DNA from: Bacteroidales bacterium
Lineage (GTDB): Bacteria > Bacteroidota > Bacteroidia > Bacteroidales > P3
DNA: 63,808 bases
Direction: 5' to 3'
Assembly (NCBI GenBank): GCA_017645585.1
Contig: JAGCOF010000019.1
Coordinates: forward strand, 1 to 63,808
Shown here: positions 1 to 63,808 of the stretch, piece by piece
How the letters are laid out: every line of letters starts with the position of its first letter
How positions within the stretch are numbered: position 1 is the stretch's first letter
Made by a program: the position numbers and the translations under genes
Notes under the pieces: model-generated
Seen by the model: only the letters and a program-made list of their open reading frames with translations
Databases searched by the model: none
What the model was told of the DNA's origin: nothing

Positions 1-10
1 ATAAATCACT

Positions 11-979
11 ATGATTCAACAATTCGCAGATTGGCTAATATATAGCCTCATCGGACTTGACAGTGCATCGCGTTTCGGCAGTGCACTCAATTTCTTCGTT
101 TATGACAGCATCAAGATATTGCTGTTGCTGTTCCTCATCAGTGCGGTGATGGGCATCATCAATGCCTATTTCCCCATCGACCGCCTTCGCAACTTCTTGA
201 ATTCACACAAGTTGTTTGGATTACAATACCTTTTGGCGTCACTTTTCGGGGCCATTACGCCGTTTTGTTCTTGTTCATCTGTACCGTTATTCATCGGCTT
301 TGTGAAAGGCGGCATTCCGTTAGGTGTGACATTCTCTTTCTTAATCACTTCGCCTTTGGTCAATGAGGTGGCCATCGCCATGTTTTTAGGTACTTTTGGT
401 GCCAAAACCACATTGATTTATGTGTTGAGTGGTGTTTTGTTAGGTACTGTGGGGGGGGTGGTTTTAGGCCGTTTCCGTTTGGAGAAGTGGCTGAGCCCTT
501 GGGTGCTGCAGATGCAACGAGATAGCATGGAGGAGAGCCAGCAATGGCAAGAAGAGAAAGTCCCTTTCTTGAAACGCCTGCCGTCTATCTTAAGCGACTC
601 ATGGGGCATCGTGAAAGGCGTGTTGCTGTATGTCATCATCGGCATAGCAATTGGGGCTGCCATGCATGGTTATGTGCCAGAAGGCTTCTTTGAGGCTCAT
701 CTGTCGGGTGGCCACTGGTGGGAAGTGCCGTTGGCGGTTGTCCTTGCCGTGCCCATGTACTCCAACGCCGCAGGCATCTTGCCTGTGATAGAGGTTTTTG
801 TCCAGAAGGGTGTCGCCCTCGGCACGGCCATCGCTTTCATGATGGCGGTCGTGGGCTTGTCGCTTCCCGAGGCCACTATGCTTAAAAAGGTGATGACCTG
901 GAAACTCATCGGTGTGTTTTTCGGCACCGTAACGCTGTTCATCATCCTGAGCGGGTGGTTGTTTAACTTGGTGCTTTAA
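11..979 (+). CDS. YraQ/DUF318-type membrane permease
   Basis: A 322-residue polytopic membrane protein with about eight hydrophobic segments split by a hydrophilic loop near residues 168-190. The family hallmarks are visible: the cysteine motif FCSCSSVPLF (residues 85-94) and TSPLVNEVA (113-121) in the first half, and a related PMYSNAAGILP segment in the second half. Members are predicted inner-membrane permeases. The substrate is not established, and neighbours in other genomes often suggest metal or arsenic stress or redox functions. The start ATG lies 10 bases into the window, so the promoter and any upstream partner gene are not visible. The gene is complete and ends in TAA. Family assignment is strong; substrate unknown. 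Confidence 0.85.
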   Translation: MIQQFADWLIYSLIGLDSASRFGSALNFFVYDSIKILLLLFLISAVMGIINAYFPIDRLRNFLNSHKLFGLQYLLASLFGAITPFCSCSSVPLFIGFVKGGIPLGVTFSFLITSPLVNEVAIAMFLGTFGAKTTLIYVLSGVLLGTVGGVVLGRFRLEKWLSPWVLQMQRDSMEESQQWQEEKVPFLKRLPSILSDSWGIVKGVLLYVIIGIAIGAAMHGYVPEGFFEAHLSGGHWWEVPLAVVLAVPMYSNAAGILPVIEVFVQKGVALGTAIAFMMAVVGLSLPEATMLKKVMTWKLIGVFFGTVTLFIILSGWLFNLVL

Positions 980-1002
980 GGCCTAATACTCGTACTATTA
1001 TC

Positions 1003-1089
1003 CTATCTCCCCGCCAGCCAGCACCCCACCGCCATGACAACAGTGGCAACAATGAACACCCAGCCAATAGGCTCGCCCCCCTTTTTCAT
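1003..1089 (-). CDS. Possible 28-residue membrane peptide
   Basis: An ATG-to-TAG open frame of 29 codons that begins MKKGGEPIGWVFIVATVVMA and continues hydrophobic, giving a charged N-terminus and one membrane segment. It lies downstream of the two leftward tRNA-Leu genes and could be read through from them. No homology can be claimed and no dedicated promoter was seen. Size and single-helix build resemble small membrane proteins often missed by annotation, but chance cannot be excluded. Confidence 0.3.
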   Translation of the reverse strand: MKKGGEPIGWVFIVATVVMAVGCWLAGR

Positions 1090-1188
1090 ACCTTTCTCGA
1101 GAAGGTGGCCAAAAGGTGGCCAAAACTGGGATATACATAAAAAAGAATTTCACTTTTCATTCATTTTGAATTACTTGTGAAATTCTCT

Positions 1189-1273
1189 TGGTGCCCGGAA
1201 CAGGACTTGAACCTGCACTCCTCTCGAAATACGCACCTGAAACGTACGCGTCTACCAATTCCGCCATCCGGGC
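1189..1273 (-). tRNA. tRNA-Leu (anticodon CAG)
   Basis: Read leftward, the 85-nt gene has a 7-bp acceptor stem (GCCCGGA with its complement), the D-arm GGCGGAATTGGTAGACGC, an anticodon stem-loop with loop TTCAGGT (anticodon CAG), a long class II variable arm, the T-loop GGTTCAAGTCC and an encoded 3' CCA. The long variable arm and the anticodon both give leucine. It is the second gene of a tRNA-Leu pair read from the promoter at 1458-1487. Confidence 0.95.
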
Positions 1274-1294
1274 TCTTACATTGATTCTGGTGGG

Positions 1295-1377
1295 TGCCCA
1301 GGACAAGACTTGAACTTGCACCGCCTATGGCGACTACCCCCTCAAAGTAGCGTGTCTACCAATTCCACCACCTGGGC
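1295..1377 (-). tRNA. tRNA-Leu (anticodon GAG)
   Basis: Read leftward: acceptor GCCCAGG paired with CCTGGGC, D-arm with GGAATTGGTAGACAC, anticodon stem CTACT/GGTAG around loop TTGAGGG (anticodon GAG), a class II variable arm and T-arm with TTCAAGTC. After the discriminator A the chromosome reads CCC and then ACCA, so a correctly placed CCA is not encoded and would have to be added by nucleotidyltransferase. It is 21 bp upstream of the CAG isoacceptor, in the same transcript. Confidence 0.94.
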
Positions 1378-1457
1378 TGCTTTTCTCTCTTCGATAGAAA
1401 AGTTCACTCGTTTACACTCGTGTTCTTTTGCTCTCTTTTTCTCTCGAAAAGCGGGTG

Positions 1458-1487
1458 CAAAAGTACAACTATTTTTCTTACTGACAA
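1458..1487 (-). promoter_or_regulatory. Promoter of the tRNA-Leu pair
   Basis: On the minus strand the Bacteroidota -7 element TACTTTTG is at 1458-1465 and TTG (the -33 element) at 1485-1487, separated by exactly 19 bases. This matches the known Bacteroides consensus TTG-N19-TAnnTTTG. It lies about 80 bp upstream of tRNA-Leu(GAG). Confidence 0.75.
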
Positions 1488-1559
1488 AACTTTTTTTAAT
1501 CAATTTTCAAAAGAGGTTAATACTCAAAGTATTATACGGGATATTTTTCTTAACCGAGG

Positions 1560-2180
1560 TCAGTTTTTGAAGACATAACTGACGATGTTCGACCCCATTC
1601 GGAGCGCTTTTTGCCGGGTGGCTTGACTGTCGTTGTGCACGTCAGGATCCTCCCATCCGTCGCCGAGGTCGCACTCCCACGTGAAGAAGCACACCAGGCG
1701 TCCCTCCCAGATGAGGCCGTAGCCTTTGGGCGGCAGATTGTCATGTTCGTGTATCTTGGGCAAGCCGTTGGGGAAATCATATTTCTGGTGGTAGATGGGG
1801 TGCGAGAAGGGCAACTCGACGAAGTCCAACTCGGGGAAGACGCGCTTCATCTGCGGCACCACGAAGTCGCGCATGCCGTAGTTGTCGTCGATGTGCAGGA
1901 AACCGCCTCCGATGAGGTAGTTGCGCAGGTTCTGCACCTCGCGGTCGCTGAACACCACGTTCCCGTGGCCGGTCATGTGCAACAGCGGATAGTTGAACAG
2001 CTCGGCACTACCCACATCCACAGTGGCATACTGCGGGTTGAGGCCCATCTGCTGGTCCTGGTTGCAGAAGGCGATAAGGTTGGTGAGCGACGTGGGGTTG
2101 GCATACCAATCGCCACCACCGCCGTATTTCAGCAGGGCAATCTGCGGCTGAGCTACAGCAAAGTAAAAAGTAAAATACAA
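1560..2180 (-). CDS. DUF4159 protein with disrupted signal peptide
   Basis: A 206-residue frame matching the DUF4159 family: an early KYGGGGDWYANPTSL motif, a HMTGHGNVVFSDRE stretch and a C-terminal WECDLGDGWEDPDVHND motif. The fold resembles a glutamine-amidotransferase-like domain; the biochemical role is unknown, and members are usually exported. The open frame can start only at a TTG (2180). However, an ATG at 2193 overlaps the rsmE stop as ATGA, the coupling used repeatedly in this window, and reads MKRTVVFYF before going out of frame. Removing one T from a T5 run (A5 at 2165-2169 on the plus strand) would give a continuous signal peptide MKRTVVFYFYFAVAQ joined to the body. So this is a one-base frameshift, either real, phase-variable or a sequencing error. 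Confidence 0.8.
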   Translation of the reverse strand: MYFTFYFAVAQPQIALLKYGGGGDWYANPTSLTNLIAFCNQDQQMGLNPQYATVDVGSAELFNYPLLHMTGHGNVVFSDREVQNLRNYLIGGGFLHIDDNYGMRDFVVPQMKRVFPELDFVELPFSHPIYHQKYDFPNGLPKIHEHDNLPPKGYGLIWEGRLVCFFTWECDLGDGWEDPDVHNDSQATRQKALRMGSNIVSYVFKN

Positions 2181-2189
2181 CTGTCCTTT

Positions 2190-2915
2190 TCATGAGCGGT
2201 CGTTTATGAGGTTGAACGCCACAACGGCGTAGAGGGCCGCCGTTTCGGTGCGCAGGCGGCTGGGACCCAAGCTTACCGGTTGGAAACCGCAGGCGAGGGC
2301 CAGCGCTATCTCTTCTTCGGAGAAATCGCCCTCGGGCCCTATCAGCACCACGACGTCCTTGCCGGGCTTGAGGGCGGCAGCCAGGGGGGTGCGGGGTTTG
2401 TCGGCCTCGCAATGGGCGATGAACTTTAGTTGAGAGTTAAGAGTTGAGAGTTGAGAGTTAAGCCAATCTGATAGTTTGACGGTGGGATTGATTTTGGGCA
2501 GCACGGTGTGGAGGCTCTGCTTCATGGCGCTGACGGCCAACTTCTCCAGGCGGTCGGTCTTGAGGAACGAGCGCTCCGAGTGGTCGCACTGCAGCAGCGT
2601 AATCTCGCCCACCCCAATCTCCACGGCTTTCTCCACCAGCCACTCCATACGCGACGGGTTCTTGGTGGGAGCGACAGCCAAATGTAGAGTGGAAAGCGGA
2701 AAGTGGAAAGTGGAAAGTGTTTCTGCCACGTCCACACTGCAGGCGCGGTCATCGGCATCCACTATGTTGCAAAGATAGAGGTTTCCGCGCCCGTCGGTGA
2801 CGTTCAGCTCGTCGCCCTCGCGCATGCGCAGCACACGCACCGCGTGACGGCTCTCCTCGGGGTCGAGGGTGCAGTAGGCGTTGGGGGTGATATCGGGGTT
2901 GTAGAAGAGCTGCAT
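2190..2915 (-). CDS. rsmE: 16S rRNA (uracil(1498)-N3)-methyltransferase RsmE
   Basis: A 241-residue SPOUT-class methyltransferase that methylates U1498 of 16S rRNA. It has an N-terminal PUA-like part (residues 1-65, with ESRHAVRVLRMREGDEL), the SAM-binding trefoil knot motif LIGPEGDFSEEE (191-202) and the C-terminal LGPSRLRTETAAL (216-228). Two segments are foreign to the family: residues 67-79 (STFHFPLSTLH) and 152-163 (NSQLSTLNSQL), both encoded by 7-bp tandem repeats in frame. They fall where a loop would be expected, before the conserved RMEWLVEKA motif and before the IAHCE strand, so activity is probably kept. It overlaps its neighbours: the start is at the stop of the beta-helix gene, and the stop overlaps the DUF4159 ATG. 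Confidence 0.93.
   Translation of the reverse strand: MQLFYNPDITPNAYCTLDPEESRHAVRVLRMREGDELNVTDGRGNLYLCNIVDADDRACSVDVAETLSTFHFPLSTLHLAVAPTKNPSRMEWLVEKAVEIGVGEITLLQCDHSERSFLKTDRLEKLAVSAMKQSLHTVLPKINPTVKLSDWLNSQLSTLNSQLKFIAHCEADKPRTPLAAALKPGKDVVVLIGPEGDFSEEEIALALACGFQPVSLGPSRLRTETAALYAVVAFNLINDRS
2428..2462 (-). repeat. Period-7 tandem repeat inside rsmE (first)
   Basis: Five degenerate 7-bp units (AGTTGAG or AGTTAAG on the plus strand) lie within rsmE and encode residues 152-163. Because 3 units equal 21 bases, the peptide has a 7-residue period (LNSQLST, LNSQLK). The array keeps the frame open. Confidence 0.85.
2684..2719 (-). repeat. Period-7 tandem repeat inside rsmE (second)
   Basis: Five units of GGAAAGT type (GTAGAGT, GGAAAGC, then three GGAAAGT) encode residues 66-77 of RsmE, again as a 7-residue periodic peptide (LSTFHFP, LSTLHLA). 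The unit differs from that of the other array in the same gene. Confidence 0.85.
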
Positions 2916-4366
2916 TATTCTATGGTATATTTCAGTTCATTGGCGGTCTTGAACTTGCGCGACGAGAGGCGCAGCGGCACCTCCACTTTGTCTTTGCCGT
3001 TGGGGCGCACCATCTTGAGGCCATACACCCCGACCTCGTTGATGTGTCCAAACTCGCGCTGCAACTCCTTGAGGGTGCCCGTGGGGTCAAAGAGGTTCAT
3101 ACTTCCCACCGTCCACGGCACCACCACCGTCATGTTGCTGACCGTCAGGTTGGGCCAGCACTTCTCCTTCAGTTCCGGACGTGGGTTGTCGGCGGTGTCG
3201 AGCAGCATGACATTGACCAGCGAATGGTAGCGTGGTGTCAGCTCGAAGGTGCAGCCGCGCATCACGATGTCGAACGGCGTGTAGGCGTTGTAGCTCGAGC
3301 GTATGCGCACGGGGATGCAGTCGATAAAGCGGCACGAGTCGAAGGTAACCGTGCCGTACATCGACGAGAACTGCGTCTGCCGCTGGCGCAGGGTACAGCC
3401 CTTCAGATAGGCATCGCGGCCGTAACAATGGATATCGAAGCGGTTGATGTCACATTCCTCCAACACGGTATGACTGAGGAAATTGGTACCAAACACACCC
3501 CAATTGCCGTCGGCCACCACACGCTCGAAACGTGTGTCATAAAGGGTACTCAAACTGAAGGCATAGCCATAGTTGCGTGTAGCACCATAGCCACTGTAGG
3601 TGCCGTCGACGGTCACATCGCGGAACAGAATATGTGCCGAATTGTTCATCGAGAAAACACCGTCGGCAATCATCTTGCTCTTCGGTGTGGTGACATGCAC
3701 ATCCTCTATCGTCACATTATACATGCCGCTGACATATAGGCAGCCCGTCTTGAACGAGGAGCCCTTTACGCGGTGCATTGTAAGGCCACGAAATACTTTT
3801 GACGCGGTGTCTATATCGTAGTACGATGCCTTCAAACGCGTGGAGTCAGTATTCCACGATGCCACGGGGGCATTAATTCCCCTACCGTCACGCACCACAA
3901 TAATATCGCTTCGGTTGACTCCGCTGGCATAACCCTGACGGAAGGTCCACAGCGTCTCGTCATATAACCTCAGCAAATGGTTTCCCTGTGCCAACTCGGG
4001 CACACTACTGAAGTCAAGACTATCCACCAGCGCCTTGTCCAACTCCAACGGCTGGGCACTCTGGCTGAGGGAGAAAAGGCTGCCGTGCTTGGCGTGATTG
4101 GTCACATAGAGCACCAACCCCTGGAAGTCGGTTTGCTGCCCCAGGGGGATGGACTTCCAATTGGGCGGCAGCTCAATCTCCAGCGTGTCGATGCCGCTAT
4201 AATCCACCTGCAGCCCTCGATAGAGAGCGTCGACATGCGCGTTGTAGAGGGCATAGTAGCGTCCCATGCCGCTGGTGGCCTCGCGCAAACCGTAATCCAA
4301 CGGCGACACCTGGGCGGCGGCGGCAGTCGCAATAGCCATACTCATTATAAACAGAAATCTTTTCAT
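2915..4366 (-). CDS. Secreted right-handed beta-helix protein
   Basis: A 483-residue protein with a clear signal peptide ([19 protein letters not shown]). From about residue 165 the sequence is a ladder of short strands of the kind seen in parallel beta-helix proteins (for example [62 protein letters not shown]). The N-terminal 150 residues are less repetitive. Such folds occur in polysaccharide lyases and adhesins, but no catalytic set was recognised, so no function is assigned. Its ATG overlaps the mnmA stop as ATGA and its stop meets the rsmE start, which suggests one transcript with both. There is no T9SS tail. Confidence 0.7.
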
Positions 4367-5520
4367 ATTATCATTCCCGAAGCGACCACCAGACGGGCGT
4401 CGTTGTCATAGATGGTGGCATACTGCCCTGCGGCGATGCCCTGTATCGGCTCGTCGCTCTCGATCCGCACCAACCCGTCGGGCAGACGGCTGAGGTGGCC
4501 CTGATGGAACTCGGGCGTGTGGCGTATCTTGAACTTCACATCAGCCACTCCGTCGGGCAGTTCGTCCACCAGCTCACCGCTTTCCATCTTCCACTTCCCG
4601 CTCAACAGCCGGAAGCCCATCAGCGTAATCTCCTTGCCGTGAGCCGCCGCAGGGTCGTATCCCTGACTGACATACAGCACGTTCTCCTCGATGTCCTTGC
4701 GCACCACAAACCAAGGGCCGCCGCTGAGGTAGAGCCCCTTGCGCTGCCCGATGGTGTGGAACCAATAGCCCTTGTGCGTCCCCAGCACCTTGCCCGTCTC
4801 GAGCTCCACAATCTTGCCCTCGCGCTCGCCGAGGTAGCGCTTGATGAAGTCGTTGTAGTTGATCTTGCCCAGGAAGCAGATGCCTTGCGAGTCCTTGCGG
4901 TCGGCGCTGGGCAGCTTGGCCTCGTGGGCGATGGCGCGCACCTCGCTCTTCATCAGATGCCCGATGGGGAACATCAGCTTGCTGATCTGGCGATACTCCA
5001 GCTGCGACAGGAAATCCGTCTGGTCCTTCACGGGGTCTTTGGCGGTAGTCAGAAAGATTGTGTGATTGTGCGATTGCGTGATTGCGTGAGTGTTGGACAT
5101 ATCGGCCTTTACACAATAAGGCATTAACGCATTAACACATTCTGTACGGGCGTAGTGTCCCGTAGCGATGCGGTCATACTCCCGGCCGCGCTTGTCGTCG
5201 AAAGCACCGAACTTGATCAGCTTGTTGCACATCACGTCGGGGTTGGGCGTCAAGCCCTTGCGCACGCTCTCGATGGTGTAGCTCACCACATTGTCCCAAT
5301 ACTCCTGGTGCAGGTTCACCTCCTCGAAGCGGCAGCCGTAGTGGCGGGCAATCCATTGCGTAATCTCGATGTCCTCCTCGGCCGGACAGTCGATATAGCC
5401 CTCCTCATCCTCCATCCCGATGCGGATATAGAAGATGTCGGGCGTGATGCCCTGCTCCTTCAGCAAGTGCACCGCCACCGAACTGTCCACGCCTCCCGAT
5501 ACAAGTGCCGCTACGTTCAT
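4363..5520 (-). CDS. mnmA: tRNA-specific 2-thiouridylase MnmA
   Basis: A 385-residue enzyme that installs the 2-thio group on U34 of tRNA-Lys, -Glu and -Gln. The start at 5520 was chosen because [14 protein letters not shown] begins exactly at the ATP-pyrophosphatase P-loop (SGGVDSS, residues 8-14), although the frame is open further upstream. Catalytic cysteines are in NPDVMCNK (C98) and SQGICFLG (C215), and the [10 protein letters not shown] motif is near 254-263. Between GHYARTE (121-127) and [13 protein letters not shown] (161-173) sits an extra segment encoded by two 8-bp-period repeats, and [12 protein letters not shown] (306-317) comes from a 7-bp repeat. Most homologues have a short loop in the first place. 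It probably heads the leftward operon mnmA, beta-helix gene, rsmE, DUF4159 gene. Confidence 0.93.
4573..4606 (-). repeat. Period-7 tandem repeat inside mnmA
   Basis: Degenerate units GCTTTCC, ATCTTCC, ACTTCCC, GCTCAAC on the plus strand encode residues 306-317 of MnmA in the C-terminal domain. The frame is kept. Confidence 0.7.
5056..5142 (-). repeat. Two adjacent period-8 repeats inside mnmA
   Basis: At 5056-5096 the plus strand has 8-bp units of GATTGYGY type (four to five copies). At 5111-5142 it has GCATTAAC units (three copies, the last degenerate). They encode residues about 127-157 of MnmA, giving [13 protein letters not shown] and [11 protein letters not shown]. On the minus strand the first unit (CAATCACG) resembles the CAATAACR units upstream of the gene at 57993. 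Confidence 0.8.
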
Positions 5521-5577
5521 AATAGTAGATAACGTAACCCATAGCCCTTTATTGCATCCGTCACGCAAAATACTGAC

Positions 5578-5690
5578 CCAGTCACCCAAGTAACTGCGCC
5601 GATCCGAACGCGGCGCCCCATAGTCACCCAAGAGTTACCCAGGAGTTATCCCGAGGGTATCCCGAAGTCACCCCGAGTCAATTCCGTAAT
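5578..5690. repeat. Period-11 intergenic tandem repeat
   Basis: Units of 11 bp such as AGTCACCCAAG, AGTTACCCAGG, AGTTATCCCGA, GGGTATCCCGA and AGTCACCCCGA follow one another, degenerating at both ends. The array lies 60-170 bp upstream of the mnmA start, within its probable 5' leader. Confidence 0.75.
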
Positions 5691-5767
5691 TACCAATCAC
5701 TCAGTCGTGTCAAAGAACTCTCCGCTGTGAATCACAATGCAAAGATACGACCATTTTCTGTGGGGTT

Positions 5768-5820
5768 CGTGCGATTGCGGACGATAGCGTGCGATTTCGT
5801 GCGGTTCCGTGCGATTTCTC
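5768..5820. repeat. Period-10 degenerate tandem repeat
   Basis: Units GTGCGATTTC, GTGCGGTTCC and GTGCGATTTC repeat every 10 bp, with two more diverged copies on the left. The array lies just upstream of the putative mnmA -7 box. Confidence 0.6.
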
Positions 5821-6168
5821 TAACCGAACTAACCGAATGATTCCGAATTACGTTTTTTAGTCTCAATCAAAACTAAAAGAACCCAAAGAAGGCTTGTTGT
5901 CTCGTTCTCCCGGTCACTTTGCCATTCATTTTGGAACGAACACCCTCCGAAAGAGGTTTTGATGCCAATTTTCAGGAACGCACTCCTGTGCGCCAAGGAG
6001 GGTAAAAAGCATCGAAACGAGGGTTTCGGGAGCGTTTTGAGGGCCTTTTAGAAAGAAAAAATGCATGAAATTGTCGCTTTTCGAGGGTTGTCATCTGGGT
6101 TGCCGACTGTTTTGTGATATCGTATTTCATTGTTTCTTTGCTTTTTAGAGAATTAGTGATTTCTGAAA

Positions 6169-6316
6169 TCTGACAGTTGACAGTCTGACAATTGTTTTTT
6201 TGAGGGTGTGCATCCTCTTATTATCTTATCTATATATCTATATATTAAGTAATTATACAATATAAAGAAAGGGTTATTGTTATCCATTTTTCAACTGTCA
6301 GAACTGTCATTTGTCA
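6169..6316. repeat. Imperfect inverted repeat around AT-rich core
   Basis: The left arm (6169-6194, with CTGACAGTTGACAGTCTGAC) and right arm (6292-6316, with CAACTGTCAGAACTGTCATT) are inverted copies differing at a few positions. They enclose about 97 bp of AT-rich sequence with TATATATC runs. Each arm is itself made of repeated TGACAGT words. It could be a replication or regulatory site, or the end of a decayed element. Confidence 0.5.
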
Positions 6317-6441
6317 CACTCGGCATCTTGTTACATTACTTCTTCGAGGCTTTCTTCTCTACGCGGCCAGCGATCATGTGGTCCACTTTCTGGGCTATGG
6401 CCAGCGCCTGGTGGACCAGCTGGTCGGACATTACCACAAAA

Positions 6442-6475
6442 AAAGGGGGCGGCCAACTCGTGGCCGCCCCGCTTC
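6442..6475 (-). terminator. Intrinsic terminator of the restriction-modification operon
   Basis: On the minus strand GGGGCGGCCA and TGGCCGCCCC form a 10-bp GC-rich stem with a 4-5 base loop, followed by seven T. It lies about 160 bp downstream of the stop of the putative endonuclease gene and would end leftward transcription of that operon. Confidence 0.85.
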
Positions 6476-6631
6476 ACATTAGCTTTGCTGACATTGCTTT
6501 GGCTCGGGAAAGTGAGCTTTTTGTTCTCCGCTGCGCTATCGAAAGTTCACGGGACTTTCTTCATCTCTCCTCTCGCTTTACGCAACGTTAAAAAATAGGT
6601 TTTATGAAAAACCTTTATCGCTGGCAGGCAC

Positions 6632-8425
6632 CTATTCCTTTGTCACCTTGTACAATTTGGGGAAATCGGTGTCTCCCTCTATCTTTTTGATGAGATCACG
6701 CAGGTCCTGCCTGAATATTCCTATCGACCAATGCGTCCTGTCCGTGATACGGAAGATGAAGTCAACATTACAAGGGTTCCATGAGGTTGTCTTGTTTCCC
6801 TTCGCTCCAAACGAAACACCCACCACGATGTTCTTCAACTGCTTGTTTGCATCAATCACCTGCGCCACCAACAACGTCTCTTTCAACGCATCCTTTCTTG
6901 ACTTATCACTCTTGTAAAGAAGCATTTTCTCCACATCTCTCTCAACACTTGCCTGTGAGAACATACCTTTGCTTTCGTTCAGCACCACGTCGATATTCGA
7001 CCCTTTCGGAGGCATTGCGATGACATCGGGATATTCACGTGGCTGTGCCTTACCCAATTCGGGTTCCGGCAACACAGCGCCGCTTCCCTGCGCCCCAGGA
7101 TAGGAAATCGACACTATCTTGAAACCGTTAGGCATCAACACTTTGTGCACAATGGTATAGGTCACCTCATCTTCGTCCACTTCGCCGGTCACTTTAACAA
7201 GAGGAGTTGGTGCCGTATAGTTCGCAAAACCAAAATGAGTTGCGTAAGCAGGAATAAAATCTAGGCTTTTGGTGTTGACCAAAGCACGTTTGTCCCATGT
7301 CAAGGTTATGCCGTTGTGATTGAACTTGATGCCGTCAAGGAAGTAGGCAAGCGTCATCACCACTTTGTTTTCGCGCAGTTCTTTGATATGCTTCTTCCAT
7401 ACAGGCAAGAAATCCACCGTTTCATTCAAGTTCCGAGCCTTTGCCGCTGCTTTCTTGAATTCGTCGGCAAGCCACGCTGTGGGACCTCCGTTGTCCATTT
7501 CCAAAGCTTTGGCAAGTTTCTGCTGCATAGACGACACCGAGGTCATATCCTCTTTCATCAGGCTGTTGCCACGCGGACGCACAAGCGCATACACACCATA
7601 TACCTTGCGTTTCTCTGAAAACAGAAAGGAAATAAAAGTCAAGATACCCCTGTCGGGGTCCATTGCATGACTGAAGCGGTTGATTTTCGCAGCCACCATA
7701 CCATCCTCAACAAAATAGCGCAACTTATTCTTGTTAGAGTCTCGACGGTGTTTCCATGTTTCCAATAACTCATCGGCACCTGTGGCAACATCGACACAAC
7801 TCCTGTACTCACGATAACAAGCCTCTTTCTTTAACTCTTTCAAGCTGCGAGAATACCACTCTTTGGCCGACTTGACAAAAGCCATTACCGCATATCGTAC
7901 AGTAGCGGAGAAGAGTGCAATTTCTGGCGGGCACGACGGGTAATTCTCATTCCTTTGCAGCGTGTAGCTGTTGCCCTGCACGGTCTCCCAATTGGCGATG
8001 ATGTAACCCTCGTATTTACGCTCGTCAATGAATATCTTCGGCGTACTGTATGGATTGTATACAGCACCGCCAAACACCTTTTCGGACTCCTTCTCACCCG
8101 ACAATTTCAAGTAATAGGCACCAGCCAGATGGGCCGCGATGGCGCCATAGGTGCGTTGCAACTCATGGTCCTCTGTAGTGACCGCCTCGGTAAACTCTAT
8201 TAGCACTAGCGGATATTCCTTTCCTCCATCAATGCCTGTAATCAGCGCGTCGGGAGTCGTCATGGTCAGCAGTGCCGCCACAGAGCCATCGTTGAGGTCG
8301 CTTGCCTTCTTTGGCCTGCGCACCATCACCACCTCTACCCCACTGCCTGCTGCCTTGTCCACTATCGGTTTAATGTAGTGAAGGCCCTGCTCGAGGCTTT
8401 CGTAGTATATCCGTATCTGCTTCAT
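6632..8425 (-). CDS. Putative type II restriction endonuclease
   Basis: A 597-residue soluble protein placed 4 bp after two DNA methyltransferase genes on the same strand, which is the main reason for this call. Two stretches could be the PD-(D/E)XK nuclease core: near the N-terminus, PDALITGIDGGKEYPLVLIE followed by FTEA (residues 58-81), and near the C-terminus, NIDVVLNESKG (477-487, with D479, E484 and K486). I cannot tell which is catalytic, and no precise endonuclease family was recognised. The rest is mixed alpha/beta without membrane segments. It ends in TAG. Base composition is less GC-rich than the surrounding chromosome, as expected for a horizontally acquired system. An accessory regulatory or specificity protein is an alternative. 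Confidence 0.6.
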   Translation of the reverse strand: MKQIRIYYESLEQGLHYIKPIVDKAAGSGVEVVMVRRPKKASDLNDGSVAALLTMTTPDALITGIDGGKEYPLVLIEFTEAVTTEDHELQRTYGAIAAHLAGAYYLKLSGEKESEKVFGGAVYNPYSTPKIFIDERKYEGYIIANWETVQGNSYTLQRNENYPSCPPEIALFSATVRYAVMAFVKSAKEWYSRSLKELKKEACYREYRSCVDVATGADELLETWKHRRDSNKNKLRYFVEDGMVAAKINRFSHAMDPDRGILTFISFLFSEKRKVYGVYALVRPRGNSLMKEDMTSVSSMQQKLAKALEMDNGGPTAWLADEFKKAAAKARNLNETVDFLPVWKKHIKELRENKVVMTLAYFLDGIKFNHNGITLTWDKRALVNTKSLDFIPAYATHFGFANYTAPTPLVKVTGEVDEDEVTYTIVHKVLMPNGFKIVSISYPGAQGSGAVLPEPELGKAQPREYPDVIAMPPKGSNIDVVLNESKGMFSQASVERDVEKMLLYKSDKSRKDALKETLLVAQVIDANKQLKNIVVGVSFGAKGNKTTSWNPCNVDFIFRITDRTHWSIGIFRQDLRDLIKKIEGDTDFPKLYKVTKE

Positions 8426-8429
8426 GACA

Positions 8430-9554
8430 CTATTTCTTTAGTATTATCAGGTGTTCTTTCTTGTTTTTCTGCGTGAATGTGGGGTTGAACATCCGCGAGT
8501 GCTCTGCCAAATCGGAGGAAATAACATTGCACACCTCAAGACCCACCTCAGGCATGAAACCGCAAATCACCTCATCAATCTTAATCAATTCCTTTTTGAT
8601 GACACTGTCACCGATGACGATAAACGCCAACCCGCCCTGTTTCATCACACGATACATCTCACGGAAACACAGCATCAGGTCGGCAGTCCATTGGGTGGCG
8701 GGCTTCTTCAGGCTCGAGTATTCGCGCCGCGAACCTATCTCATTGTACTGCGCAAACTTGACGTCAATATCTAGCCAGCGCTTTCTGAACTTGTGATAGA
8801 GATAGTAGTCGTAGGTATTGGCATAGGGCGGCGACGTTATCACCAAGTCGATGCTCCCGTCGGCCAGCATGCTCAGGTTGCGACTGTCGGCATTGTACAG
8901 CGCCAGACTGCCCGTTTTCGACACCGCCTTTGAGTACTCAGCCACGCGGTCCAGATACTCATTGGCGCGGCCCACAAACTGCCGGAACGTAAAGTTGTCG
9001 GGGATATTCTTGTTCCTGGCAGCGAAGCGCGTGTCGCTCTCTTGGTTGGAGACCCTGACAATGATTGACGAGAGGGCTATCTTTAGAAAGTCACGCTCAT
9101 CCTCGTCTCCCACCGTGCCAATGAGATTGAGCAGATGCGTCAGCTCCTCGGCTACATTGTGCTGGAACCAATGCTCCAAGCCCTCTATCTGCTTGACCTC
9201 TATTGCAGGTCGATGTTTATTCCATGTCTCGGCCTCCGACTCCACTTTCGCCATGAACGCCCGCAGGTCACGAATGGCCGATGCCGGCAGCGGCGTTGCC
9301 TTCACCTTCGACAACAGCGTCGACAGCCCGTTGACATCCACACCCACAGCGTCGAACCCCAGCAAGCGCGCCTCCACCAACGTCGTGCCCGAGCCACAGA
9401 ACGGGTCCAGCACGGTCATGCCTGCGCTACCGTATTTTTCCAGAATGACACGCGGCAACTGCGGCGGAAACTTGGCCGGATAGGGATGCAGCGAATGGGT
9501 CAGATAGGTGGTGTCGGCTCCGCTGAAGTCAAAGTCAATGGAGTAGTCGCTCAT
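8430..9554 (-). CDS. DNA methyltransferase, SPPY type (first of two)
   Basis: A 374-residue N4-cytosine/N6-adenine DNA methyltransferase. The N-terminal LTHSLHPYPAKFPPQLP (residues 18-34) is typical of this group. The SAM-binding motif VLDPFCGSGTTLVEA is at 48-62 and the catalytic motif ITSPPYANTYDY at 239-250. The long insert between them, about 175 residues, probably holds the target-recognition region (alpha-class order). TSPPY rather than DPPY favours N4-cytosine, but this is not decisive. Its ATG overlaps the stop of the second methyltransferase by 4 bases and it lies directly before the putative endonuclease gene. It ends in TAG. Confidence 0.9.
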   Translation of the reverse strand: MSDYSIDFDFSGADTTYLTHSLHPYPAKFPPQLPRVILEKYGSAGMTVLDPFCGSGTTLVEARLLGFDAVGVDVNGLSTLLSKVKATPLPASAIRDLRAFMAKVESEAETWNKHRPAIEVKQIEGLEHWFQHNVAEELTHLLNLIGTVGDEDERDFLKIALSSIIVRVSNQESDTRFAARNKNIPDNFTFRQFVGRANEYLDRVAEYSKAVSKTGSLALYNADSRNLSMLADGSIDLVITSPPYANTYDYYLYHKFRKRWLDIDVKFAQYNEIGSRREYSSLKKPATQWTADLMLCFREMYRVMKQGGLAFIVIGDSVIKKELIKIDEVICGFMPEVGLEVCNVISSDLAEHSRMFNPTFTQKNKKEHLIILKK

Positions 9555-10534
9555 TTCGCCCTCTTCCTAAATACAACGATAAACGAACAGTTCTGATTAG
9601 TATAGAGTACGCTCGGGTAGCCCAGCAGCACCAAACGCCGCTGTCCGGTCTGGTCCCAGACAATCAAGTCGTGGTACATCCAACCCACCTCCTCGCCGGC
9701 ACGCGCCAGGTCAGAGTGGAAAGGCACATAGGGCACCTTGTTCTTGGTGTCGCGATAGTCCTTCACCACCCAGGCCGAATAGCCGCCCGGCCTGGTAATC
9801 TTCAGATTGTCGGCCAGCACACCCTTGATCTGCTCCAGAAACTCGGGGTACGGCAGGTTGCCGAAATCGTTCTCCGCCTCGCTGTACTGCTTCACCGTGC
9901 TGTTGTTCTCATAGCGTATGACCGACGTCTTGTGCGTCGTCGAGCGGTCCTTCAGCGAGCGCTGGATAAAGTTCGCATAGGGCGGCGAGGTGACCGTGAG
10001 CTGTATCTTTTCCTCCCTGACATGCTGCAACATATTGCGACAGTCGTCGTTCACCACCTTGTAGTACATCTCCGACGAGAACAGCCCCACCTCCTCGTTG
10101 ATCCAATCGTTGGCGATGGAGGCAAACTTCGGGTTGAGCTCGATACCAATGGCGTGACGCTTCAGATTGTGCGCGGCGATGGCGGTCGAGCCGATGCCCA
10201 TAAACGGGTCAAACACCGCGTCGCCCTCCTTCGAGTACATCTTGATCAGTCGCTCAGCCAACTTAACAGGGAACACGGCCCCGTGCTCCTTTTGGTGCTC
10301 GTTGCGCGGAGAGGAAAGGTCGTTCCACACAGGGTTGAACAGGTCCTCCTCCGTGATGACATTCTTCGACAGCAGGGCCCACTCCGTCGGTGTCAGGTCG
10401 TTAAACCCGACTTTTTTCTTCTCCGCTTCCCTCACCACCTCGCGTCTCGTCACATACGCCAGCACAGGCTCCTCCACCTTGGTGCTGAAGGTTTCTTCAT
10501 TAGTATTATATGGGACAGGCTTTTTCCTTGGCAT
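9551..10534 (-). CDS. DNA methyltransferase, SPPY type (second of two)
   Basis: A 327-residue DNA methyltransferase and first gene of the operon. The SAM motif AVFDPFMGIGSTAIAAHNL is at 106-124 and the catalytic VTSPPYANFIQRSLKDRS at 181-198. The spacing between them is only about 70 residues, so target recognition probably lies in the C-terminal half, unlike its neighbour. The N-terminal 85 residues include FNDLTPTEWALLSKNVITEE and NPVWNDLSSPRNEHQKEHGA, seen in SPPY enzymes of type II systems. Two non-identical methyltransferases beside one endonuclease suggest an asymmetric recognition site with one enzyme per strand. The promoter is at 10555-10584. Confidence 0.9.
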   Translation of the reverse strand: MPRKKPVPYNTNEETFSTKVEEPVLAYVTRREVVREAEKKKVGFNDLTPTEWALLSKNVITEEDLFNPVWNDLSSPRNEHQKEHGAVFPVKLAERLIKMYSKEGDAVFDPFMGIGSTAIAAHNLKRHAIGIELNPKFASIANDWINEEVGLFSSEMYYKVVNDDCRNMLQHVREEKIQLTVTSPPYANFIQRSLKDRSTTHKTSVIRYENNSTVKQYSEAENDFGNLPYPEFLEQIKGVLADNLKITRPGGYSAWVVKDYRDTKNKVPYVPFHSDLARAGEEVGWMYHDLIVWDQTGQRRLVLLGYPSVLYTNQNCSFIVVFRKRAK

Positions 10535-10554
10535 CGTATATAAAATTGAAAATG

Positions 10555-10584
10555 CAAAGATACGGATTTTTTTTCAAACAGCAA
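10555..10584 (-). promoter_or_regulatory. Promoter of the restriction-modification operon
   Basis: On the minus strand TATCTTTG (10555-10562) is preceded by TTG (10582-10584) at exactly 19 bases, a full match to the Bacteroidota consensus. It is about 20 bp before the first methyltransferase ATG, so the 5' leader is very short. Confidence 0.8.
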
Positions 10585-10685
10585 AAACAATTTCTCCCGC
10601 TTCGCGTAATTCATTTATCCAAAAGATAGATTTATAGATTATGCCGCAGGCGGGAGATAAATTAGGTCGTGCACGATATAAATGG

Positions 10686-10713
10686 GTAGTCGGTGGTCGG
10701 TAGTCGGTGGTCA
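10686..10713. repeat. Period-7 intergenic repeat
   Basis: Four 7-bp units alternate GTAGTCG and GTGGTCG (last copy GTGGTCA). The complement matches the ACCAC/CGACTAC units of the array upstream of mraZ at 27188-27243, so the same unit occurs at two distant places. Confidence 0.75.
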
Positions 10714-10847
10714 GTTCGACCGCCAACCTACCCCCAGAAAGCCTCTTTGTCGGATAAAAACAGGCAAAGGCAGTAATCAACGCCACTAACAATCATATTA
10801 TAAGCTAATTAAATACCATTTTACCATCCATATCACTACTGACCCCC

Positions 10848-10925
10848 TCCGACTCTGGTCCGACTCATGTCCGAGTCAAGTCCGACTGATGTCCGACCGC
10901 AGTCGGACAAAACACGGTGTTGATA
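10848..10925. repeat. Period-11 intergenic repeat
   Basis: Units of 11 bp with the core TCCGACTNATG repeat and then switch into inverted units (TCGGACAAAAC, ACGGTGTTGAT). Nearly the same array occurs between ftsW and murG (18413-18512), including the same switch to inverted units. Confidence 0.75.
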
Positions 10926-10960
10926 CGGTGCAGATACGGATATATCGTGCACGATATAAA

Positions 10961-11881
10961 TTACTTTTTGCGGCTGTTGGTGAGGACCACGAGGGTGACG
11001 GCGGCGAGGATAAGAAGGATGCCGACCAGGAGGCGCGGGCCGAAGGGCTCGCCGAAGAGAAAGATGCCTATCAGCACCGCTGTGGTGGGCTCGAGGGCGC
11101 CGAGGATGGCGGTGGGGGTGCTGCCCAGGTACTTGGCGGCATAAACCATCATGACCAACGCCATGATGGCAGGCACCACCGCCAACCAACCGACCCACAG
11201 CCAGGCACGCGGCGTGGGCGGCAGCATGAGCGGCTGGCCGCTCAACAGGGCAAAGAGGGCCATGCCGACGGCACAGCAGAAGAGGACAAAGAAGTTGATT
11301 TTGAAGCTCGACATCTGCAGCGGGCTTTTGTCGACCACGATGATATAGAGCGCGTAGGTGAGCGCCGACACGAGCACCAGCACCACGCCCAGCATGCTCA
11401 GCGTGCCGCCCGTGTCACCCCAATAGAGCAACAACACGCCGGCCAGCGAGAGCAACAGCGCCACCACCATGCCCCACCGCAGCCGCTCGCGGAAGAAGAG
11501 GACCATGATGGCGGCCGTCATGACGGGATAGGTGAAGAGGATAGTAGAGGCGACGCCGGCGGGCATGTAGTGGAAGCTGAGGTAGAGGGTCAGCGAGGAG
11601 CCTATGAAGAGCAAGCCGAGGGTGAGAAGGGTGCGCAGCTCGCGCCCCGTGACCCGCAGGCTCTCCCGATGGCTGAGGGCCTTCACAGCCATCACAGCGG
11701 CGATGATGACCCATGCCAAGCCGAAGCGATAAAACAACACCGAGGGGGTATTCATCCCCTCGGCGTATAGGTTGAGGGCTCCCAGCGGATTGGTGCCGTA
11801 GCAGACGGCGGCACCAATGGCGCAAAGGATGCCAACTACAAGTTTCGAGTTGTGAGTTTTAAGGTTTGAGTTAAGTTTCAA
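10961..11881 (-). CDS. EamA/DMT-family transporter
   Basis: A 306-residue inner-membrane protein with ten predicted helices arranged as two EamA repeats (about residues 17-150 and 165-300). Typical motifs are AAVCYGTNPLG in the first repeat and AAKYLGSTPTAILGALEPTTAVLIG in the second. The family exports small metabolites such as amino acids or nucleosides; the substrate is not predictable here. The first 15 residues (MKLNSNLKTHNSKLV) are coded by the period-7 repeat at 11838-11911, so the native start may have been further in, at VGILCAIGAAV. Located after ftsZ on the same strand, probably as a separate unit. Confidence 0.85.
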   Translation of the reverse strand: MKLNSNLKTHNSKLVVGILCAIGAAVCYGTNPLGALNLYAEGMNTPSVLFYRFGLAWVIIAAVMAVKALSHRESLRVTGRELRTLLTLGLLFIGSSLTLYLSFHYMPAGVASTILFTYPVMTAAIMVLFFRERLRWGMVVALLLSLAGVLLLYWGDTGGTLSMLGVVLVLVSALTYALYIIVVDKSPLQMSSFKINFFVLFCCAVGMALFALLSGQPLMLPPTPRAWLWVGWLAVVPAIMALVMMVYAAKYLGSTPTAILGALEPTTAVLIGIFLFGEPFGPRLLVGILLILAAVTLVVLTNSRKK

Positions 11882-11911
11882 TCACTTAAAACTTAAAGCT
11901 TAACACTTGAC
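11838..11911 (-). repeat. Period-7 repeat spanning the EamA start codon
   Basis: About ten degenerate 7-bp units (on the plus strand GTTTCGA, GTTGTGA, GTTTTAA, GGTTTGA and then ACTTAAA, ACTTAAA, GCTTAAC, ACTTGAC) run from 5 bp after the ftsZ stop through the EamA ATG and codons 1-15. Confidence 0.75.
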
Positions 11912-11915
11912 ACAA

Positions 11916-13541
11916 TCAGTCGGCCTGGTCGCGGAAGTAGGGGTTCTGCACCATGCGGCCGTCGGGACGCAGAGTGGTGGTGGAAGACTCGCGCATGGCG
12001 GAGCTGCGGCCTTCGAAGAGTGCATCTTCGGCAATCTGGCTGGTGGACATACCCTGCACGATGTCGGCACCGTTGGCGCTGTTGCGCAGCAGTTCGTGGA
12101 TGTGTTTGATGCGGTCGGCTACGGTGGTGAGGTCGTTGTCGTTGCGGAAGGCGCTCTTGTAGACAGGTTCGGCGGGTTTCACCTCGACCTGCGGGGCGGG
12201 TTTCACTTCGGCCACGGGCTCGGCCACACGAGCTTCGGCAGCGTCCACCAGGTGGATATCCTCGACCAGGAGGTCCACCTCGGGAACGACGGGCTCCACC
12301 TGGGCTTCGGCCGTCTCGCGTGCCACCTCGAGCGTGGGCTCTTCGTCGAGCACAAAGACGTGCTTCTCGGCAGCGGGCTTGGGGGCGGCGACAACGTCTT
12401 CAATCACGAGGGGGGCGGGTTCGTCGCGGTGGATGAGCTCCATGCCCTCCTCGTCGACTTTCTGCTCCACAACGGGCTTGGCCTCTTCGACAGGCAGCTC
12501 GGGTGCGAGCTTGAACACCTTGGGTTCCTCGGGTTCGACGCGCGATTTCTCGAAGCCGGTAGCGATGAGGATCACCTTGAGCTCGTCGCCGAGCGAGTCG
12601 TCGGCACCGGCACCCCAGATGACGTCGGCGCTGCCACCTGTACGCTCGATGACGAAGTCGGTGATTTCCGTCTGCTCGTCGATGGTCATCTCGTGCTCGC
12701 GGGAGTAGGAGAAGTAGAGCAGCACGTTCTTGGCGCCGTTGATGTCGCTGTCGTCGAGCAGCACGGAGGTGGTGGCGGCGGTGATGGCCTCGAGGGCGCG
12801 GTTCTCGCCGCTGCCGCTACCGGTACCCATCAGGGCGGTGCCGCTGTGCTCCATGACGGTGTTGACATCCTGGAAGTCGCGGTTGACGTAGGCGTTCTTG
12901 GTGATGATTTCGGCGATACCCTTGGCGGCGGTGAGCAGCACGTCGTCGGCCATGCCGAAGGCTTCGCTGATGCGCATGTTGCCGAAGGAACGCAGTTTGT
13001 CATTGTTGATGACGATGATGGAGTCGACATGCTTGCGGAGCTCCTCGATGCCGGCCTCGGCCTGAGCGCGGCGGCGCTGACCCTCGAAGCTGAAGGGGCG
13101 CGTGACGATGGCCACAACGAGAATCTTCTTGTTCTCGTCGTTCTCGAGGTCGATGCTCTTGGCTATCTCGGCAATGACGGGGGCCGCACCAGTGCCGGTA
13201 CCACCGCCCATACCGGCGGTGATGAAGAGCATCTGGGTGTTGTGGGAGATAGCCTCGCGGATGTCGTCGGCTTTCTTCTCGGCTGCCTCGCGGGCACGTT
13301 CGGGCTTGTTGCCGGCACCCAAACCGAGGTCGCCCAGCGGTATCTTGTTGGGCACGGGCGAAGCGTTGAGGGCCTTCATATCGGTGTTGCAGACGATGAA
13401 GTCTACTCCCTCGATGCCTTTGTCGTACATGTGGTTCACAGCGTTGCCGCCGCCGCCGCCGACACCGATAACTTTGATGTAGGACGACTGCCCTTTGGGC
13501 GAATCAAAGGTGAAAAAAGTCGAATTTGCGGTTTCTTCCAT
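11916..13541 (-). CDS. ftsZ: Cell division protein FtsZ
   Basis: A 541-residue tubulin-like GTPase that forms the Z ring. The globular domain spans about residues 18-330: IKVIGVGGGGGNAVNHM (22-38), the GTP-binding signature GGGTGTGAAP (112-121), NNDKLR and the T7 synergy loop region (DVNTVMEHSGTALMG). Residues about 335-500 are a long, acidic, low-complexity linker rich in E, V, P and A, which makes this longer than the usual 380-450 residues. It ends in QNPYFRDQAD, a weak counterpart of the conserved C-terminal peptide that binds FtsA. It is the last gene of the dcw cluster, 138 bp after ftsA. Confidence 0.97.
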   Translation of the reverse strand: MEETANSTFFTFDSPKGQSSYIKVIGVGGGGGNAVNHMYDKGIEGVDFIVCNTDMKALNASPVPNKIPLGDLGLGAGNKPERAREAAEKKADDIREAISHNTQMLFITAGMGGGTGTGAAPVIAEIAKSIDLENDENKKILVVAIVTRPFSFEGQRRRAQAEAGIEELRKHVDSIIVINNDKLRSFGNMRISEAFGMADDVLLTAAKGIAEIITKNAYVNRDFQDVNTVMEHSGTALMGTGSGSGENRALEAITAATTSVLLDDSDINGAKNVLLYFSYSREHEMTIDEQTEITDFVIERTGGSADVIWGAGADDSLGDELKVILIATGFEKSRVEPEEPKVFKLAPELPVEEAKPVVEQKVDEEGMELIHRDEPAPLVIEDVVAAPKPAAEKHVFVLDEEPTLEVARETAEAQVEPVVPEVDLLVEDIHLVDAAEARVAEPVAEVKPAPQVEVKPAEPVYKSAFRNDNDLTTVADRIKHIHELLRNSANGADIVQGMSTSQIAEDALFEGRSSAMRESSTTTLRPDGRMVQNPYFRDQAD

Positions 13542-13679
13542 TGTGCTTGTATATTTCTATCTTACTGATAAAGATGTCGTTAAACTATTTATGCCTATTG
13601 TATTCGGTAGCGTAAAATTACTAATAAAATCGCGTATACGAGCCCTCGTTACCAATTAGTTATCAACAATATGTGTTTA

Positions 13680-15074
13680 TTACTCATCAATACCCTCATT
13701 GAAGACCTTGTTGAAGAAGCGCGAAACGGCGTTGCCAAAGGTCTCGTCCTTGGGGTGTTTGGGCTTTTTCTCGTCTTTGGGTTCCGGCTTCTCCACCTTG
13801 GTTTCAGGCTTGGGTTCAGGTATATCGCTGAGGTCGGCGAAGATGTCGACGTGTTCCGATTTGCGCTTCGTCTTGATGCCGGTGGCGACCTCTTCGTCGT
13901 CGGCATTGCGCTCAGCTTGTTCAAGGCCGAAGAGCACCAGGCCGATACCGGTGGCATACATGGGGTGCATGAGCTCCTTGTAGCTGACGCTGTCGGGTTC
14001 GAGGTGCTCGTTGGGGATGCCGATGCGGGTGTCGGTGGTGGTGATGAGCTCGCAAAGGTCCTTGATGTTCTTCAGCTGTGCACCACCGCCGGTGAGGACG
14101 ACGCCGGCGATGAGCTTTTTGGCGAAGCCGGAGAGCTTGATTTCGTAATCCACCTGCTCCATAATCATCTTGGTGCGGGCGTTGATGATGCCGGCAAGGG
14201 TTTTGACATAGATCTCGCGCGGAGCCTGGCTGCGGATGCCGGGGATGGAGATGACGTCGTTTTCGCTGACGGCTTGCACGAGGCAGGAACCGAACTTCAC
14301 CTTGAGGCTTTCGGCCTGTTTCTTCAGGATGTTGCAGCCCTCGCGGATGTCGTTGGTGATGGCGTTGCCGGCCAACGGCAGCACGGAGGTGTGGCGGATG
14401 ATGCCGTCGTGGAAGATGGCGATGTCGGTAGTGCCGCCACCGATGTCGACCATAGCCACACCGGCGTCGCGGTCGCTGTCGTCGAGGACAGCCTTGGCCG
14501 ATGCCACAGGTTCGAGCACCACGCCTTTGATTTTGAGGCCGGCGCGCTGCACCGCCATCTTGATGGCTTGCAGGTTCTGCACATTGCCGGTCACCATGTG
14601 GAAGTCGGCCTTAAGCACCTTGCCGGCCACGCCCACGGGAGGAATATCGCGGCTCAGCGCCTCGTTGTCGACATAGTACTGCTGCGGGAAGATGTGGATA
14701 ATCTCCTCGCCGGGCTCAAGCATGGTGTTGTACTGTTCGTTGGTGAGACGATCCACATCCTCCTGCTCGATGAGCTCGTGGTCGGACGGAATCATCACAA
14801 CACCCTGGCTGGGGCGCGATTTGATGTGCTGACCGGCAATACCGACCCACACCTCTTCGACATCCACACCGGCTTGTTCCGAAGCCTCCTCGACGGCACG
14901 TCTGACCGACTCTGCCGCCTGGGTAATACCCTTCACCATGCCGTGTTCCACTCCGAGCGACTCAGTCTTGCCGAAGCCGAGGATTTTCACTCTGTCGTTC
15001 TCGCCGCGCACACCGATGAAGCACGCAATCTTCGTGGTACCGATGTCGAGGCCTACAATAATTTCTGTTCCCAT
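13680..15074 (-). CDS. ftsA: Cell division protein FtsA
   Basis: A 464-residue actin-like membrane tether of the Z ring. The start at 15074 was chosen because MGTEIIVGLDIGTTK places the phosphate-1 loop at the N-terminus as in the family; the frame is open another 33 codons upstream, into ftsQ. Visible motifs are DIGTTKIACFIG, VDIGGGTTDIAIF (phosphate-2) and VVLTGGGAQLKNI (adenosine). The C-terminal tail is charged (KPETKVEKPEPKDEKKPKHP) and ends in RFFNKVFNEGIDE, which could be the amphipathic membrane-targeting helix. It lies 19 bp downstream of ftsQ. Confidence 0.96.
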   Translation of the reverse strand: MGTEIIVGLDIGTTKIACFIGVRGENDRVKILGFGKTESLGVEHGMVKGITQAAESVRRAVEEASEQAGVDVEEVWVGIAGQHIKSRPSQGVVMIPSDHELIEQEDVDRLTNEQYNTMLEPGEEIIHIFPQQYYVDNEALSRDIPPVGVAGKVLKADFHMVTGNVQNLQAIKMAVQRAGLKIKGVVLEPVASAKAVLDDSDRDAGVAMVDIGGGTTDIAIFHDGIIRHTSVLPLAGNAITNDIREGCNILKKQAESLKVKFGSCLVQAVSENDVISIPGIRSQAPREIYVKTLAGIINARTKMIMEQVDYEIKLSGFAKKLIAGVVLTGGGAQLKNIKDLCELITTTDTRIGIPNEHLEPDSVSYKELMHPMYATGIGLVLFGLEQAERNADDEEVATGIKTKRKSEHVDIFADLSDIPEPKPETKVEKPEPKDEKKPKHPKDETFGNAVSRFFNKVFNEGIDE

Positions 15075-15093
15075 AGTTGTATGTTTTATTTTG

Positions 15094-15852
15094 TTATTTT
15101 GTTTCTCTCTTGGTGCAAACCACCTGACCCTTGAACTTGAGGCTGAGACGCGAGTAGGTGTCCCATCCGGCACGCGGCATACCCTTGCGGTAGAAGGTCA
15201 GCAGGTTGCCGAACTTGGCGTCGAGGTCCTCGGGTGTGCCCAGCTCCACCACATGGTTGCCCAACTTGGGCACCATCATGATGTCGCCGTCGCGCTCGAT
15301 ATATACCTGATCGATCAGGTCGCCGTATTTGCTCTCGCGGTCGAGGAAGCGCGCAATATCCAGCAGGGCGAGCACCTGGCTGTTGAGGCTGTCGGCGCGC
15401 AGGGGTTCGGTGAAGTCGCCACCCACCACCAGCACATTGCAACTGCCCAGCGGGCTGGAGGGCATCAAGGCACCCTCGCTGTTGAAGTAGTATTCCTTGG
15501 GGCCGTAGTACAGGCGCGCGATGGGGCGGCGCTGTGTGGCACGCACCACCACCTTGCCGCTGACGCTGGTCGAAGCGCTCACATCGGACAAGAAGGGCAC
15601 GTGGCTGGCCGCTTCGGCCACCGTCTGGCGATCCACCTGTCCCACCTGCTGCTGCAACAGCGCCGGCACCACGGCCAGGATGCTGTCCTTCACCACCTGG
15701 CTGTTCACCAGCTGAGGCTGACGGCCATAGCGGATATTCACCTCAATGCCTCGCACCGTGGAGCGTGAGCGGCTGACATTGGCCACCACCACAAGCACCA
15801 GCAGCGCAACGGCGCCCAGCAGGATGAGCATTATTTTGTACGGTCTTTTCAT
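15094..15852 (-). CDS. ftsQ: Cell division protein FtsQ
   Basis: A 252-residue bitopic membrane protein: short cytoplasmic N-terminus (MKRPYKI), one membrane helix (residues about 7-25), then a periplasmic part with a POTRA-like segment (about 33-100, ending VVRATQRRPIARLYY) and the FtsQ beta domain. Sequence similarity in this family is low; the call rests on topology and its place between murC and ftsA. It links the Z ring to the septal synthase. Its ATG overlaps the murC stop by 4 bases. Confidence 0.88.
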   Translation of the reverse strand: MKRPYKIMLILLGAVALLVLVVVANVSRSRSTVRGIEVNIRYGRQPQLVNSQVVKDSILAVVPALLQQQVGQVDRQTVAEAASHVPFLSDVSASTSVSGKVVVRATQRRPIARLYYGPKEYYFNSEGALMPSSPLGSCNVLVVGGDFTEPLRADSLNSQVLALLDIARFLDRESKYGDLIDQVYIERDGDIMMVPKLGNHVVELGTPEDLDAKFGNLLTFYRKGMPRAGWDTYSRLSLKFKGQVVCTKRETK

Positions 15853-17273
15853 AGCATCTGTTCTCTAAGTGTTGCCTCCAGGCGCGGCACCAGACGGTCG
15901 ATGTCGCCGGCACCGAGTGTCACCACCACATCGGGACACAGGGCGGGTACCAATTCGAGCACCTGGTCGGGGGTGCAGAGGTATTTCGACATGCTGTCCA
16001 CCTTGCGCAGCACCATGCTCGAAGTGACACCGAGGATGGGCTTTTCGCGAGCCGGATAGATGGGCATCATGATGAGCTCATCGAGGGTGCCGAGCACCTG
16101 GGCGAACTCGTCGGCCAGGTCGCGCGTGCGGGTGTAGAGGTGCGGCTGGAAGATGCCCACCACACGCTTGCCCGGATAGAGGTAGCGGATGGATTCCAAC
16201 GTGGAGCGTATCTCCTGCGGATGGTGCGCATAGTCGTCGATATAGACAAGCTCTTTCTCGCGGATGCGGTAGTCGAAGCGACGCCGCACACCGGCGAAGG
16301 TCTTCAATCCGTGACGCAGCTGGAACTGATTGAGCCCACAACTGAGCGCCACCGCCGATGCCGCCACCGCGTTCTCAACATTGAAGAGGGCTGTGCCACA
16401 GAGCTCAAGGTCATAGAAGACGCCGTCGGGAGTGCGCATGTCGAAGAAGAGGTTGCCATTGTAGGTGCGCACATTGATGGCGTAATAGTCGGCATCGATG
16501 CCGCGGGCGGTATAAGTAGAGAGTGGAGTGTTAAGCGATGCGTGATGAGCATGTTCGTCATGCTCTTCGTGGTCGTGGTGGTGCTCATGGCCATATTCGA
16601 TATAGGGCTCACCATCCTCGCGCATGAAGATGCCCTCCTTGAGGAAGAGGTGTCCGTCGGGGTCGGTTTGATTGGCAAATTGCGCGTAGGCCTCGAGCAT
16701 GTGCTCGTGGTCACCGTAGATGTCGAGGTGGTCGGGGTCGGTGGCAGTGATGACGGCCATGTGGGGATGCAACTGCAGAAAGGAGCGGTCATACTCGTCG
16801 GCCTCCACCACCACATATTCGCTCTTGTTGTTCACCAACAGGTTGCCGCCGAGGTTCTTGCTGATGCCGCCGAGGAAGGCGCTGCAGCCACAGTCGGCCT
16901 CGTTCAGCAGATGGGCAATCAAGGTCGAGGTGGTGGTCTTGCCATGTGTGCCGGCCACCGCGATGCACTTCTTGCCACGGGTCAGCTCACCCAGCACCTG
17001 CGAGCGCTTCTCTATGCGCACACCACGCTGCTCCAACGCCTGGTATTCAAGCAATTCCTTCGGCACAGCAGGCGTATAAACCACAAGGTCGATCTCTTTG
17101 GGCAAACGGTCGGGAGCATCGTCGTAGTGCACACTGATGCCCTCGTTCTCAAGCTCTTCGGTCAGCGGGCTACGGGTACGGTCATAGCCGCTCACCGTGT
17201 CGCCACGCCGATGGAAGAAGCGCGCCAAAGCGCTCATGCCGATGCCTCCTATGCCTAAGAAGTAGTAGTTCAT
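15849..17273 (-). CDS. murC: UDP-N-acetylmuramate--L-alanine ligase MurC
   Basis: A 474-residue cytoplasmic ligase that adds L-Ala to UDP-MurNAc. Domain 1 has FLGIGGIGMSALARFF (5-20), the ATP loop is GTHGKTTT (108-115), and the DATDPDHLD-like motif is near 177-184; the C-terminal domain has IDDYAHHPQEI. An unusual insertion follows residue 227: a histidine/acidic run (GHEHHHDHEEHDEHAHH, 228-244), then SLNTPLSTY (246-254) coded by a 7-bp repeat. The His-rich run could bind metal but is probably a surface loop. It is coupled by ATGA to murG upstream and ftsQ downstream. Confidence 0.96.
   Translation of the reverse strand: MNYYFLGIGGIGMSALARFFHRRGDTVSGYDRTRSPLTEELENEGISVHYDDAPDRLPKEIDLVVYTPAVPKELLEYQALEQRGVRIEKRSQVLGELTRGKKCIAVAGTHGKTTTSTLIAHLLNEADCGCSAFLGGISKNLGGNLLVNNKSEYVVVEADEYDRSFLQLHPHMAVITATDPDHLDIYGDHEHMLEAYAQFANQTDPDGHLFLKEGIFMREDGEPYIEYGHEHHHDHEEHDEHAHHASLNTPLSTYTARGIDADYYAINVRTYNGNLFFDMRTPDGVFYDLELCGTALFNVENAVAASAVALSCGLNQFQLRHGLKTFAGVRRRFDYRIREKELVYIDDYAHHPQEIRSTLESIRYLYPGKRVVGIFQPHLYTRTRDLADEFAQVLGTLDELIMMPIYPAREKPILGVTSSMVLRKVDSMSKYLCTPDQVLELVPALCPDVVVTLGAGDIDRLVPRLEATLREQML
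16511..16540 (-). repeat. Period-7 repeat inside murC
   Basis: Units GTAGAGA, GTGGAGT and GTTAAGC on the plus strand encode SLNTPLSTY, the same peptide type (LSTxx) as the repeats in rsmE. Only about three units are recognisable. Confidence 0.55.
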
Positions 17274-18376
17274 TTCAATATTTTCTCTATCTGGTCAACA
17301 ATCTTGTCGGCAGCACCGCGGGCAGCCATACCCTTGATGGCGGCACTCATCGCCTCGCGCTTGTCGGCACTCTCGAATAGTTCGAGCACCCGCGGCAGGC
17401 ATTGGTTGTCGCAATCCACATCGCGCACCATCAACGCAGCGCCTCGATCAACCAACGCCAACGCGTTCTTGGTTTGATGGTCCTCGGCCACATTGGGCGA
17501 CGGGATGAGCACCACGGGCTTGCCCACGAGGCACAACTCGCTGATAGCTATGGCGCCGGCACGCGAGATAACCACATCGGCGGCAGAATAAGCCATATCC
17601 ATGCGGCTGATGAACTGATGCGCCTTCACCCACTCGCCCACACCGGCGGCATTGACGGCACGCACCGCTTCGTCATACATCCAGCGGCCCGTCTGCCACA
17701 ACAACTGTATCTTCTTTTCCTTGAAGAAATGAAGATGGTTGATAATCATCTGGTTGATGGTCCTCGCTCCGAGGCTGCCACCCACCGAGAGCAGCACAGG
17801 ACCCTCTGCGTTGAGGCCGAAATGGGCGCGGCCCTCAGCCGAGGTAACCGCAATATTCTCAATGTCAGCACGCACAGGATTTCCGGTGAAGACAATCTTC
17901 TCTTTCGGGAAGAAGCGTTCCATGCCGTCGTAAGCCACACAAATCACCTGTGCATCACGAGCCAACAACTTGTTGGTCAAACCGGCATAGGAGTTCTGTT
18001 CCTGCAGCAGCGTCTTGTATCCCATCTTGGCGGCAGCCTTGAGGGTGGGCTCGCTGGCGAAACCACCGACACCAACCACTATATCAGGTTGGAAATCATT
18101 CAGTATTTGCTTCACCATCCGACGGCTTTTCAGCATGCGGAAAGGCAGTTGCAGGTTCTTCACAATGTTGGCGGGCGTCAGCTTGCGCTGCAAACCCGCG
18201 ATGGGCAGCCCTTTGATTTCATACCCTGCCGCCGGCACCTTCTCCATCTCCATGCGCCCCTCGGCACCCACGAAGAGTATCTCGGCGTCGCTCCAACGCT
18301 TCTTGATAGCATTGGCTATTGCCACCGCCGGAAATATGTGACCGCCTGATCCTCCACCACTAACGATTGCTTTCAT
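17270..18376 (-). CDS. murG: UDP-GlcNAc transferase MurG
   Basis: A 368-residue peripheral membrane glycosyltransferase that makes lipid II from lipid I. It shows the N-terminal GGGSGGHIFPAVAIANAI motif, GVGGFASEP, LQEQNSYAGLTNK, VGGSLGAR and the donor-binding SRAGAIAISELCLVGKP with VLIPSPNVAEDHQTKNA. Length and motif order match the family. Its stop overlaps the murC start as ATGA. The 114-bp gap to ftsW is filled by a period-11 repeat, the only sizeable gap in the central part of the cluster. Confidence 0.96.
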   Translation of the reverse strand: MKAIVSGGGSGGHIFPAVAIANAIKKRWSDAEILFVGAEGRMEMEKVPAAGYEIKGLPIAGLQRKLTPANIVKNLQLPFRMLKSRRMVKQILNDFQPDIVVGVGGFASEPTLKAAAKMGYKTLLQEQNSYAGLTNKLLARDAQVICVAYDGMERFFPKEKIVFTGNPVRADIENIAVTSAEGRAHFGLNAEGPVLLSVGGSLGARTINQMIINHLHFFKEKKIQLLWQTGRWMYDEAVRAVNAAGVGEWVKAHQFISRMDMAYSAADVVISRAGAIAISELCLVGKPVVLIPSPNVAEDHQTKNALALVDRGAALMVRDVDCDNQCLPRVLELFESADKREAMSAAIKGMAARGAADKIVDQIEKILK

Positions 18377-18412
18377 ATTCTTATCTTGTTTTTTCTTTCA
18401 TTTAACCCTGTC

Positions 18413-18512
18413 ATCTCCGACTCTCCTCCGACCCATCTCCGAGTTTTGTCCGACTGATGTCCGACAAAAGACGGTGATGAGTCGGACACTTCACGGTGTT
18501 AAGTCGGACATA
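18413..18512. repeat. Period-11 repeat between ftsW and murG
   Basis: Units TCCGACTCTCC, TCCGACCCATC, TCCGAGTTTTG, TCCGACTGATG, TCCGACAAAAG, then inverted units ACGGTGATGAG, TCGGACACTTC, ACGGTGTTAAG, TCGGACATATT. It runs into the last codons of ftsW (stop at 18491). The same succession occurs at 10848-10925. The inverted halves could form a hairpin in the mRNA. Confidence 0.8.
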
Positions 18513-19690
18513 TTATTACCTTTATTCACATTATCCTTATCAATAATAACCTCCTCGGATTCTTTTCCGTAGACGTCGGCAGCCACCGACTGTATGATAC
18601 CCAAACCGCAACCCATAAAGAGGTAGGCGGTACCACCGTAGCTGATGAACGGCAACGTCTGTCCCGTCACGGGCAGCACTCCTACAGCCACACACATATT
18701 CACCAATGCCTGCAGGTAGATGACCGTTCCCATACCGGCCACCGTGAGGGCACCGAAGCGCCCCTTGCAGCGCCAAGCCAGGCGTATGCAGCGGAAATAA
18801 AGTATGCTATAGAGCAAAAAGACCACGACACCGCCCACGATACCCATTTCCTCTATGATGACAGCATAGATAAAGTCGTTGTGCGCCTGTGTCATCAGTC
18901 GTGCATGCACCGTGTTGCCGATGCCCACACCCAGCACTCCACCACGGGCGATGGCCATACGCGCCATGTTCTCCTGGGTAAGTTCGTCGGGTTGCGGGTT
19001 AATCCATGAATAAACTCGGTGTCCCCATGTGTCCTGACGCTCAAACACCTGTTCCTGAACCTGACCTGTGGACATTGAACGCTCATAGCGGTAATAGCTG
19101 ATGGCCAGGAAGGCAATCACCGCCACCAAGCCTACCAGCAACAAGCGCCACCAATATTTGCGGTTGACACCACCAAGAAGCATCATGATATAGCAAGCCA
19201 GGAATATCAACGCCGCCGTAGAGAAGTTGGTCGGAAACACCAACACCACCACCAGCACCGTATAAATCATCAGTTGCAAGAAGGTACCGATTTCGCCAGC
19301 ATGCTCTTTCTTCAACGCCAACATGCGGGCCACAAAGACAATCAACACTATCTTGGCAATCTCCGACGGCTGGAACTGTCCTATGACAGGAATTCTGATC
19401 CATCGGCCAAATGCCAGAGCCACCACAAGCAACACCAACGCAATCCAATAACCCAACAGAGCGAAGCGCGAGAAGAAGCGGTAGTTGACACGCGAGATGA
19501 AGATGATGGCGACATAGGTGGCCACCACAATGGCAAAATGCTTGAGGAAGAGGCCGGTGGGACGGGTGCCGGGGAGCGAATAGGCATAAAGGCCGATGGA
19601 GCTGTAGACCTCCACCAGCGAGATGATGCTGAGCAGCAGGAACACCACCCAGATTACCTTGTCTCCCCTAAATATCTTGCCTGTTTTCAT
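18491..19690 (-). CDS. ftsW: Lipid II polymerase FtsW
   Basis: A 399-residue SEDS-family glycosyltransferase with about ten membrane helices that polymerises septal peptidoglycan with FtsI. Family motifs are WIRIPVIGQFQPSEIAKI, GGVLGVGIGNTVHARLMTQAHNDFIYAVIIEEMG and the C-terminal LPFISYGGTAYLF. The final 25 residues include DLTP coded by the repeat array. Its ATG overlaps the stop of the murD remnant (ATGA). Confidence 0.95.
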   Translation of the reverse strand: MKTGKIFRGDKVIWVVFLLLSIISLVEVYSSIGLYAYSLPGTRPTGLFLKHFAIVVATYVAIIFISRVNYRFFSRFALLGYWIALVLLVVALAFGRWIRIPVIGQFQPSEIAKIVLIVFVARMLALKKEHAGEIGTFLQLMIYTVLVVVLVFPTNFSTAALIFLACYIMMLLGGVNRKYWWRLLLVGLVAVIAFLAISYYRYERSMSTGQVQEQVFERQDTWGHRVYSWINPQPDELTQENMARMAIARGGVLGVGIGNTVHARLMTQAHNDFIYAVIIEEMGIVGGVVVFLLYSILYFRCIRLAWRCKGRFGALTVAGMGTVIYLQALVNMCVAVGVLPVTGQTLPFISYGGTAYLFMGCGLGIIQSVAADVYGKESEEVIIDKDNVNKGNNMSDLTP

Positions 19691-20229
19691 AATTCGTTTA
19701 CCTCATGGCGAAACACCTCGCCCTGCGTTATCGTGGAGTGGCCGTTGTAGCAAGCCGGCGAGTAGAGCACCTTCACCTCATCCTCCGACTCGTAGCGGTA
19801 GGCACGCTGCAAGGCCTCGGCCATCGTGGAGCATCGCACGATGGTGGGGATAATGCCTTTGAAGGTATGGTGCATCCTGTCCTCGGCGTCGCCAACCACC
19901 AACAACATGCGCACCTTGCGCAGCGCCGGCGGCACCAAGCGACTGTAGTCGGCCGTTTGGTCGTTGGCATCGGCTATCCAGATGAGACCTCCCTGCATCT
20001 TCTCAAGGGTGTACCAGGTTGCGTTGATGGTGCGCGAAGCAGCATCGTTGACATACTCACGTCCACGCACACGAGCCACAAACTCAAGACGGTAGCGCGT
20101 ATCTTCCAGGCGGTTGAAGCAAGAGCGCAAAGCCACGTTGCGCATGCTTTTCAGCCGTTGTGTGTCAAGTCCTGCCAATCCGGTGTGAACCCTGTCACGA
20201 CCCTGCAAAGCCAAAGTTTCAATAGTCAT
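19687..20229 (-). CDS. murD: MurD C-terminal domain only, degenerate
   Basis: A 180-residue frame in the murD position, between mraY and ftsW. It aligns only with the last third of MurD: RLEFVARVRGREYVNDAASR resembles the family's RLEFV..(V)xGxxFINDSKATN, and LYSPACYNGHST resembles LLSPACASFD. The N-terminal UDP-MurNAc domain and central ATP domain (about 270 residues, including the GKTT loop) are absent. Within the retained part, DSKATN has become DAASRT and the GGxDKG motif IADANDQ, so the D-Glu and nucleotide contacts are lost. Still, it has a clean ATG, a 37-bp spacer with an in-frame TAG upstream, and the ATGA overlap with ftsW, so it looks like a maintained gene and not a raw deletion scar. 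A catalytic MurD must exist elsewhere if the cell makes peptidoglycan. Confidence 0.8.
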   Translation of the reverse strand: MTIETLALQGRDRVHTGLAGLDTQRLKSMRNVALRSCFNRLEDTRYRLEFVARVRGREYVNDAASRTINATWYTLEKMQGGLIWIADANDQTADYSRLVPPALRKVRMLLVVGDAEDRMHHTFKGIIPTIVRCSTMAEALQRAYRYESEDEVKVLYSPACYNGHSTITQGEVFRHEVNEL

Positions 20230-20266
20230 ATTGTTATTCTGTGTCTATTTATAGTTTGTATTGTTG

Positions 20267-21445
20267 TTATCTCAGTTTCAATGTCGAGAGGGTGAATATT
20301 GCCAGCAAAATGGCAATGATGACAAAGCGCATGACCACCTTCTCCTCGGCCACGCCTTTCTTTTGATAGTGGTGATGCAACGGCGACATCAGGAAGGGAC
20401 GCTTCTCGATAGGCACCGGAACACCCGTAGGCAACTTATGTTTACGACGGTAGCGTTTGCAACCCGTCGTCTGGATGATGACCGACACATCCTCAATCAA
20501 ATAGATGCCGCACAGCAACGGCAGCAGCAGTTCCTTACGGATGAGGATGGCAAAGACGGCGATGATGCCGCCGATGGCCAACGAGCCGGTATCGCCCATA
20601 AAGATCTCGGCCGGATGAGTGTTGAACCACAAGAAGCCCAGCGTGGCACCCACGAAAGCGGTACTGAAGATGGCCAACTCACCGATATTGGGCAGATACA
20701 TGATATTCAAGTAGCCAGCCATAATCACGTTGCCGCTCACCCAAGCCAACAGGGCCAGCGCACCGCCGTTGACAGCCGCCACGCCGGTGGCGATGCCGTC
20801 GATGCCGTCGGTGAGGTTGGAAGCATTGCTGACAGCCGTAACCACAAATATCACCACCAGCACGAAAAGCACCCAAGCATACTTGGTGGCCCACGGGCCC
20901 ATCCACGAGACGAGCCATGTGTAGTTGAACTCATTGTTCTTCACAAAAGGAATGGTGGTCTTCATCGGCTCGGTGATGTCGGGGTGGAATGTGATGAGCA
21001 AGCCCACAGCAAGACCCAACAGCACCTGACCGACCACTTTGTACTTACCAGGCAAACCTGCCTTACCGCGCGTTTTCTTCAGGTAGTCGTCAAGAAAGCC
21101 CACCAGGCCCATCCACAATGTGGTGCCCAGCATAATCTGCACATAGATATTGTCCAGCTTGGCAAAAAGCAGCGTGGGGATGATGATGGCAGCAAGTATC
21201 AGCAAACCTCCCATCGTGGGGGTCTTGGCTTTGCGCTCGGCACCTTCGAGTCCCAACTCGGTGCGCACCTCGTCCATCATGCCCAGCTTGTTCTGCATCC
21301 AGCGGATGAAGGGCTTGCCCAGCAGCAGCATGATAAGCAACGAAGTCACCATGCTGGCCGCCGCACGGAAGGAGATGTATTGAAACACACCTGCTCCCGG
21401 GAAATCCATCGCCTTGTCCAACCAATCGAATAAATAGTATAGCAT
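20267..21445 (-). CDS. mraY: Phospho-MurNAc-pentapeptide transferase MraY
   Basis: A 392-residue inner-membrane enzyme that transfers phospho-MurNAc-pentapeptide to undecaprenyl phosphate to form lipid I. Family motifs: KAKTPTMGGLLILAA near the first third, GFLDDYLKKTRGK with the metal-binding aspartates, NLTDGIDGIATG, and MSPLHHHYQKKGVAEEKVV near the C-terminus. The length is longer than the approximately 360 of proteobacteria but usual for Bacteroidota, owing to a periplasmic insertion (about residues 150-205). It begins 12 bp after murE. Confidence 0.96.
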   Translation of the reverse strand: MLYYLFDWLDKAMDFPGAGVFQYISFRAAASMVTSLLIMLLLGKPFIRWMQNKLGMMDEVRTELGLEGAERKAKTPTMGGLLILAAIIIPTLLFAKLDNIYVQIMLGTTLWMGLVGFLDDYLKKTRGKAGLPGKYKVVGQVLLGLAVGLLITFHPDITEPMKTTIPFVKNNEFNYTWLVSWMGPWATKYAWVLFVLVVIFVVTAVSNASNLTDGIDGIATGVAAVNGGALALLAWVSGNVIMAGYLNIMYLPNIGELAIFSTAFVGATLGFLWFNTHPAEIFMGDTGSLAIGGIIAVFAILIRKELLLPLLCGIYLIEDVSVIIQTTGCKRYRRKHKLPTGVPVPIEKRPFLMSPLHHHYQKKGVAEEKVVMRFVIIAILLAIFTLSTLKLR

Positions 21446-21449
21446 ATCT

Positions 21450-21485
21450 CTTTACTTTTAACTCTTGACGTTTAACTCTTTCTCC
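21450..21485 (-). repeat. Period-7 repeat at the 3' end of murE
   Basis: Units ACTTTTA, ACTCTTG, ACGTTTA, ACTCTTT on the plus strand cover the murE stop, the 12-bp spacer and the last codons (KELNVKS) of murE. Confidence 0.55.
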
Positions 21486-22909
21486 AACTCTTCCACATCG
21501 TCGAAGTGATTGCGCACCCCGTTCACTTCCTGGTATTTCTCGTGTCCTTTGCCAGCCACCAACACAATGTCGCCCTCCTTGGCCATCATGCAGGCGGTGC
21601 GAATGGCCTGACGACGGTCGGTGATGCGCACCACATGGCTCAGTTGTTGTGCCGTGAGGCCGGCCTCCATCTCGTCGAGGATGGTGTCGGGGTTCTCGGT
21701 GCGCGGATTGTCGGAGGTAAGCACCACCTTGTCGCTGCCCTCGGCAGCTATCTTGGCCATCTCGGGACGCTTGGTGCGGTCGCGGTCACCACCGCAACCC
21801 ACAACCGTGATGAGCAGTTGTGTCGGGCGGCGAATATCGTTGATGGTGGCAATCACATTCTGCAACGCATCGGGGGTGTGGGCATAGTCGACAATGGCAG
21901 TAATACCACGGCCACTGACATATTGGAACCTGCCAGGCGCTGCCTCCAACAGGCTCAGCAGGCGCAGCACCTCTTGCTTGTCGGCGCCACAAAGCACCGC
22001 AGCGGCATAGATTGCGGTGAGGTTGTAGGCATTGAAGCGACCCACCAAACGGCACCACAGGGCCTGTCCGTTGATGTCGAGGTGCATCCCTTCAAAAGTA
22101 TCCTCCACCAGACGGCAATGGAAGTCGGCGGCATGCTGCAAAGCATAAGTGTGCACCTCGGCACGGGTGTTCTGCACCATGACGCGGCCGTTCTTGTCGT
22201 CAATGTTCACCAACGCCCATGCACCTTCCGACAAGCCGTCGAAGAAGCCCTTCTTGGCAGCGATATAATTGGCCATCGTCTTGTGGAAATCCAGATGGTC
22301 ATGCGTAATGTTGCTGAAGATGGCACCCGAAAAGCGCACACCGGCGATGCGATGCTGCACAACGGCGTGGCTGCTCACTTCCATGAAGCAATACTCACAT
22401 CCGGCATCCACCATGCGACGCAACAGCTGGTTGAGCTCGAGCGCATCGGGAGTGGTGTGTCCCGTAGGTAACTCCTCCTCGTCTATCTTGTTGACAATGG
22501 TCGACACAAGGCCCACATGGTGACCCAGCATGCGGAACATGCGGTGCAACAGGGTAACGGTGGTGGTTTTCCCATTGGTGCCGGTGATACCGATAAGTTT
22601 CAACTGCTCGGAAGGATGTCCATAGTAATTGGCCGCCATCAACCCGAGAGCCTCGCTGCTGTCAGACACCTTGATATAAGCAACCTCCTTGGCAAGTTTT
22701 TCCGGCAGTTCCTCACACACTATGGCCACCGCACCTTTTTCTATGGCACCGGAAACGAATTGGTGACCATCCACCTTGGTGCCGCGTTGAGCCACAAAGA
22801 GGGTACCGTCAGCGACCTGCCGCGAGTCGAACTGCAGGTCCTTGACCTCCAGCTCCGCCGGCCCTGTCACCTGAGCCTCTATTCCTTTTAATATATCTTT
22901 CAGTTTCAT
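21458..22909 (-). CDS. murE: UDP-MurNAc-tripeptide ligase MurE (mDAP-adding)
   Basis: A 483-residue cytoplasmic ligase. Domain 1 binds the UDP part (FDSRQVADGTLFVAQ), the ATP loop is GITGTNGKTTTV, and the C-terminal domain has the TSDNPRTENP motif. DNPR is the known signature of meso-diaminopimelate-specific MurE enzymes, so the peptidoglycan is predicted to be of the A1gamma mDAP type. The catalytic-lysine region (FSNITHDHLDFHKTMANY) is present. The extreme C-terminus is coded by a 7-bp repeat. It follows the second ftsI part after 9 bp. Confidence 0.96.
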   Translation of the reverse strand: MKLKDILKGIEAQVTGPAELEVKDLQFDSRQVADGTLFVAQRGTKVDGHQFVSGAIEKGAVAIVCEELPEKLAKEVAYIKVSDSSEALGLMAANYYGHPSEQLKLIGITGTNGKTTTVTLLHRMFRMLGHHVGLVSTIVNKIDEEELPTGHTTPDALELNQLLRRMVDAGCEYCFMEVSSHAVVQHRIAGVRFSGAIFSNITHDHLDFHKTMANYIAAKKGFFDGLSEGAWALVNIDDKNGRVMVQNTRAEVHTYALQHAADFHCRLVEDTFEGMHLDINGQALWCRLVGRFNAYNLTAIYAAAVLCGADKQEVLRLLSLLEAAPGRFQYVSGRGITAIVDYAHTPDALQNVIATINDIRRPTQLLITVVGCGGDRDRTKRPEMAKIAAEGSDKVVLTSDNPRTENPDTILDEMEAGLTAQQLSHVVRITDRRQAIRTACMMAKEGDIVLVAGKGHEKYQEVNGVRNHFDDVEELEKELNVKS

Positions 22910-22918
22910 GTTGTCATC

Positions 22919-23932
22919 TTATCTAAGCGTCAGTTCCACCCGTGTGCCCTGTTTGGCGTTGGTGCCAGCCTTGGGCAGTTGCGAAAACACTTTGCCGTAA
23001 CCGCTCACCGTGGCGCTATAACCCATCGTGTGCAACAACTCTACAGCATCCTTGGCGGTCATACCGTAGCAGTTGGGTATACGGCCGTGGGCAGGCTCAT
23101 AGGGATAGTATTGCGCTGTCGTGCTGTCCGTAGCCTCTTGAAACACCACCCAGCGTGCCGCCGAGTCGGCCGACAGGAAGGGCTGCTTCAACAACTTGTA
23201 CAGCCGACGCATCTCGCTCTGGTCACCCCGCGCCACCACAGGACGCTGCTGCGCCATCGCGCTGTCCTCTTCCAAACGAGGCCACACCGATTTCACGGCT
23301 CCGTTGCTCAGCTTCTTGTCCACCGCCACCACACAGTCGCTGATGGCCTTGAATACCAATGCCGCCTGACGACCATAGTAGGGGATGTCCTGCAGCACCA
23401 CAAGGCATGTGTAGCGCGGATTTTCCGAGGGGAAGAAGCCGCAGAAGGAGGCATTGTAGCGCTTCACATTGGCATAACTGTGCACAGCGGTACCCGTCTT
23501 GCCAGCTATACCATAAGTTGTATTCTTTATATTATTACCTGTGCCATGCTCCACCACACCCTCGAGCATTGTCTTCATCATGCGGGCGCTCTCACGGCTG
23601 CAGATTTGAGGATTGAGGACAATCGGTTTGTTCTCTATCAACCGCTCGCCGTCCATGACACCCTTGCAGAACTGCGGCTTCACCATACGTCCCTCGGCAC
23701 CCAGCGCATTGTAGAAGGTAACCAGCTGCAGAGCCGACACACGGGTGGAGTAGCCATAACAGAAGTTGAGGAAGTCGCGGTTCGAGGCATGCAAGTTATT
23801 GATACGCGATTTATATTCGCGCGCTTTCACATCGGGATGCAGATTGTCATAGGGGAACATGCGCTCCACCAGATGACGCAGCGTATCGCGACGCTCGCTG
23901 TAAAGACGCCAACCCAGGTCACTCATACCCAC
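22919..23932 (-). CDS. ftsI: FtsI (PBP3) C-terminal part, after in-frame TAG
   Basis: The downstream 337 codons of the septal transpeptidase gene, in exactly the same frame as the upstream part and separated from it only by TAG plus the codons for S-S-N. It carries the KTGT motif (GIAGKTGTAV), the rest of the transpeptidase domain and a C-terminal PASTA domain (about residues 265-337, IPNCYGMTAKDAVELLHTMGYSATVSGYG). The listed start is a GTG inside the conserved VGMSDLGW. A protein begun there would lack the active-site serine and the membrane anchor. It makes sense only as part of a 751-codon ftsI. Confidence 0.9.
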   Translation of the reverse strand: MGMSDLGWRLYSERRDTLRHLVERMFPYDNLHPDVKAREYKSRINNLHASNRDFLNFCYGYSTRVSALQLVTFYNALGAEGRMVKPQFCKGVMDGERLIENKPIVLNPQICSRESARMMKTMLEGVVEHGTGNNIKNTTYGIAGKTGTAVHSYANVKRYNASFCGFFPSENPRYTCLVVLQDIPYYGRQAALVFKAISDCVVAVDKKLSNGAVKSVWPRLEEDSAMAQQRPVVARGDQSEMRRLYKLLKQPFLSADSAARWVVFQEATDSTTAQYYPYEPAHGRIPNCYGMTAKDAVELLHTMGYSATVSGYGKVFSQLPKAGTNAKQGTRVELTLR

Positions 23933-23941
23933 ATTGGACGA

Positions 23942-25174
23942 CTACTCAATCACCTCGCGCACATTCAGCGAATCGCGACCGGCCAATGTGTGGTCATCCT
24001 TGATTTCACCATATTTGCCGCCAAAGTTCATGTAGCCGCACTTGAGCTGCATGGCGGTGTCTATCTTAATGTCGGGGTCGTTGAGCATGGCGGTGAGGAT
24101 AACCGTCTTGAAGGTGGAACCGGGCTCGTAGACGTCGCTGACGGCCACATTCCTGTCGCGCACCTCTAGATAGTCGTGCAAAGCCGTATCCACCGCCAAG
24201 TTGACACAAGCCAGCACATAACCCGTCTGCATCTCCATCAATATGGCGCACCCCGCCGATCCGCCATATTGCCGCAATGCTTTACGAAGCGAACTCTCGG
24301 CAATGTCCTGGTAGCGGGTGTCGATGGTACTCACAATGCTGCGGCCATCAATCTTGTTGCGCAGCACCACTGTGTCGATGCGGTCTTCGTCCGTCCGTTG
24401 CGGTACCTCCTTGGTGCCGTGCGGCACGTCGGGCAGCCAAATTCCTTTGGTCAAACGGCGACAATTGAAGAGGCCGTCCTGACCTCGCAGTATGCTGTCA
24501 TAGGCACCCTCCAACCCCGTGTAGGTCATACTCTCGCGCTGGTTCTGGAAGCCTATGGTGTTCTTGGCCATATTGCCGTAGATGTGGGCACGCTCCTGAT
24601 GGATGACACTCTGCCCGTCGACCTGCCTCACCACTCCGCGGCGCCAACCCGGCATAGCGGCAACCTGCATCCACACCGAGTAGGGCACATGGCGCTCCAC
24701 CAGGAAGCAGCGACGCGGTTTTTCCTTGGCACGCTCGGTGGCGATGCGGTCGCGGTAGTATTCGACCGAACGGTAGGGCAGCGCCTCATGCAGCATCCGA
24801 CAGACGCTGTCGAGGTAAAGTGCAAAGCAGGTGTCGGTAATCGGGCCGCTCTCCACAGGAACCCCTTTCCTATCATATTTCACATGCCCGAACTCGTCAT
24901 ACTCCACTTCGTTGTAGAGGTCCAGATAGAGGTCGCACTCCGTCACCGTGGTGGCCAATATCTTGCCGTCGCTGGAGTAGATGTTGCCACGCCGTGCGGG
25001 GTCGGTGCGCAGATCGGCCTCACGCTTCTTGGCACGCTCGCGCCACTCGTCGCCGTGCACCCATTGTATATTGATAATGCCGGCCACGATGGCCACTCCC
25101 ACTCCCAACGTCAGGAGCAGATAGAGCGCCGTCATGCCGCGCGTCATCCGTTTGTCTTTCTTTTCTTCTTTCAT
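23942..25174 (-). CDS. ftsI: FtsI (PBP3) N-terminal part, ends at in-frame TAG
   Basis: The first 410 codons of ftsI: a cytoplasmic start (MKEEKKDKRMTRG), one membrane anchor (15-36), the pedestal domain with RRGNIYSSDGKILA, and the transpeptidase domain up to the catalytic serine motif GSTFK (352-356) and NVREVIE. The next codon, at 23942-23944, is TAG, directly followed by TCG TCC AAT (S-S-N, the second catalytic motif). Family members have Q or K there, so one base change (CAG or AAG to TAG) explains it. TAG serves as the normal stop in fmt, ribH and others here, so a recoded genome is unlikely. Truncation would abolish an essential function. Confidence 0.92.
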   Translation of the reverse strand: MKEEKKDKRMTRGMTALYLLLTLGVGVAIVAGIINIQWVHGDEWRERAKKREADLRTDPARRGNIYSSDGKILATTVTECDLYLDLYNEVEYDEFGHVKYDRKGVPVESGPITDTCFALYLDSVCRMLHEALPYRSVEYYRDRIATERAKEKPRRCFLVERHVPYSVWMQVAAMPGWRRGVVRQVDGQSVIHQERAHIYGNMAKNTIGFQNQRESMTYTGLEGAYDSILRGQDGLFNCRRLTKGIWLPDVPHGTKEVPQRTDEDRIDTVVLRNKIDGRSIVSTIDTRYQDIAESSLRKALRQYGGSAGCAILMEMQTGYVLACVNLAVDTALHDYLEVRDRNVAVSDVYEPGSTFKTVILTAMLNDPDIKIDTAMQLKCGYMNFGGKYGEIKDDHTLAGRDSLNVREVIE

Positions 25175-25195
25175 CTCTTCTCTTACCTATTACCC

Positions 25196-25630
25196 TTACT
25201 CAATTTCATATGGCGGGCCGCTGGTGATGCCCACCCCTGTCTCCTTCAGGTCCTCGGCTATCTGCGACATCTTCACACTCTGCTGATATTGCTTCTGCAT
25301 CTGTATGCGGTGCTCGCGCAGATAGTTGATGCGTTCCTCGGTGGCGGCCTTCTCGCGGCTGTAGTTCTCCACACGGTAGCGGTTGCCCACTATGAGCAGC
25401 AGATAGAAAAGGCACAGCAACACCAACGGTATCTGCTTCAGCACCAGCTTGTCGGCCAGCACATCGCCACCCAGCACCCGTCCGATGCCACGCGCCGCCT
25501 TGTCGCCACGATGGTTCTCCTTGGGCGTTTCCTGCACGACTGCGACTTCGGTCTCTACGGGCTCTTCCTCAACCACCTGAGGTTCCTCGAGCCCCTCTTC
25601 CACTACCTTTTCTCTGAACTTATTTCCCAT
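25196..25630 (-). CDS. ftsL: FtsL-like division protein
   Basis: A 144-residue bitopic protein between rsmH and ftsI, the ftsL position. It has an acidic N-terminal cytoplasmic tail (residues 1-60, rich in E and V), one membrane helix (about 65-83, IPLVLLCLFYLLLIVGNRY) and a periplasmic coiled-coil segment (REKAATEERINYLREHRIQMQKQYQQSV). Sequence conservation in this family is minimal, so the call rests on position, size and topology. It is expected to join FtsQ and a DivIC-type partner in activating FtsW/FtsI. Confidence 0.8.
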   Translation of the reverse strand: MGNKFREKVVEEGLEEPQVVEEEPVETEVAVVQETPKENHRGDKAARGIGRVLGGDVLADKLVLKQIPLVLLCLFYLLLIVGNRYRVENYSREKAATEERINYLREHRIQMQKQYQQSVKMSQIAEDLKETGVGITSGPPYEIE

Positions 25631-25666
25631 CTTTCATTTCTCGTTTTTCATTTCCACTTTCTCCGC
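25630..25666 (-). repeat. Period-7 repeat across the rsmH stop
   Basis: Units ATCTTTC, ATTTCTC, GTTTTTC, ATTTCCA and CTTTCTC cover the ftsL start, the rsmH stop and the last RsmH codons (KVEMKNEK). Confidence 0.55.
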
Positions 25667-26566
25667 CACTCGCAGCATGGCGCTGCGGGCGCGATTGTTC
25701 TCGGCCACCTCCTCGTCGGTGGCGGTGCATTTGCGCACCATACGCATCGGCGACAACGGGTTGCCGTAGAAATCCTTCTCCACCACACCCTCGAAGTTGC
25801 CGCTGCGCATATAGTTCTTCACCAAGCGGTCCTCCAGCGAATGGTAGCTGATCACCACCAGACGGCCGCCCTCCACAAGCAGTTCGCCTGCCTGCTGCAG
25901 CATAGCCTTCAGAGCCTCCAGCTCGCCGTTCACCTCGATGCGCAGCGCCTGGAAAAGCATGGCCAGATACTTGTTCTCCATACCTCGCGGCAGGTGTTTT
26001 GCCACCGCCTCTTTGAGGTCCGAGGTGGTAGCTATCTCTCTCCGCTCACCGTTCTCCGTTCTCCACTTCACGATGGCGCGAGCCATCTGGCGCGCATTAG
26101 GCAACTCGCCATACAGACGCAGCAACCGCGCCAAATCCTCCTCCGAACTGTTGTTCACCAGGTCGGCGCCCGTCACAGGGCTGCGACGATCCATACGAAG
26201 ATCCAACGCCCCGTCGAAGCGGGTCGAAAAGCCGCGTTCGGCCACATCGAACTGATGGCTGCTCACCCCCAGGTCGGCCAACACTCCGTCCACACGGCGC
26301 ACACCGTGCAGACGCAGGAAAGCCTTCAAGTGACTGAAATTCTCGCCGATAAGCGTAAAGCGCGGGTCGTCGATGGCATTGGCGCGAGCGTCCTCGTCCT
26401 GATCGAAGGCATAGAGATGTCCCTCGGGGCTCAACGCAGAAAGGATGGCTCGCGAATGACCGCCGCCGCCGAAGGTCACGTCAACATACGTTCCCTCGGG
26501 GCGAATGGCAAGGCCTTCAACAGCCTCGCTAAGCATCACAGGTGTATGGTACTCATTGGTCATCAT
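25634..26566 (-). CDS. rsmH: 16S rRNA (cytosine(1402)-N4)-methyltransferase RsmH
   Basis: A 310-residue SAM enzyme (formerly MraW) that methylates C1402 of 16S rRNA. It has YHTPVMLSEAVEGL at the N-terminus, the SAM motif DVTFGGGGHSRAIL, the FDQDEDA acidic loop and the VISYHSLEDRLVKNYMR motif. Residues about 165-177 (WRTENGERREIATT) are coded by a 7-bp repeat within the small inserted domain; other members have a short IVxxR-type helix region there. The ATG lies inside the end of mraZ (14-bp overlap). Confidence 0.95.
   Translation of the reverse strand: MMTNEYHTPVMLSEAVEGLAIRPEGTYVDVTFGGGGHSRAILSALSPEGHLYAFDQDEDARANAIDDPRFTLIGENFSHLKAFLRLHGVRRVDGVLADLGVSSHQFDVAERGFSTRFDGALDLRMDRRSPVTGADLVNNSSEEDLARLLRLYGELPNARQMARAIVKWRTENGERREIATTSDLKEAVAKHLPRGMENKYLAMLFQALRIEVNGELEALKAMLQQAGELLVEGGRLVVISYHSLEDRLVKNYMRSGNFEGVVEKDFYGNPLSPMRMVRKCTATDEEVAENNRARSAMLRVAEKVEMKNEK
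26033..26070 (-). repeat. Period-7 repeat inside rsmH
   Basis: Units GCTCACC, GTTCTCC, GTTCTCC, ACTTCAC on the plus strand lie in frame within rsmH and encode VKWRTENGERRE. Two units are identical, the others differ by two or three bases. Confidence 0.7.
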
Positions 26567-27014
26567 CTGCCTTCGACTGACCCAGCAGCTGCTCCGCCCT
26601 CAGGGCAAAGTCGCCGCCGGAAGTGTTCATCTTGTCGTAGGTCTTGCGGTCCCAGAGCTCGATGAACTTGCCGGTCGATTGCAGCACAACCTCTTTGGCA
26701 CCCGCCACCAGGGCCTTCTGCTCGGCAGGCACCAGCAGGCGGTCATTCGAGTCAAGCTCGATGATGTTGCCCTCTGTCAGCTTGCGCAGCAGGTCGCGGT
26801 CCTCGCGGCGGTAAGGATTAAGCTTCTCCTGAAGTTTCTCCGCCTCCTCCCTGAAACTCGCATAAGTCCACAGCTCCAAACACTCGGCATAGATACTCTG
26901 TCGAATCACAAAACGCCCGTCCTCGGTTTCCAACTGCCTCTTCAGCGCAATCGGGAACTTGAAACGGCCGTTCGAATCGACCTTACAGTACTCTTTTCCA
27001 AGTATTAACGCCAT
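26553..27014 (-). CDS. mraZ: Transcriptional regulator MraZ
   Basis: A 153-residue protein of two SpoVT-AbrB-like halves, each with the family's DxxxR motif: DSNGRFKFPIALK (first half) and DSNDRLLVPAEQK (second half). In other bacteria MraZ binds repeats upstream of its own operon and represses the dcw cluster. It is the first gene here and so probably the operon regulator. No obvious TGGGN boxes or full promoter match were found upstream, only a partial TAATTTTA. The stop lies within rsmH. Confidence 0.93.
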   Translation of the reverse strand: MALILGKEYCKVDSNGRFKFPIALKRQLETEDGRFVIRQSIYAECLELWTYASFREEAEKLQEKLNPYRREDRDLLRKLTEGNIIELDSNDRLLVPAEQKALVAGAKEVVLQSTGKFIELWDRKTYDKMNTSGGDFALRAEQLLGQSKADDDQ

Positions 27015-27394
27015 TTTTACCTACTATTTTTCAGGTTGTAAAATTACGAAGAAAATTCCAATTTCTGCCTAAAAATTCCTTTTTTTGTTTTTATTTAACA
27101 TTTTTTGTTGTTCATAACCCTTAACGCAACATTTGAAAAAAAGTTTCATCCAACGCAAACTTTTTTTGTAACAAACAGAAACACAACCCACCTCCAACCA
27201 CCGACCACCGACTACCGGCCACCAACTACCAACCACCAACCTCGGTTGAAAACTTTTTCAGCCTCACCTCCGACCTCCATCCATACCCTATGACAAAAAC
27301 TCGAAGAGAAAAATCAATCATCAATTAAGGTCATTTTTATAGTTTTAAACAATAAAAAGAGCCTCTGCCCGTTATTTATTGAGTAATAAATGAT
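27015..27394. other. Divergent intergenic region, mraZ and surface protein
   Basis: This 380-bp spacer separates the leftward dcw cluster from the rightward surface-protein gene. It should hold both promoters. It is AT-rich on both sides and has a period-7 repeat in the middle (27188-27243). No full TTG-N19-TAnnTTTG match was found for either gene. No gene is seen. Confidence 0.6.
27188..27243. repeat. Period-7 repeat upstream of mraZ
   Basis: Seven or eight 7-bp units of type CAACCAC, CGACCAC, CGACTAC, CGGCCAC, CAACTAC. The complement of the units matches those at 10686-10713. It lies about 170 bp upstream of mraZ and 150 bp upstream of the surface-protein gene. Confidence 0.8.
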
Positions 27395-30142
27395 ATGAAA
27401 AAAGTTATTGCCATCCTTATTGTTCTACACTTGGTCATCTACGCCAACGCGCAGAGCAATCTTTGCCAACGTCCTACCACAGTGGGCAATGACTTTTGGG
27501 TGACCTTCATTCCCAACGGTGACGTAGACCTCGCAAGCCTGTCTCTGCTTGCAACAGGTCCCGATAACGCTACTATAAACGTTGTGAACCCTGTCACTAA
27601 TTGGAGCATAACCGTCCAGCACAATGGCGGTTCAAAGACTTATATACAACTCCCCCAAGTATACCAAATACCCTCGGCTACCGCTTGGAATGTGGGGTAC
27701 CATATTACATCCACCAGCGACATATCACTCTTTGCAAGCAACTATATTTCAGACTCATGGGATTACACCAATATAATTCCCACCTCACGTCTCACAACAC
27801 AATACCTGGTTCAGGATTATCCTAACAACAGCCCCTATTTCGGCGGCATGGCGCTGGTGGCAACCGAGGACAATACCGTGTTCACGATGACACTCCCCTG
27901 CCAAGTTGAAAACTTGTCCCTACCTGCAGGTTCCACCTACACCGTTACCCTTGACGAGGGTGAAACATTGGCACTCTATTGTGGTGCCAACGATGGTTTC
28001 AGCGGGATGATGGTAAGCTCCAACAACAAGCCCTTTGCTCTGTTCCAAGGACATACTTGCGGCCGTGTAGGCACTATAAGTAGCATTTATGGGCGCGACC
28101 ACCTATACGAGCAGGCCATACCGCTGGACTGGTGGGGGATGGAGTTTGTGGTCACAGCCGAACGCGATCGCGTAGAGGGTGACCAAATACGTATCACCGC
28201 AGCAAACGACAACACAATAGTCGACATCGTTTCCTTGGGAAACAATGCCAGCACCACACTCCAAGCTGGACAGACTTACGAATTCCACCTGTTGAGTAGC
28301 TCTGAATCGGCATACATCACATCGACAGAGCCGGTATATGTTTGCAAGTATCTGTTCAGCTACCACATGGGCGGCACCTATGGCGACCCTGCGTCAGTAA
28401 ACATACCGCCTGTGCACAATTGGCTGTGCAACACCACATTCCCCGTACATAACCTTAACAATGACCCCTACAGCTCTGGATTTATCTCCTCAGGAAGACT
28501 TTTTCTCTCTTTGGTAACTTACACCAACATCGTTGGCAGCATGACATTGGACGGCCAACCCATTCCGGCATCCTCTTTCACCACCGTGAATGGCACTCCC
28601 TACAGCTATTGCAGGCGCAATATATCGCAGGGAGCGCACACTCTGGACAATAGCAACGGCTCCTTCTACGCCACGGTGTCGGGCCACGGGGAATGGGTGG
28701 CATTTGCCTTCCTGACAGGCATGTCGCTCGACACCATTGCGGAATATCAATACGACACTATAGACATTTACGATACAGTATGCCAAGGGCATGCCTACAA
28801 TAGCAATGGCTTCAACATCAGCCCAACCCAGACACAACCCGGCACCCTGGAACTATGGCGCTTGTCGGGCATCCACCACTACCACTTGATTTTGACCGTA
28901 CTCTCCAACTCCGAAGCAGATGTCAACGAGGTAATCTTCGAAGGCGACACATTGTCATACAACGGATTGGAGTTGACATATCCCGGCACATACGTCATCC
29001 ACCTAACAGCCGCAAACGGATGCGATTCCCTGGTAAGGCTACATCTGGAATGTGTGCCGCATATTTACTTCACCGACACTACGGTGTACCGCGACACCGT
29101 GTGCATGGGGCTGCCGTATGAGAATTATGGCTTCTCTGTCGACGCGGCGACAACAGCCAACGCCGGGACCCTGGAACTGTGGCGCAACGAACTCGTCGGC
29201 GATACGCTCCACTATTATCACCTGCTGCTGACCATCCTGCCCCACACCGCCATCGATACAGAGGCCGTCATCATTCAGGGCGACACGCTGTTCTTCGCCG
29301 ACACGACGCTGATGGAGGCAGGCGATTACACGTTCACCTTCACGGCGGCCAACGGATGCGACTCTACGGTGACGCTGCATCTGACCTACGCCGTGGCAGG
29401 CATTTCGGCCAGCGCCGACGGCATCTGCCCTGGCGACACACTGACCCTCACAGCCACGGGAACCTATTATTTCCTTTGGGCTGCCGACCCACCCGACCCC
29501 GACCTTGAGGCGCAACAAGGACAGGCCTCGGTCAACGTCAGCCCGCAACAAACGACGACCTACTACCTGCTTGACGCCGAGGGACACACCGTCGCCGAGC
29601 TAATGGTGGGCATCGATAATCCGCCCGTGCTGTGTTTCGAGGTCGAACGGCCTTTTGTCGACTTCGACCATCCGGTGGTCTATTTCACCGATTGTTCCGA
29701 AGGGCACGCCACCTCCATCTGGACTTTCTCCGACGGCGTCACCCTCACAGGAGACAAACCCCGCCGTCAGTTCCACTATCCGCTGCCCGACAGCGTGGTG
29801 GTGACCCTCACCTCGTGCAACAGGTATCTGTGCTGCGTGGACACCACCTTCACCGTGCCGGTGTGTATACGGTCCGTGTGGTTCCCGAACATTTTCACTC
29901 CAGGCCTGGAAACCAACAACCGCTTCGGCTGCACGGCATCGTTCGAGATTGTCGAGTTTGAGCTCTATATCTACAACCGGCAAGGGCTGCTGGTTTACCA
30001 CACCGACGACCCCACCGCCCTATGGGACGGCACGCGCAACGGGACCCCCATGCCCCAGGGGGCCTATGTCTACTATTGGTTCGCGAAAGACGCCTATGAT
30101 TTCCGCCGCAACGGCGCCGGCACGGTCACCCTCCTGCGGTGA
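27395..30142 (+). CDS. T9SS type B surface protein with IgGFc-like domain
   Basis: A 915-residue secreted protein. It has a signal peptide (MKKVIAILIVLHLVIYANAQ), then an IgGFc-binding-like N-terminal region (about 25-440: GNDFWVTFIPN, FALFQGHTCGRVG, LYEQAIPLDWWGMEFVVTA), and two tandem repeats of about 110 residues (from DTVCQGHAYNSNGF and DTVCMGLPYENYGF), each closing with NGCDS(L/T)V. A PKD-like domain follows (DFDHPVVYFTDCSEG), then the gliding-motility-type C-terminal domain (VWFPNIFTP...WDGTRNGTPMPQGAYVYYW...GTVTLLR), which is the type B signal for type IX secretion. It is probably an adhesin at the cell surface. The gene at 31317 is a close architectural paralogue; the two differ in how many middle repeats they have. 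Confidence 0.88.
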   Translation: MKKVIAILIVLHLVIYANAQSNLCQRPTTVGNDFWVTFIPNGDVDLASLSLLATGPDNATINVVNPVTNWSITVQHNGGSKTYIQLPQVYQIPSATAWNVGYHITSTSDISLFASNYISDSWDYTNIIPTSRLTTQYLVQDYPNNSPYFGGMALVATEDNTVFTMTLPCQVENLSLPAGSTYTVTLDEGETLALYCGANDGFSGMMVSSNNKPFALFQGHTCGRVGTISSIYGRDHLYEQAIPLDWWGMEFVVTAERDRVEGDQIRITAANDNTIVDIVSLGNNASTTLQAGQTYEFHLLSSSESAYITSTEPVYVCKYLFSYHMGGTYGDPASVNIPPVHNWLCNTTFPVHNLNNDPYSSGFISSGRLFLSLVTYTNIVGSMTLDGQPIPASSFTTVNGTPYSYCRRNISQGAHTLDNSNGSFYATVSGHGEWVAFAFLTGMSLDTIAEYQYDTIDIYDTVCQGHAYNSNGFNISPTQTQPGTLELWRLSGIHHYHLILTVLSNSEADVNEVIFEGDTLSYNGLELTYPGTYVIHLTAANGCDSLVRLHLECVPHIYFTDTTVYRDTVCMGLPYENYGFSVDAATTANAGTLELWRNELVGDTLHYYHLLLTILPHTAIDTEAVIIQGDTLFFADTTLMEAGDYTFTFTAANGCDSTVTLHLTYAVAGISASADGICPGDTLTLTATGTYYFLWAADPPDPDLEAQQGQASVNVSPQQTTTYYLLDAEGHTVAELMVGIDNPPVLCFEVERPFVDFDHPVVYFTDCSEGHATSIWTFSDGVTLTGDKPRRQFHYPLPDSVVVTLTSCNRYLCCVDTTFTVPVCIRSVWFPNIFTPGLETNNRFGCTASFEIVEFELYIYNRQGLLVYHTDDPTALWDGTRNGTPMPQGAYVYYWFAKDAYDFRRNGAGTVTLLR

Positions 30143-30149
30143 AGAGAAG

Positions 30150-30290
30150 GGGGAGTGAAAGAGGAGTGAGTGAGGAGTGAGAGGGGAGTGAGAGGGACAA
30201 TACCTTTTGTTGCAATTTTTATCAACGAAAAGTATCGTCCCTCTCACTCCTCATTCACTCCCCGTTCACTCCCCCCTCCCCTCACTCCCT
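30150..30290 (+). repeat. Inverted pair of period-11 repeats, likely terminator
   Basis: The left array has units GGGAGTGAAAG, AGGAGTGAGTG, AGGAGTGAGAG, GGGAGTGAGAG. The right array is its complement (CTCTCACTCCT, CATTCACTCCC, CGTTCACTCCC). The inner arms 30183-30212 and 30223-30252 pair at about 27 of 30 positions around a 10-base loop, and pairing continues outward less perfectly. The resulting hairpin, just after the surface-protein stop, could end transcription although it lacks a clean T-run. Confidence 0.75.
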
Positions 30291-30339
30291 CAATTCCTTC
30301 TCACTCAAAAATAATTCTCTCTATTTCAAAAAAATTGCT

Positions 30340-30347
30340 TATCTTTG
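30340..30347 (+). promoter_or_regulatory. -7 box for the gene at 30545
   Basis: TATCTTTG matches the Bacteroidota TAnnTTTG element. No TTG is seen at the proper -33 distance. The resulting leader of about 190 nt would include the perfect inverted repeat at 30420-30470. Confidence 0.5.
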
Positions 30348-30408
30348 CCTTTGGACAACCTCAGGCAAGATCCTGTATAAGTACCTGATAACTACCACTG
30401 TTGTGCGT

Positions 30409-30492
30409 TTGTTGTCCCATTGTTGTCCCATTGTTGTCCCATTTTGAATGGGACAACAATGGGACAACAAGCGTACAATAATAGGACAATAG
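30409..30492 (+). repeat. Period-11 repeat forming a perfect 23-bp hairpin
   Basis: Three units of GTTGTCCCATT are followed by inverted units AATGGGACAAC (two copies) and decayed copies (AAGCGTACAAT, AATAGGACAAT). Positions 30420-30442 and 30448-30470 are perfectly complementary over 23 bases around the loop TTTGA. In the mRNA leader this would be an extremely stable stem. Confidence 0.9.
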
Positions 30493-30544
30493 TGAGAGTC
30501 ATAGCGATGTTAATAATAACCTAACAGATAAGGAGACAATAACC

Positions 30545-31255
30545 ATGAAAAAAGAGAAACCAATGGGGCTGCTGCTCAACGGCAGCATGCGTTCATCAGG
30601 AGTGACCTTCTACCTCAAGAAAGGGCGGATGGTGGCACGTTCGGCACGCTCGATGGAGCGGCGCAGCAACACACGCGAACAATTCATCCAGCGGCAGCGC
30701 ATGCGCAACACCGTTTCGCTGTGGCAGTCGCTCAAGTGGTGCAAGCCCATGTTCACCGAACACACGACAGCCTATTGGGGCTTCCTGTCGCTGGCCGCGA
30801 GGATGCCGGCGGTGTACACAACCAAAAATATGGTCTATGCCTCGTTGCTGATGCCGGGGATACCGGTGAGCGACGGCACCCTGCCGCCGGTGGGGCAGTG
30901 GCTCGACGAGGTGGACGGCGTTCCGGCGCTGCTCACCGACCTCACGGCCGACCGGCTGCACAACGGCGACCAGCTGCGCTTCTTCACCGCCACACAGCAA
31001 ATCCACACCGACACGCCGATGGTGCTCTTCGGGGTGCGCAACGTGGAGGTGGCGGAGATGGTAGAGGTGGAGGGCAAGATGGCGTTGGTGGGCGACGACT
31101 TTGCCGACGATATGAAGGGGTGGGCTCTGGTGCACGTTTCCGGCAAGCGTTGCTCGCCGCAACAGATTGTCACCCGCAGCACCTACTACCAGCAATTCAC
31201 CACCGAGGAGGCCCTACAGCGGGCTGCCAAGTCCTACGGCGGCCTCACACGGTAG
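30545..31255 (+). CDS. Conserved Bacteroidales protein of unknown function
   Basis: A 236-residue soluble protein with no signal peptide or membrane segment. The N-terminus is basic (GSMRSSGVTFYLKKGRMVARSARSMERRSNTREQFIQRQRMRNTVSLW) and resembles a group of small Bacteroidales proteins (DUF6266-like) whose first 60 residues include a G-x-TFY-x(5)-G-R-x-x-A-R-S pattern and a QRxRMxN helix. This likeness is from memory and no function is known. It lies between two paralogous surface-protein genes on the same strand and ends 62 bp before the second. It might be co-transcribed with that gene, but a role in T9SS export is only a guess. Confidence 0.6.
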   Translation: MKKEKPMGLLLNGSMRSSGVTFYLKKGRMVARSARSMERRSNTREQFIQRQRMRNTVSLWQSLKWCKPMFTEHTTAYWGFLSLAARMPAVYTTKNMVYASLLMPGIPVSDGTLPPVGQWLDEVDGVPALLTDLTADRLHNGDQLRFFTATQQIHTDTPMVLFGVRNVEVAEMVEVEGKMALVGDDFADDMKGWALVHVSGKRCSPQQIVTRSTYYQQFTTEEALQRAAKSYGGLTR

Positions 31256-31316
31256 TGCGCTCGCGCACAATAAAAAGGCAAGTCGGACGTTATTCCGCCG
31301 AACAACCCGTTGGATA

Positions 31317-33509
31317 GTGAAAAAGCTGTGCCATACCATCCTGTTGCTGCTCCTGGCGGGAGGGGGCGCCTGCGCGCAGTCGGCCCCCTCCACCAACATG
31401 GGGCGCGACTTCTGGGTGATGTTCCTGCCCAACACGGGCGGCACCCAACAGCTGCCCGACGACACCTGCTCGCTGATTGCCGTAGGGCCGGGCAACGCCG
31501 ATGTCACAGTTGAAAGCCAGGACAATACCGCCACCTTCCACCTCATCGGCGGCGGCAAGGCGGTGTATGTCTGCGGCACCAACGAGGAGGTGCGCGGCCG
31601 TGCCTACCACGTCACCGCCTCGGCCGACATCGCCCTCTTTGCCCGCAACGCCATCTTCGTGAGCCACGACGTGGCCATGATTGTCCCCACCCGCTGCCTC
31701 GGCACAGGGTACATCGCCCAATCGGCCACCGCCGCCCAGGGCGACACCGAGATGCTGGGCTTCCTGGCCACCGAGGACAGCACGGTGATCACCGTCGACT
31801 TCCACAATTGGCTCGGCAACCGCCAGGTGCCAAGCGACATCGAAGTGCCCGACGACGGCCTGTTGCACATCCCCCTGCAACGCGGCGAGACCTACATCCT
31901 CGGCACCCAACAGTCGCTGAGCAACGCGTTCTACACCTGGGGCTACTTCGGGGGCAAGACCATCACCTCCAACGGGCGCCCCTTCGCCCTCTTCCAGGGC
32001 AACAGCGCGGCGCATGTACCCATCACCGACAACTATCGCGGCGCGCACCTCTACGAGCAGGCCATCCCCCTCAGCCAATGGGGCCACACCTATCTGCTGG
32101 GCGGTGTGGGCGAGCAGCAGCGCTACTACGTACACGTCACCTCGGGCGACGACAGCAATATGTTGTACTTCAATGGCGCATACACTCATACCATGACGCG
32201 CGGCGAAATAATCTCCAATCAGCAAACACCCCTTTCCAGCAACGTCGCCTCGCAGCCCTACTACTTCACGGGCCGCACCGGAGTATCGCTGCTGATGAGC
32301 AGCTACGGCACCAGCGGCTTCTGCGGCGGCCCCGCCTCGGTGACGGTGCCCTCGATGGAGCACGGTGTGAGCGAGGCCTGGTTCACGGCAGAGCAATATG
32401 TTGACTACCAGGACAACTACCTCACCATCTTCTGCGACACGGCCTGTGCGGGCGGCCTGCGCCTCGACGGACAGTTGCTTTCGCTCAGCAGCACCTTCCC
32501 TCCCAATTGGGACCCGAAGATACAGCCCTACCACACCCCCGTCGGCCTCGGCCCCCACCACCTGGAGATTGACAGCGGCACCTTTGTGGCCATCCTCTAC
32601 GGCCTGCGCAACGGCACTGCCGACAGCTACGCCAACGCCGTGGGCATGGCCCTCGACCCCTACCCGCGCGACACACTGACGCGCACCGACACCGTCTGTG
32701 CCCTCAGCCCTTACAATTGGGGACCCTTCCACTACGCCGACGGCGAGCTGGCCGCGAGCGGCACCCACAACCTGGAAGGCAGGCTGTTCGACCCCGACAC
32801 GGTGCACCTCTACCGCCTGCAGCTCACTGTGCTTCCCTCCTATGAGACCATACTGTACGACACGCTGGCGCCCGGCGACACGCTCCGCATTGCCGATACC
32901 GCCATTGCCAATGCGGGCACCTACACCTTCCACCTGACCGCCACCAACGGGTGCGACTCGACGGTGACGCTGCACTTGGCCCCCTGCTTGACGGCGCCTT
33001 GCGTCAGTCTCAGCCGCCCCTATATCGACTTCGACCACCCGGTGGTCATCTTCACCGACTGCACCGAGGGCAGCGTGAGCAGCCAATGGCTGTTCGGCGA
33101 CGGCAGCGTGTATACCGGCTCGCCCCTGCGGCGGCAATTCCACCAACCCCTGCCCGACAGCCTGGAGGTGACGCTGCACACCTGCAACCGTCGCGGATGC
33201 TGCGCCGACACCACCCTCAGCATCGGCACACGGGTGCTCGACGTGTGGTTCCCCAACGTCTTTACCCCCGACGCTGACAACAACAACCGTTTCAAGGCCG
33301 TTACCACTGTGGAGCCCGTCGAATTCGAGCTCACCGTCTATGACCGCCGCGGCCAGGTGCTCTTCACCACCACCGACCCCACAGCCTCGTGGGACGGCAC
33401 CTCGGGCGGCACCCCCTTGCCGCAAGGGTCCTATGTCTACCATTGGTTCATGCGCGACGCCTACGACTTCCGCCGCAACGGCACCGGCACCGTCACACTG
33501 TTGCGGTAA
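31317..33509 (+). CDS. T9SS type B surface protein, paralogue of 27395
   Basis: A 730-residue secreted protein. The GTG at 31317 was taken as start because it gives a proper signal peptide (VKKLCHTILLLLLAGGGACAQ); the frame is open upstream to 31167, inside the previous gene. The IgGFc-like region has GRDFWVMFLPN, FALFQGNSAAHVPIT and LYEQAIPLSQWGHTYLL. Only one middle repeat is present (DTVCALSPYNWGPF...ATNGCDSTVTLHL, against two in the paralogue), then a PKD-like domain and the type B tail ending GTGTVTLLR. It is notably GC-rich. Probable exposed adhesin; function inferred from domain type. Confidence 0.85.
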   Translation: MKKLCHTILLLLLAGGGACAQSAPSTNMGRDFWVMFLPNTGGTQQLPDDTCSLIAVGPGNADVTVESQDNTATFHLIGGGKAVYVCGTNEEVRGRAYHVTASADIALFARNAIFVSHDVAMIVPTRCLGTGYIAQSATAAQGDTEMLGFLATEDSTVITVDFHNWLGNRQVPSDIEVPDDGLLHIPLQRGETYILGTQQSLSNAFYTWGYFGGKTITSNGRPFALFQGNSAAHVPITDNYRGAHLYEQAIPLSQWGHTYLLGGVGEQQRYYVHVTSGDDSNMLYFNGAYTHTMTRGEIISNQQTPLSSNVASQPYYFTGRTGVSLLMSSYGTSGFCGGPASVTVPSMEHGVSEAWFTAEQYVDYQDNYLTIFCDTACAGGLRLDGQLLSLSSTFPPNWDPKIQPYHTPVGLGPHHLEIDSGTFVAILYGLRNGTADSYANAVGMALDPYPRDTLTRTDTVCALSPYNWGPFHYADGELAASGTHNLEGRLFDPDTVHLYRLQLTVLPSYETILYDTLAPGDTLRIADTAIANAGTYTFHLTATNGCDSTVTLHLAPCLTAPCVSLSRPYIDFDHPVVIFTDCTEGSVSSQWLFGDGSVYTGSPLRRQFHQPLPDSLEVTLHTCNRRGCCADTTLSIGTRVLDVWFPNVFTPDADNNNRFKAVTTVEPVEFELTVYDRRGQVLFTTTDPTASWDGTSGGTPLPQGSYVYHWFMRDAYDFRRNGTGTVTLLR

Positions 33510-33538
33510 AAAAACTCTCCATTTCAAAAATATTTCGT

Positions 33539-33546
33539 ATATTTGC
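33539..33546 (+). promoter_or_regulatory. -7 box for the S46 peptidase gene
   Basis: TATATTTG matches TAnnTTTG and is followed by GCA, a common context for this box in Bacteroidota. It lies 48 bp before the ATG. No clear TTG is seen 19 bases upstream. Confidence 0.55.
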
Positions 33547-33593
33547 ACCGCTAAATAAATGTATTAATATTAATAATAAACTCAAATAACACA

Positions 33594-35744
33594 ATGAAAA
33601 TTCGTACTTTAGTTATTGCATTGGCCTTGGCGACGATGCTGCCGGGCGTGGCCCGCGCCGATGAGGGCATGTGGCTGCTGTCGCTGATCGGGAAGAACTA
33701 TGACGACATGCAGCGTGCCGGCTTCCAGCTGACGCCGGAGGACATCTACAGCGTGAACCAGAGCTGCCTGAAGGACGCCATCGTGGGCCTCGGCAACGCC
33801 GGCCGCCCCTTCCGTCACTTCTGCACGGGCGAAATCATCTCCACCAAAGGCCTGGTGAGCACCAACCACCACTGTGGCTTCGGCAACCTGCAAGCCCACT
33901 CGACGGTGGAGCACGACTACCTGCGCGATGGCTTCTGGGCCTACACCCTGGAGCAGGAGCTGCCCAACCCGGGCCTGACGGCCTCGATCCTGGTGCGCAT
34001 GGAGGACGTGAGCGCCCGCGTCAAGGAGAACCTCAGCGACGACATGAGCGAGGGCGACCGTGCGACGGCCATCGAGAAAATCTGCAAGCAGATCGAGAAG
34101 GAAGCCAGCGAGGGCACCGACTATGCGGCCCACGTGACGCCGATGTTCAGCGGCAACCAATTCTTCCTCTTCGTGTATATCATCTACCGCGACGTGCGCC
34201 TGGTGGGTGCTCCCCCCAGCTCGATGGGTAAGTTTGGCGGCGACACCGACAACTGGTCGTGGCCGCGCCACACGTGCGACTTCTCGATGTTCCGCATCTA
34301 CACCGCCCCCGACGGCAGCCCTGCCGACTACAGCAAGGACAACGTCCCCCTGACGCCCAAGCACCACCTGCCCGTCAGCGCCGGTGAAATCAACGACGGC
34401 GACTTCGCCATGGTGATGGGCTTCCCCGGCTCGACCGACCGTTTTGTCACCACCTACGGCCTCGAGGAGACGATGGACATCAACAACAAGCTGGTTCACG
34501 AGCTCCGCACCGTGCGCATCAACATCCTGCGCGAGGAGATGGCCGCCGATCAGGCCGTGCGCATCAAATACGACTCGAAATACGCCTCCTGCTCCAACTA
34601 TTGGAAGATGGCCAACGAGCAGAACAAAGCTCTGCAGGCGTTGAACACCATGCAGGTGAAGCGTGATGTGGAGAAAGAGTATTCGGAATGGGCTCGCTTC
34701 CAGCGCAGCCCCAAGTACAACAACGCCCTCGGCCTCATCAAGGACGGTTACGCCGCCCGCCGTTCGGTGCGCGAGGCACAGCTGTACATCAACGAGGGGC
34801 TCATCGGCGGTTCCGAAGTTCTCAGCCTCGCCATCCGCATGGGCAAAATGATGGAGACTAACCCCGAGTTTGACTTCAGTACCTCGGAGAAGATGTTCAA
34901 CAACTTCTACAAGGACTATGACGAGAAGGTGGAGAAACGCGTGGCCGCCGCCATGTTCGGCTATGTCTATGCCCACATGAACCCCGACCTGTGCCCCAAC
35001 TTCCTCAAAGTGGCCAACAAGAAATACAAAGGCGATTGGACGAAGTATGTGGACGACCTCTACAAGGCCAGCATCTTCGCCAACCAGGAGAAACTGGGCA
35101 AGTACATGCTCAAGCCCAATGCCAAGCAGCTGGAGAAAGACCCCATGCTGCTGGCGAGCAAAGAGATTACTGAAATCGTCAACCAGCTGCGCGAGGCGGT
35201 GCCCCAGAAGTCGAAAGACAACCTCAAGCGCGGCATCCGTGACTTCACCGACGGTATCCTGCTGCTCAACGAGGGCCGCAAACTGATGGCTCCCGACGCC
35301 AACTCGACCATCCGCCTCACCTACGGCAACGTGATGAGCTACGACCCCAAGGACGGTGTGAACTACAAATACTACACCACCCTAAAGGGCGTCCTGGAGA
35401 AAGAAGACCCCGAGAACAGCGAGTTCATCGTGCCTGCCCGTCTGAAGGAGCTCTACGCCAAGAAGGACTTCGGCCCCTATGCCAACCGTCGCGGTGAGAT
35501 GCCTACCTGTTTCATCACCAACAATGACATCACCGGCGGCAACAGCGGCTCGCCGGTCATCAACTCGAAAGGCGTGCTCATCGGATTGGCCTTCGACGGC
35601 AACAGCGAGGCTATGAGCGGCGACATCGACTTCGAGGAGAACCTGCAGCGCTGCATCTGCCTCGATAGCCGTTACATGCTGTGGGTTATCGACGTTTATG
35701 CCGGTGCCAAGAACCTGATTGAAGAGATTGACATCGTTCGATAA
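33594..35744 (+). CDS. S46-family dipeptidyl peptidase (DPP7-like)
   Basis: A 716-residue periplasmic serine exopeptidase that releases dipeptides from peptide N-termini. It has a signal peptide (residues 1-22), the catalytic histidine region VSTNHHCGFG (88-97), the aspartate in NWSWPRHTCDFSMFR (about 225) and the nucleophile in GGNSGSPVINSKG (about 650). The specificity position after GLAF reads FDGNSEAMSGD: glycine there is known for DPP7-type hydrophobic specificity, whereas DPP11 has arginine. Such enzymes feed amino acids to asaccharolytic Bacteroidales. The stop abuts the GTG start of rpoN with no gap. Confidence 0.93.
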   Translation: MKIRTLVIALALATMLPGVARADEGMWLLSLIGKNYDDMQRAGFQLTPEDIYSVNQSCLKDAIVGLGNAGRPFRHFCTGEIISTKGLVSTNHHCGFGNLQAHSTVEHDYLRDGFWAYTLEQELPNPGLTASILVRMEDVSARVKENLSDDMSEGDRATAIEKICKQIEKEASEGTDYAAHVTPMFSGNQFFLFVYIIYRDVRLVGAPPSSMGKFGGDTDNWSWPRHTCDFSMFRIYTAPDGSPADYSKDNVPLTPKHHLPVSAGEINDGDFAMVMGFPGSTDRFVTTYGLEETMDINNKLVHELRTVRINILREEMAADQAVRIKYDSKYASCSNYWKMANEQNKALQALNTMQVKRDVEKEYSEWARFQRSPKYNNALGLIKDGYAARRSVREAQLYINEGLIGGSEVLSLAIRMGKMMETNPEFDFSTSEKMFNNFYKDYDEKVEKRVAAAMFGYVYAHMNPDLCPNFLKVANKKYKGDWTKYVDDLYKASIFANQEKLGKYMLKPNAKQLEKDPMLLASKEITEIVNQLREAVPQKSKDNLKRGIRDFTDGILLLNEGRKLMAPDANSTIRLTYGNVMSYDPKDGVNYKYYTTLKGVLEKEDPENSEFIVPARLKELYAKKDFGPYANRRGEMPTCFITNNDITGGNSGSPVINSKGVLIGLAFDGNSEAMSGDIDFEENLQRCICLDSRYMLWVIDVYAGAKNLIEEIDIVR

Positions 35745-37976
35745 GTGAAGCAAGTCCAACGACAGCAACTGCAGCAGAAGTTCTCGCCTCAGCAGATACA
35801 GCTGATGCGCCTGCTGCAGTTGCCTGTCACCGACTTGGAGCAGGCCATCAAGGAGGAGGTGGAAAAGAACCCCCTGCTTGAGGCCGAAGAACAAGACGTG
35901 CAACCCCTGCCGACGGTGGACAACGACCGTTCGGATTGGGACAACGACGAGGAAGAGGGCTACGACTACCGCGAGCATCTGGAGAGCGACCCTAACGCGG
36001 TGAGGCGCGAGTTTGTGGTGAGCGACAGCATGTCGTCGACCGAGCGCCTGATGCAACAGGTCGCCATGCGTCCCCTCACCGAACGGCAACAGCTGATAGC
36101 CACCGAGATTATCGGCACGCTGGACGATGCCGGTTACCTCAGTCGCGACCTGGCCCTCATCACCAACGACCTGGCTTTCCGCCAGGGTATAGAGGCCTCG
36201 CCCGAGGAGGTGGAGGAAGTGCTGCGCATCGTGCAGAGCCTCGACCCCGCCGGCATCGGTGCCCGCAGCCTGCAGGAGTGCCTGCTGCTGCAACTCGAGC
36301 GCAAGGAAGAGGATGTCACCCTGCCGCTGACCATCATCCGCGACCACTTCGACGACTTCGCCAACCACCGCTACGAGCGCATTTGCGCCGCCCTCGGCAT
36401 CAGCGAGGACGAGTTGGAGGAGGCCTCTGCCATCATCCGTCGCCTCAACCCCAAGCCTGCGGGTTCGTCGGATGCCGACAACAGCGGCGCCACCCCCATC
36501 ATCCCCGACATTATCCTCACCCAGCACGACGGGCAGTTGCAGTTCTACCTCAACGACACCCACCTACCGCGCTTGAGCCTCAACAGCTACTACACCGACA
36601 TGCTGCACGAGATGGAGGCCGCCAAAGGCGACAAAGCCACTATGCAGTTCCTGCGCACCAAGCAGGCCGACGCGCAAAGCTTCATCGACCTGTTGCAGCA
36701 GCGACACGACACCATCGTGCGCGTGATGCGCTACATCATCAAGCACCAGCGCCGCTTTCTGCTCAGCGGAGACCCCGACCAGCTGGTGCCCCTGCGGCAG
36801 CGCGAAGTGGCTGAAGCAACAGGGCTGGACATCAGCACCGTGTCGCGCATGGCCAACAGCAAATACCTCCAAACCGATTTCGGCACCATTGCCCTCAAGG
36901 AGTGCTTCTCCAAGGGCATGGCTACCGAGGGAGGCGAGGAGGTGTCGGTCGAAACCATCAAACAACGGCTGGCCGACATTATTGCCGGCGAAAACAAGCA
37001 GACACCACTCTCCGATGACGCCATAACAAGCCTGTTCAACGAGCAAGGCATCCCGCTGGCGCGCCGCACGGTAGCCAAATACCGTGAGCAGCTGGGCATC
37101 CCTGTGGCACGTCTGCGCCGCGTCATATTGGCTCTGATGCTGTTACTTCCCTTATGCGGCCATTCCCAGACCTCCTACTACGACTCCATTATCGCCGCAC
37201 GTATCAAGACTGCCGAGAAGGTGCAGCCCAAGGTGGAGAAGAAAGAGCCGCCCAAGGAGACCAAAGAGGTCAGGCGCACCACCAAAGAGCCAACCGCTCC
37301 GGTAGCAGCCAAGCCCAAAGAGGCCTACATTGTGCCCACCTGGTACGACGCTTTCCCGCAGCACCGCGTCAACCCCATGGGACGTACCAAAGTGGACATG
37401 CTGCCCGACGAAATCAACCTGTTGCTGATACGCGACACCTCCGAGTTCTGCTTCCCTATCCAAGGACGCAAAACCAGCCCCTATGGATGGCGCTGGAACC
37501 GAGGACACCATGGTGTCGACATCGCCCTCCGCACAGGAGACCCCATCCATGCCGCCTTCAGCGGCACCGTCCGCATTGCAGGACGCATGGGCGGCTACGG
37601 CAACTGTATCGTCCTGCGCCACCCCAACGGCTTGGAGACCCTCTACGGACACCTGTCGAAAATCAACGTAAAATATGGGCAGCAAGTGAGTGCCGGAGAG
37701 GTGATAGGTCAGGGTGGTAACACCGGCAACTCCACAGGTCCGCACCTGCACTTCGAGTGCCGCTTTCTCTACCAGACCTTCGACCCCGAATGGATCCTCG
37801 ACTTCGAGCGCTATACCCTACGCACATGGCGTCTGCACCTCGACAAGACCTACTTCGGCATCCGCCAGCCACGACGTGGCGAGGCACTCGACTACAAGGC
37901 CGACCGCAGCATCATTCGCGAAGGCAAGAAGCGTCCCAAGAACCAACCCGCCGACATCAATCCCAAAGACTTTTAA
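35745..37976 (+). CDS. rpoN: RpoN (sigma-54) fused in frame to an M23 peptidase
   Basis: One open frame of 743 codons. Residues 1-460 are a complete sigma-54: the Q-rich activator domain (QQLQQKFSPQQIQLMRLLQLP), the core-binding region, the helix-turn-helix (REVAEATGLDISTVSRMANSKYLQ) and the RpoN box ARRTVAKYREQLGIP, which binds -24 promoters. Normally the protein ends about 8 residues later. Here it continues through VARLRRVILALMLLLPLCGH, an ideal signal peptide, into a lysostaphin-type M23 endopeptidase (GHHGVDIALRTGDPIHAAFSGTV, GNCIVLRHPNGLETLYGHL, STGPHLHFE). A GTG at 37104 could start a separate 290-residue secreted peptidase in the same frame. Either a true fusion is made, or the sigma factor's stop has been lost and two proteins arise from nested starts. 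Confidence 0.9.
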   Translation: MKQVQRQQLQQKFSPQQIQLMRLLQLPVTDLEQAIKEEVEKNPLLEAEEQDVQPLPTVDNDRSDWDNDEEEGYDYREHLESDPNAVRREFVVSDSMSSTERLMQQVAMRPLTERQQLIATEIIGTLDDAGYLSRDLALITNDLAFRQGIEASPEEVEEVLRIVQSLDPAGIGARSLQECLLLQLERKEEDVTLPLTIIRDHFDDFANHRYERICAALGISEDELEEASAIIRRLNPKPAGSSDADNSGATPIIPDIILTQHDGQLQFYLNDTHLPRLSLNSYYTDMLHEMEAAKGDKATMQFLRTKQADAQSFIDLLQQRHDTIVRVMRYIIKHQRRFLLSGDPDQLVPLRQREVAEATGLDISTVSRMANSKYLQTDFGTIALKECFSKGMATEGGEEVSVETIKQRLADIIAGENKQTPLSDDAITSLFNEQGIPLARRTVAKYREQLGIPVARLRRVILALMLLLPLCGHSQTSYYDSIIAARIKTAEKVQPKVEKKEPPKETKEVRRTTKEPTAPVAAKPKEAYIVPTWYDAFPQHRVNPMGRTKVDMLPDEINLLLIRDTSEFCFPIQGRKTSPYGWRWNRGHHGVDIALRTGDPIHAAFSGTVRIAGRMGGYGNCIVLRHPNGLETLYGHLSKINVKYGQQVSAGEVIGQGGNTGNSTGPHLHFECRFLYQTFDPEWILDFERYTLRTWRLHLDKTYFGIRQPRRGEALDYKADRSIIREGKKRPKNQPADINPKDF

Positions 37977-37989
37977 TACTAATATATTA

Positions 37990-38478
37990 ATGAAAAAGAC
38001 CAACCTTTCCGACTACGACCCAACAGCCGTTCCCGATGGCTCGCCATACCGCATCGGCGTTATTGCCGCTGAATGGAACCCCGAGGTGACCGACGCGCTG
38101 ATGAAAGGCGCCGTCGACACCCTGCGCGACCATGGCGTCAAAGCAGAGAACCTCCTGGTGCGCCGCGTGCCCGGCACCTTTGAGCTTACGTCGGCAGCCG
38201 ATATGATGCTCAGCGCCCCTAACATTGATGCCGTCATCTGCATCGGCTGCGTCATTCAGGGTGAGACACGTCACTTTGAATTCATCTGCCAGGCCGTATC
38301 GCAGGGCATCACCAATGTGGCCCTCAAGCGAGAACGGCCCGTCATCTTCAGCGTCCTCACCTGCGACACTATGCAACAAGCCCTCGACCGTGCCGGCGGA
38401 CGACACGGGAACAAGGGCGTTGAAGGCGCCATCACAGCACTTAAAATGATTGCCTATCAACGGAGCATATGCGAGTAG
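37990..38478 (+). CDS. ribH: 6,7-dimethyl-8-ribityllumazine synthase
   Basis: A 162-residue enzyme of riboflavin synthesis that joins the ribityl-aminouracil and the dihydroxybutanone phosphate. The start at 37990 was chosen to give MKKTNLSDYDPTAVPDGSPY and the usual length; the open frame extends upstream within the peptidase. Motifs: GVIAAEWNPEVTDAL (substrate loop), RVPGTFELTSAADMM, and CIGCVIQGETRHFEF with the catalytic histidine. It follows the peptidase by 13 bp, ends in TAG and overlaps fmt by 10 bp. Confidence 0.95.
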   Translation: MKKTNLSDYDPTAVPDGSPYRIGVIAAEWNPEVTDALMKGAVDTLRDHGVKAENLLVRRVPGTFELTSAADMMLSAPNIDAVICIGCVIQGETRHFEFICQAVSQGITNVALKRERPVIFSVLTCDTMQQALDRAGGRHGNKGVEGAITALKMIAYQRSICE

Positions 38479-39404
38479 TTTATTTCGGCACCCCCGACTT
38501 CGCCGTCGAAAGCCTCGACGCCATCATGCAATCGTCTCGACATGAGGTGGTGGCCGCCGTCACCGTGCCCGACCGGCAGGCTGGACGTGGCCAGAAACTG
38601 ATTTACAGCTCCGTGAAGCAGTATGCCCTCGACCACAACCTGCCGCTGCTACAGCCCGAGCGATTGCGCGACGAGGCCTTCTTGGAGGCGCTGCGCGCCT
38701 ACCACGCCGACATCTTCGTCGTTGTAGCCTTCCGCATGCTGCCCGAGGCGGTATGGAATATGCCACCTCACGGCACTTTCAACCTGCACGCCTCATTGTT
38801 GCCTCGTTATCGTGGGGCCGCCCCCATTAACCACGCCATCATCAATGGCGAGCACGAAACCGGCGTCACCACTTTCCTCCTCAACCACCTCATTGACGAA
38901 GGAGCCATACTGCTGCAGCAATCCACACCCATCGCTGAGGAGGACAACGCAGGTACCCTGCACAACCGCTTGGCTGCTATGGGCCGCGACCTTGTTGTGC
39001 GCACCCTCGACGGCCTGGCCGACGGCACCCTCAGCCCCAAGCCACAGGAAGGTGAACCCTGCCCCGCACCCAAAATCTTCAAGGAAGACTGCCTCATCAA
39101 TTTCAATCAAAGCTGCCAGCAAATCACCGACTTTGTTAGGGGCCTTTCCCCCTACCCCGCGGCCATGATTCGGCTCCGTTCTCCCAAGGGTGAGGTGGTA
39201 CCCTTCAAAATCTATCGTGTACACCCCGTAAAAACGCTGGAAAGCACACCAAAAACCCTTGTTTCTGACGGAAAAAAGGTGCTAAAATTCGCTGCAACAG
39301 ACGGATTTGTTGAGATTTTGGAACTCCAAATGGCTGGAAAAAAGAAAAATAGCATAGAAGACTTTCTTCGCGGCAATAATATAAGTGATTGGGAATTAAT
39401 ATAG
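38469..39404 (+). CDS. fmt: Methionyl-tRNA formyltransferase
   Basis: A 311-residue enzyme that formylates initiator Met-tRNA. The N-terminal domain shows MRVVYFGTPDFAVESLDAI, TVPDRQAGRGQK and the formyl-THF site FNLHASLLPRYRGAAPINHAI with the catalytic N-H-(D) set, followed by GVTTFLLNHLIDEGAIL. The C-terminal OB-like domain has GLSPYPAAMIRL. Ends in TAG. It shares 10 bp with ribH, so translation is probably coupled. Confidence 0.95.
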   Translation: MRVVYFGTPDFAVESLDAIMQSSRHEVVAAVTVPDRQAGRGQKLIYSSVKQYALDHNLPLLQPERLRDEAFLEALRAYHADIFVVVAFRMLPEAVWNMPPHGTFNLHASLLPRYRGAAPINHAIINGEHETGVTTFLLNHLIDEGAILLQQSTPIAEEDNAGTLHNRLAAMGRDLVVRTLDGLADGTLSPKPQEGEPCPAPKIFKEDCLINFNQSCQQITDFVRGLSPYPAAMIRLRSPKGEVVPFKIYRVHPVKTLESTPKTLVSDGKKVLKFAATDGFVEILELQMAGKKKNSIEDFLRGNNISDWELI

Positions 39405-39447
39405 TACACAAATGTTTGAAAAATATTTGAAAATTTTTGAAAAAAAA

Positions 39448-39480
39448 TTTGGTTCACATCAAAAAAAATTCTTACATTTG
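39448..39480 (+). promoter_or_regulatory. Promoter of the HU gene
   Basis: TTTGG (39448-39452) and TACATTTG (39473-39480) fit the Bacteroidota -33/-7 consensus; TTG to TA spacing is about 20 bases. The transcript leader is about 45 nt. Just upstream lies a degenerate 10-bp period of TTTGAAAA words. Confidence 0.75.
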
Positions 39481-39530
39481 CATCGAAAAATTTAAGTACA
39501 TAATTAATAACCCTTTAAACATCATCAAAC

Positions 39531-39818
39531 ATGAACAAAACTGAACTTGTTAACGCCATTGCCGCAAAGACCGGTATGACGAAAGTTGCCGCCAAGGCCG
39601 CCATGAATGCTTGCTTCGGCAGCATCCAGGAGAAACTGAACAAAGGCGAGAAAGTGACCCTGATCGGCTTCGGCACCTTCAGCGTCGTGGAGCGCAAAGC
39701 CCGCACCGCCAAGAACCCGCAAACTGGCAAACCCGTAAAGGTTCCCGCCAAGAAAGTTGCCAAGTTCAAAGCTGGTAGCAACCTCCTCGCCAAGAAGAAA
39801 ACCGCCAAGAAAAAATAA
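39531..39818 (+). CDS. hup: HU-family DNA-binding protein
   Basis: A 95-residue nucleoid protein. It has the family pattern: helix pair MNKTELVNAIAAKTGMTKVAAKAAMNA, then GEKVTLIGFGTFSVVERKARTAKNPQTGKPVKVPAKKVAKFKAG, where the beta arms carry the NPQTGKP motif that intercalates into DNA. The C-terminal lysine-rich tail (KKKTAKKK) is typical of Bacteroidota copies. It is a single-gene transcript with its own promoter and terminator. Confidence 0.95.
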   Translation: MNKTELVNAIAAKTGMTKVAAKAAMNACFGSIQEKLNKGEKVTLIGFGTFSVVERKARTAKNPQTGKPVKVPAKKVAKFKAGSNLLAKKKTAKKK

Positions 39819-39837
39819 GGTTTTCTTAAACGCGTGA

Positions 39838-39873
39838 ACAAAAGAACGGATCCGATAGGTTCCGTTCTTTTTT
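39838..39873 (+). terminator. Intrinsic terminator of the HU gene
   Basis: AAGAACGGA and TCCGTTCTT form a 9-bp stem around a short loop (TCCGATAGG), followed by a run of seven T. It lies 20 bp after the stop. Confidence 0.9.
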
Positions 39874-39975
39874 TGCACACTTTAATCAACTTCTATCGGG
39901 CATGATAGGGCTTTGCCCAAGTGCAGGGTTAACATATTTTAACAGGATAATGTTATCAAATGTGAAAATATTTCT

Positions 39976-39983
39976 TACTTTTG
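39976..39983 (+). promoter_or_regulatory. -7 box for gpsA
   Basis: TACTTTTG followed by CA matches the Bacteroidota -7 element. No TTG is present at -33. The leader of about 55 nt contains the hairpin at 39993-40017. Confidence 0.55.
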
Positions 39984-39992
39984 CATTTCCTT

Positions 39993-40017
39993 TACAGGCT
40001 CCCTTTCGGGGCCTGTA
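39993..40017 (+). promoter_or_regulatory. Leader hairpin of gpsA
   Basis: TACAGGC and GCCTGTA are perfect inverted arms around an internal CCC/GGG pairing, giving a stem of about ten pairs in the mRNA leader, 25 bp before the gpsA ATG. There is no T-run, so it is not a simple terminator. It may protect the mRNA or act as a protein-binding site. Confidence 0.5.
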
Positions 40018-40042
40018 ACTTTGTAAAACAATAAACAACAGG

Positions 40043-41038
40043 ATGATAGGAGTTATTGGCAGCGGCAGCTGGGCCACCGCATTAGTCAAAATATTGCTCG
40101 AAAAGAAGGACCGAACACTCAATTGGTGGGTACGAAACGATGAAACGAGACGTTCCATCGCCGAAACAGGTCATAATTCACACCACCTCCCCAGCCTCAC
40201 TCTCGACCCCTCACGCGTCAATTTGAGCGGCGAGTTGACCTCGGTGGTGACCGACAGCGACGTGTTGCTGCTGGCCGTCCCGTCGGCATACATCGGCAAT
40301 GTACTGTCGCAGTTGCCCTCCAACACCTATCGCGGCAAGCGCTTCATCTCGGCCATCAAGGGCACCATCCCCGATTGCTGCATGAGTGTCTCCTACTACC
40401 TTGAGCAACAACTCGGAATACCCGAAGAAAATATCTGCGTGGTGAGCGGCCCGAGCCATGCCGAAGAGGTGGCAACCGAAATGCCCACCTTCCTCACCGT
40501 GGCATCGCGCAACATGCCCTTCGCCAATGAAGTGGCGGCCATGCTCCGCGGCAGCTACTGCCACACCTCCACCACCGACGACATCAGCGGCATTGAGCAT
40601 TGTGTGTTGGCCAAAAACATCTACGCCATCGCTGCCGGCATCTGCCAAGGAATGGGCTATGGAGACAATCTAAATGCCGTGCTCACTAGTGCCGCCCTGC
40701 GCGAAATCAGCGAGCAGCTGGCAAAATACATCCCCCACGAAGGACGACACATGGAGGACTATTGCTACCTGGGCGACCTGATGGTCACCTGCTGGTCGCA
40801 CCACAGCCGCAACCGCGCCCTGGGCGTGGCCGTGGCAAATGGTGAGACTCCACAGCAAGTATTCGCTCGCTTAGGAAGCGTGGCCGAAGGCTACTACTCG
40901 GTCAAGAACATGCACACCATCTACGAACGCTATGGTGCTACCGACAAAATTCCCATCGCCGAGGCCGTCTACCGCATCCTTTACGAGGGTTCAGACCCTA
41001 AACAGGAAATGGAGTATCTGGTTGACAACGTTTTCTGA
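40043..41038 (+). CDS. gpsA: Glycerol-3-phosphate dehydrogenase (NAD(P)+)
   Basis: A 331-residue cytoplasmic enzyme that reduces dihydroxyacetone phosphate to sn-glycerol-3-phosphate for phospholipids. The nucleotide site GVIGSGSWATALVK is at the N-terminus (GSGSWA; many members have GAGSWG), followed by the catalytic-lysine region FISAIKGTIPD, VVSGPSHAEEVA, CVLAKNIYAIAAGICQGMGYGDN and LGDLMVTCWSHHSRNR. The stop and the next ATG share one base (TGATG). The acyltransferase that follows uses the product, so the two form a lipid-synthesis unit. Confidence 0.95.
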   Translation: MIGVIGSGSWATALVKILLEKKDRTLNWWVRNDETRRSIAETGHNSHHLPSLTLDPSRVNLSGELTSVVTDSDVLLLAVPSAYIGNVLSQLPSNTYRGKRFISAIKGTIPDCCMSVSYYLEQQLGIPEENICVVSGPSHAEEVATEMPTFLTVASRNMPFANEVAAMLRGSYCHTSTTDDISGIEHCVLAKNIYAIAAGICQGMGYGDNLNAVLTSAALREISEQLAKYIPHEGRHMEDYCYLGDLMVTCWSHHSRNRALGVAVANGETPQQVFARLGSVAEGYYSVKNMHTIYERYGATDKIPIAEAVYRILYEGSDPKQEMEYLVDNVF

Positions 41039-42129
41039 TGGAGAATTTCGACGACATCCGCCCCTATACCGACGCCGAAGTGCCCATGGCACTACAGCGC
41101 ATCACCCAAAACTCCGACTTTCCTCAGGCGCTGCGTTTCATCTACCCCAATGCCGACATCGAGTTGGTCAAGAGCAAATTAGCCTTGGTTAAAAGCATTC
41201 ACGAGTTGCAGGCATCGCTGATGAACGACGCCATTCGCCGCATCATACAGACCACCACCGACGGCTTCACACACTCGGGCCTGCAGCACCTGCGCCGCGG
41301 CGTGCCTTACCTCTTCGTTTCCAACCACCGCGACATCACACTCGATGCTTTCCTGCTGCAGCACCTGCTGCTCGAACACCGTGGAAATACCTCCTACATC
41401 GTCTTCGGCAATAACCTGCTGGAACACCCCATCATCGAGGATGTATTCCGCTGCAACAAACTGATTCCCATGGCTCGCGGAGGCACACCCAGAGCTTTCT
41501 ATGAGAGCCTGCACCACCTCTCCGACTACATTCACCACCTGGTTGTCGAAGAACGGCAGTCAGTATGGATAGCCCAGAAAAACGGACGCGCCAAAGATGG
41601 AGTAGACTCAACCGCCCCTGCCGTCATCAAAATGCTCACCCTCAGCGGAAAAGAGAACCCTTTACAGGCCCTTGCTGACTTGAATATCGTTCCCGTTAGC
41701 ATCAGTTACGAATGGGATCCTTGTGATTTAATGAAGGCCAACGAGCTATATCTCAGCCGAAACGGAGCCTACCAAAAGGCTCGCCACGAAGACACAAAGA
41801 GCGTGGTAACCGGCATCATTGGCAACAAAGGCCATGTGCACCTCTCCATCGGACGTCCTCTCGGTCGCCGCGACCTGCAGCCCCCCGAAGGGAAAGACCT
41901 GGCCGAACACGTGGCCTCAGTGCTCGACCGGCACATTCAGTCGGGCTATAAGTTAATGCCTACCAACTACGTAGCCTATTATTTATTGACGGGTCGCGAA
42001 AAATATGGCCACTTCAACGAGCGCACACGTTCGCAGTTCCTGCAACGTCTTGACATGTTGCCCAATCCAGACATGCGCCAAATTATGATTGAGACCTACG
42101 CCGCTCCTATACTTTCCAGCCAACGGTAA
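41038..42129 (+). CDS. Glycerol-phosphate acyltransferase-family protein
   Basis: A 363-residue PlsB/PlsC-type acyltransferase. It has the HX4D catalytic motif in FVSNHRDITLDAFLLQ, a glycine-rich GGTPRAFYESL block, and VWIAQKNGRAKDGVDST (the FPEG-like region). There is no obvious membrane helix, which fits a peripheral enzyme. It follows gpsA with a one-base overlap, so sn-glycerol-3-phosphate or lysophosphatidate is the expected acceptor. It is longer than PlsC (about 240), and whether it acts on the sn-1 or sn-2 position cannot be told. Confidence 0.85.
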   Translation: MENFDDIRPYTDAEVPMALQRITQNSDFPQALRFIYPNADIELVKSKLALVKSIHELQASLMNDAIRRIIQTTTDGFTHSGLQHLRRGVPYLFVSNHRDITLDAFLLQHLLLEHRGNTSYIVFGNNLLEHPIIEDVFRCNKLIPMARGGTPRAFYESLHHLSDYIHHLVVEERQSVWIAQKNGRAKDGVDSTAPAVIKMLTLSGKENPLQALADLNIVPVSISYEWDPCDLMKANELYLSRNGAYQKARHEDTKSVVTGIIGNKGHVHLSIGRPLGRRDLQPPEGKDLAEHVASVLDRHIQSGYKLMPTNYVAYYLLTGREKYGHFNERTRSQFLQRLDMLPNPDMRQIMIETYAAPILSSQR

Positions 42130-42135
42130 GGCTAT

Positions 42136-43563
42136 TCAAAAAAAGCGAGAATCGAAATTGAGCAAATAGACGCGTTCAGTAGCACGCGTGAAAGCGGTAT
42201 AAAGCCAACGCAGATATTCGCGGTCCAACCGCATGTCTGGCGGTAGAAATCCCTGATCTACAATAACCGTACGCCATTGTCCACCCTGCGTCTTATGGCA
42301 GGTGAGAGCATAGGCAAACTTAACCTGCAAGGCATTGTAATAAGGGTTCTGGCGCAATTCACGCAGCCGGTCGGCCTTATGTGGCAAGTCGGCGTAATCC
42401 TCCATCACTGTTGTGTAAAGTTGGGCTTGCTCATCGGCAGTGAGCGAAGGCGATTCGCTGTTGAGGGTTGACAGCATCAACTTGCAGTCATGTGGCTGCT
42501 CGTCAGGGTAGTCGACGAAACGAATCGTGGTATCGGCAAAGCGAAATCCATAGAGTTCCTGCACATTACGCACACTAAGCACCTCAACAATATCACCGTT
42601 AGCAATAAAACCTATTGTGCTGTCATTGTCAAGCCAATAATAATTGTTCTTCACAACCATCAGGTAATCTCCGGCATTGACCTCCTCTTCCCGGAAAAGG
42701 ACGCTGTTGCGGATGCCTTGGTTGAAGAGGTTGGCGCGCTTGTTGCTGCGAGTGACCACAACAACATCCTCAAGCGCCGCACCTTCATATTCGCGAAAGA
42801 GCGTCTCCATCAAGTCCTCTCCCATCAGACGCACCACATCAGGAGCGGTCTGAAACAAAGGTAGCTCAGCTTCGTCGCCACCGACAAGAGAGGCTATCTG
42901 CCCCCTCAACGACGTGGCATTGTTCAGAATGCCTGACAAATGCTGCTGACGGACCACCTCGGTGAGCTCGCCTGACGCAACATTCAAACCGAACGACGCT
43001 GCCAAATAACGCTCGTCGAGCGCAGGGCTTTCGGTCTGTCCCACAGGAGGCAACTGGGCCATGTCGCCGATAAGCATCAATCGACAATGGCTTCCATCAT
43101 ACACAAAATCAATTAAGTCCTCCAGCAGACTATGATGTGACGAGATAGGTTCAACGCCAATCATCGACGCTTCGTCAACGATGAAGAGCGTGTAAGTATG
43201 GCGGTTGATGGCACGCACTGTGCGCAGGGCTCCTGTCGCATCAGTGGCCGTCATATAAATCTTTTTATGAATAGTGAACGCCGGCCTATGCGCATAGCCA
43301 CTGAGCACCTTGGCCGCACGACCCGTTGGGGCCAGCAGCACACAGTTGACACGTAACTGCGGCAAAGTTTGAATGAGTGCCGAGACCAGCGATGTCTTGC
43401 CTGTACCGGCATATCCGCGCAGCAAGAATGCAGAGCGCGGATCGCAGTCATAGAGGAATTGGGACATAAAAGCACACACCTCCCGTTGCCCGTCGGTGGG
43501 GGTATGCGGGAAGTGTGATAGGATAAGCTGGGCTACCGACTGCTCAACACTCGGGGAAGCCAC
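42136..43563 (-). CDS. RecD-like ATP-dependent DNA helicase
   Basis: A 475-residue superfamily 1B helicase. Walker A is LLRGYAGTGKTSLVSAL (about 48-64), Walker B is TLFIVDEASMIG, motif III is LIGDMAQLPPVGQTES, and the C-terminal UvrD_C_2-like part has YALTCHKTQGGQW and LYTAFTRATERVYLL (motif VI). It lacks the long N-terminal domain of RecD2, as is common for Bacteroidota. It probably acts in DNA repair or replication-fork processing. It is convergent with the acyltransferase gene (6-bp gap), so it terminates against it. Confidence 0.9.
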   Translation of the reverse strand: MASPSVEQSVAQLILSHFPHTPTDGQREVCAFMSQFLYDCDPRSAFLLRGYAGTGKTSLVSALIQTLPQLRVNCVLLAPTGRAAKVLSGYAHRPAFTIHKKIYMTATDATGALRTVRAINRHTYTLFIVDEASMIGVEPISSHHSLLEDLIDFVYDGSHCRLMLIGDMAQLPPVGQTESPALDERYLAASFGLNVASGELTEVVRQQHLSGILNNATSLRGQIASLVGGDEAELPLFQTAPDVVRLMGEDLMETLFREYEGAALEDVVVVTRSNKRANLFNQGIRNSVLFREEEVNAGDYLMVVKNNYYWLDNDSTIGFIANGDIVEVLSVRNVQELYGFRFADTTIRFVDYPDEQPHDCKLMLSTLNSESPSLTADEQAQLYTTVMEDYADLPHKADRLRELRQNPYYNALQVKFAYALTCHKTQGGQWRTVIVDQGFLPPDMRLDREYLRWLYTAFTRATERVYLLNFDSRFF

Positions 43564-43565
43564 GC

Positions 43566-43898
43566 TTACTGCTGGTCAGCGGTGGGAACCGGGGCGGCGA
43601 TAGGGCTGGCAGCCTCCACAGGGTTGGCTGTGTTGGTCGTCGTCACTTCGGTATTGATGGCGTTGTCGGCGCTGTGGCGAGGGATGGATATCGTGGCAGC
43701 GAGGCAGAGCACCACCAGAATAACAGCGAGCCACCAGGTAGCCTTCTCAAGGAAGTCGGCCGTCTGGCGGACACCCATCACCTGGGTGGGAGCGGCAAAG
43801 TTGGCGGCCAATCCACCACCTTTCGAGTTCTGCACAAGAACAACCAATGCAAGCAGCACGCAGACAATCAGAATCAGAATTACGATAAAAGTGTACAT
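43566..43898 (-). CDS. secG: Preprotein translocase subunit SecG
   Basis: A 110-residue inner-membrane subunit of SecYEG. Two helices are seen (about 1-22, FIVILILIVCVLLALVVLV, and 55-75) flanking the conserved loop QNSKGGGLAANF and MGVRQTADFLEK. The C-terminal 35 residues (from ADNAINTE) are a T/A/P-rich tail typical of Bacteroidota SecG. It lies 2 bp before the helicase gene on the same strand. Confidence 0.92.
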   Translation of the reverse strand: MYTFIVILILIVCVLLALVVLVQNSKGGGLAANFAAPTQVMGVRQTADFLEKATWWLAVILVVLCLAATISIPRHSADNAINTEVTTTNTANPVEAASPIAAPVPTADQQ

Positions 43899-43912
43899 GT
43901 TTGTTTTTGTTA

Positions 43913-44503
43913 TTATTTTGTTGTATTTATTAATTCCTTTAAATGTTCAATTCGGGGTGCAAAAATACTACTTTTTTCGGGATTGTGAGCCAATAAATTC
44001 TCATAAATCGCCAAAGCCTTGTCCAATTTACCCTGCTTTTCGAGTATAACAGCAAGGGTCTCAGTGCCTAACGATGGGTTGGCCTTAAGGCTTTTTTTGT
44101 CCGACGATTCGGCGGGAGTGGGGGCTTCCGACGACACTTCCTGACCATCAGCAGTGGCAATTTGAAGGAAATTCGACAGAATGACGCTCTTAGGGGCCGT
44201 CTTGAAAGAAACCTCTTGGAAAGTATTGATTTCGTTTAGAATATCCACATTCTGACGTTCCTGCACTATCGGAGATGCTCCCGTCAAAAGCAAACTCAGA
44301 CCTTGAGGATTGCTCATGGACAATGCTGCGGCACGGCGCTCCTCGGGAGTATCGAACTTAAAGGCACTGTCAGCCAACAAGGCCATCACTCGGACCACCG
44401 ACGAGTACGGATACTTGGCCATCTTCGCCCTCAACCAACCTCTGTCTTGCGACGTGAAACGTTCGGGACGCGACAGTTTATTCACAAATTCTTTCTTATC
44501 CAT
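43913..44503 (-). CDS. TPR-like conserved protein upstream of secG
   Basis: About 196 residues; the start MDKKEFVNKLSRPERF was preferred, with an alternative ATG six codons earlier (44521). The N-terminal half is helical with no known motif. A low-complexity stretch (SSEAPTPAESSDKKS) leads to a C-terminal TPR-like hairpin (TETLAVILEKQGKLDKALAIYENLLAHNPEK). No signal peptide or membrane segment is present. Homologues commonly sit next to secG in Bacteroidota, which suggests a link to secretion, but the function is unknown. Confidence 0.7.
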   Translation of the reverse strand: MDKKEFVNKLSRPERFTSQDRGWLRAKMAKYPYSSVVRVMALLADSAFKFDTPEERRAAALSMSNPQGLSLLLTGASPIVQERQNVDILNEINTFQEVSFKTAPKSVILSNFLQIATADGQEVSSEAPTPAESSDKKSLKANPSLGTETLAVILEKQGKLDKALAIYENLLAHNPEKSSIFAPRIEHLKELINTTK

Positions 44504-44647
44504 TTTAACAACTTTTAGCATTGAAATCGGACGTGCAAAGGTACAATTTTTTTTTGAATTGAAAAAAAAAGAATTTATTTTCTTTTTCTTACCTACTTAT
44601 AAACAGACTTTTAAACAAAAATATTCCTCTCGGAAGAGAATTTTTTA

Positions 44648-44677
44648 TTGCCGTATTAATTTTTTTGTGTACTTTTG
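44648..44677 (+). promoter_or_regulatory. Promoter of rpmH
   Basis: TTG (44648-44650) and TACTTTTG (44670-44677) are separated by 19 bases, a complete match to the Bacteroidota consensus. The transcript leader is about 65 nt. Confidence 0.8.
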
Positions 44678-44750
44678 CACTTCCAAATTTGAGGATAATT
44701 GTGGCCGAGAGGCACCTTAAACAGCAACAAAATAAACAAGGAAATATACC

Positions 44751-44897
44751 ATGAAGAGAACATTCCAACCCTCTACGAGGAAAAGAGTCAACAAGCACGG
44801 TTTCCGCAAGAGAATGTCTACCGCCAATGGTAGAAAAGTGCTGGCTGCCCGCCGCCGCAAAGGCCGCAAGAGACTGACCGTCTCCGACGAGCGCTAA
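44751..44897 (+). CDS. rpmH: 50S ribosomal protein L34
   Basis: A 48-residue, very basic protein starting [20 protein letters not shown] and ending [11 protein letters not shown]. It contains the diagnostic KRTFQPS and [11 protein letters not shown] motifs of L34, in full length. It is not followed by rnpA, unlike in many bacteria; a terminator follows at once, so it is monocistronic here. Too short for most ORF cut-offs. Confidence 0.96.
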
Positions 44898-44919
44898 GAG
44901 GCAACGGCATCGCTAATCA

Positions 44920-44949
44920 AAAGAAGTACCGAAAGATACTTCTTTTTTT
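44920..44949 (+). terminator. Intrinsic terminator of rpmH
   Basis: AAGAAGTA and TACTTCTT pair over 8 bases around CCGAAAGA, followed by a run of T. It lies about 25 bp after the rpmH stop. Confidence 0.9.
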
Positions 44950-44979
44950 GTATAGTTACCTCTTTTCCTCAATTGTTCC

Positions 44980-44993
44980 TTGGCCGCGGCCAA
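44980..44993. promoter_or_regulatory. 14-bp palindrome upstream of rlmD
   Basis: TTGGCCGCGGCCAA is perfectly self-complementary and lies 25 bp before the rlmD ATG. Such a site could bind a dimeric regulator or be a restriction-prone chance palindrome. No function is known. Confidence 0.4.
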
Positions 44994-45018
44994 AGAAAAG
45001 TCATAAAATGGTAAAACT

Positions 45019-46443
45019 ATGAGTAGACGAAACAAGGAATTACCTCTGCTTGAGCGGGTAGAGATAATGGACGCCGGCGCCGAAGGCATGGCTATAACAC
45101 GTGTCGACGGGTTAGTGGTTTTTGTGCCTTTCGTAGTGCCTGGCGACATAGTGGATATTCAACTATACAGAAAGAAGAAAAACTATGCCGAAGGGCATGC
45201 CGTCCGCCTCCACCAACAATCACCCCTGCGCGTGGAGCAGGTTTGCTCGCACTTTGGCGTATGCGGAGGATGCAAATGGCAGACAATGAACTACTCCGCT
45301 CAATTGGAGGCCAAGCAACGACAGGTGCGCGACAACCTTGAACGTCTCGGCGGCATCGACTGCTCGGGCATGCGCCCCATTTGTGGCTCAGAGAACATCT
45401 ACTATTACCGCAACAAGCTAGAATTCACCTTCTCCACTCGTGCTTGGCGAACCAACCCCGACGACATACAGCCCGAACAGGGCGCCCTCGGGTTCCATAT
45501 CCCACAGATGTTCGACAAGGTGCTCAACATCGAGCACTGCGCCCTGCAAACAGAGCCCAGCAACGCCATCCGCTTGGCGGTAAAGGACTATGCCTACTCC
45601 AACAATCTGCCTTTCTATGACATCAGGAACCACACGGGGTTTCTGCGCAACCTTGTGATACGCAACACCTCCACAGGCCTGTGGATGGTCATCGTGGTGG
45701 TGGCCGAAGAGGACAACGGGCGCCTCTTTCCACTGCTTGACATACTACACCAACGTTTCCCACAAATCACATCGCTTCAGTACATTATCAACAGCAAGAT
45801 GAACGACTCCTACTCCGACCTCGAGGTACACACCTACTTCGGCAACGACCACATCGAGGAGGAAATGGCCCCCTACCGGCCCGAGGAGCAGGCCAATCTG
45901 CGTTTCATCATCAATCCCAAGTCGTTCTACCAGACCAACTCTGCCCAAGCACAACGTCTCTACAGCTTCGTGGCCGAGTTGGCCGAATTGCAACCCGAAG
46001 ACACTCTCTATGACCTCTATACCGGCACCGGCACCATCGCACTCTTTCTGGCTTCACAGGTCAGGAAGGTGGTAGGCATCGAGTATGTGGAGGAGGCCAT
46101 CGCTGACGCCCGTCTCAATGCCAAGTGCAACGGCTTCGACAACACAGTGTTCTATGCCGGCGACATGGCCAAAGTGCTCACCCCCGAGTTTATCGCTGCC
46201 AACGGACGGCCCGATGTGGTTGTCACCGACCCACCCCGAGCCGGCATGCACGAGAGCGTGGTGCGCCAATTGCTGCAGACAGCACCCCGTAAGATTGTCT
46301 ACGTCAGCTGCAACCCAGCCACCCAGGCACGCGACCTACAGCTCCTCAGCGAACGCTACCGCATAGGCCGCATCCAACCCGTCGACATGTTCCCCCACAC
46401 CCAGCATGTGGAAAACATCGCCGAACTCATCCTCATCCAATAA
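45019..46443 (+). CDS. rlmD: RNA (uracil-5-)-methyltransferase, RlmD/RumA family
   Basis: A 474-residue SAM enzyme, probably forming m5U in 23S rRNA. It opens with a TRAM domain (about 10-70: AEGMAITRVDGLVVFVPFVVPGD), then an iron-sulfur cluster segment (VCSHFGVCGGCKWQ plus a later cysteine), the SAM motif YDLYTGTGTIALFLA, VVTDPPRAGMHESVV, and the catalytic cysteine in VYVSCNPATQARDL. Bacteroidota carry several paralogues of this family, so the precise uridine cannot be fixed. It has no close neighbours on its strand. Confidence 0.92.
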   Translation: MSRRNKELPLLERVEIMDAGAEGMAITRVDGLVVFVPFVVPGDIVDIQLYRKKKNYAEGHAVRLHQQSPLRVEQVCSHFGVCGGCKWQTMNYSAQLEAKQRQVRDNLERLGGIDCSGMRPICGSENIYYYRNKLEFTFSTRAWRTNPDDIQPEQGALGFHIPQMFDKVLNIEHCALQTEPSNAIRLAVKDYAYSNNLPFYDIRNHTGFLRNLVIRNTSTGLWMVIVVVAEEDNGRLFPLLDILHQRFPQITSLQYIINSKMNDSYSDLEVHTYFGNDHIEEEMAPYRPEEQANLRFIINPKSFYQTNSAQAQRLYSFVAELAELQPEDTLYDLYTGTGTIALFLASQVRKVVGIEYVEEAIADARLNAKCNGFDNTVFYAGDMAKVLTPEFIAANGRPDVVVTDPPRAGMHESVVRQLLQTAPRKIVYVSCNPATQARDLQLLSERYRIGRIQPVDMFPHTQHVENIAELILIQ

Positions 46444-46517
46444 GACTTTGAGAGGTTAAAAAAACAAAAAATTAACCGTTTTTTTAACATTTTAGATGAC
46501 ATTTTAAAAAAAAGTGT

Positions 46518-46525
46518 TATCTTTG
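46518..46525 (+). promoter_or_regulatory. -7 box for the surface protein at 46631
   Basis: TATCTTTG followed by CA matches TAnnTTTG. It gives a leader of about 100 nt. No unambiguous TTG is seen 19 bases upstream. Confidence 0.6.
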
Positions 46526-46630
46526 CACGTTGTTCTTCTTGCCCCCGAAGGGCGGAAAAGGGAATGCAAGAAACTAATAATTAGTTTTATAGATTAAAGA
46601 TAATAATAATAATAACAGATACTAAACAAG

Positions 46631-48943
46631 ATGAAAAAAGCATTATTGAGTCTGATCATGGCCTTTGTGTGCCTGCCTACCGTCTTTGCTCAGGCCAATG
46701 CCGACCACGTGTTTGTCACTCTCGACACCTCGACGTGCACCCCTTTCCAATGGGTTAACGGTGTCACCTACAGCAACGACACCACTGCCACCTACACCAA
46801 CGGCGATACCACTTTCGTGCTGGTTTACCACTTTGGTGGCATCCTCAACCTTTACAACAGTGTGACAGAGGAGGTCTTTGGCGAGTGCTCAGCCACTTTC
46901 AACGGTAAAACCTATACTCGCACCAACACCTACCGCGACACCATTCATCCGCTGGTGGGATGCGACAGCATTATCAAACTGAAGGTTACCTTGGCCAAGA
47001 CCGATAGTGTGCTCACCCGCACCACCTGCGGCAGCTTCACCGCACCCTGGGGTACCACCTACACCGAGTCCGTCACCATCCTTGACACCAACATCACCAG
47101 CGCGACTGACCCGACCTGCAACTACAATTTCAGCCTCACGCTGACCGTCAACCCCCAATACCTCAACCAGCAGGTCCAGATTGCCGACGGCGGGTGCGCC
47201 TATATCTGGCAGCACGGCACCAAGACCGACACCATTGTTGACCTCCTGGCCCATTGCGACACCCTCAAGACTGTTGGCAACTGCGACAGCATCGTCACCT
47301 TGACCGTCAACACCTTCGGTGGCCACCGCTACGACACCACCGTCGTTGCCGCCTGCGACTTCTACAAACCCACCTGGCGCGACACCATCTTTGTGAGCGG
47401 CAACTACGACCAAGTCCCCACCACCGACACCACCGGCAATTATCACGCTGATGCCACCGGTCACAAGCAGTGCATTATCCATCGCACCCTCCACCTCACC
47501 ATCGACAACACCCTCATCGACACCGCCCAAGTGGCCATCGTCGATGTTCCGCAGACCGGTTGCCGTTACATCTGGGGCAATGCCACCATCACCGACACCA
47601 ACCAGACACACTACCAGATGTTCCACACTCTGGCCGCCAACTGCGACAGCTTGGCTGCCATCCGCGTGCTGAGCTACAGCGGCCATGAATATGACACCCT
47701 CTCCGCCACTTCATGCGATACTGCCTATCAGTGGAAACGGCAAAGCCACTACACGTCTTCCTTCACTAATCGTTACATCTATAACACTACCGGCCAGAGT
47801 TATTATGACACTACCGCCGCCGTTGTCCTTGAGGACACTGTAGCCCACTGCACCAACCACTACGTGCTGAATCTCAAATTCTACTCCAACCAAAGCAACG
47901 ACAAGCAGTCCGTCTGCGACACCAACTATATGTATCGCTTCCGCCGCTACAACCAGACTTCACACGCTTGGGTATGGGACACCGCCTGGTTCAACACCAC
48001 CGGCGACTACACCACCAGCCCCGACGGCGATACCCTCTATTCCCGTAGCAACAAAGGCTGCCTCACTGCAAGAACCCTCAAGCTGAAAATCAAAGCGCCC
48101 GTCATGGCCTATCGCGCCGACACCGCCATCACCGTCACCGGCTGCAACAGCGTCCAGGTGCTCCTCAACGGCGAATACACCCCGAAACTTTATCAAAGTT
48201 GCGACACCACGCTGAGCACCGACCCCTCCGAGCGTACCTATGAGAAATGCTACGACTCGTTGATTATGCTCCATGTCATCGTCAACCACAGTACCATCCA
48301 TACCACCAACGTCCAGGCCTGCGACAGCTACTATTGGGATGTAGACTCCACCACCTACACCCACAACACCGACAAGTACGTCCGTCTGGGCCTCAACGCT
48401 GAAGGCTGCGAAGACTCCGCCCACTTGGTGCTCACCATCAACCCCACGCCGGTCGTCACCATCAACGGCGAGTGGGCACTTGGCGTACCCAACGAGGGCA
48501 CCACGCTCCATGCGGTTGCCGACATCCCCATCAAGACCTACAATTGGTATATCAATAACGCCCTGCAGTCCACCCACACCGACTCTCTGGTGGTGCCCGC
48601 CGTCACCGAGAACACCGATGTGCGCCTCGAAGCCACCAGCCAGAAGAACTGCACCGCCATCAACTGGATTACCATCACCACCAATGTGGGCATCGACGAT
48701 GTCGAGGGTCTGCAGGTCAACCTCTACCCCAACCCCACCTCGCGCTTCCTCAACCTCGAGAGCGCCCAGGGCATCAATGAAGTGGTCATCTACAACGCCG
48801 TAGGCCAGCAGGTCATCACCCGCAGCAACAACGGCAACCACCTTATGCTCGACCTCAGTAGCCTGGCCACGGGACACTACACCCTCCGCATCCTCGGCGC
48901 CGATGGCAACAGCACCACACGTACATTCATTGTCAACAAATAA
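46631..48943 (+). CDS. Large secreted protein with T9SS type A sorting domain
   Basis: A 770-residue exported protein. A signal peptide (MKKALLSLIMAFVCLPTVFAQA) is followed by several loosely repeated segments, each with cysteine-led blocks and ending in CDS(I/L)xxLxV (for example GCDSIIKLKVTLA, NCDSIVTLTVNTFG, NCDSLAAIRVLSYSG), rich in T and D. This cysteine-repeat pattern is common in Bacteroidota cell-surface proteins. The C-terminal 75 residues (VNLYPNPTSRFLNLES...LATGHYTLRILGADG) are the type A T9SS sorting domain. Function unknown; probably surface-anchored. It is followed by a terminator hairpin (48968-48998) that lies inside the next open frame. Confidence 0.85.
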   Translation: MKKALLSLIMAFVCLPTVFAQANADHVFVTLDTSTCTPFQWVNGVTYSNDTTATYTNGDTTFVLVYHFGGILNLYNSVTEEVFGECSATFNGKTYTRTNTYRDTIHPLVGCDSIIKLKVTLAKTDSVLTRTTCGSFTAPWGTTYTESVTILDTNITSATDPTCNYNFSLTLTVNPQYLNQQVQIADGGCAYIWQHGTKTDTIVDLLAHCDTLKTVGNCDSIVTLTVNTFGGHRYDTTVVAACDFYKPTWRDTIFVSGNYDQVPTTDTTGNYHADATGHKQCIIHRTLHLTIDNTLIDTAQVAIVDVPQTGCRYIWGNATITDTNQTHYQMFHTLAANCDSLAAIRVLSYSGHEYDTLSATSCDTAYQWKRQSHYTSSFTNRYIYNTTGQSYYDTTAAVVLEDTVAHCTNHYVLNLKFYSNQSNDKQSVCDTNYMYRFRRYNQTSHAWVWDTAWFNTTGDYTTSPDGDTLYSRSNKGCLTARTLKLKIKAPVMAYRADTAITVTGCNSVQVLLNGEYTPKLYQSCDTTLSTDPSERTYEKCYDSLIMLHVIVNHSTIHTTNVQACDSYYWDVDSTTYTHNTDKYVRLGLNAEGCEDSAHLVLTINPTPVVTINGEWALGVPNEGTTLHAVADIPIKTYNWYINNALQSTHTDSLVVPAVTENTDVRLEATSQKNCTAINWITITTNVGIDDVEGLQVNLYPNPTSRFLNLESAQGINEVVIYNAVGQQVITRSNNGNHLMLDLSSLATGHYTLRILGADGNSTTRTFIVNK

Positions 48944-49975
48944 ATGAATACAGTGTTTCACACAAAGAACGTCCGGCACTCCGGTGTCGGACGTTTTTTA
49001 ATTCCCCTCTTGCTGCTGACAGTCTTGACAGGCTGCCGACACGAACCCGTGCACCTCTTGGGCGAGGCCCAGGGCACCTACTACAGCGTGCAGTACTATG
49101 ACCGCCAGCACCGCAACCTGCAGCCGCAGGTCGACTCGCTGCTGGCCGCCTTCGACCAAAGCGCCTCGCTGTGGGTCGACAGTTCACTGCTGCGCCGCCT
49201 CAACGCCGGCACCACCGACAGCCTCGACGACGTGCTACTCTTCCTGCTCACCCATTCGCTCGACATCCGGGACTACACCCAAGGCGCCTTCGACCCGCGC
49301 GTAGGGCGGCTGGTGCAGGCCTGGGGCTTCAGCTTCCGCGAGCGCAGCGAGCCCGACGGCGCCACACTGGACACCCTGTTGCGCGCCGCTCAGGGCGACA
49401 TTGCCATCGTCGGCAACCGCTACTGCCGTCAGTATGACGACACTGAACTCGACTTCAACGCCATTGCCCAAGGCTACGCCGCCGACCTGGTGGCTGCCAT
49501 GCTCGATGGCTATGGCATCCACAACTACCTCATCGACATTGGCGGCGAGGTGGTGGCCCACGGCCACAAGGCCGACGGAAGCCCTTGGCGCGTAGGCATC
49601 GAGCGCCCCTCCGCCGACTCGCTCAGCATCCCCGTGGTGCAAACCGCCATCCCCCTGTGCGACGCCTCGGTGGTCACCTCTGGCAGCTATCGCAAATACT
49701 ATGAGCGCGACGGTGTGCGCTATTCCCACACCATCGACCCCGCCACAGGGCGCCCTGTGCAGCACTCGCTGCTGAGTGTCTCGGTGGTAGAGCGCAACGG
49801 CATGCTGGCCGACGCTATGGCCACAGCCTACATGGTCATGGGGCTCGACAGCGCCCGTGCCTTCATTGCTGCCCACCCTGACGGTCCCGGCACCAAAGCC
49901 GTGCTCTTCCTCTACGACTCCTGTGGCACCCTGGCATCCTACGCCACACCGCAATGGGAGGAATTAAAAAATTAA
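48944..49975 (+). CDS. apbE: FAD:protein FMN transferase ApbE, lipoprotein
   Basis: A 343-residue periplasmic enzyme that attaches FMN to threonines of redox proteins such as NqrC and RnfG. A lipobox, LLLLTVLTGC, follows a hydrophobic stretch. The ApbE domain has QGTYYSVQYYDRQ, the FAD/metal site LDFNAIAQGYAADLVAAML and YLIDIGGEVVAHG. The ATG lies directly after the previous stop (TAAATGA). Oddly, codons 9-19 contain a perfect terminator-like hairpin with a T-run (48968-48998). If that works as a terminator, the gene needs readthrough, and the first 15 residues (before the membrane-targeting segment) are repurposed terminator sequence. Confidence 0.92.
   Translation: MNTVFHTKNVRHSGVGRFLIPLLLLTVLTGCRHEPVHLLGEAQGTYYSVQYYDRQHRNLQPQVDSLLAAFDQSASLWVDSSLLRRLNAGTTDSLDDVLLFLLTHSLDIRDYTQGAFDPRVGRLVQAWGFSFRERSEPDGATLDTLLRAAQGDIAIVGNRYCRQYDDTELDFNAIAQGYAADLVAAMLDGYGIHNYLIDIGGEVVAHGHKADGSPWRVGIERPSADSLSIPVVQTAIPLCDASVVTSGSYRKYYERDGVRYSHTIDPATGRPVQHSLLSVSVVERNGMLADAMATAYMVMGLDSARAFIAAHPDGPGTKAVLFLYDSCGTLASYATPQWEELKN
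48968..48998 (+). terminator. Terminator-like hairpin inside the apbE 5' end
   Basis: AACGTCCG and CGGACGTT form an 8-bp stem extended by CAC/GTG pairs, followed by six T. By structure it is an intrinsic terminator for the upstream surface-protein gene, yet it lies 24 bp inside the apbE open frame. It may act as an attenuator between the two genes. Confidence 0.8.
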
Positions 49976-50011
49976 AAGTTAAAAATACAATTAAGATAAT
50001 ATATATATAAT

Positions 50012-50887
50012 ATGAAATCAATGACCGGCTACGCCAAGGTACAGAGCACCTTGAGCCAAAAGAAAGTGAATATTGAGATAAAGACCCTCAACAGCAAGCA
50101 GCTCGACCTCATCGTGAAGCTACCGGCGGCCTACCGCAGCCACGAGCTGGAGATACGCACCCTGCTGGGACGCTTGGAGCGCGGCAAGGTGGAATGCACC
50201 CTGAGCGAGGAAAGCAACGGCGCAGCAACAGCCGACTTTAACCGCGAACTGCTCAGCGCCCGCTTCAATGCACTCAGCGAAATGGCCGACAGCCTGTCTG
50301 CCGGCAGCCCCGACAGTCGGCCCGCCCTCTTCAACAGCCTGGCCACCATGCCCGACCTCTGGAACACCGGCACCGACGAGGAGGTGAGCGATGCCGATTG
50401 GTCCCTGCTGGCGGCCGACATCGAGCGTGCCATCGACCTCACCGACGCCTTCCGCAGCCACGAGGGCGAGGTGCTGGAGCGCGACTTCCACCACCACGTG
50501 GACCTCATCGAGCAGATGCTTGCCAAGATACCCGCCTACGAGGCCGAACGCATCGACACCGCCAAGGAGCGCATCCGTCGCTGGATGGACGAGGCCGCCG
50601 TGAAGGAGGTCGACGCCAACCGTTTCGAACAGGAGCTTATCTACTACCTCGAGAAACTCGACATTACGGAGGAGAAGGTGCGCTTGCAGAAGCACATCGA
50701 CTACTTCCGCCAGACGATGTCCAACGAGCCCTCGTGCGGCAAGAAGCTGGGCTTCGTGGCGCAGGAGATGGGGCGCGAAATCAACACCACCGGCTCCAAG
50801 GCCAACCACGTGGAGATACAGCGTCTGGTCGTAGTGATGAAAGACGAGCTGGAGAAAATCAAAGAACAATTGGGCAACGTGCTATGA
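50012..50887 (+). CDS. yicC: YicC-family endoribonuclease
   Basis: A 291-residue protein with the YicC N-terminal motif KSMTGYAKVQ and NIEIKTLNSKQLDLIVKLP, and the DUF1732 C-terminal part with EELIYYLEKLDITEEKVRLQKHIDYFRQTMS and KKLGFVAQEMGREINTTGSKANHVEIQRLVVVMKDELEKIKEQLGNVL. E. coli YicC is known to be an endoribonuclease that destabilises some RNAs. Length matches the family. It is preceded by an AT-rich 36-bp gap and followed by a 9-bp repeat and a terminator. Confidence 0.94.
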   Translation: MKSMTGYAKVQSTLSQKKVNIEIKTLNSKQLDLIVKLPAAYRSHELEIRTLLGRLERGKVECTLSEESNGAATADFNRELLSARFNALSEMADSLSAGSPDSRPALFNSLATMPDLWNTGTDEEVSDADWSLLAADIERAIDLTDAFRSHEGEVLERDFHHHVDLIEQMLAKIPAYEAERIDTAKERIRRWMDEAAVKEVDANRFEQELIYYLEKLDITEEKVRLQKHIDYFRQTMSNEPSCGKKLGFVAQEMGREINTTGSKANHVEIQRLVVVMKDELEKIKEQLGNVL

Positions 50888-50930
50888 GTTCTAGACATTC
50901 TAGATATTCTAGACATTCTAGATTATCTGG
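50886..50930. repeat. Period-9 repeat after yicC
   Basis: Four units alternate TTCTAGACA and TTCTAGATA (the last degenerating into TTCTAGATT, ATCTGGACA). It begins at the yicC stop and ends just before the terminator. Confidence 0.85.
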
Positions 50931-50940
50931 ACAATAATAA

Positions 50941-50975
50941 AAGAAGAGCAGCCTTGCGGCTGCTCTTCTTTTTTA
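50941..50975. terminator. Bidirectional terminator, yicC / T9SS protein gene
   Basis: AAGAAGAGCAGCC and GGCTGCTCTTCTT form a 13-bp stem around TTGC, with a T-run on the right for yicC. On the left an A-rich stretch offers a weaker U-tract for the convergent gene ending at 50991. Confidence 0.92.
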
Positions 50976-50990
50976 TGTCAACTAAAGTGA

Positions 50991-53879
50991 TTAGCGGACA
51001 ATGAGGCGCTCAACCTTGCTGAAGGTGTCGCCAGTGACGCGCACGAAGTAGGCGCCGGCGGGAACACCGTTGAGGTTGATGGTCTGCTCGTTCTCAGCAT
51101 TGAAGTCGGCGTTGTAGATCACACGGCCGCTCATGTCGAGGATGTTGCAGTTGACCTTGCCGGTCACACCCTGAACGTTCACGCGCACCTGCGAGGTGGC
51201 GGGGTTGGGGGCGAGGCCGAGGCTGACGTGGCTCTCGACGGGCTTCACATTCAAGCCAGCCCAGTGGGCCTCAGCCTTGATGGTGTACTCACCGCTCATG
51301 TTCTCCAGGTAGACGGTGTAGTAGTTGCGCTCCAGCATGGCGCCCCACCAGGGGTGAATGGTACCATCGGGGTCATCGGTCACATTGTACTCGTGGGCTT
51401 CCACATGCTCTTCATCATCGAGGGCATATTCAACCCACTCGCCACCATTGTGGCTCACCCAGATGTGGTCAATCACGTTGCCGTTGTCGAGGAGGTAGTC
51501 GCCCTCTTCGAGCTCTTCGGGGCTGCCAGGATAGACATTGTAGCCAATGGAGGAACCCTCGGCGACGGTGTCGTTACCCAGGACGCACATGTTGCTCTGG
51601 CCACGGGCAATCCAGTAGCGGTTGACGGTGTCGTTGTCGTCATCGTTGCACTCGGCAGACACAACGGTCTGGGGCAGCTCCATAGCGGGACCGACAATGA
51701 GGCGGATCATGGGATAGTCGGTGATGTTGTATCCGTTGACGGAATGGTTAGAGCCGTTACCATTGAGAGCATCGTAAGCAATCACATCGAGCACCTTGTA
51801 TGTGGGATAGAGCTGGTTGGCATAGTCGGCCAGGGCAGGATTGTCGCGATAGCGGGTATTGCTGTCGGCAGTCTCGCGATAGTAGGTCTGCGGCATACCC
51901 ACCGAGAAGACACCCGTACCACCGGCGTAGCTGTAGCCGAAGTAGTAAGTCATGTTGGGGTAAAGGAGGGGCTGACCCGGGAAGAGGATGTTCACAGCGT
52001 TATAGTTCTGACCAGGGAGCTTGTAGTGCAGGGTGTCGCGGCTGGCAAACCAACTGCCGTCAACAGCCTGAGTATGGCGGTCACTGAGACCGGTATTGGG
52101 AAGATAATAATGCCACTCACCATTGTCGTCATACCATTCGAACAAACTGACAGGGCTGATGAGAGCGTTGTGCATAGCTTCGGCGCTCAGTCTCGATGTG
52201 GGGATAAGCTCGATACCACGGATAACATAGGGGTTGCCGTTATCGTCGACAGGAATCTCGCTGGGGGTGTTGAAGCGGGTGTAGACCTCGTATCCGGGAT
52301 AGTACTGATCGCCGCCATCGGGATCGTCAGAGACATAGCCGTCGCTGGTGAACTGATAGGCAAACTCGGAACCGGTGGAGATGATGCCATTGTCGTGGCC
52401 CCAACGCCAGCCGGGGACGGTGATACCACGGGCCTTGTTGGCGGGGGTGGTGTCAATGTATTGGGAGACGGTGTAGGTCATACGGTCGAGCACAGTGTCG
52501 AGCGTGTTGCCGGCAGTGGCGCGGATGACGAATTGGTTCTTGCCCGGGTGATCGGTAGGAAGACCAACATAGCCATAGTTGCTGGGCAGCGGAGGCAACT
52601 CGGTCAAACCGGCATACTGGGCATCAATATAGTTGGCATAGACAGCGGTGTCGTAGTACTCGACACTGCACTGGAAGTAAGCTTCCGAAGTGTCGCCGTG
52701 ACCCTCGGCAGCCATTCTGCTAAGACCTATACCAGGGACCATGAAGCCACGCTCGTTAATCTCCAAGAGCGTTGTCTGCTCAATGTCACCGGCGGGGAGG
52801 TTTGCCTGGCTGCGGGTGAGGCTGAAGTCGTTGTTGTCGACCCATTCGCCATCTTCCCAGTAGCGGTGCTCGACGTTGAGGGCCACATTGTTCAGGTTCG
52901 TGGTAGCAGTGTTGCGAGCCTTGACGGTGTACTCAATGGGGATGTTGAAGCCCTCGGGGATAAGGCCGTAGAAGCCGTCGAGGTAGCCATAGTGATAGAA
53001 AGCCCAGTCGGAAGAGAGATCGCTGGCGAGGATGGTCACATCGTCAACAGCCCAGCCGTAACCGGCAATCTGGTGCGAACCCTCGCTGAACTGACGGAAG
53101 CGGAGATCGAGAGTACCCTGCTGAGCAACAGCACGCGGCAGGACGGTCTCGTAGTAGCCAATGCAGAAACCGTTGACATCGCAGTCGATACCGGTCACAT
53201 TGATTTCAGTGGTGTTCCAGTTGCCGTTAATCTTATAATCAAGATAGCAGTTGTCGTAGAATTTACGATAGACCTGGTAGTAACGCACATAAGGCATCAC
53301 ATAGGTGTTGGAAGCCGGCAGGGTGACCTGCGGGAGGGCGAAGTAAGCGTTCAGGCGATCGGGCACAGTGCCAGAGACCAAACCGCAAGCGTCGACCGAG
53401 GAAATCATCATAAAGCCGTTGTTCTGCTCGTCACCATAATCGGCACCCATGTAGGTGATGATGGGGTTACGGATGCCGGTGAAGGTGTTACCCATCTGGC
53501 TGTAGACCTGGGCGAAAGCGGTGGTCAACAGGTAGCGGGCGCTGTCCACGTGGATCCAATAGCTCTTCTCGCTGGGCACGGTGTGGGCACCACCGGTGGC
53601 GGCTCCCTCGTTGCTGCCTACCACAGCGTTGGAACCGAACTGGATACCGGTCATGTGGGCAGCATCGAACTGATAGTTAGCCACCTCGGTACGGGCCTTG
53701 GTGAAGATGGAGGACTTGTAGTCCACCTGAGCCTCACCAGCGGTCTGGTGGTGCATCTGGACTGGAGCCAATTTCACGTCGTCGCGCGAGAACTTCGCGG
53801 GAGCGGCGGTCTTGGCGGTCTGGGCAAAGGCGAAGGTGCCGCACAGGGCCAAACCTAATACCAATAATACTTTTTTCAT
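50991..53879 (-). CDS. Large secreted protein with T9SS type A sorting domain
   Basis: A 962-residue exported protein with signal peptide MKKVLLVLGLALCGTFAFAQ. The middle is beta-rich, with a carbohydrate-binding or jelly-roll-like segment around residues 240-330 (GTLDLRFRQFSEGSHQIAGYGWAVDDVTIL) that resembles MAM/choice-of-anchor domains seen in Bacteroidota. The C-terminal 75 residues (LGLAPNPATSQVRVNVQG...GVPAGAYFVRVTGDTFSKVERLIV) are a T9SS type A sorting domain. No catalytic motif was recognised. It is a single-gene transcript with a strong promoter at 53992-54021, so it may be an abundant surface protein. Confidence 0.85.
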   Translation of the reverse strand: MKKVLLVLGLALCGTFAFAQTAKTAAPAKFSRDDVKLAPVQMHHQTAGEAQVDYKSSIFTKARTEVANYQFDAAHMTGIQFGSNAVVGSNEGAATGGAHTVPSEKSYWIHVDSARYLLTTAFAQVYSQMGNTFTGIRNPIITYMGADYGDEQNNGFMMISSVDACGLVSGTVPDRLNAYFALPQVTLPASNTYVMPYVRYYQVYRKFYDNCYLDYKINGNWNTTEINVTGIDCDVNGFCIGYYETVLPRAVAQQGTLDLRFRQFSEGSHQIAGYGWAVDDVTILASDLSSDWAFYHYGYLDGFYGLIPEGFNIPIEYTVKARNTATTNLNNVALNVEHRYWEDGEWVDNNDFSLTRSQANLPAGDIEQTTLLEINERGFMVPGIGLSRMAAEGHGDTSEAYFQCSVEYYDTAVYANYIDAQYAGLTELPPLPSNYGYVGLPTDHPGKNQFVIRATAGNTLDTVLDRMTYTVSQYIDTTPANKARGITVPGWRWGHDNGIISTGSEFAYQFTSDGYVSDDPDGGDQYYPGYEVYTRFNTPSEIPVDDNGNPYVIRGIELIPTSRLSAEAMHNALISPVSLFEWYDDNGEWHYYLPNTGLSDRHTQAVDGSWFASRDTLHYKLPGQNYNAVNILFPGQPLLYPNMTYYFGYSYAGGTGVFSVGMPQTYYRETADSNTRYRDNPALADYANQLYPTYKVLDVIAYDALNGNGSNHSVNGYNITDYPMIRLIVGPAMELPQTVVSAECNDDDNDTVNRYWIARGQSNMCVLGNDTVAEGSSIGYNVYPGSPEELEEGDYLLDNGNVIDHIWVSHNGGEWVEYALDDEEHVEAHEYNVTDDPDGTIHPWWGAMLERNYYTVYLENMSGEYTIKAEAHWAGLNVKPVESHVSLGLAPNPATSQVRVNVQGVTGKVNCNILDMSGRVIYNADFNAENEQTINLNGVPAGAYFVRVTGDTFSKVERLIVR

Positions 53880-53991
53880 GTTGTTTGATTTTTGATGATT
53901 AATAATTAATTGTTTACTTTTCTTTCTTTTTCTTTGTATGACAATAGTTTGCGGGGGTTAAAGCGGTTTATCCGCACACTATTTCATGATG

Positions 53992-54021
53992 CAAATATAG
54001 GCATTTTTTTCGACATGGCAA
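53992..54021 (-). promoter_or_regulatory. Promoter of the 962-residue T9SS protein
   Basis: On the minus strand TATATTTG (53992-53999) is preceded by TTG (54019-54021) at exactly 19 bases, a full consensus match. The leader is about 110 nt and AT-rich. Confidence 0.8.
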
Positions 54022-54137
54022 AATTTTTTGTTTTTTTAACTATCACGGAGGGGGCACCACAAATTCCGCAAGGGCCCGAGGAAGAATTGCAGACGCCCCG
54101 CTGACAGCCGTTTAAACGACCTGTGTACTACCACCGT

Positions 54138-54197
54138 GGTAGTCCTTGGGTAGTCCTTGGGTAGTCCTTGGGTAGTCCTTGGTAGGTCGTTGGTGGG
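54138..54197. repeat. Period-11 repeat
   Basis: Four nearly perfect 11-bp units GTAGTCCTTGG, then decayed copies (TAGGTCGTTGG, TGGGG). The preceding ACCACCGTGGT is a short palindrome. Confidence 0.85.
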
Positions 54198-54242
54198 GGG
54201 GGCATGCTACCCTAATGAAAGAAAACGCCTAACGGCGTACGA

Positions 54243-54577
54243 GCCCCGCAGGGGCGACAGTATTTAGCCGTGGGCGTCAGCCCACGGTACTACGGCCCGA
54301 CAGCACCGGAGCCCCGCAGGGGCGACACAAGGTTGATTATCTTTGTGTCGCCCCTACGGGGCTAAAAAAACACACATACGCCTTGTCTCCGTGGGCTGAC
54401 GCCCACGGCTAATGACTATCGTCCCCTACGGGGACTTACGGGAAAACTCTGTTTCGTTTCCGTGGGCTGGCGCCCACGGCTAATGGCTATCGTCCCCTAC
54501 GGGGACTTACGGGAAAACTCTGTTTCGTTTCCGTGGGCTGGCGCCCACGGCTAATGGCTATCATCCCCTACGGGGAC
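54243..54577. repeat. REP-like palindromic array
   Basis: Two palindromes recur. P1 (GCCCCGCAGGGGC or GTCCCCTACGGGGAC) is at 54243-54255, 54311-54323, 54350-54362, 54421-54435, 54492-54506 and, as CCCCTACGGGG, near 54563-54577. P2 (CCGTGGGCTGACGCCCACGG and variants) is at 54268-54287, 54389-54408, 54460-54479 and 54531-54550. From 54420 onward P1 and P2 are joined in 71-bp tandem units. This is the build of REP/BIME elements moved by RAYT (Y1-type) transposases in other bacteria. No transposase is in the window. Confidence 0.85.
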
Positions 54578-54652
54578 TTATGAGACGCCTCCTTACATTT
54601 TTCCACCCCCGCACACAATATAATTATTGTTTTGCTGTTATTCTACCTGACT

Positions 54653-56185
54653 ATGAACAGACTGAAATATTGCATCCTATGGCTGGCCGTGGTGGCCGTG
54701 GGCTGCGGCGGCCACAAGGCGGCAGCACCGTCGGACAACCGCTACCAGCGCCCCCCCATCCGCGAGGTGAGCGAAGAGCAGCTGAAGCTGGACAATCGCC
54801 TCGTCGACGCCCTGACGCTGCAGGAGACCGGCCACAGCCAGGAAGCCCTGGAGGCCTATGCCCGCCTGACGGCCGACGCACCGCAGCTGGCGGCGGCCTG
54901 GTATGGCCAGGCTCAACTGCTGCTGCAACGCGGCTGGAGCGACAGCGCACTGCACTGCGCCCAACGCGCCGCCGCCCTCGACGCCAACAACGAATGGTAC
55001 CAGCTGGCACTCTCCAACGCCTGCATCGCCGCGGGCGACCTGCCGGCAGCCGTCGACGCCCTCAACCGCGTGGAGAAACGCCGCGGCATCACCGAAACCA
55101 TCTCGCTCCAGAAGCAACGCCTCTGGGAAGCCGCCGGACGGCCCGACAAGGCCATGAAGGAAATCGAGGCCCTGGCCGACGCCATGCCCCAAGAGAAGCG
55201 CTACAACGCCATCATGGCCGAGATGTACATGGGCCGCAAGAACTACAAGAAAGCCAAGCAATACTACGACCGCGTGCTGGCTGCTGACCCACAGGACAAC
55301 TACATCCACATACAGCTGGCCGAATACTACAAGAAAACGGGCCACGCCGCCGAAGCCGACAGCGAGCTGGTGCGGGCCTTCGAGAACCCCGCCCTCGACG
55401 GGCGCACGAAACTGCAGCTGCTGGCCTCGTTCTACACCGACGAGGAGTTCTACGGCAGCCACAGCAAGACCGCCTTCCGCCTGATGGAGCAAGCCATGAA
55501 GCAGTGCGACGACCCGTCGGAGTTCGCCCTCTACTACGGCGACGTGCTGATGCGTCAGCGCAAATACGCCGAAGCGGCGCAGCAGCTCGAAGTGGCCATC
55601 CGTCGCGACAGCTCACGTTACGAGGTGTGGGAGGGCCTGCTGATATGCCTCAGCGAGGTGCCCGAACGCGAGGAGGACCTCACCGCCTATGCCCGCCGCG
55701 CCGAGCGCTTGTTCCCCGTGCACACCCTGCCGCACTACATCGTGGGGCTCTACGAACTGCGCCACGAACGCTACACCGAGGCCCTCGTGCCGCTCGAGAA
55801 AGCCGCCCAATGGGGCTTCAGCAAGGGCTACCTCGAGGCCGAGACCCGCAGCCTGATGGCCGAGTGCTACTACCGCTCGGGGCAGTACGACAAGGCCTGG
55901 CGCGCCTTCGAGCAGTATATGGCCCTGCGGCCCGACGACATGCTGATGCTCAACAACTACGCCTACTATCTGGCGTTGCAGGGCGTCGAGCTGGAGAAGG
56001 CGCTCGCCATGAGCCGCCGCACCATCGAGGCACAGCCCGACGAACCCAACAGCCTCGACACCTACGCCTGGATACTCCACCTCCTGGGCCGCGACGCCGA
56101 AGCCCTGCCCTACATCAAGAAAGCCGTCAAACTCAATCCCACCAGCGACACCCTGAAGCAGCACCTGAAAGAGATTGAAAAATGA
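54653..56185 (+). CDS. TPR lipoprotein
   Basis: About 510 residues. The start at 54653 (MNRLKYCILWLAVVAVGCGG) gives a lipoprotein signal with lipobox VAVGC; an upstream in-frame ATG at 54632 is less likely. The rest is a chain of tetratricopeptide repeats (for example ALTLQETGHSQEALEAYARL, MYMGRKNYKKAKQYYDRVLA, ECYYRSGQYDKAWRAFEQYM, AWILHLLGRDAEALPYIKKA), a scaffold for protein-protein contacts at the periplasmic side of the outer membrane. In other Bacteroidota a TPR gene precedes a DUF4292 gene, as here; the two overlap as ATGA. Confidence 0.88.
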   Translation: MNRLKYCILWLAVVAVGCGGHKAAAPSDNRYQRPPIREVSEEQLKLDNRLVDALTLQETGHSQEALEAYARLTADAPQLAAAWYGQAQLLLQRGWSDSALHCAQRAAALDANNEWYQLALSNACIAAGDLPAAVDALNRVEKRRGITETISLQKQRLWEAAGRPDKAMKEIEALADAMPQEKRYNAIMAEMYMGRKNYKKAKQYYDRVLAADPQDNYIHIQLAEYYKKTGHAAEADSELVRAFENPALDGRTKLQLLASFYTDEEFYGSHSKTAFRLMEQAMKQCDDPSEFALYYGDVLMRQRKYAEAAQQLEVAIRRDSSRYEVWEGLLICLSEVPEREEDLTAYARRAERLFPVHTLPHYIVGLYELRHERYTEALVPLEKAAQWGFSKGYLEAETRSLMAECYYRSGQYDKAWRAFEQYMALRPDDMLMLNNYAYYLALQGVELEKALAMSRRTIEAQPDEPNSLDTYAWILHLLGRDAEALPYIKKAVKLNPTSDTLKQHLKEIEK

Positions 56186-56276
56186 AAAAGGAAAATGGAA
56201 AAAGGAAAAATATGAATAGGGTGCAGTCTACACTGCGCCAGCCATCTTTCATCTTTCATCTTTCATCTTTCATCTT
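56180..56276 (+). repeat. Period-7 repeats forming the N-terminus of DUF4292
   Basis: At 56180-56215 units AAATGAA, AAAGGAA, AATGGAA, AAAGGAA, AAATATG span the start codon. At 56243-56276 five units of CATCTTT follow. Together they code residues 1-12 (KKENGKRKN) and 21-32 (PSFIFHLSSFIL) of the lipoprotein. Confidence 0.85.
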
Positions 56277-56754
56277 ATTGCTGGTGGCGGGGTGCCACGG
56301 GGTGAAGCAGGCGGCGGTGACGGAGGTTCCTGGGCAGCCTGACACCACAGAAGCGCCGGCAGCCACCCCTACCCGCGTCTACACCGTGGTGAACTTCACG
56401 GGCGAGGTGGCGGGCGTCAGCGTCAACGGACAACTGCGCATGGCACAGGACAGCGTCATGTGGCTCTCGGTGTATAAGTTCATCGAGGTGGCGCGCGGTC
56501 TGGCCACGCCCGACTCGGTGTGGCTGCGCTCCTCGCTGCTGGGCATCGACCGCGGTGCCGACTACGGCGACCTGCGGCAACGGCTGCACCGCCACATCAG
56601 CTACAACGACCTGCAAACCCTGGCCCTGGCCGACGACGCCGAGGAGCGCATCAGCCAGCTGGCCCGTCAGCTGGGCTTCGATGCCACGGTGCACATCACC
56701 CGTCGCCAACAGGTGCCGGCGCTCACCTTCCCCTACAGCAAACCAAAACAATAA
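56182..56754 (+). CDS. DUF4292 lipoprotein with repeat-derived signal
   Basis: A 190-residue protein. The lipobox LLLVAGC is at about 32-38, and the mature part matches DUF4292 (RVYTVVNFTGEVAGVSVNGQLRMAQDSVMWLSVYKFIEVARGLATPDSVWL), a LolA-like family thought to be periplasmic or outer-membrane associated. The whole signal region is encoded by 7-bp repeats: a basic n-region from AAAGGAA-type units and a hydrophobic h-region from CATCTTT units. It is shorter than typical DUF4292 proteins (about 250). Its ATG overlaps the TPR stop (ATGA). Confidence 0.82.
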   Translation: MKKENGKRKNMNRVQSTLRQPSFIFHLSSFILLLVAGCHGVKQAAVTEVPGQPDTTEAPAATPTRVYTVVNFTGEVAGVSVNGQLRMAQDSVMWLSVYKFIEVARGLATPDSVWLRSSLLGIDRGADYGDLRQRLHRHISYNDLQTLALADDAEERISQLARQLGFDATVHITRRQQVPALTFPYSKPKQ

Positions 56755-56759
56755 ACGAT

Positions 56760-57488
56760 ATGAGAAAGACCCTCCTCCTGCTGGCAGTCCTGCTGCCGAC
56801 CGCCCTACAGGCCCAGACCACCGACAGCGCCGCACGCATCATCGACCGCTATGTGGCAATGCTCAACTACGACGGCCTGCCCGCCGACAGCACGCTGGCC
56901 ATGGAGACCACCATCACCTACTTCGGCCAGCCCGACACCTTCGTCATGCGGCGCTGGTTCACGCCCCCCGAGATGCTGCGCATCGAGGTGTGGAAGGGCG
57001 ACACGCTGACCAACGGCTTCTGCACCAACGGCACCGACCGCTACCGCGTCTACTCCGCCAAGCAGCATTGGTGGGACGAAGTGTCGCCGGCCGATTTCCA
57101 GCGCCGCGCGTCATCCTACGACTTCCGCACCATCCTCTACCGACGCGACACCACCGAAACCACCTACACCTACGCCGGCACCACCACCCTCAAGGGCGAG
57201 TCGCTCGAGGCGGTGCGCGTCGACCGACCCAATGTCTACACGCGCTACCTCCTCTTCGAGCGCCGTAGCGGCCTGCTGCTTTTCATTATCGAAACCAACG
57301 AGATGCCTGCCGAGAGCCTCTCGCCCGGCTATAACCACGCCGCCTGGAAAGCCTTCCACGAGTACCTGCCGGCTGGCGCCAGCCTCATTGCCTCGCAGGA
57401 GAGCTTCATGCGCAACGGGCTGCTCACCATCATGAACACCACGGCCCGCTTCGAGCCGCGCAACACATTGCTGTTCAACCAAGACTAA
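56760..57488 (+). CDS. LolA-like periplasmic protein
   Basis: A 242-residue protein with signal peptide MRKTLLLLAVLLPTALQAQ. The start at 56760 was chosen to include it. The mature part is beta-rich with a lipoprotein-sorting-like pattern (IIDRYVAMLNYDGLPADSTLAMETTITYFGQPDTFVMRRWFTPPEMLRIEVWKGDTLTNGF..., then TLKGESLEAVRVDRP). The fold is inferred from this pattern only. It follows the DUF4292 gene by 5 bp, so TPR, DUF4292 and LolA-like genes probably form an outer-membrane maintenance unit. Confidence 0.7.
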   Translation: MRKTLLLLAVLLPTALQAQTTDSAARIIDRYVAMLNYDGLPADSTLAMETTITYFGQPDTFVMRRWFTPPEMLRIEVWKGDTLTNGFCTNGTDRYRVYSAKQHWWDEVSPADFQRRASSYDFRTILYRRDTTETTYTYAGTTTLKGESLEAVRVDRPNVYTRYLLFERRSGLLLFIIETNEMPAESLSPGYNHAAWKAFHEYLPAGASLIASQESFMRNGLLTIMNTTARFEPRNTLLFNQD

Positions 57489-57495
57489 CCCCGCC

Positions 57496-57942
57496 GTGAG
57501 CATCTTCGACAACCCCGACGAATACTACATGCAGCAGGCCCTGCGCGAAGCCCGCGCCGCCGCCGCGGAGGACGAGGTGCCCATCGGCGCCGTCATCGTG
57601 GCCGACGACCGCATCATTGCCCGCACCCACAACCAGACCGAGCGGCTGCACGACGTGACAGCCCACGCCGAAATGCTGGCCTTCACCGCCGCCAGCGAGG
57701 CCCTCGGCGCCAAATACCTCAACGACTGCACCCTCTACGTCACCGTCGAGCCCTGCCCCATGTGTGCCGGCGCGGCGGGTTGGACCCAGGTGGGCCGCAT
57801 CGTCTATGGCGCCCGCGACCCCAAGCGCGGCTACAGCACGGTGAGTGACCGACTGCTGCACCCCAAGACCGAAGTCACCGCCGGCGTGCTCGAAGAGGAG
57901 TGCGCCGCCCTGATGAAAGACTTCTTCAAGAAGAAACGATAA
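57496..57942 (+). CDS. tadA: tRNA adenosine(34) deaminase TadA
   Basis: A 148-residue zinc deaminase that makes inosine at the wobble position of tRNA-Arg(ACG). It has the zinc/proton-shuttle motif THAEM (HAE, 57-59) and PCPMCAGA (86-93), plus VPIGAVIVADDRIIARTHNQTE. The start is GTG, 7 bp after the previous stop. Bacteroidota also have other cytidine-deaminase-like paralogues, but the motif spacing fits TadA. Confidence 0.9.
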   Translation: MSIFDNPDEYYMQQALREARAAAAEDEVPIGAVIVADDRIIARTHNQTERLHDVTAHAEMLAFTAASEALGAKYLNDCTLYVTVEPCPMCAGAAGWTQVGRIVYGARDPKRGYSTVSDRLLHPKTEVTAGVLEEECAALMKDFFKKKR

Positions 57943-57944
57943 CG

Positions 57945-57992
57945 CAATAACACAATAACGCAATAACACGATAACGCAATAACACAATCATC
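57945..57992. repeat. Period-8 repeat before the nucleotidyltransferase
   Basis: Units CAATAACG and CAATAACA alternate for five or six copies (one CGATAACG), ending CAATCATC directly at the ATG. It fills the entire gap between tadA and the next gene, where a ribosome-binding site would lie. Confidence 0.9.
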
Positions 57993-58883
57993 ATGAAACC
58001 CACATTACTTGTTCTGGCTGCCGGCATGGGCAGCCGCTACGGCGGACTTAAGCAGATGGACGGCGTAGGCCCCCACGGCGAGACCATCCTCGACTACAGC
58101 GTCAACGACGCCATCCGCGCCGGCTTCGGCAAAGTGGTCTTCGTCATCCGCAGCTCCTTCGCCGAGCAGTTCAAACAGCACGTCAACGCCGACCACTACG
58201 GCAACCGCATCGCTGTGGAGTATGTCTTCCAGGAGCTCGACAAGCTGCCGGCCGGCTTCACCGTCCCCGACGGACGCGAGAAGCCCTGGGGCACCAACCA
58301 TGCCATCCTCATGGCCAAGGACGCCATCCATGAGCCCTTCGCCATCATCAACGCCGATGACTTCTACGGCCGCGACGCCTTCGAAGTCATGGCACGCCAC
58401 CTCGAGACCCTCGCCGGCACCGCAGGCCGCTACTGCATGGTCGGCTACCGCCTCGAGAACACGCTCAGCGAGAACGGCACCGTCAGCCGCGGCGTCTGCG
58501 AGACCGACGCCAACGGGCTGCTCGTGGGCATGACCGAGCGCACCAGCATCGGCCGCACCCCCAACGGCATCGAATACAAGGACACCGACGGCAGCATGCA
58601 CCCCCTGCCCACCGACGCCACCGTCAGCATGAACCTCTTCGGCTTCACGCCCGACTACTTCGCCAAGAGCGAGGCCCTCTTCGTCGACTTCCTGCGCGAG
58701 CACGGCCAGGAGCTCAAGAGCGAGTACTACATCCCCTTCGCCGTCAACACCTTCATCCATCGTGGCGAGGCCACCATGACGGTGCTCAAGACCACGGCGC
58801 AGTGGTTCGGCGTCACCTACAAGGAGGACCGCCCCATGGTCGTCGCCCGCCTGCAGGCCCTCCACGATGCCGGCGAATACTAA
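57993..58883 (+). CDS. Sugar-phosphate nucleotidyltransferase family protein
   Basis: A 296-residue protein with the NTP_transferase fold. The N-terminal signature LVLAAGMGSRYGGLKQMDGVGP (nucleotide binding), then GTNHAILMAKDAIHEPFAIINADDFYGRDAF with the metal-binding aspartates. Such proteins activate sugar phosphates with a nucleotide; the exact sugar and nucleotide cannot be inferred, and there is no pathway gene nearby. Its start follows the 8-bp repeat with no conventional spacer. Confidence 0.85.
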   Translation: MKPTLLVLAAGMGSRYGGLKQMDGVGPHGETILDYSVNDAIRAGFGKVVFVIRSSFAEQFKQHVNADHYGNRIAVEYVFQELDKLPAGFTVPDGREKPWGTNHAILMAKDAIHEPFAIINADDFYGRDAFEVMARHLETLAGTAGRYCMVGYRLENTLSENGTVSRGVCETDANGLLVGMTERTSIGRTPNGIEYKDTDGSMHPLPTDATVSMNLFGFTPDYFAKSEALFVDFLREHGQELKSEYYIPFAVNTFIHRGEATMTVLKTTAQWFGVTYKEDRPMVVARLQALHDAGEY

Positions 58884-58903
58884 TACCCCCGCCTGACGGC
58901 GGA

Positions 58904-58981
58904 AATCCTGGAAATCCTGGAAATCGCGTATCCTTCCTTCAGGACGGGTACAGGTAAATCTTTTTAAATCCAGCTAAATCA
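58904..58981. repeat. Period-9 repeats upstream of the GxxExxY gene
   Basis: At 58904-58930 are three units GGAAATCCT, GGAAATCCT, GGAAATCGC. At 58961-58981 TAAATC recurs every 9 bp three times, the last joined to the start codon (TAAATCATG). Both sit in the 97-bp gap before the GxxExxY gene. Confidence 0.75.
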
Positions 58982-59385
58982 TGATGTCTCTTGAGGATCA
59001 ATTAAATGCATTGTCGTATGAAATACGTGGAGCGGCCATGGATGTGTACAACCATTTCGGGCCAGGGTTGTTGGAATCCATTTATGAAAAGGCAATGATA
59101 AAGGAACTCCAACTACGCGACATCAAGGTAGAATCACAAGTGCCCGTAAAAGTAACCTACAAAGGCTTTACCATCAGCGATGACTACCGATTGGACCTGC
59201 TGATTGAGGATATCATGATTTTGGAATTGAAGTCTGTGGCAGAATTACTTCCGTTGCATTACAAACAATCAAGGTCATATCTCAGGCTTTTGAACAAACC
59301 GATGGGGTGGCTGATCAACTTCAACGAAGACGACTTCGCCCACGGCATGGTAAAAGTAACCAACCGGTACTACCGCCCAGATTAA
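58981..59385 (+). CDS. GxxExxY-family protein (predicted PD-(D/E)XK fold)
   Basis: A 134-residue protein with the name-giving motif GPGLLESIYEKAM (G29, E32, Y35) and a likely nuclease core YRLDLLIEDIMILELKS (D72, E82, K84), which fits a PD-(D/E)XK fold. The family is widespread in Bacteroidota but its function is not established. The gene is bracketed by period-9 repeats on both sides (58904-58981 and 59386-59460) and its DNA is less GC-rich than its neighbours, so it may be a mobile or recently arrived gene. The frame is complete. Confidence 0.85.
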   Translation: MMSLEDQLNALSYEIRGAAMDVYNHFGPGLLESIYEKAMIKELQLRDIKVESQVPVKVTYKGFTISDDYRLDLLIEDIMILELKSVAELLPLHYKQSRSYLRLLNKPMGWLINFNEDDFAHGMVKVTNRYYRPD

Positions 59386-59460
59386 ACAAGATCTCCAAGA
59401 TTAAACAGGCCCGACCATGACAGCGACAGACAATTTCCAAGATCTCCAAGATTTCGCGAA
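59386..59460. repeat. Period-9 repeats downstream of the GxxExxY gene
   Basis: Two arrays of AAGATCTCC / AAGATTAAA type units: 59386-59412 in the gap, and 59424-59460 within codons 4-13 of the next gene, where they encode NFQDLQDFAK. Confidence 0.75.
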
Positions 59461-60700
59461 GCGGGAGATTACCTTCGCGAGGGAGCATGTGAATGAGGAT
59501 ACGGCGCGGCTGCTGTTGAGTGCTGCGCGGTATCCTCATATCGATATGCCGGCGGCCGTCAACCAGATTGAGGGCCTGCGGACAGCGAAAGAGAAGTGGC
59601 CGTCGCTGCTGGCCTGCGAGGACTACCTCTACCCTCCCCGACTCAACCGCGAACAGGCCTCGTCGGAGGAGACGGCAACACATAAAGCCTACGTAGCCGA
59701 TGAGCTGTGTGGCGAGGAATCGTTCCTCTCTGTGGCCGACCTCACCGGCGGCATGGGCATCGACAGCATCGCTTTCGCCCAACGCACACTATTCATCACT
59801 CCTCTGCGCACGCAGGTGCTGACTCATGTGGACTATGTGGAGCGCAGCGAAGCGCTCTGCACCCTGATGGAGCACAACCGCCGGGCCCTCGGATTGGAGA
59901 ATATCAGCGTACATTGCGGCGACAGCATAGAGTGGCTCACCGCCTGCGACCGCCACTTCGACCTCCTCTTCGTCGACCCTGCCCGTCGCGACAAAGGAGG
60001 CCGCAAAGTGGCAGCCTTCGAGGACTGCGAACCCAATATCCTGCAGCACATGGAGCTGCTGCGCTCATGCTGCCGCTGGCTGATGGTCAAAGCCTCGCCG
60101 ATGATTGACATCGACCTCGCCTGCCGCCAGCTGGGCGATGTGGCCGAGGTGCACGTCGTCTCTGTCAAAGGGGAATGTAAGGAGGTGCTCTTCATTATGG
60201 GCTCGCCTTGCGGCGAGCCCATAGTAAAAATATCTAACCTGGCTAGCCTATCCAGCCCGGCTATCCTAACCACCATCTCTTTCCACCCAAGCGACGAGGC
60301 CGCTGCCGCGGCCTCCTATTGCGCCGCCGTGGGGCGCTACCTCTACGACCCGCATGCCGCCCTGCGCAAAGCGGGCTGCTTCCGCCTGCTCAGCCAACGC
60401 CTCGGCCTGCCGCTGCTGGCGCCCAACAGCCACCTCTACACCAGCGACCTGCAGGTGCCCGACTTCCCTGGCCGCACCTTCGAGGTGCTGCGCGAGGTGA
60501 AGCCCAGCCGCAAAGCGATGGCCGAAGCCCTCCCCGGAGGCAAGGCCCATGTGGTCACCCGCAACTACCCCGTGGCCGCCGCCGACCTGCAGAAGCAATT
60601 AGGGCTGAAAGAAGGCGGCGACCTCTTCGTCGTCGCCACCACCGTCGGCACCCGCCGCGCCGCTTTCCTCTGCCGTTTATGCCTCCCGCCTTCGGCGTAA
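59417..60700 (+). CDS. THUMP-like SAM methyltransferase (PG_1098 type)
   Basis: A 427-residue class I methyltransferase. The N-terminal 110 residues are the PG_1098-like domain (FAREHVNEDTARLLLSAARYPHIDM), followed by SAM motif VADLTGGMGIDSIAFA, an acidic HVDYVERSEAL loop, and VDPARRDKGGRKVAAFEDCEPNI. The C-terminal third is THUMP-like (RKAGCFRLLSQRLGLPLLAPNSHLYTSD, GRTFEVLREVKPSRKAM). The probable substrate is RNA. Two in-frame repeats are present: DNFQDLQDF near the start (period 9) and KISNLASLSSPAILTT (residues about 270-285) from the repeat at 60228-60272. Confidence 0.88.
   Translation: MTATDNFQDLQDFAKREITFAREHVNEDTARLLLSAARYPHIDMPAAVNQIEGLRTAKEKWPSLLACEDYLYPPRLNREQASSEETATHKAYVADELCGEESFLSVADLTGGMGIDSIAFAQRTLFITPLRTQVLTHVDYVERSEALCTLMEHNRRALGLENISVHCGDSIEWLTACDRHFDLLFVDPARRDKGGRKVAAFEDCEPNILQHMELLRSCCRWLMVKASPMIDIDLACRQLGDVAEVHVVSVKGECKEVLFIMGSPCGEPIVKISNLASLSSPAILTTISFHPSDEAAAAASYCAAVGRYLYDPHAALRKAGCFRLLSQRLGLPLLAPNSHLYTSDLQVPDFPGRTFEVLREVKPSRKAMAEALPGGKAHVVTRNYPVAAADLQKQLGLKEGGDLFVVATTVGTRRAAFLCRLCLPPSA
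60228..60272 (+). repeat. Period-9 repeat inside the THUMP-like methyltransferase
   Basis: Units CTAACCTGG, CTAGCCTAT, CCAGCCCGG, CTATCCTAA repeat every 9 bp, so codon phase is conserved and every unit gives three residues (SNL, ASL, SSP, AIL). It lies at the border between the methyltransferase and THUMP-like parts. Confidence 0.7.
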
Positions 60701-60733
60701 TTACCGCCATCAGGCGGGGAGATTGAAAAATTG

Positions 60734-60764
60734 AAGGGGTCCGGCGGTGCAGGCCGGACCCCTT
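60734..60764 (-). terminator. Terminator of the nrdJ gene
   Basis: AAGGGGTCCGGC and GCCGGACCCCTT form a 12-bp stem around a 6-7 base loop. On the minus strand it is followed by CAATTTTT, which serves nrdJ. The plus strand has no T-run, so its use by the convergent methyltransferase gene is doubtful. Confidence 0.8.
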
Positions 60765-60792
60765 CGGGTGAATATGTTGTGCTTGCTGAATT

Positions 60793-63378
60793 TTAACTGC
60801 ACTTGCTCCATCCGCACTGTGGGCAGCTCTTGCAGCCGCCGGTGTAGATGAGCTTGCTGCCACAGTCGGGGCAGGTCTCGCCGGTCTCGGTGCCGTCCTT
60901 GATATAGCGCTTCAGCGCGCGCGCCACACCGTTGCTCCAGGTGGTGATGCTGTCGGTGTCGAAGTTCAGCTTGCCGATGAGCTCCACCACGTTGGGGATG
61001 GGCATACCGTGACGCAGGATGCCCGAGATGAGCTTGGCGTAGTTCCAGAACTCCTTCTTGAACATGCGCGACAGGCCCTCGATGGTGATGTGGTAGCCGT
61101 CCTGGTCGGTGAATTGGAAGTCGTAGCGTGCGTGCTCCTGACCTTTCTCCTTGACGCGGATCACCCAGCCCTTCTCCACATACTTGGGCAGCAGCAGGCT
61201 CTCGGCGCGGCCGGTGAATATCTCGTAGGGGCGGCCTTCATACATGCCCACGACGGCAATCCAGTCCTCCTTCTCGTTCTTGAAGCGCACAATCTCGGCC
61301 TCCAGCTTCTTGGGGCGCTTGGGGGCCTTGCTCTCGCCGAAGCAGGGGTTGGGCTCCTTCTTGCCCTCGCTGGTGCTCACCAGCACGCCGGTGCGCGAGC
61401 CGTCGCGATAGATGGTGCAACCCTTGCAGCCGCTCTCCCACGCCGTCTCGTAGATCTTGCTCACCACCGCCTCGGTGGTCTCCTTCGGTATGTTGACCGT
61501 CACAGAGATGCTGTGATCCACCCACTTCTGGATGGCGCCCTGCATCTTCACCTTGGCCACCCAATCGATGTCGGCGCTCGTGGCGTGGAAGTAGGGGCTC
61601 TTCTCCACCACCTTCTGCAGCTCGGCGTCCTCCATGCGCATCACCTCGTCCACATTGTAGCCGTTCACGCGGGCCCAATCGATGAACTTGGGGTGGAACA
61701 CATTGTACTCCTCGAAGTAATCGCCGTTCTCGTCCTTGATAATCTTCTGCTTGCTGGCGTCCTTGTCGTTGGGGTTGATTTTCTTGCGGCGCTTGTAGCT
61801 CACCAGGAACACCGGCTCGATGCCCGAGGTGGTCTGGGTGCAGATGCTCACCGTGCCGGTGGGGGCGATGGTCAGCAGGGCGATATTGCGGCGCCCGTGC
61901 TTCACCATCTCCTTGTACAGCTCCGGCTCGGCCTCGCGGATGCGACGTATGATGGGGTTCTTCTCCTCGCGCTTGGCGTCGTAGATGGGGAAGCTGCCTC
62001 GCTCCTTGGCCATCTGCACGCTCGAGCCGTAGGCCGCGCAGCACAGCGTCTGCTGCACCTTGACGGCGAAGGCCATAGCCTCCTCCGAGCCGTACTGCAG
62101 CCCCAGGGCCGCCAGCATGTCGCCCTCGGCGGTGATGCCGAAGCCGCTGCGACGTCCCTCGAGGCACTTCATCTTGATGTTCAGCCACAGGTTGTGCTCC
62201 ACCTGCTTGATTTCCTCGCTCTCGGGGTCGGCCTCTATCTTCTTCAGTATCTGGTCCACCTTCTCCAGCTCCAGGTCGATCAGGTCGTCCATCAGGCGCT
62301 GGCCCTTGCTGACGTGCTCCTTGAAGAGCTCGAAGTTGAACTTGGCCTTCTTGGTGAAGGGGTTCTCCACATAGCTGTAGAGGTTGATGGCCTGCAGACG
62401 GCAGCTGTCGTAGGGGCACAGCGGAATTTCGCCGCAGGGGTTGGTGCTCACCGTGCGGTAGCCGTAGTCGGCATAGCAGTCGGGCACGCTCTCCCGCAGG
62501 ATGGTGTCCCAGAACAGCACGCCCGGCTCGGCGCTCTGCCACGCGTTATGGATAATCTTGTTCCACAGCGCGCGCGCGTCTATCTCTTTGGTATAGATGG
62601 GCTTGGCCGAGTCGATGGGATACTGCTGCACGAAGGGCTTGCCGCTGCGGACACACTCCATGAACTCGTCCGTGATCTTCACACTCACGTTGGCGCCCGT
62701 CACCTTGCCCTGCTCCATCTTGGCGTCGATAAACTGCTCCGCGTCGGGATGCTTGATGCTGATACTGAGCATCAAGGCACCGCGGCGACCGCCTTGGGCC
62801 ACCTCGCGCGTGGTGTTCGAGTAGCGCACCATGAAGGGCACGATGCCGGTCGACGTCAGGGCCGCGTTCTTCACGGGGCTGCCGCCCGGACGTATGTGGC
62901 TCAGGTCGTGACCCACACCGCCGCGACGCTTCATCAGCTGCACCTGCTCCTGGTCGATCTTCATAATGCCGCCGTAGCTGTCGCTGTTGCCCGAGTTGCC
63001 GATGACGAAACAGTTGCTCAGGCTCACCACCTGGAAGTTGTTGCCGATGCCGCTCATCGGGCTACCCTGCGGGACGATATACTTGAAGTCTTTCAGCAAG
63101 TTATATATCTCCTCCTCGGCCAGCGGGTTGGGATACTTGGCCTCGATGCGGGCATACTCGTGCGCCAGACGACGGTGCATCATGTCGGGATTCAGCTCAT
63201 AGATGCTGTCGTCGTTGCGCAGGGCATACTTGTTCATCCACACATTGGCGGCCAGCTCGTCGCCGTGGAAATACTCCACCGAGGAGCGCATAATCTCCTC
63301 CGGAGTGTACTGCTTCTTCACTTTCTTCTCTTGGGGCCTCGGGGTGGGCTCCACTGCGGAAAATAGGTCGCCTTGCAT
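60793..63378 (-). CDS. nrdJ: Adenosylcobalamin-dependent ribonucleotide reductase
   Basis: An 861-residue class II enzyme that reduces ribonucleotides without oxygen. The barrel shows QGSPMSGIGNNFQVVSLSNCF, KRRGGVGHDLSHIRPGGSPV, the catalytic NPCGEIPLCPYDSCRLQAINL (with the active cysteine and glutamate) and APTGTVSICTQTTSGIEP. The C-terminal tail CPDCGSKLIYTGGCKSCPQCGWSKCS holds the paired cysteines that pass electrons. The N-terminus is short, with no ATP-cone. It gives anaerobic DNA-precursor supply dependent on vitamin B12. No clear cobalamin riboswitch or full promoter was seen upstream. Confidence 0.95.
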   Translation of the reverse strand: MQGDLFSAVEPTPRPQEKKVKKQYTPEEIMRSSVEYFHGDELAANVWMNKYALRNDDSIYELNPDMMHRRLAHEYARIEAKYPNPLAEEEIYNLLKDFKYIVPQGSPMSGIGNNFQVVSLSNCFVIGNSGNSDSYGGIMKIDQEQVQLMKRRGGVGHDLSHIRPGGSPVKNAALTSTGIVPFMVRYSNTTREVAQGGRRGALMLSISIKHPDAEQFIDAKMEQGKVTGANVSVKITDEFMECVRSGKPFVQQYPIDSAKPIYTKEIDARALWNKIIHNAWQSAEPGVLFWDTILRESVPDCYADYGYRTVSTNPCGEIPLCPYDSCRLQAINLYSYVENPFTKKAKFNFELFKEHVSKGQRLMDDLIDLELEKVDQILKKIEADPESEEIKQVEHNLWLNIKMKCLEGRRSGFGITAEGDMLAALGLQYGSEEAMAFAVKVQQTLCCAAYGSSVQMAKERGSFPIYDAKREEKNPIIRRIREAEPELYKEMVKHGRRNIALLTIAPTGTVSICTQTTSGIEPVFLVSYKRRKKINPNDKDASKQKIIKDENGDYFEEYNVFHPKFIDWARVNGYNVDEVMRMEDAELQKVVEKSPYFHATSADIDWVAKVKMQGAIQKWVDHSISVTVNIPKETTEAVVSKIYETAWESGCKGCTIYRDGSRTGVLVSTSEGKKEPNPCFGESKAPKRPKKLEAEIVRFKNEKEDWIAVVGMYEGRPYEIFTGRAESLLLPKYVEKGWVIRVKEKGQEHARYDFQFTDQDGYHITIEGLSRMFKKEFWNYAKLISGILRHGMPIPNVVELIGKLNFDTDSITTWSNGVARALKRYIKDGTETGETCPDCGSKLIYTGGCKSCPQCGWSKCS

Positions 63379-63808
63379 GGCTCGATTATTTTATTTATCG
63401 TTTTTGTTTACAATGAATTATCGTGGAAGGACCGCAGTCCGTTTCGATTGCTAAATTAGACAGAAAAACAGAAACGGCGGCAAATAGTTTTCAACAAAAA
63501 ATCCACCGCCGGCGCCATTTCCCGACAGGCACAGCGCTTGCCAAGTGGAAAAAGCCTTTCACCTCTCACCTTTCACCTCTCACCTTTCACCTCTCACCTC
63601 TCACCTTTCACCTCTCACCTTTCACCTCTCACCTTTCACCTCTCACCTTTCACCTCTCACCTTTCACCTCTCACCTCTCACCTCTCACCTTTCACCTCTC
63701 ACCTTTCACCTTTCACCTCTCACCTCTCACCTTTCACCTCTCACCTTTCACCTCTCACCTTTCACCTCTCACCTCTCACCTTTCACCTCTCACCTTTCAC
63801 CTCTCACC
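63379..63808. other. Upstream region of nrdJ and terminal repeat array
   Basis: The first 175 bp are the nrdJ leader, holding a partial -7-like element (TAATTTAG on the minus strand) and a GC-rich GGCGCCGGCGG patch but no confident promoter. The rest is the period-7 array described separately. No gene is seen. Confidence 0.6.
63556..63808. repeat. Long period-7 array, two unit types, to window end
   Basis: About 36 contiguous 7-bp units, every one either CACCTCT or CACCTTT, without any other variant visible. It reaches the end of the window, so its full length is unknown. It lies upstream of nrdJ. Confidence 0.95.

Follow-up and report, generated by a model that had tools for sequence, protein, structure and literature searches.

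Short periodic arrays recur throughout the DNA analysed here, a stretch of 63,808 nucleotides from an uncultured rumen bacterium that is referred to as the window, and they belong to two different things. Arrays with 7-bp and 11-bp units are unlike in place, internal degeneracy and anatomy, and the single multi-period family proposed in the initial annotation is thus not supported. We judge it reasonably probable that the 11-bp arrays form the core of MITE/REPIN-like elements that carry helically phased, predicted protein-binding iterons, while a degenerate heptamer, TCMMCTT, is common to the 7-bp arrays, which are of a known kind. What was a vague tandem-repeat pattern is thereby resolved into defined elements that have half-sites, a dyad and, for some families, ends.

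Abundance and periods of the arrays

The repeats are genuine and occur far more often than chance predicts. Tandem Repeats Finder, with overlapping rows merged, gave 71, 29 and 18 arrays in the window at scores of at least 30, 40 and 50, respectively; the corresponding values for 20 dinucleotide shuffles were 8.1 on average (maximum 13), 0.9 (maximum 3) and 0.2 on average (maximum 2), the shuffles being built from the first 63,540 bases and the observed counts covering all 63,808. The expectation that repeats would exceed shuffled sequence is therefore borne out. Most sites named beforehand were detected as well, at 2428 and 2688 (rsmE), 5056 (mnmA, period 8), 10848, 18412, 26039 (rsmH), 27186, 30150, 30409, 50889, 54137, 57939, 58901 and 63555. 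The array at 11883 (start of EamA) is present but weak, and the one placed at 5578 corresponds to a weak match of 2.5 units at 5622-5648. Even at a score of 30, the window list contained neither the 7-bp arrays assigned to murC and mnmA nor the 9-bp arrays assigned near 59386 and 60228.

Periods were counted in a sample of 759,141 bases from the same genome, consisting of the window and 40 stretches, one of which, 2,951 bases long, reads N. At a score of at least 50 this sample holds 187 arrays (order-3 Markov control for the period count, 2 arrays). The only sharp periods in the sampled 759 kb are 7 (41 arrays, with 18 of period 14) and 11 (72 arrays, with 5 of period 22); periods 10, 12 and 13, the neighbours of 11, account for 1, 3 and 1 arrays. 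Sharp peaks had also been expected at 8 and 9, which we reject as sharp period classes given their minor counts (6 arrays of period 8 and 3 of 16; 4 of period 9 and 6 of 18). Arrays with the sharp periods 7 and 11 also occur in relatives taken from other metagenome projects, the relatives compared being rumen and gut Bacteroidales. Repeats were found at several contig ends of the MAG, which matters for rumen assemblies. The 7-, 8- and 9-bp features mapped in the window are as follows.

2428..2459, minus strand: 7-bp array in rsmE, second variable loop (repeat list)
2688..2719, minus strand: 7-bp array in rsmE, first variable loop (repeat list)
26039..26064, minus strand: 7-bp array in rsmH (repeat list)
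27186..27241, plus strand: 7-bp array ACCAACC (repeat list)
56177..56276, plus strand: pair of 7-bp arrays, GAAAAAG and CATCTTT (repeat list)
63555..63808, plus strand: long 7-bp array CACCTYT, reaching the contig end (repeat list; sequence)
57939..57988, plus strand: 8-bp array ATAACACA (repeat list)
50889..50922, plus strand: 9-bp array TTCTAGACA (repeat list)

The view that unit sequence varies from array to array was only partly right: 11-bp units form multi-locus families, and 7-bp units centre on TCMMCTT-like heptamers. Among the 7-bp units of this genome, 27 of 47 lie within one mismatch of TCAACTT, TCCACTT or TCACCTT, reference heptamers picked after the units had been seen (letter-shuffled units: mean 7.1, maximum 15). 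STRR are heptameric repeats, mainly intergenic, of heterocystous cyanobacteria. The earlier comparison with STRR fits the 7-bp class, which likewise consists of degenerate tandem heptamers at many loci, although it often lies in genes (20 of 47 arrays are coding); it does not fit the 11-bp class. The 7-bp arrays are probably a separate, slippage-prone, STRR-like heptamer family, a few members of which are carried inside or beside 11-bp elements. Unspaced 7-bp repeats (heptads) also form the plasmid operator bound by the Omega repressor, a ribbon-helix-helix protein. A further parallel, to the 7-bp class only, is the TAACTGA heptamer, described in PMC4679880 as tandem at many loci and present in five Bacteroidetes; here, by contrast, the consensus is TCMMCTT and the arrays are often within genes.

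Anatomy and dispersal of the 11-bp elements

The 11-bp units group into families that recur at many loci (16 arrays of the GTCGGACTTGA family in the sample), and, read by eye, their copies sit in unrelated flanks. Independent unit sequences, array by array, are accordingly not supported. The families are nearly genome-specific: the unit TTACGSTAGTA has 129 pattern matches in the relative G012 and 0 in 40 other genomes, and the TCGGA pattern of the window's genome has 122 matches there, 22 in five relatives together (G009 holds 13) and 0 in 35. Searches of viral contigs with three exact 11-bp patterns matched 3, 0 and 0 stretches. Almost all 11-bp arrays are non-coding (69 of 74 in the window's genome, 41 of 41 in G012), and ten genes chosen for scanning out of 60 candidate flanking genes look like housekeeping genes or genes of no recognised type. 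The mapped 11-bp features are listed below.

10943..10956, no strand: end palindrome 1 of the EamA-gap element, TATCGTGCACGATA (pattern match)
10898..10942, minus strand: left arm of the dyad, CCG half-sites each 11 bp, dyad centre about 10899 (19-element alignment; CCG offsets in 20 dyads)
10848..10897, minus strand: right arm, 4.5 units of GTCGGACTTGA, CGG each 11 bp, 3' of EamA (repeat list; 16-array family in the sample)
10685..10712, minus strand: 7/14-bp array GACTACC/GACCACC within the EamA-gap element (repeat list; element alignment)
10665..10678, no strand: end palindrome 2 of the element, GGTCGTGCACGATA (pattern match)
18412..18442, minus strand: 11-bp array in the ftsW-murG spacer, no end palindromes seen (repeat list)
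30150..30196, plus strand: 11-bp array GGGGAGTGAGA, inverted partner 30244-30274 (repeat list; sequence)
30409..30443, minus strand: left arm of a AATGGGACAAC-family palindrome (repeat list; unit families)
30447..30489, plus strand: right arm of the same palindrome (repeat list; unit families)
54128..54194, plus strand: TGGTAG-family element, hairpin CTACCACCGTGGTAG and then 11-bp units (repeat list; sequence)
5622..5680, no strand: weak degenerate 10- to 11-bp units (repeat list)

The arrays are organised around a dyad. In all 20 dyads matched by the main-family pattern of the window's genome, CGG half-sites stand to the right of the centre at distances of 4, 15, 26, 37 and 48 bp, the pattern itself fixing only +4, +15 and -4; left of the centre, CCG is found at -4 (20 dyads), -15 (17), -26 (15) and -37 (10). 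Mismatches are unevenly distributed, with 0-4% in the TCGGA columns of the GTCGGACTTGA family, 15-26% in four to five others and 5% in the last column. Column heterogeneity was not seen in the TTCAAC family of the same genome (p 0.31, in a chi-square that counts related copies as independent). Degeneracy, previously taken as a sign of writing, thus follows the unit column in several families, as it does in binding sites. An inverted 8-mer partner lies within 90 bp of 40 of 69 non-coding arrays in the window's genome and 29 of 41 in G012, compared with 3 and 2 for reversed flanks and 15% and 18% for swapped flanks. Inverted doublets forming a hairpin are therefore present, but not at every array.

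Some families also have ends. Alignment shows 19 elements of the window's genome bounded by two end palindromes, spaced 233-308 bp around 17 main-family elements and 387 and 388 bp around two of the second family; five G012 elements have spacings of 246-268 bp. Of the non-coding end palindromes, 42 of 43 in the sample and 11 of 11 in G012 have an 11-bp array no more than 250 bp away, although only 17 of 69 and 5 of 41 non-coding arrays lie between two of them. Ends are established for these two families and one of G012; the enrichment test found no end palindromes near arrays of G015, G008 and G023. Copies in the window's genome have parts of a tail in common, and four of the six distinct copies in G015 have a left segment in common. 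Inspection of the 19 aligned elements by eye revealed no target-site duplication, the palindromic ends blurring the boundary, nor did any clean empty site come to light.

The hairpins raise the idea that the palindromes act in transcripts as terminators or long hairpins, a reading we consider very unlikely. Modelled as single-stranded DNA, one G012 element has a folding energy far lower than its shuffles (z -18); folded as RNA, the window element reaches z -3.8 (1 of 200 shuffles as low), and by eye the EamA-gap array of L150, more weakly that of L151, leads into a hairpin and then T. In G012, convergent gaps (9 arrays in 6.3 kb) also match divergent gaps (11 in 10.6 kb) in array density. In the window's genome, however, arrays prefer divergent gaps, with 31 in 21 kb compared with 2 in 7 kb of convergent gaps, no terminator-like site occurs at 10500-11050 (only 0.7 expected there by chance), and the arm spacers of the main family are not complementary to each other. 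Rfam matched two tRNAs and three Acido-Lenti-1 in the window and nothing on its 11-bp arrays. Termination as a general function in this genome is not supported, in view of its divergent-gap preference and the lack of a terminator-like site at 10500-11050.

Turnover at shared gaps and the candidate mover

Certain gaps are used repeatedly. Arrays occupy the gap 3' of EamA in 12 of 15 near relatives and the gap 5' of IMPDH in 9 of 13, compared with background frequencies of 2/33 to 27/50 in gaps of 200-399 nt, the control flanks being 330 nt long and possibly including some coding sequence. At three sister-pair gaps, similarity is higher between the arrays than in the intergenic sequence of one or both flanks. 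Between the window's genome, G012, G015 and G016, each pair has 0 to 10 orthologous gaps, none with an array in both. The close pair G008/G023 (about 90% identical DNA) bears on the presence/absence polymorphism predicted at the outset: of 12 orthologous gaps, four have an 11-bp array in both genomes, one being a T-rich low-complexity unit, and eight have one in neither.

Mutation alone, whereby slippage and palindrome template switching make arrays of 7, 8 and 11 bp wherever these are tolerated and homogenise them without a binding protein or mobility, would account for several details. Outside the 12 gaps, one G023 array is exactly 44 bp (4 x 11) longer than its single-unit G008 counterpart; the same pair has an 8-bp inverted pair with units changed in both arms; L304 contains a higher-order repeat of 33 bp (3 x 11); G012 palindromes carry mirrored substitutions; and mismatches are evenly spread in the 7-bp arrays of the window's genome. 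We nevertheless consider this account improbable for the whole, as the same families recur at many loci in unrelated flanks with near genome-wide exclusivity, several keep core columns while spacers vary, and end palindromes exist.

Rather unlikely, too, is a non-mobile, host-owned network in which chromosome-wide iterons serve a protein with a nucleoid, partition or regulatory role; as its specificity drifts, the sites follow. It would suit the strict helical phase, the persistence of sites with new units, and an alignable G009/G022 gap in which the right-arm cores have all changed together, from CGG to AGG in four units and to GGG in the fifth, the innermost left unit showing the mirrored change. 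Yet G009 retains TCGGA copies alongside a TACC-type array in its EamA gap, which argues against a genome-wide switch, and the near-identical G012 copies look like recent spread.

In the favoured reading the 11-bp arrays are the core of small dispersed elements, and each half-site probably binds a single subunit of an oligomeric DNA-binding protein, all along the same face of the helix. The candidate binder would be either an enzyme mobilising the elements in trans, as for MITEs and REPINs, or a host protein. Family turnover at persistent gaps may reflect new copies replacing old, and also conversion between palindrome arms and units. That something spreads periodic DNA, as first suggested, is supported for the 11-bp class; units written independently in place by an enzyme are not, since the arrays form the interior of dispersed elements.

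Neither a transposase or recombinase nor a protein binding the elements was identified. PF01797 (Y1 transposase) has matches in G012, G015 and G023 and none in the array-bearing window's genome (83% complete), G008 (88%) and G009 (95%), so a RAYT as necessary mover is not supported. The sampled 759 kb contain no neighbouring ends 0.42-5 kb apart that would mark an autonomous relative, and no autonomous element with the same ends appears among the whole-genome matches listed up to contig C40, some end variants being missed. A bolder prediction, which we hold to be unlikely, is a genus-wide chromosomal iteron system. In each genome an oligomeric protein would then occupy dozens of dyad arrays, with one contact per helical turn, and its specificity would co-evolve with the site cores so fast that every species has a dialect of its own at gaps that are partly shared. 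Fast turnover of 11-bp cores at persistent gaps, if true, would allow co-change of sites and binding protein to be studied in bacteria.

Relation to known systems

Among open-licence papers we found no description of such 11-bp dyad elements. Like MITEs, they are multi-copy, dispersed, non-coding and short (19 end pairs in the window's genome and 5 in G012, 233-388 bp apart); as regards terminal inverted repeats, a palindrome stands at each end in two families of this genome and one of G012, and none in G015 by the enrichment test. As described in PMC4596501, the BrickBuilt and 464/PgRS MITEs of Porphyromonas gingivalis are dispersed and intergenic, with imperfect tandem repeats of 23 or 41 nt between leader and tail, gain or lose whole units, and have TIRs like those of IS5-family ISPg elements, with a TSD at one site; BrickBuilt has 19 copies in ATCC 33277. 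Both systems are from Bacteroidales, dispersed and intergenic with internal imperfect tandem repeats and gain or loss of whole units, but the elements here have 11-bp dyad iterons rather than the 23-nt unit of BrickBuilt, many families, palindromic ends in some and no TSD seen.

REPINs, in which each arm is a single REP and a RAYT transposase is believed to do the moving (PMC3116915), are likewise miniature, dispersed, extragenic inverted pairs forming hairpins. The present elements differ in having several 11-bp units per arm and no Y1 transposase match in the window's genome, G008 and G009. The parC centromere of plasmid R1 has 11-bp repeats bound by ParR at one locus beside parMR (PMC9426499). 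Direct 11-bp repeats in helical register are shared with it (20 dyads), and parC repeat sequence and specificity differ between families; parC, however, is a single plasmid locus, whereas here dozens of chromosomal sites carry the repeats.

Two period classes of tandem array

The source genome (1.93 Mb, 62 contigs, 83% complete) contributes the window as one entire contig, G000:C20. The window contains 18 arrays with a Tandem Repeats Finder score of at least 50, where 20 shuffles averaged 0.2, which bears out the initial annotation in that the repeats are real. Its claim of fixed periods at 7, 8, 9 and 11 bp stood in part: among 187 arrays in 759 kb of this genome (39%), peaks were found at 7 bp (41 arrays, with 18 at 14) and 11 bp (72), with almost none at 10, 12 or 13. 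Among relatives, 39 arrays of period 7 and 40 of period 11 occur in 392 kb of G012, 18 and 12 in 346 kb of G015, and 0 and 7 in 400 kb of G016, which is more distant. The order-3 Markov control of each genome yielded between 1 and 3 arrays. The named relatives that best match the window MurC come from several projects and are MAGs of uncultured Bacteroidales from rumen and gut. Because relatives from several projects also carry arrays, a single assembly artefact is unlikely to lie behind the repeats. As to individual genes, ftsI (22919-25174, minus strand) has an in-frame stop within the transpeptidase domain where relatives have intact copies, which may be either an assembly error or real. 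Two adjoining ORFs at 8430-10534 (minus strand) each match part of an N6/N4 DNA methylase family.

By the gene calls of a simple in-house caller, the 11-bp arrays are mostly non-coding (69/74 in the source genome, 41/41 in G012), and 20 of 47 and 21 of 40 7-bp arrays, respectively, are coding. Mismatches in the source genome's 7-bp arrays favour no position of the unit (p 0.06 to 0.65 in four overlapping sets); this evenness is not universal, as two G012 sets are uneven (p 0.02 and 7e-6). In the source genome's GTCGGACTTGA family of 11-bp units, mismatch is 0-4% in the TCGGA columns and 15-26% in most others (p 2e-24, inflated because the copies are related). Column heterogeneity was also found in its AATGGG (p 0.0005) and TGGTAG (p 0.02) families and in the G015 GGTAGG family (p 7.5e-10), and not in its TTCAAC family (p 0.31); in the G012 TTACGG family it comes from a single shared variant column. 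These columns suggest a binding-site-like pattern, which only some of the 11-bp families show strongly.

Heptamer arrays

Units within one mismatch of TCMMCTT make up 27/47 of the 7-bp units in the source genome, 25/40 in G012 and 9/18 in G015 (shuffled means 7.1, 4.7 and 2.1; maxima 15, 10 and 6), and in the close pair G008 (3/7) and G023 (2/6) the shuffled maxima of 4 were not exceeded. Within genes the arrays encode peptides such as LSTFHFPLST or VESGKWKVESGK. Among the 13 nearest rsmE loci (L109-L121), arrays occupy both of two loops in six, one loop in five (one array of period 8) and neither in two; units differ, and most loops are about as long as those of array-free relatives. Such a distribution agrees with heptamers that are prone to slippage and that the loops tolerate. 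Of the 15 CACCTYT loci in the source genome that match a pattern made of three units and a following CACC, 14 lie on the plus strand and 1 on the minus; a shorter pattern gives 12 plus and 2 minus stretches in the sample, a skew that is odd given arbitrary contig orientation.

Dyads and end palindromes of the 11-bp elements

Grouping units within three mismatches gave the families listed below.

Families of 11-bp units, with numbers of arrays
Source genome: GTCGGACTTGA, 16; TTCAACGGTAC, 14; AATGGGACAAC, 11; TGGTAGGTTCT, 10
G012: TTACGGTAGTA, 20; CTCCGTAACAA, 10
G015: GGTAGGTCTAT, 7

An inverted 8-mer partner within 90 bp accompanies 40/69 arrays in the source genome, 29/41 in G012, 4/13 in G015, 6/10 in G008, 10/14 in G023 and 2/9 in G016. 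Reversed-flank controls gave 3, 2, 1, 0, 1 and 0, and swapped-flank controls 15%, 18%, 15%, 9%, 26% and 9%, respectively. For 7-bp arrays the counts are 7/27 (control 3) in the source genome and 6/19 (control 0) in G012. In the source genome's TCGGA family a single register runs through the centre and both arms: CGG stands at +4, 15, 26, 37 and 48 in 20/20 dyads, and CCG at -4 in 20/20, -15 in 17/20, -26 in 15/20 and -37 in 10/20, where the search pattern itself forced +4, +15 and -4 and copies failing it were left out. One G012 element of the TTACGGTAGTA family forms an almost perfect palindrome (folding z -18); terminator or RNA roles for the 11-bp elements are the weaker reading in the source genome, less clearly so in G012. 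Three window matches to the Acido-Lenti-1 RNA family (RF01687) lie at 54242-54287, 54389-54436 and 54460-54507, two of them within a 71-bp tandem repeat (54388-54580).

Near 11-bp arrays of the source genome the 10-mer TCGTGCACGA is enriched (29 near sites, 1 far). Of the non-coding TCGYGCRCGA sites, 42/43 in the source-genome sample and 11/11 in G012 have an 11-bp array (score at least 40) no farther than 250 bp away; G015 has a single site, away from any array, and G008, G023 and G016 have none. Genome-wide, the end-palindrome pattern matches the source genome 93 times on the forward and 90 times on the reverse strand (reversed-pattern control 2 and 1), and G012 16 and 20 times; each of 59 other genomes has no more than 4 matches, both strands summed. 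Paired ends delimit 19 source-genome elements: 17 with TCGGA dyads, spaced 233 to 308 bp (16 of them 265-308), and two with AATGGGACAAC arrays, spaced 387 and 388 bp. G012 has five, spaced 246 to 268 bp. One element lies in the window:

10665-10678 and 10943-10956, end palindromes flanking the 11-bp array
10848-10897, 11-bp array
10685-10712, 7-bp array in the same element

Only 17/69 non-coding 11-bp arrays of the source genome are bracketed by two palindromes, and the ftsW-murG array has the dyad without them. Of the source genome's 27 non-coding 7-bp arrays, four have an end palindrome no more than 60 bp away. Among the G015 copies, 4/6 distinct loci have a different left segment in common, containing TCGTACCTTTGC, a putative promoter-like motif.

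Gap reuse, unit turnover and known relatives

The 11-bp unit families are nearly genome-specific. Arrays of period 11, 22 or 33 occupy the EamA 3' gap in 12/15 near and 1/14 farther relatives and the IMPDH 5' gap in 9/13 and 3/16, near relatives being set by our own cut-offs of at least 70% (EamA) and 87.5% (IMPDH) protein identity. Control flanks, 330-nt stretches that may be partly coding, gave 0/15 near and 0/14 farther (EamA 5'), 1/13 and 0/16 (IMPDH 3'), 0/10 and 0/19 (rsmE 3') and 0/10 and 1/19 (rsmE 5'). Gaps of 200-399 nt carry arrays at base rates of 27/50 in the source genome, 15/41 in G012, 2/28 in G015, 2/12 in G008, 2/10 in G023 and 2/33 in G016, and some of the reuse is therefore to be expected. 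The FtsW-MurG spacer has an 11-bp array in 6/30 loci (gaps 37-146 nt); gaps in the 24 array-free loci are -17 to 78 nt.

Unit sequences at the EamA and IMPDH gaps differ between most array-bearing genomes. In sister genomes G009 and G022, about 100 columns of the IMPDH-gap element (78% identical there) align almost gap-free; the right-arm core changes from CGG to AGG in four units and to GGG in a fifth, and the innermost left unit has the mirrored change. At 12 orthologous gaps, G008 and G023 both have an array in four and neither in eight; of the four, one has a wholly different unit and one is T-rich. Outside these gaps, an array in G023 exceeds its G008 counterpart by 44 bp. Counting against site persistence, none of the few testable orthologous gaps among the source genome, G012, G015 and G016 has an array in both genomes. 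An intergenic 8-bp inverted pair (L281:1460-1560 in G008, L290:4020-4124 in G023) keeps place and period, its unit changed in both arms (GTAGATAA vs AAGAAGTT).

One-turn spacing, kept cores with freer spacers and the dyad fit a protein binding cooperatively on one helix face. The elements may also be mobile, in keeping with copies that stand in unrelated flanks; the putative bound protein could be the mover or a host protein. As seen in an incomplete source genome, a RAYT does not seem to be required. Three candidate viral contigs from a viral collection (L329, L330 and L331) also have 11-bp arrays, with unit numbers between 2.9 and 7.9.

The nearest described case that we found is BrickBuilt, a MITE-like element of P. 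gingivalis that contains a minisatellite (PMC4596501), followed by REPINs (PMC3116915). ParR of plasmid R1 requires at least two 11-bp repeats (PMC9426499). Judging by the parts of these descriptions available to us, none of the three has dyad 11-bp iterons in genome-specific dialects.
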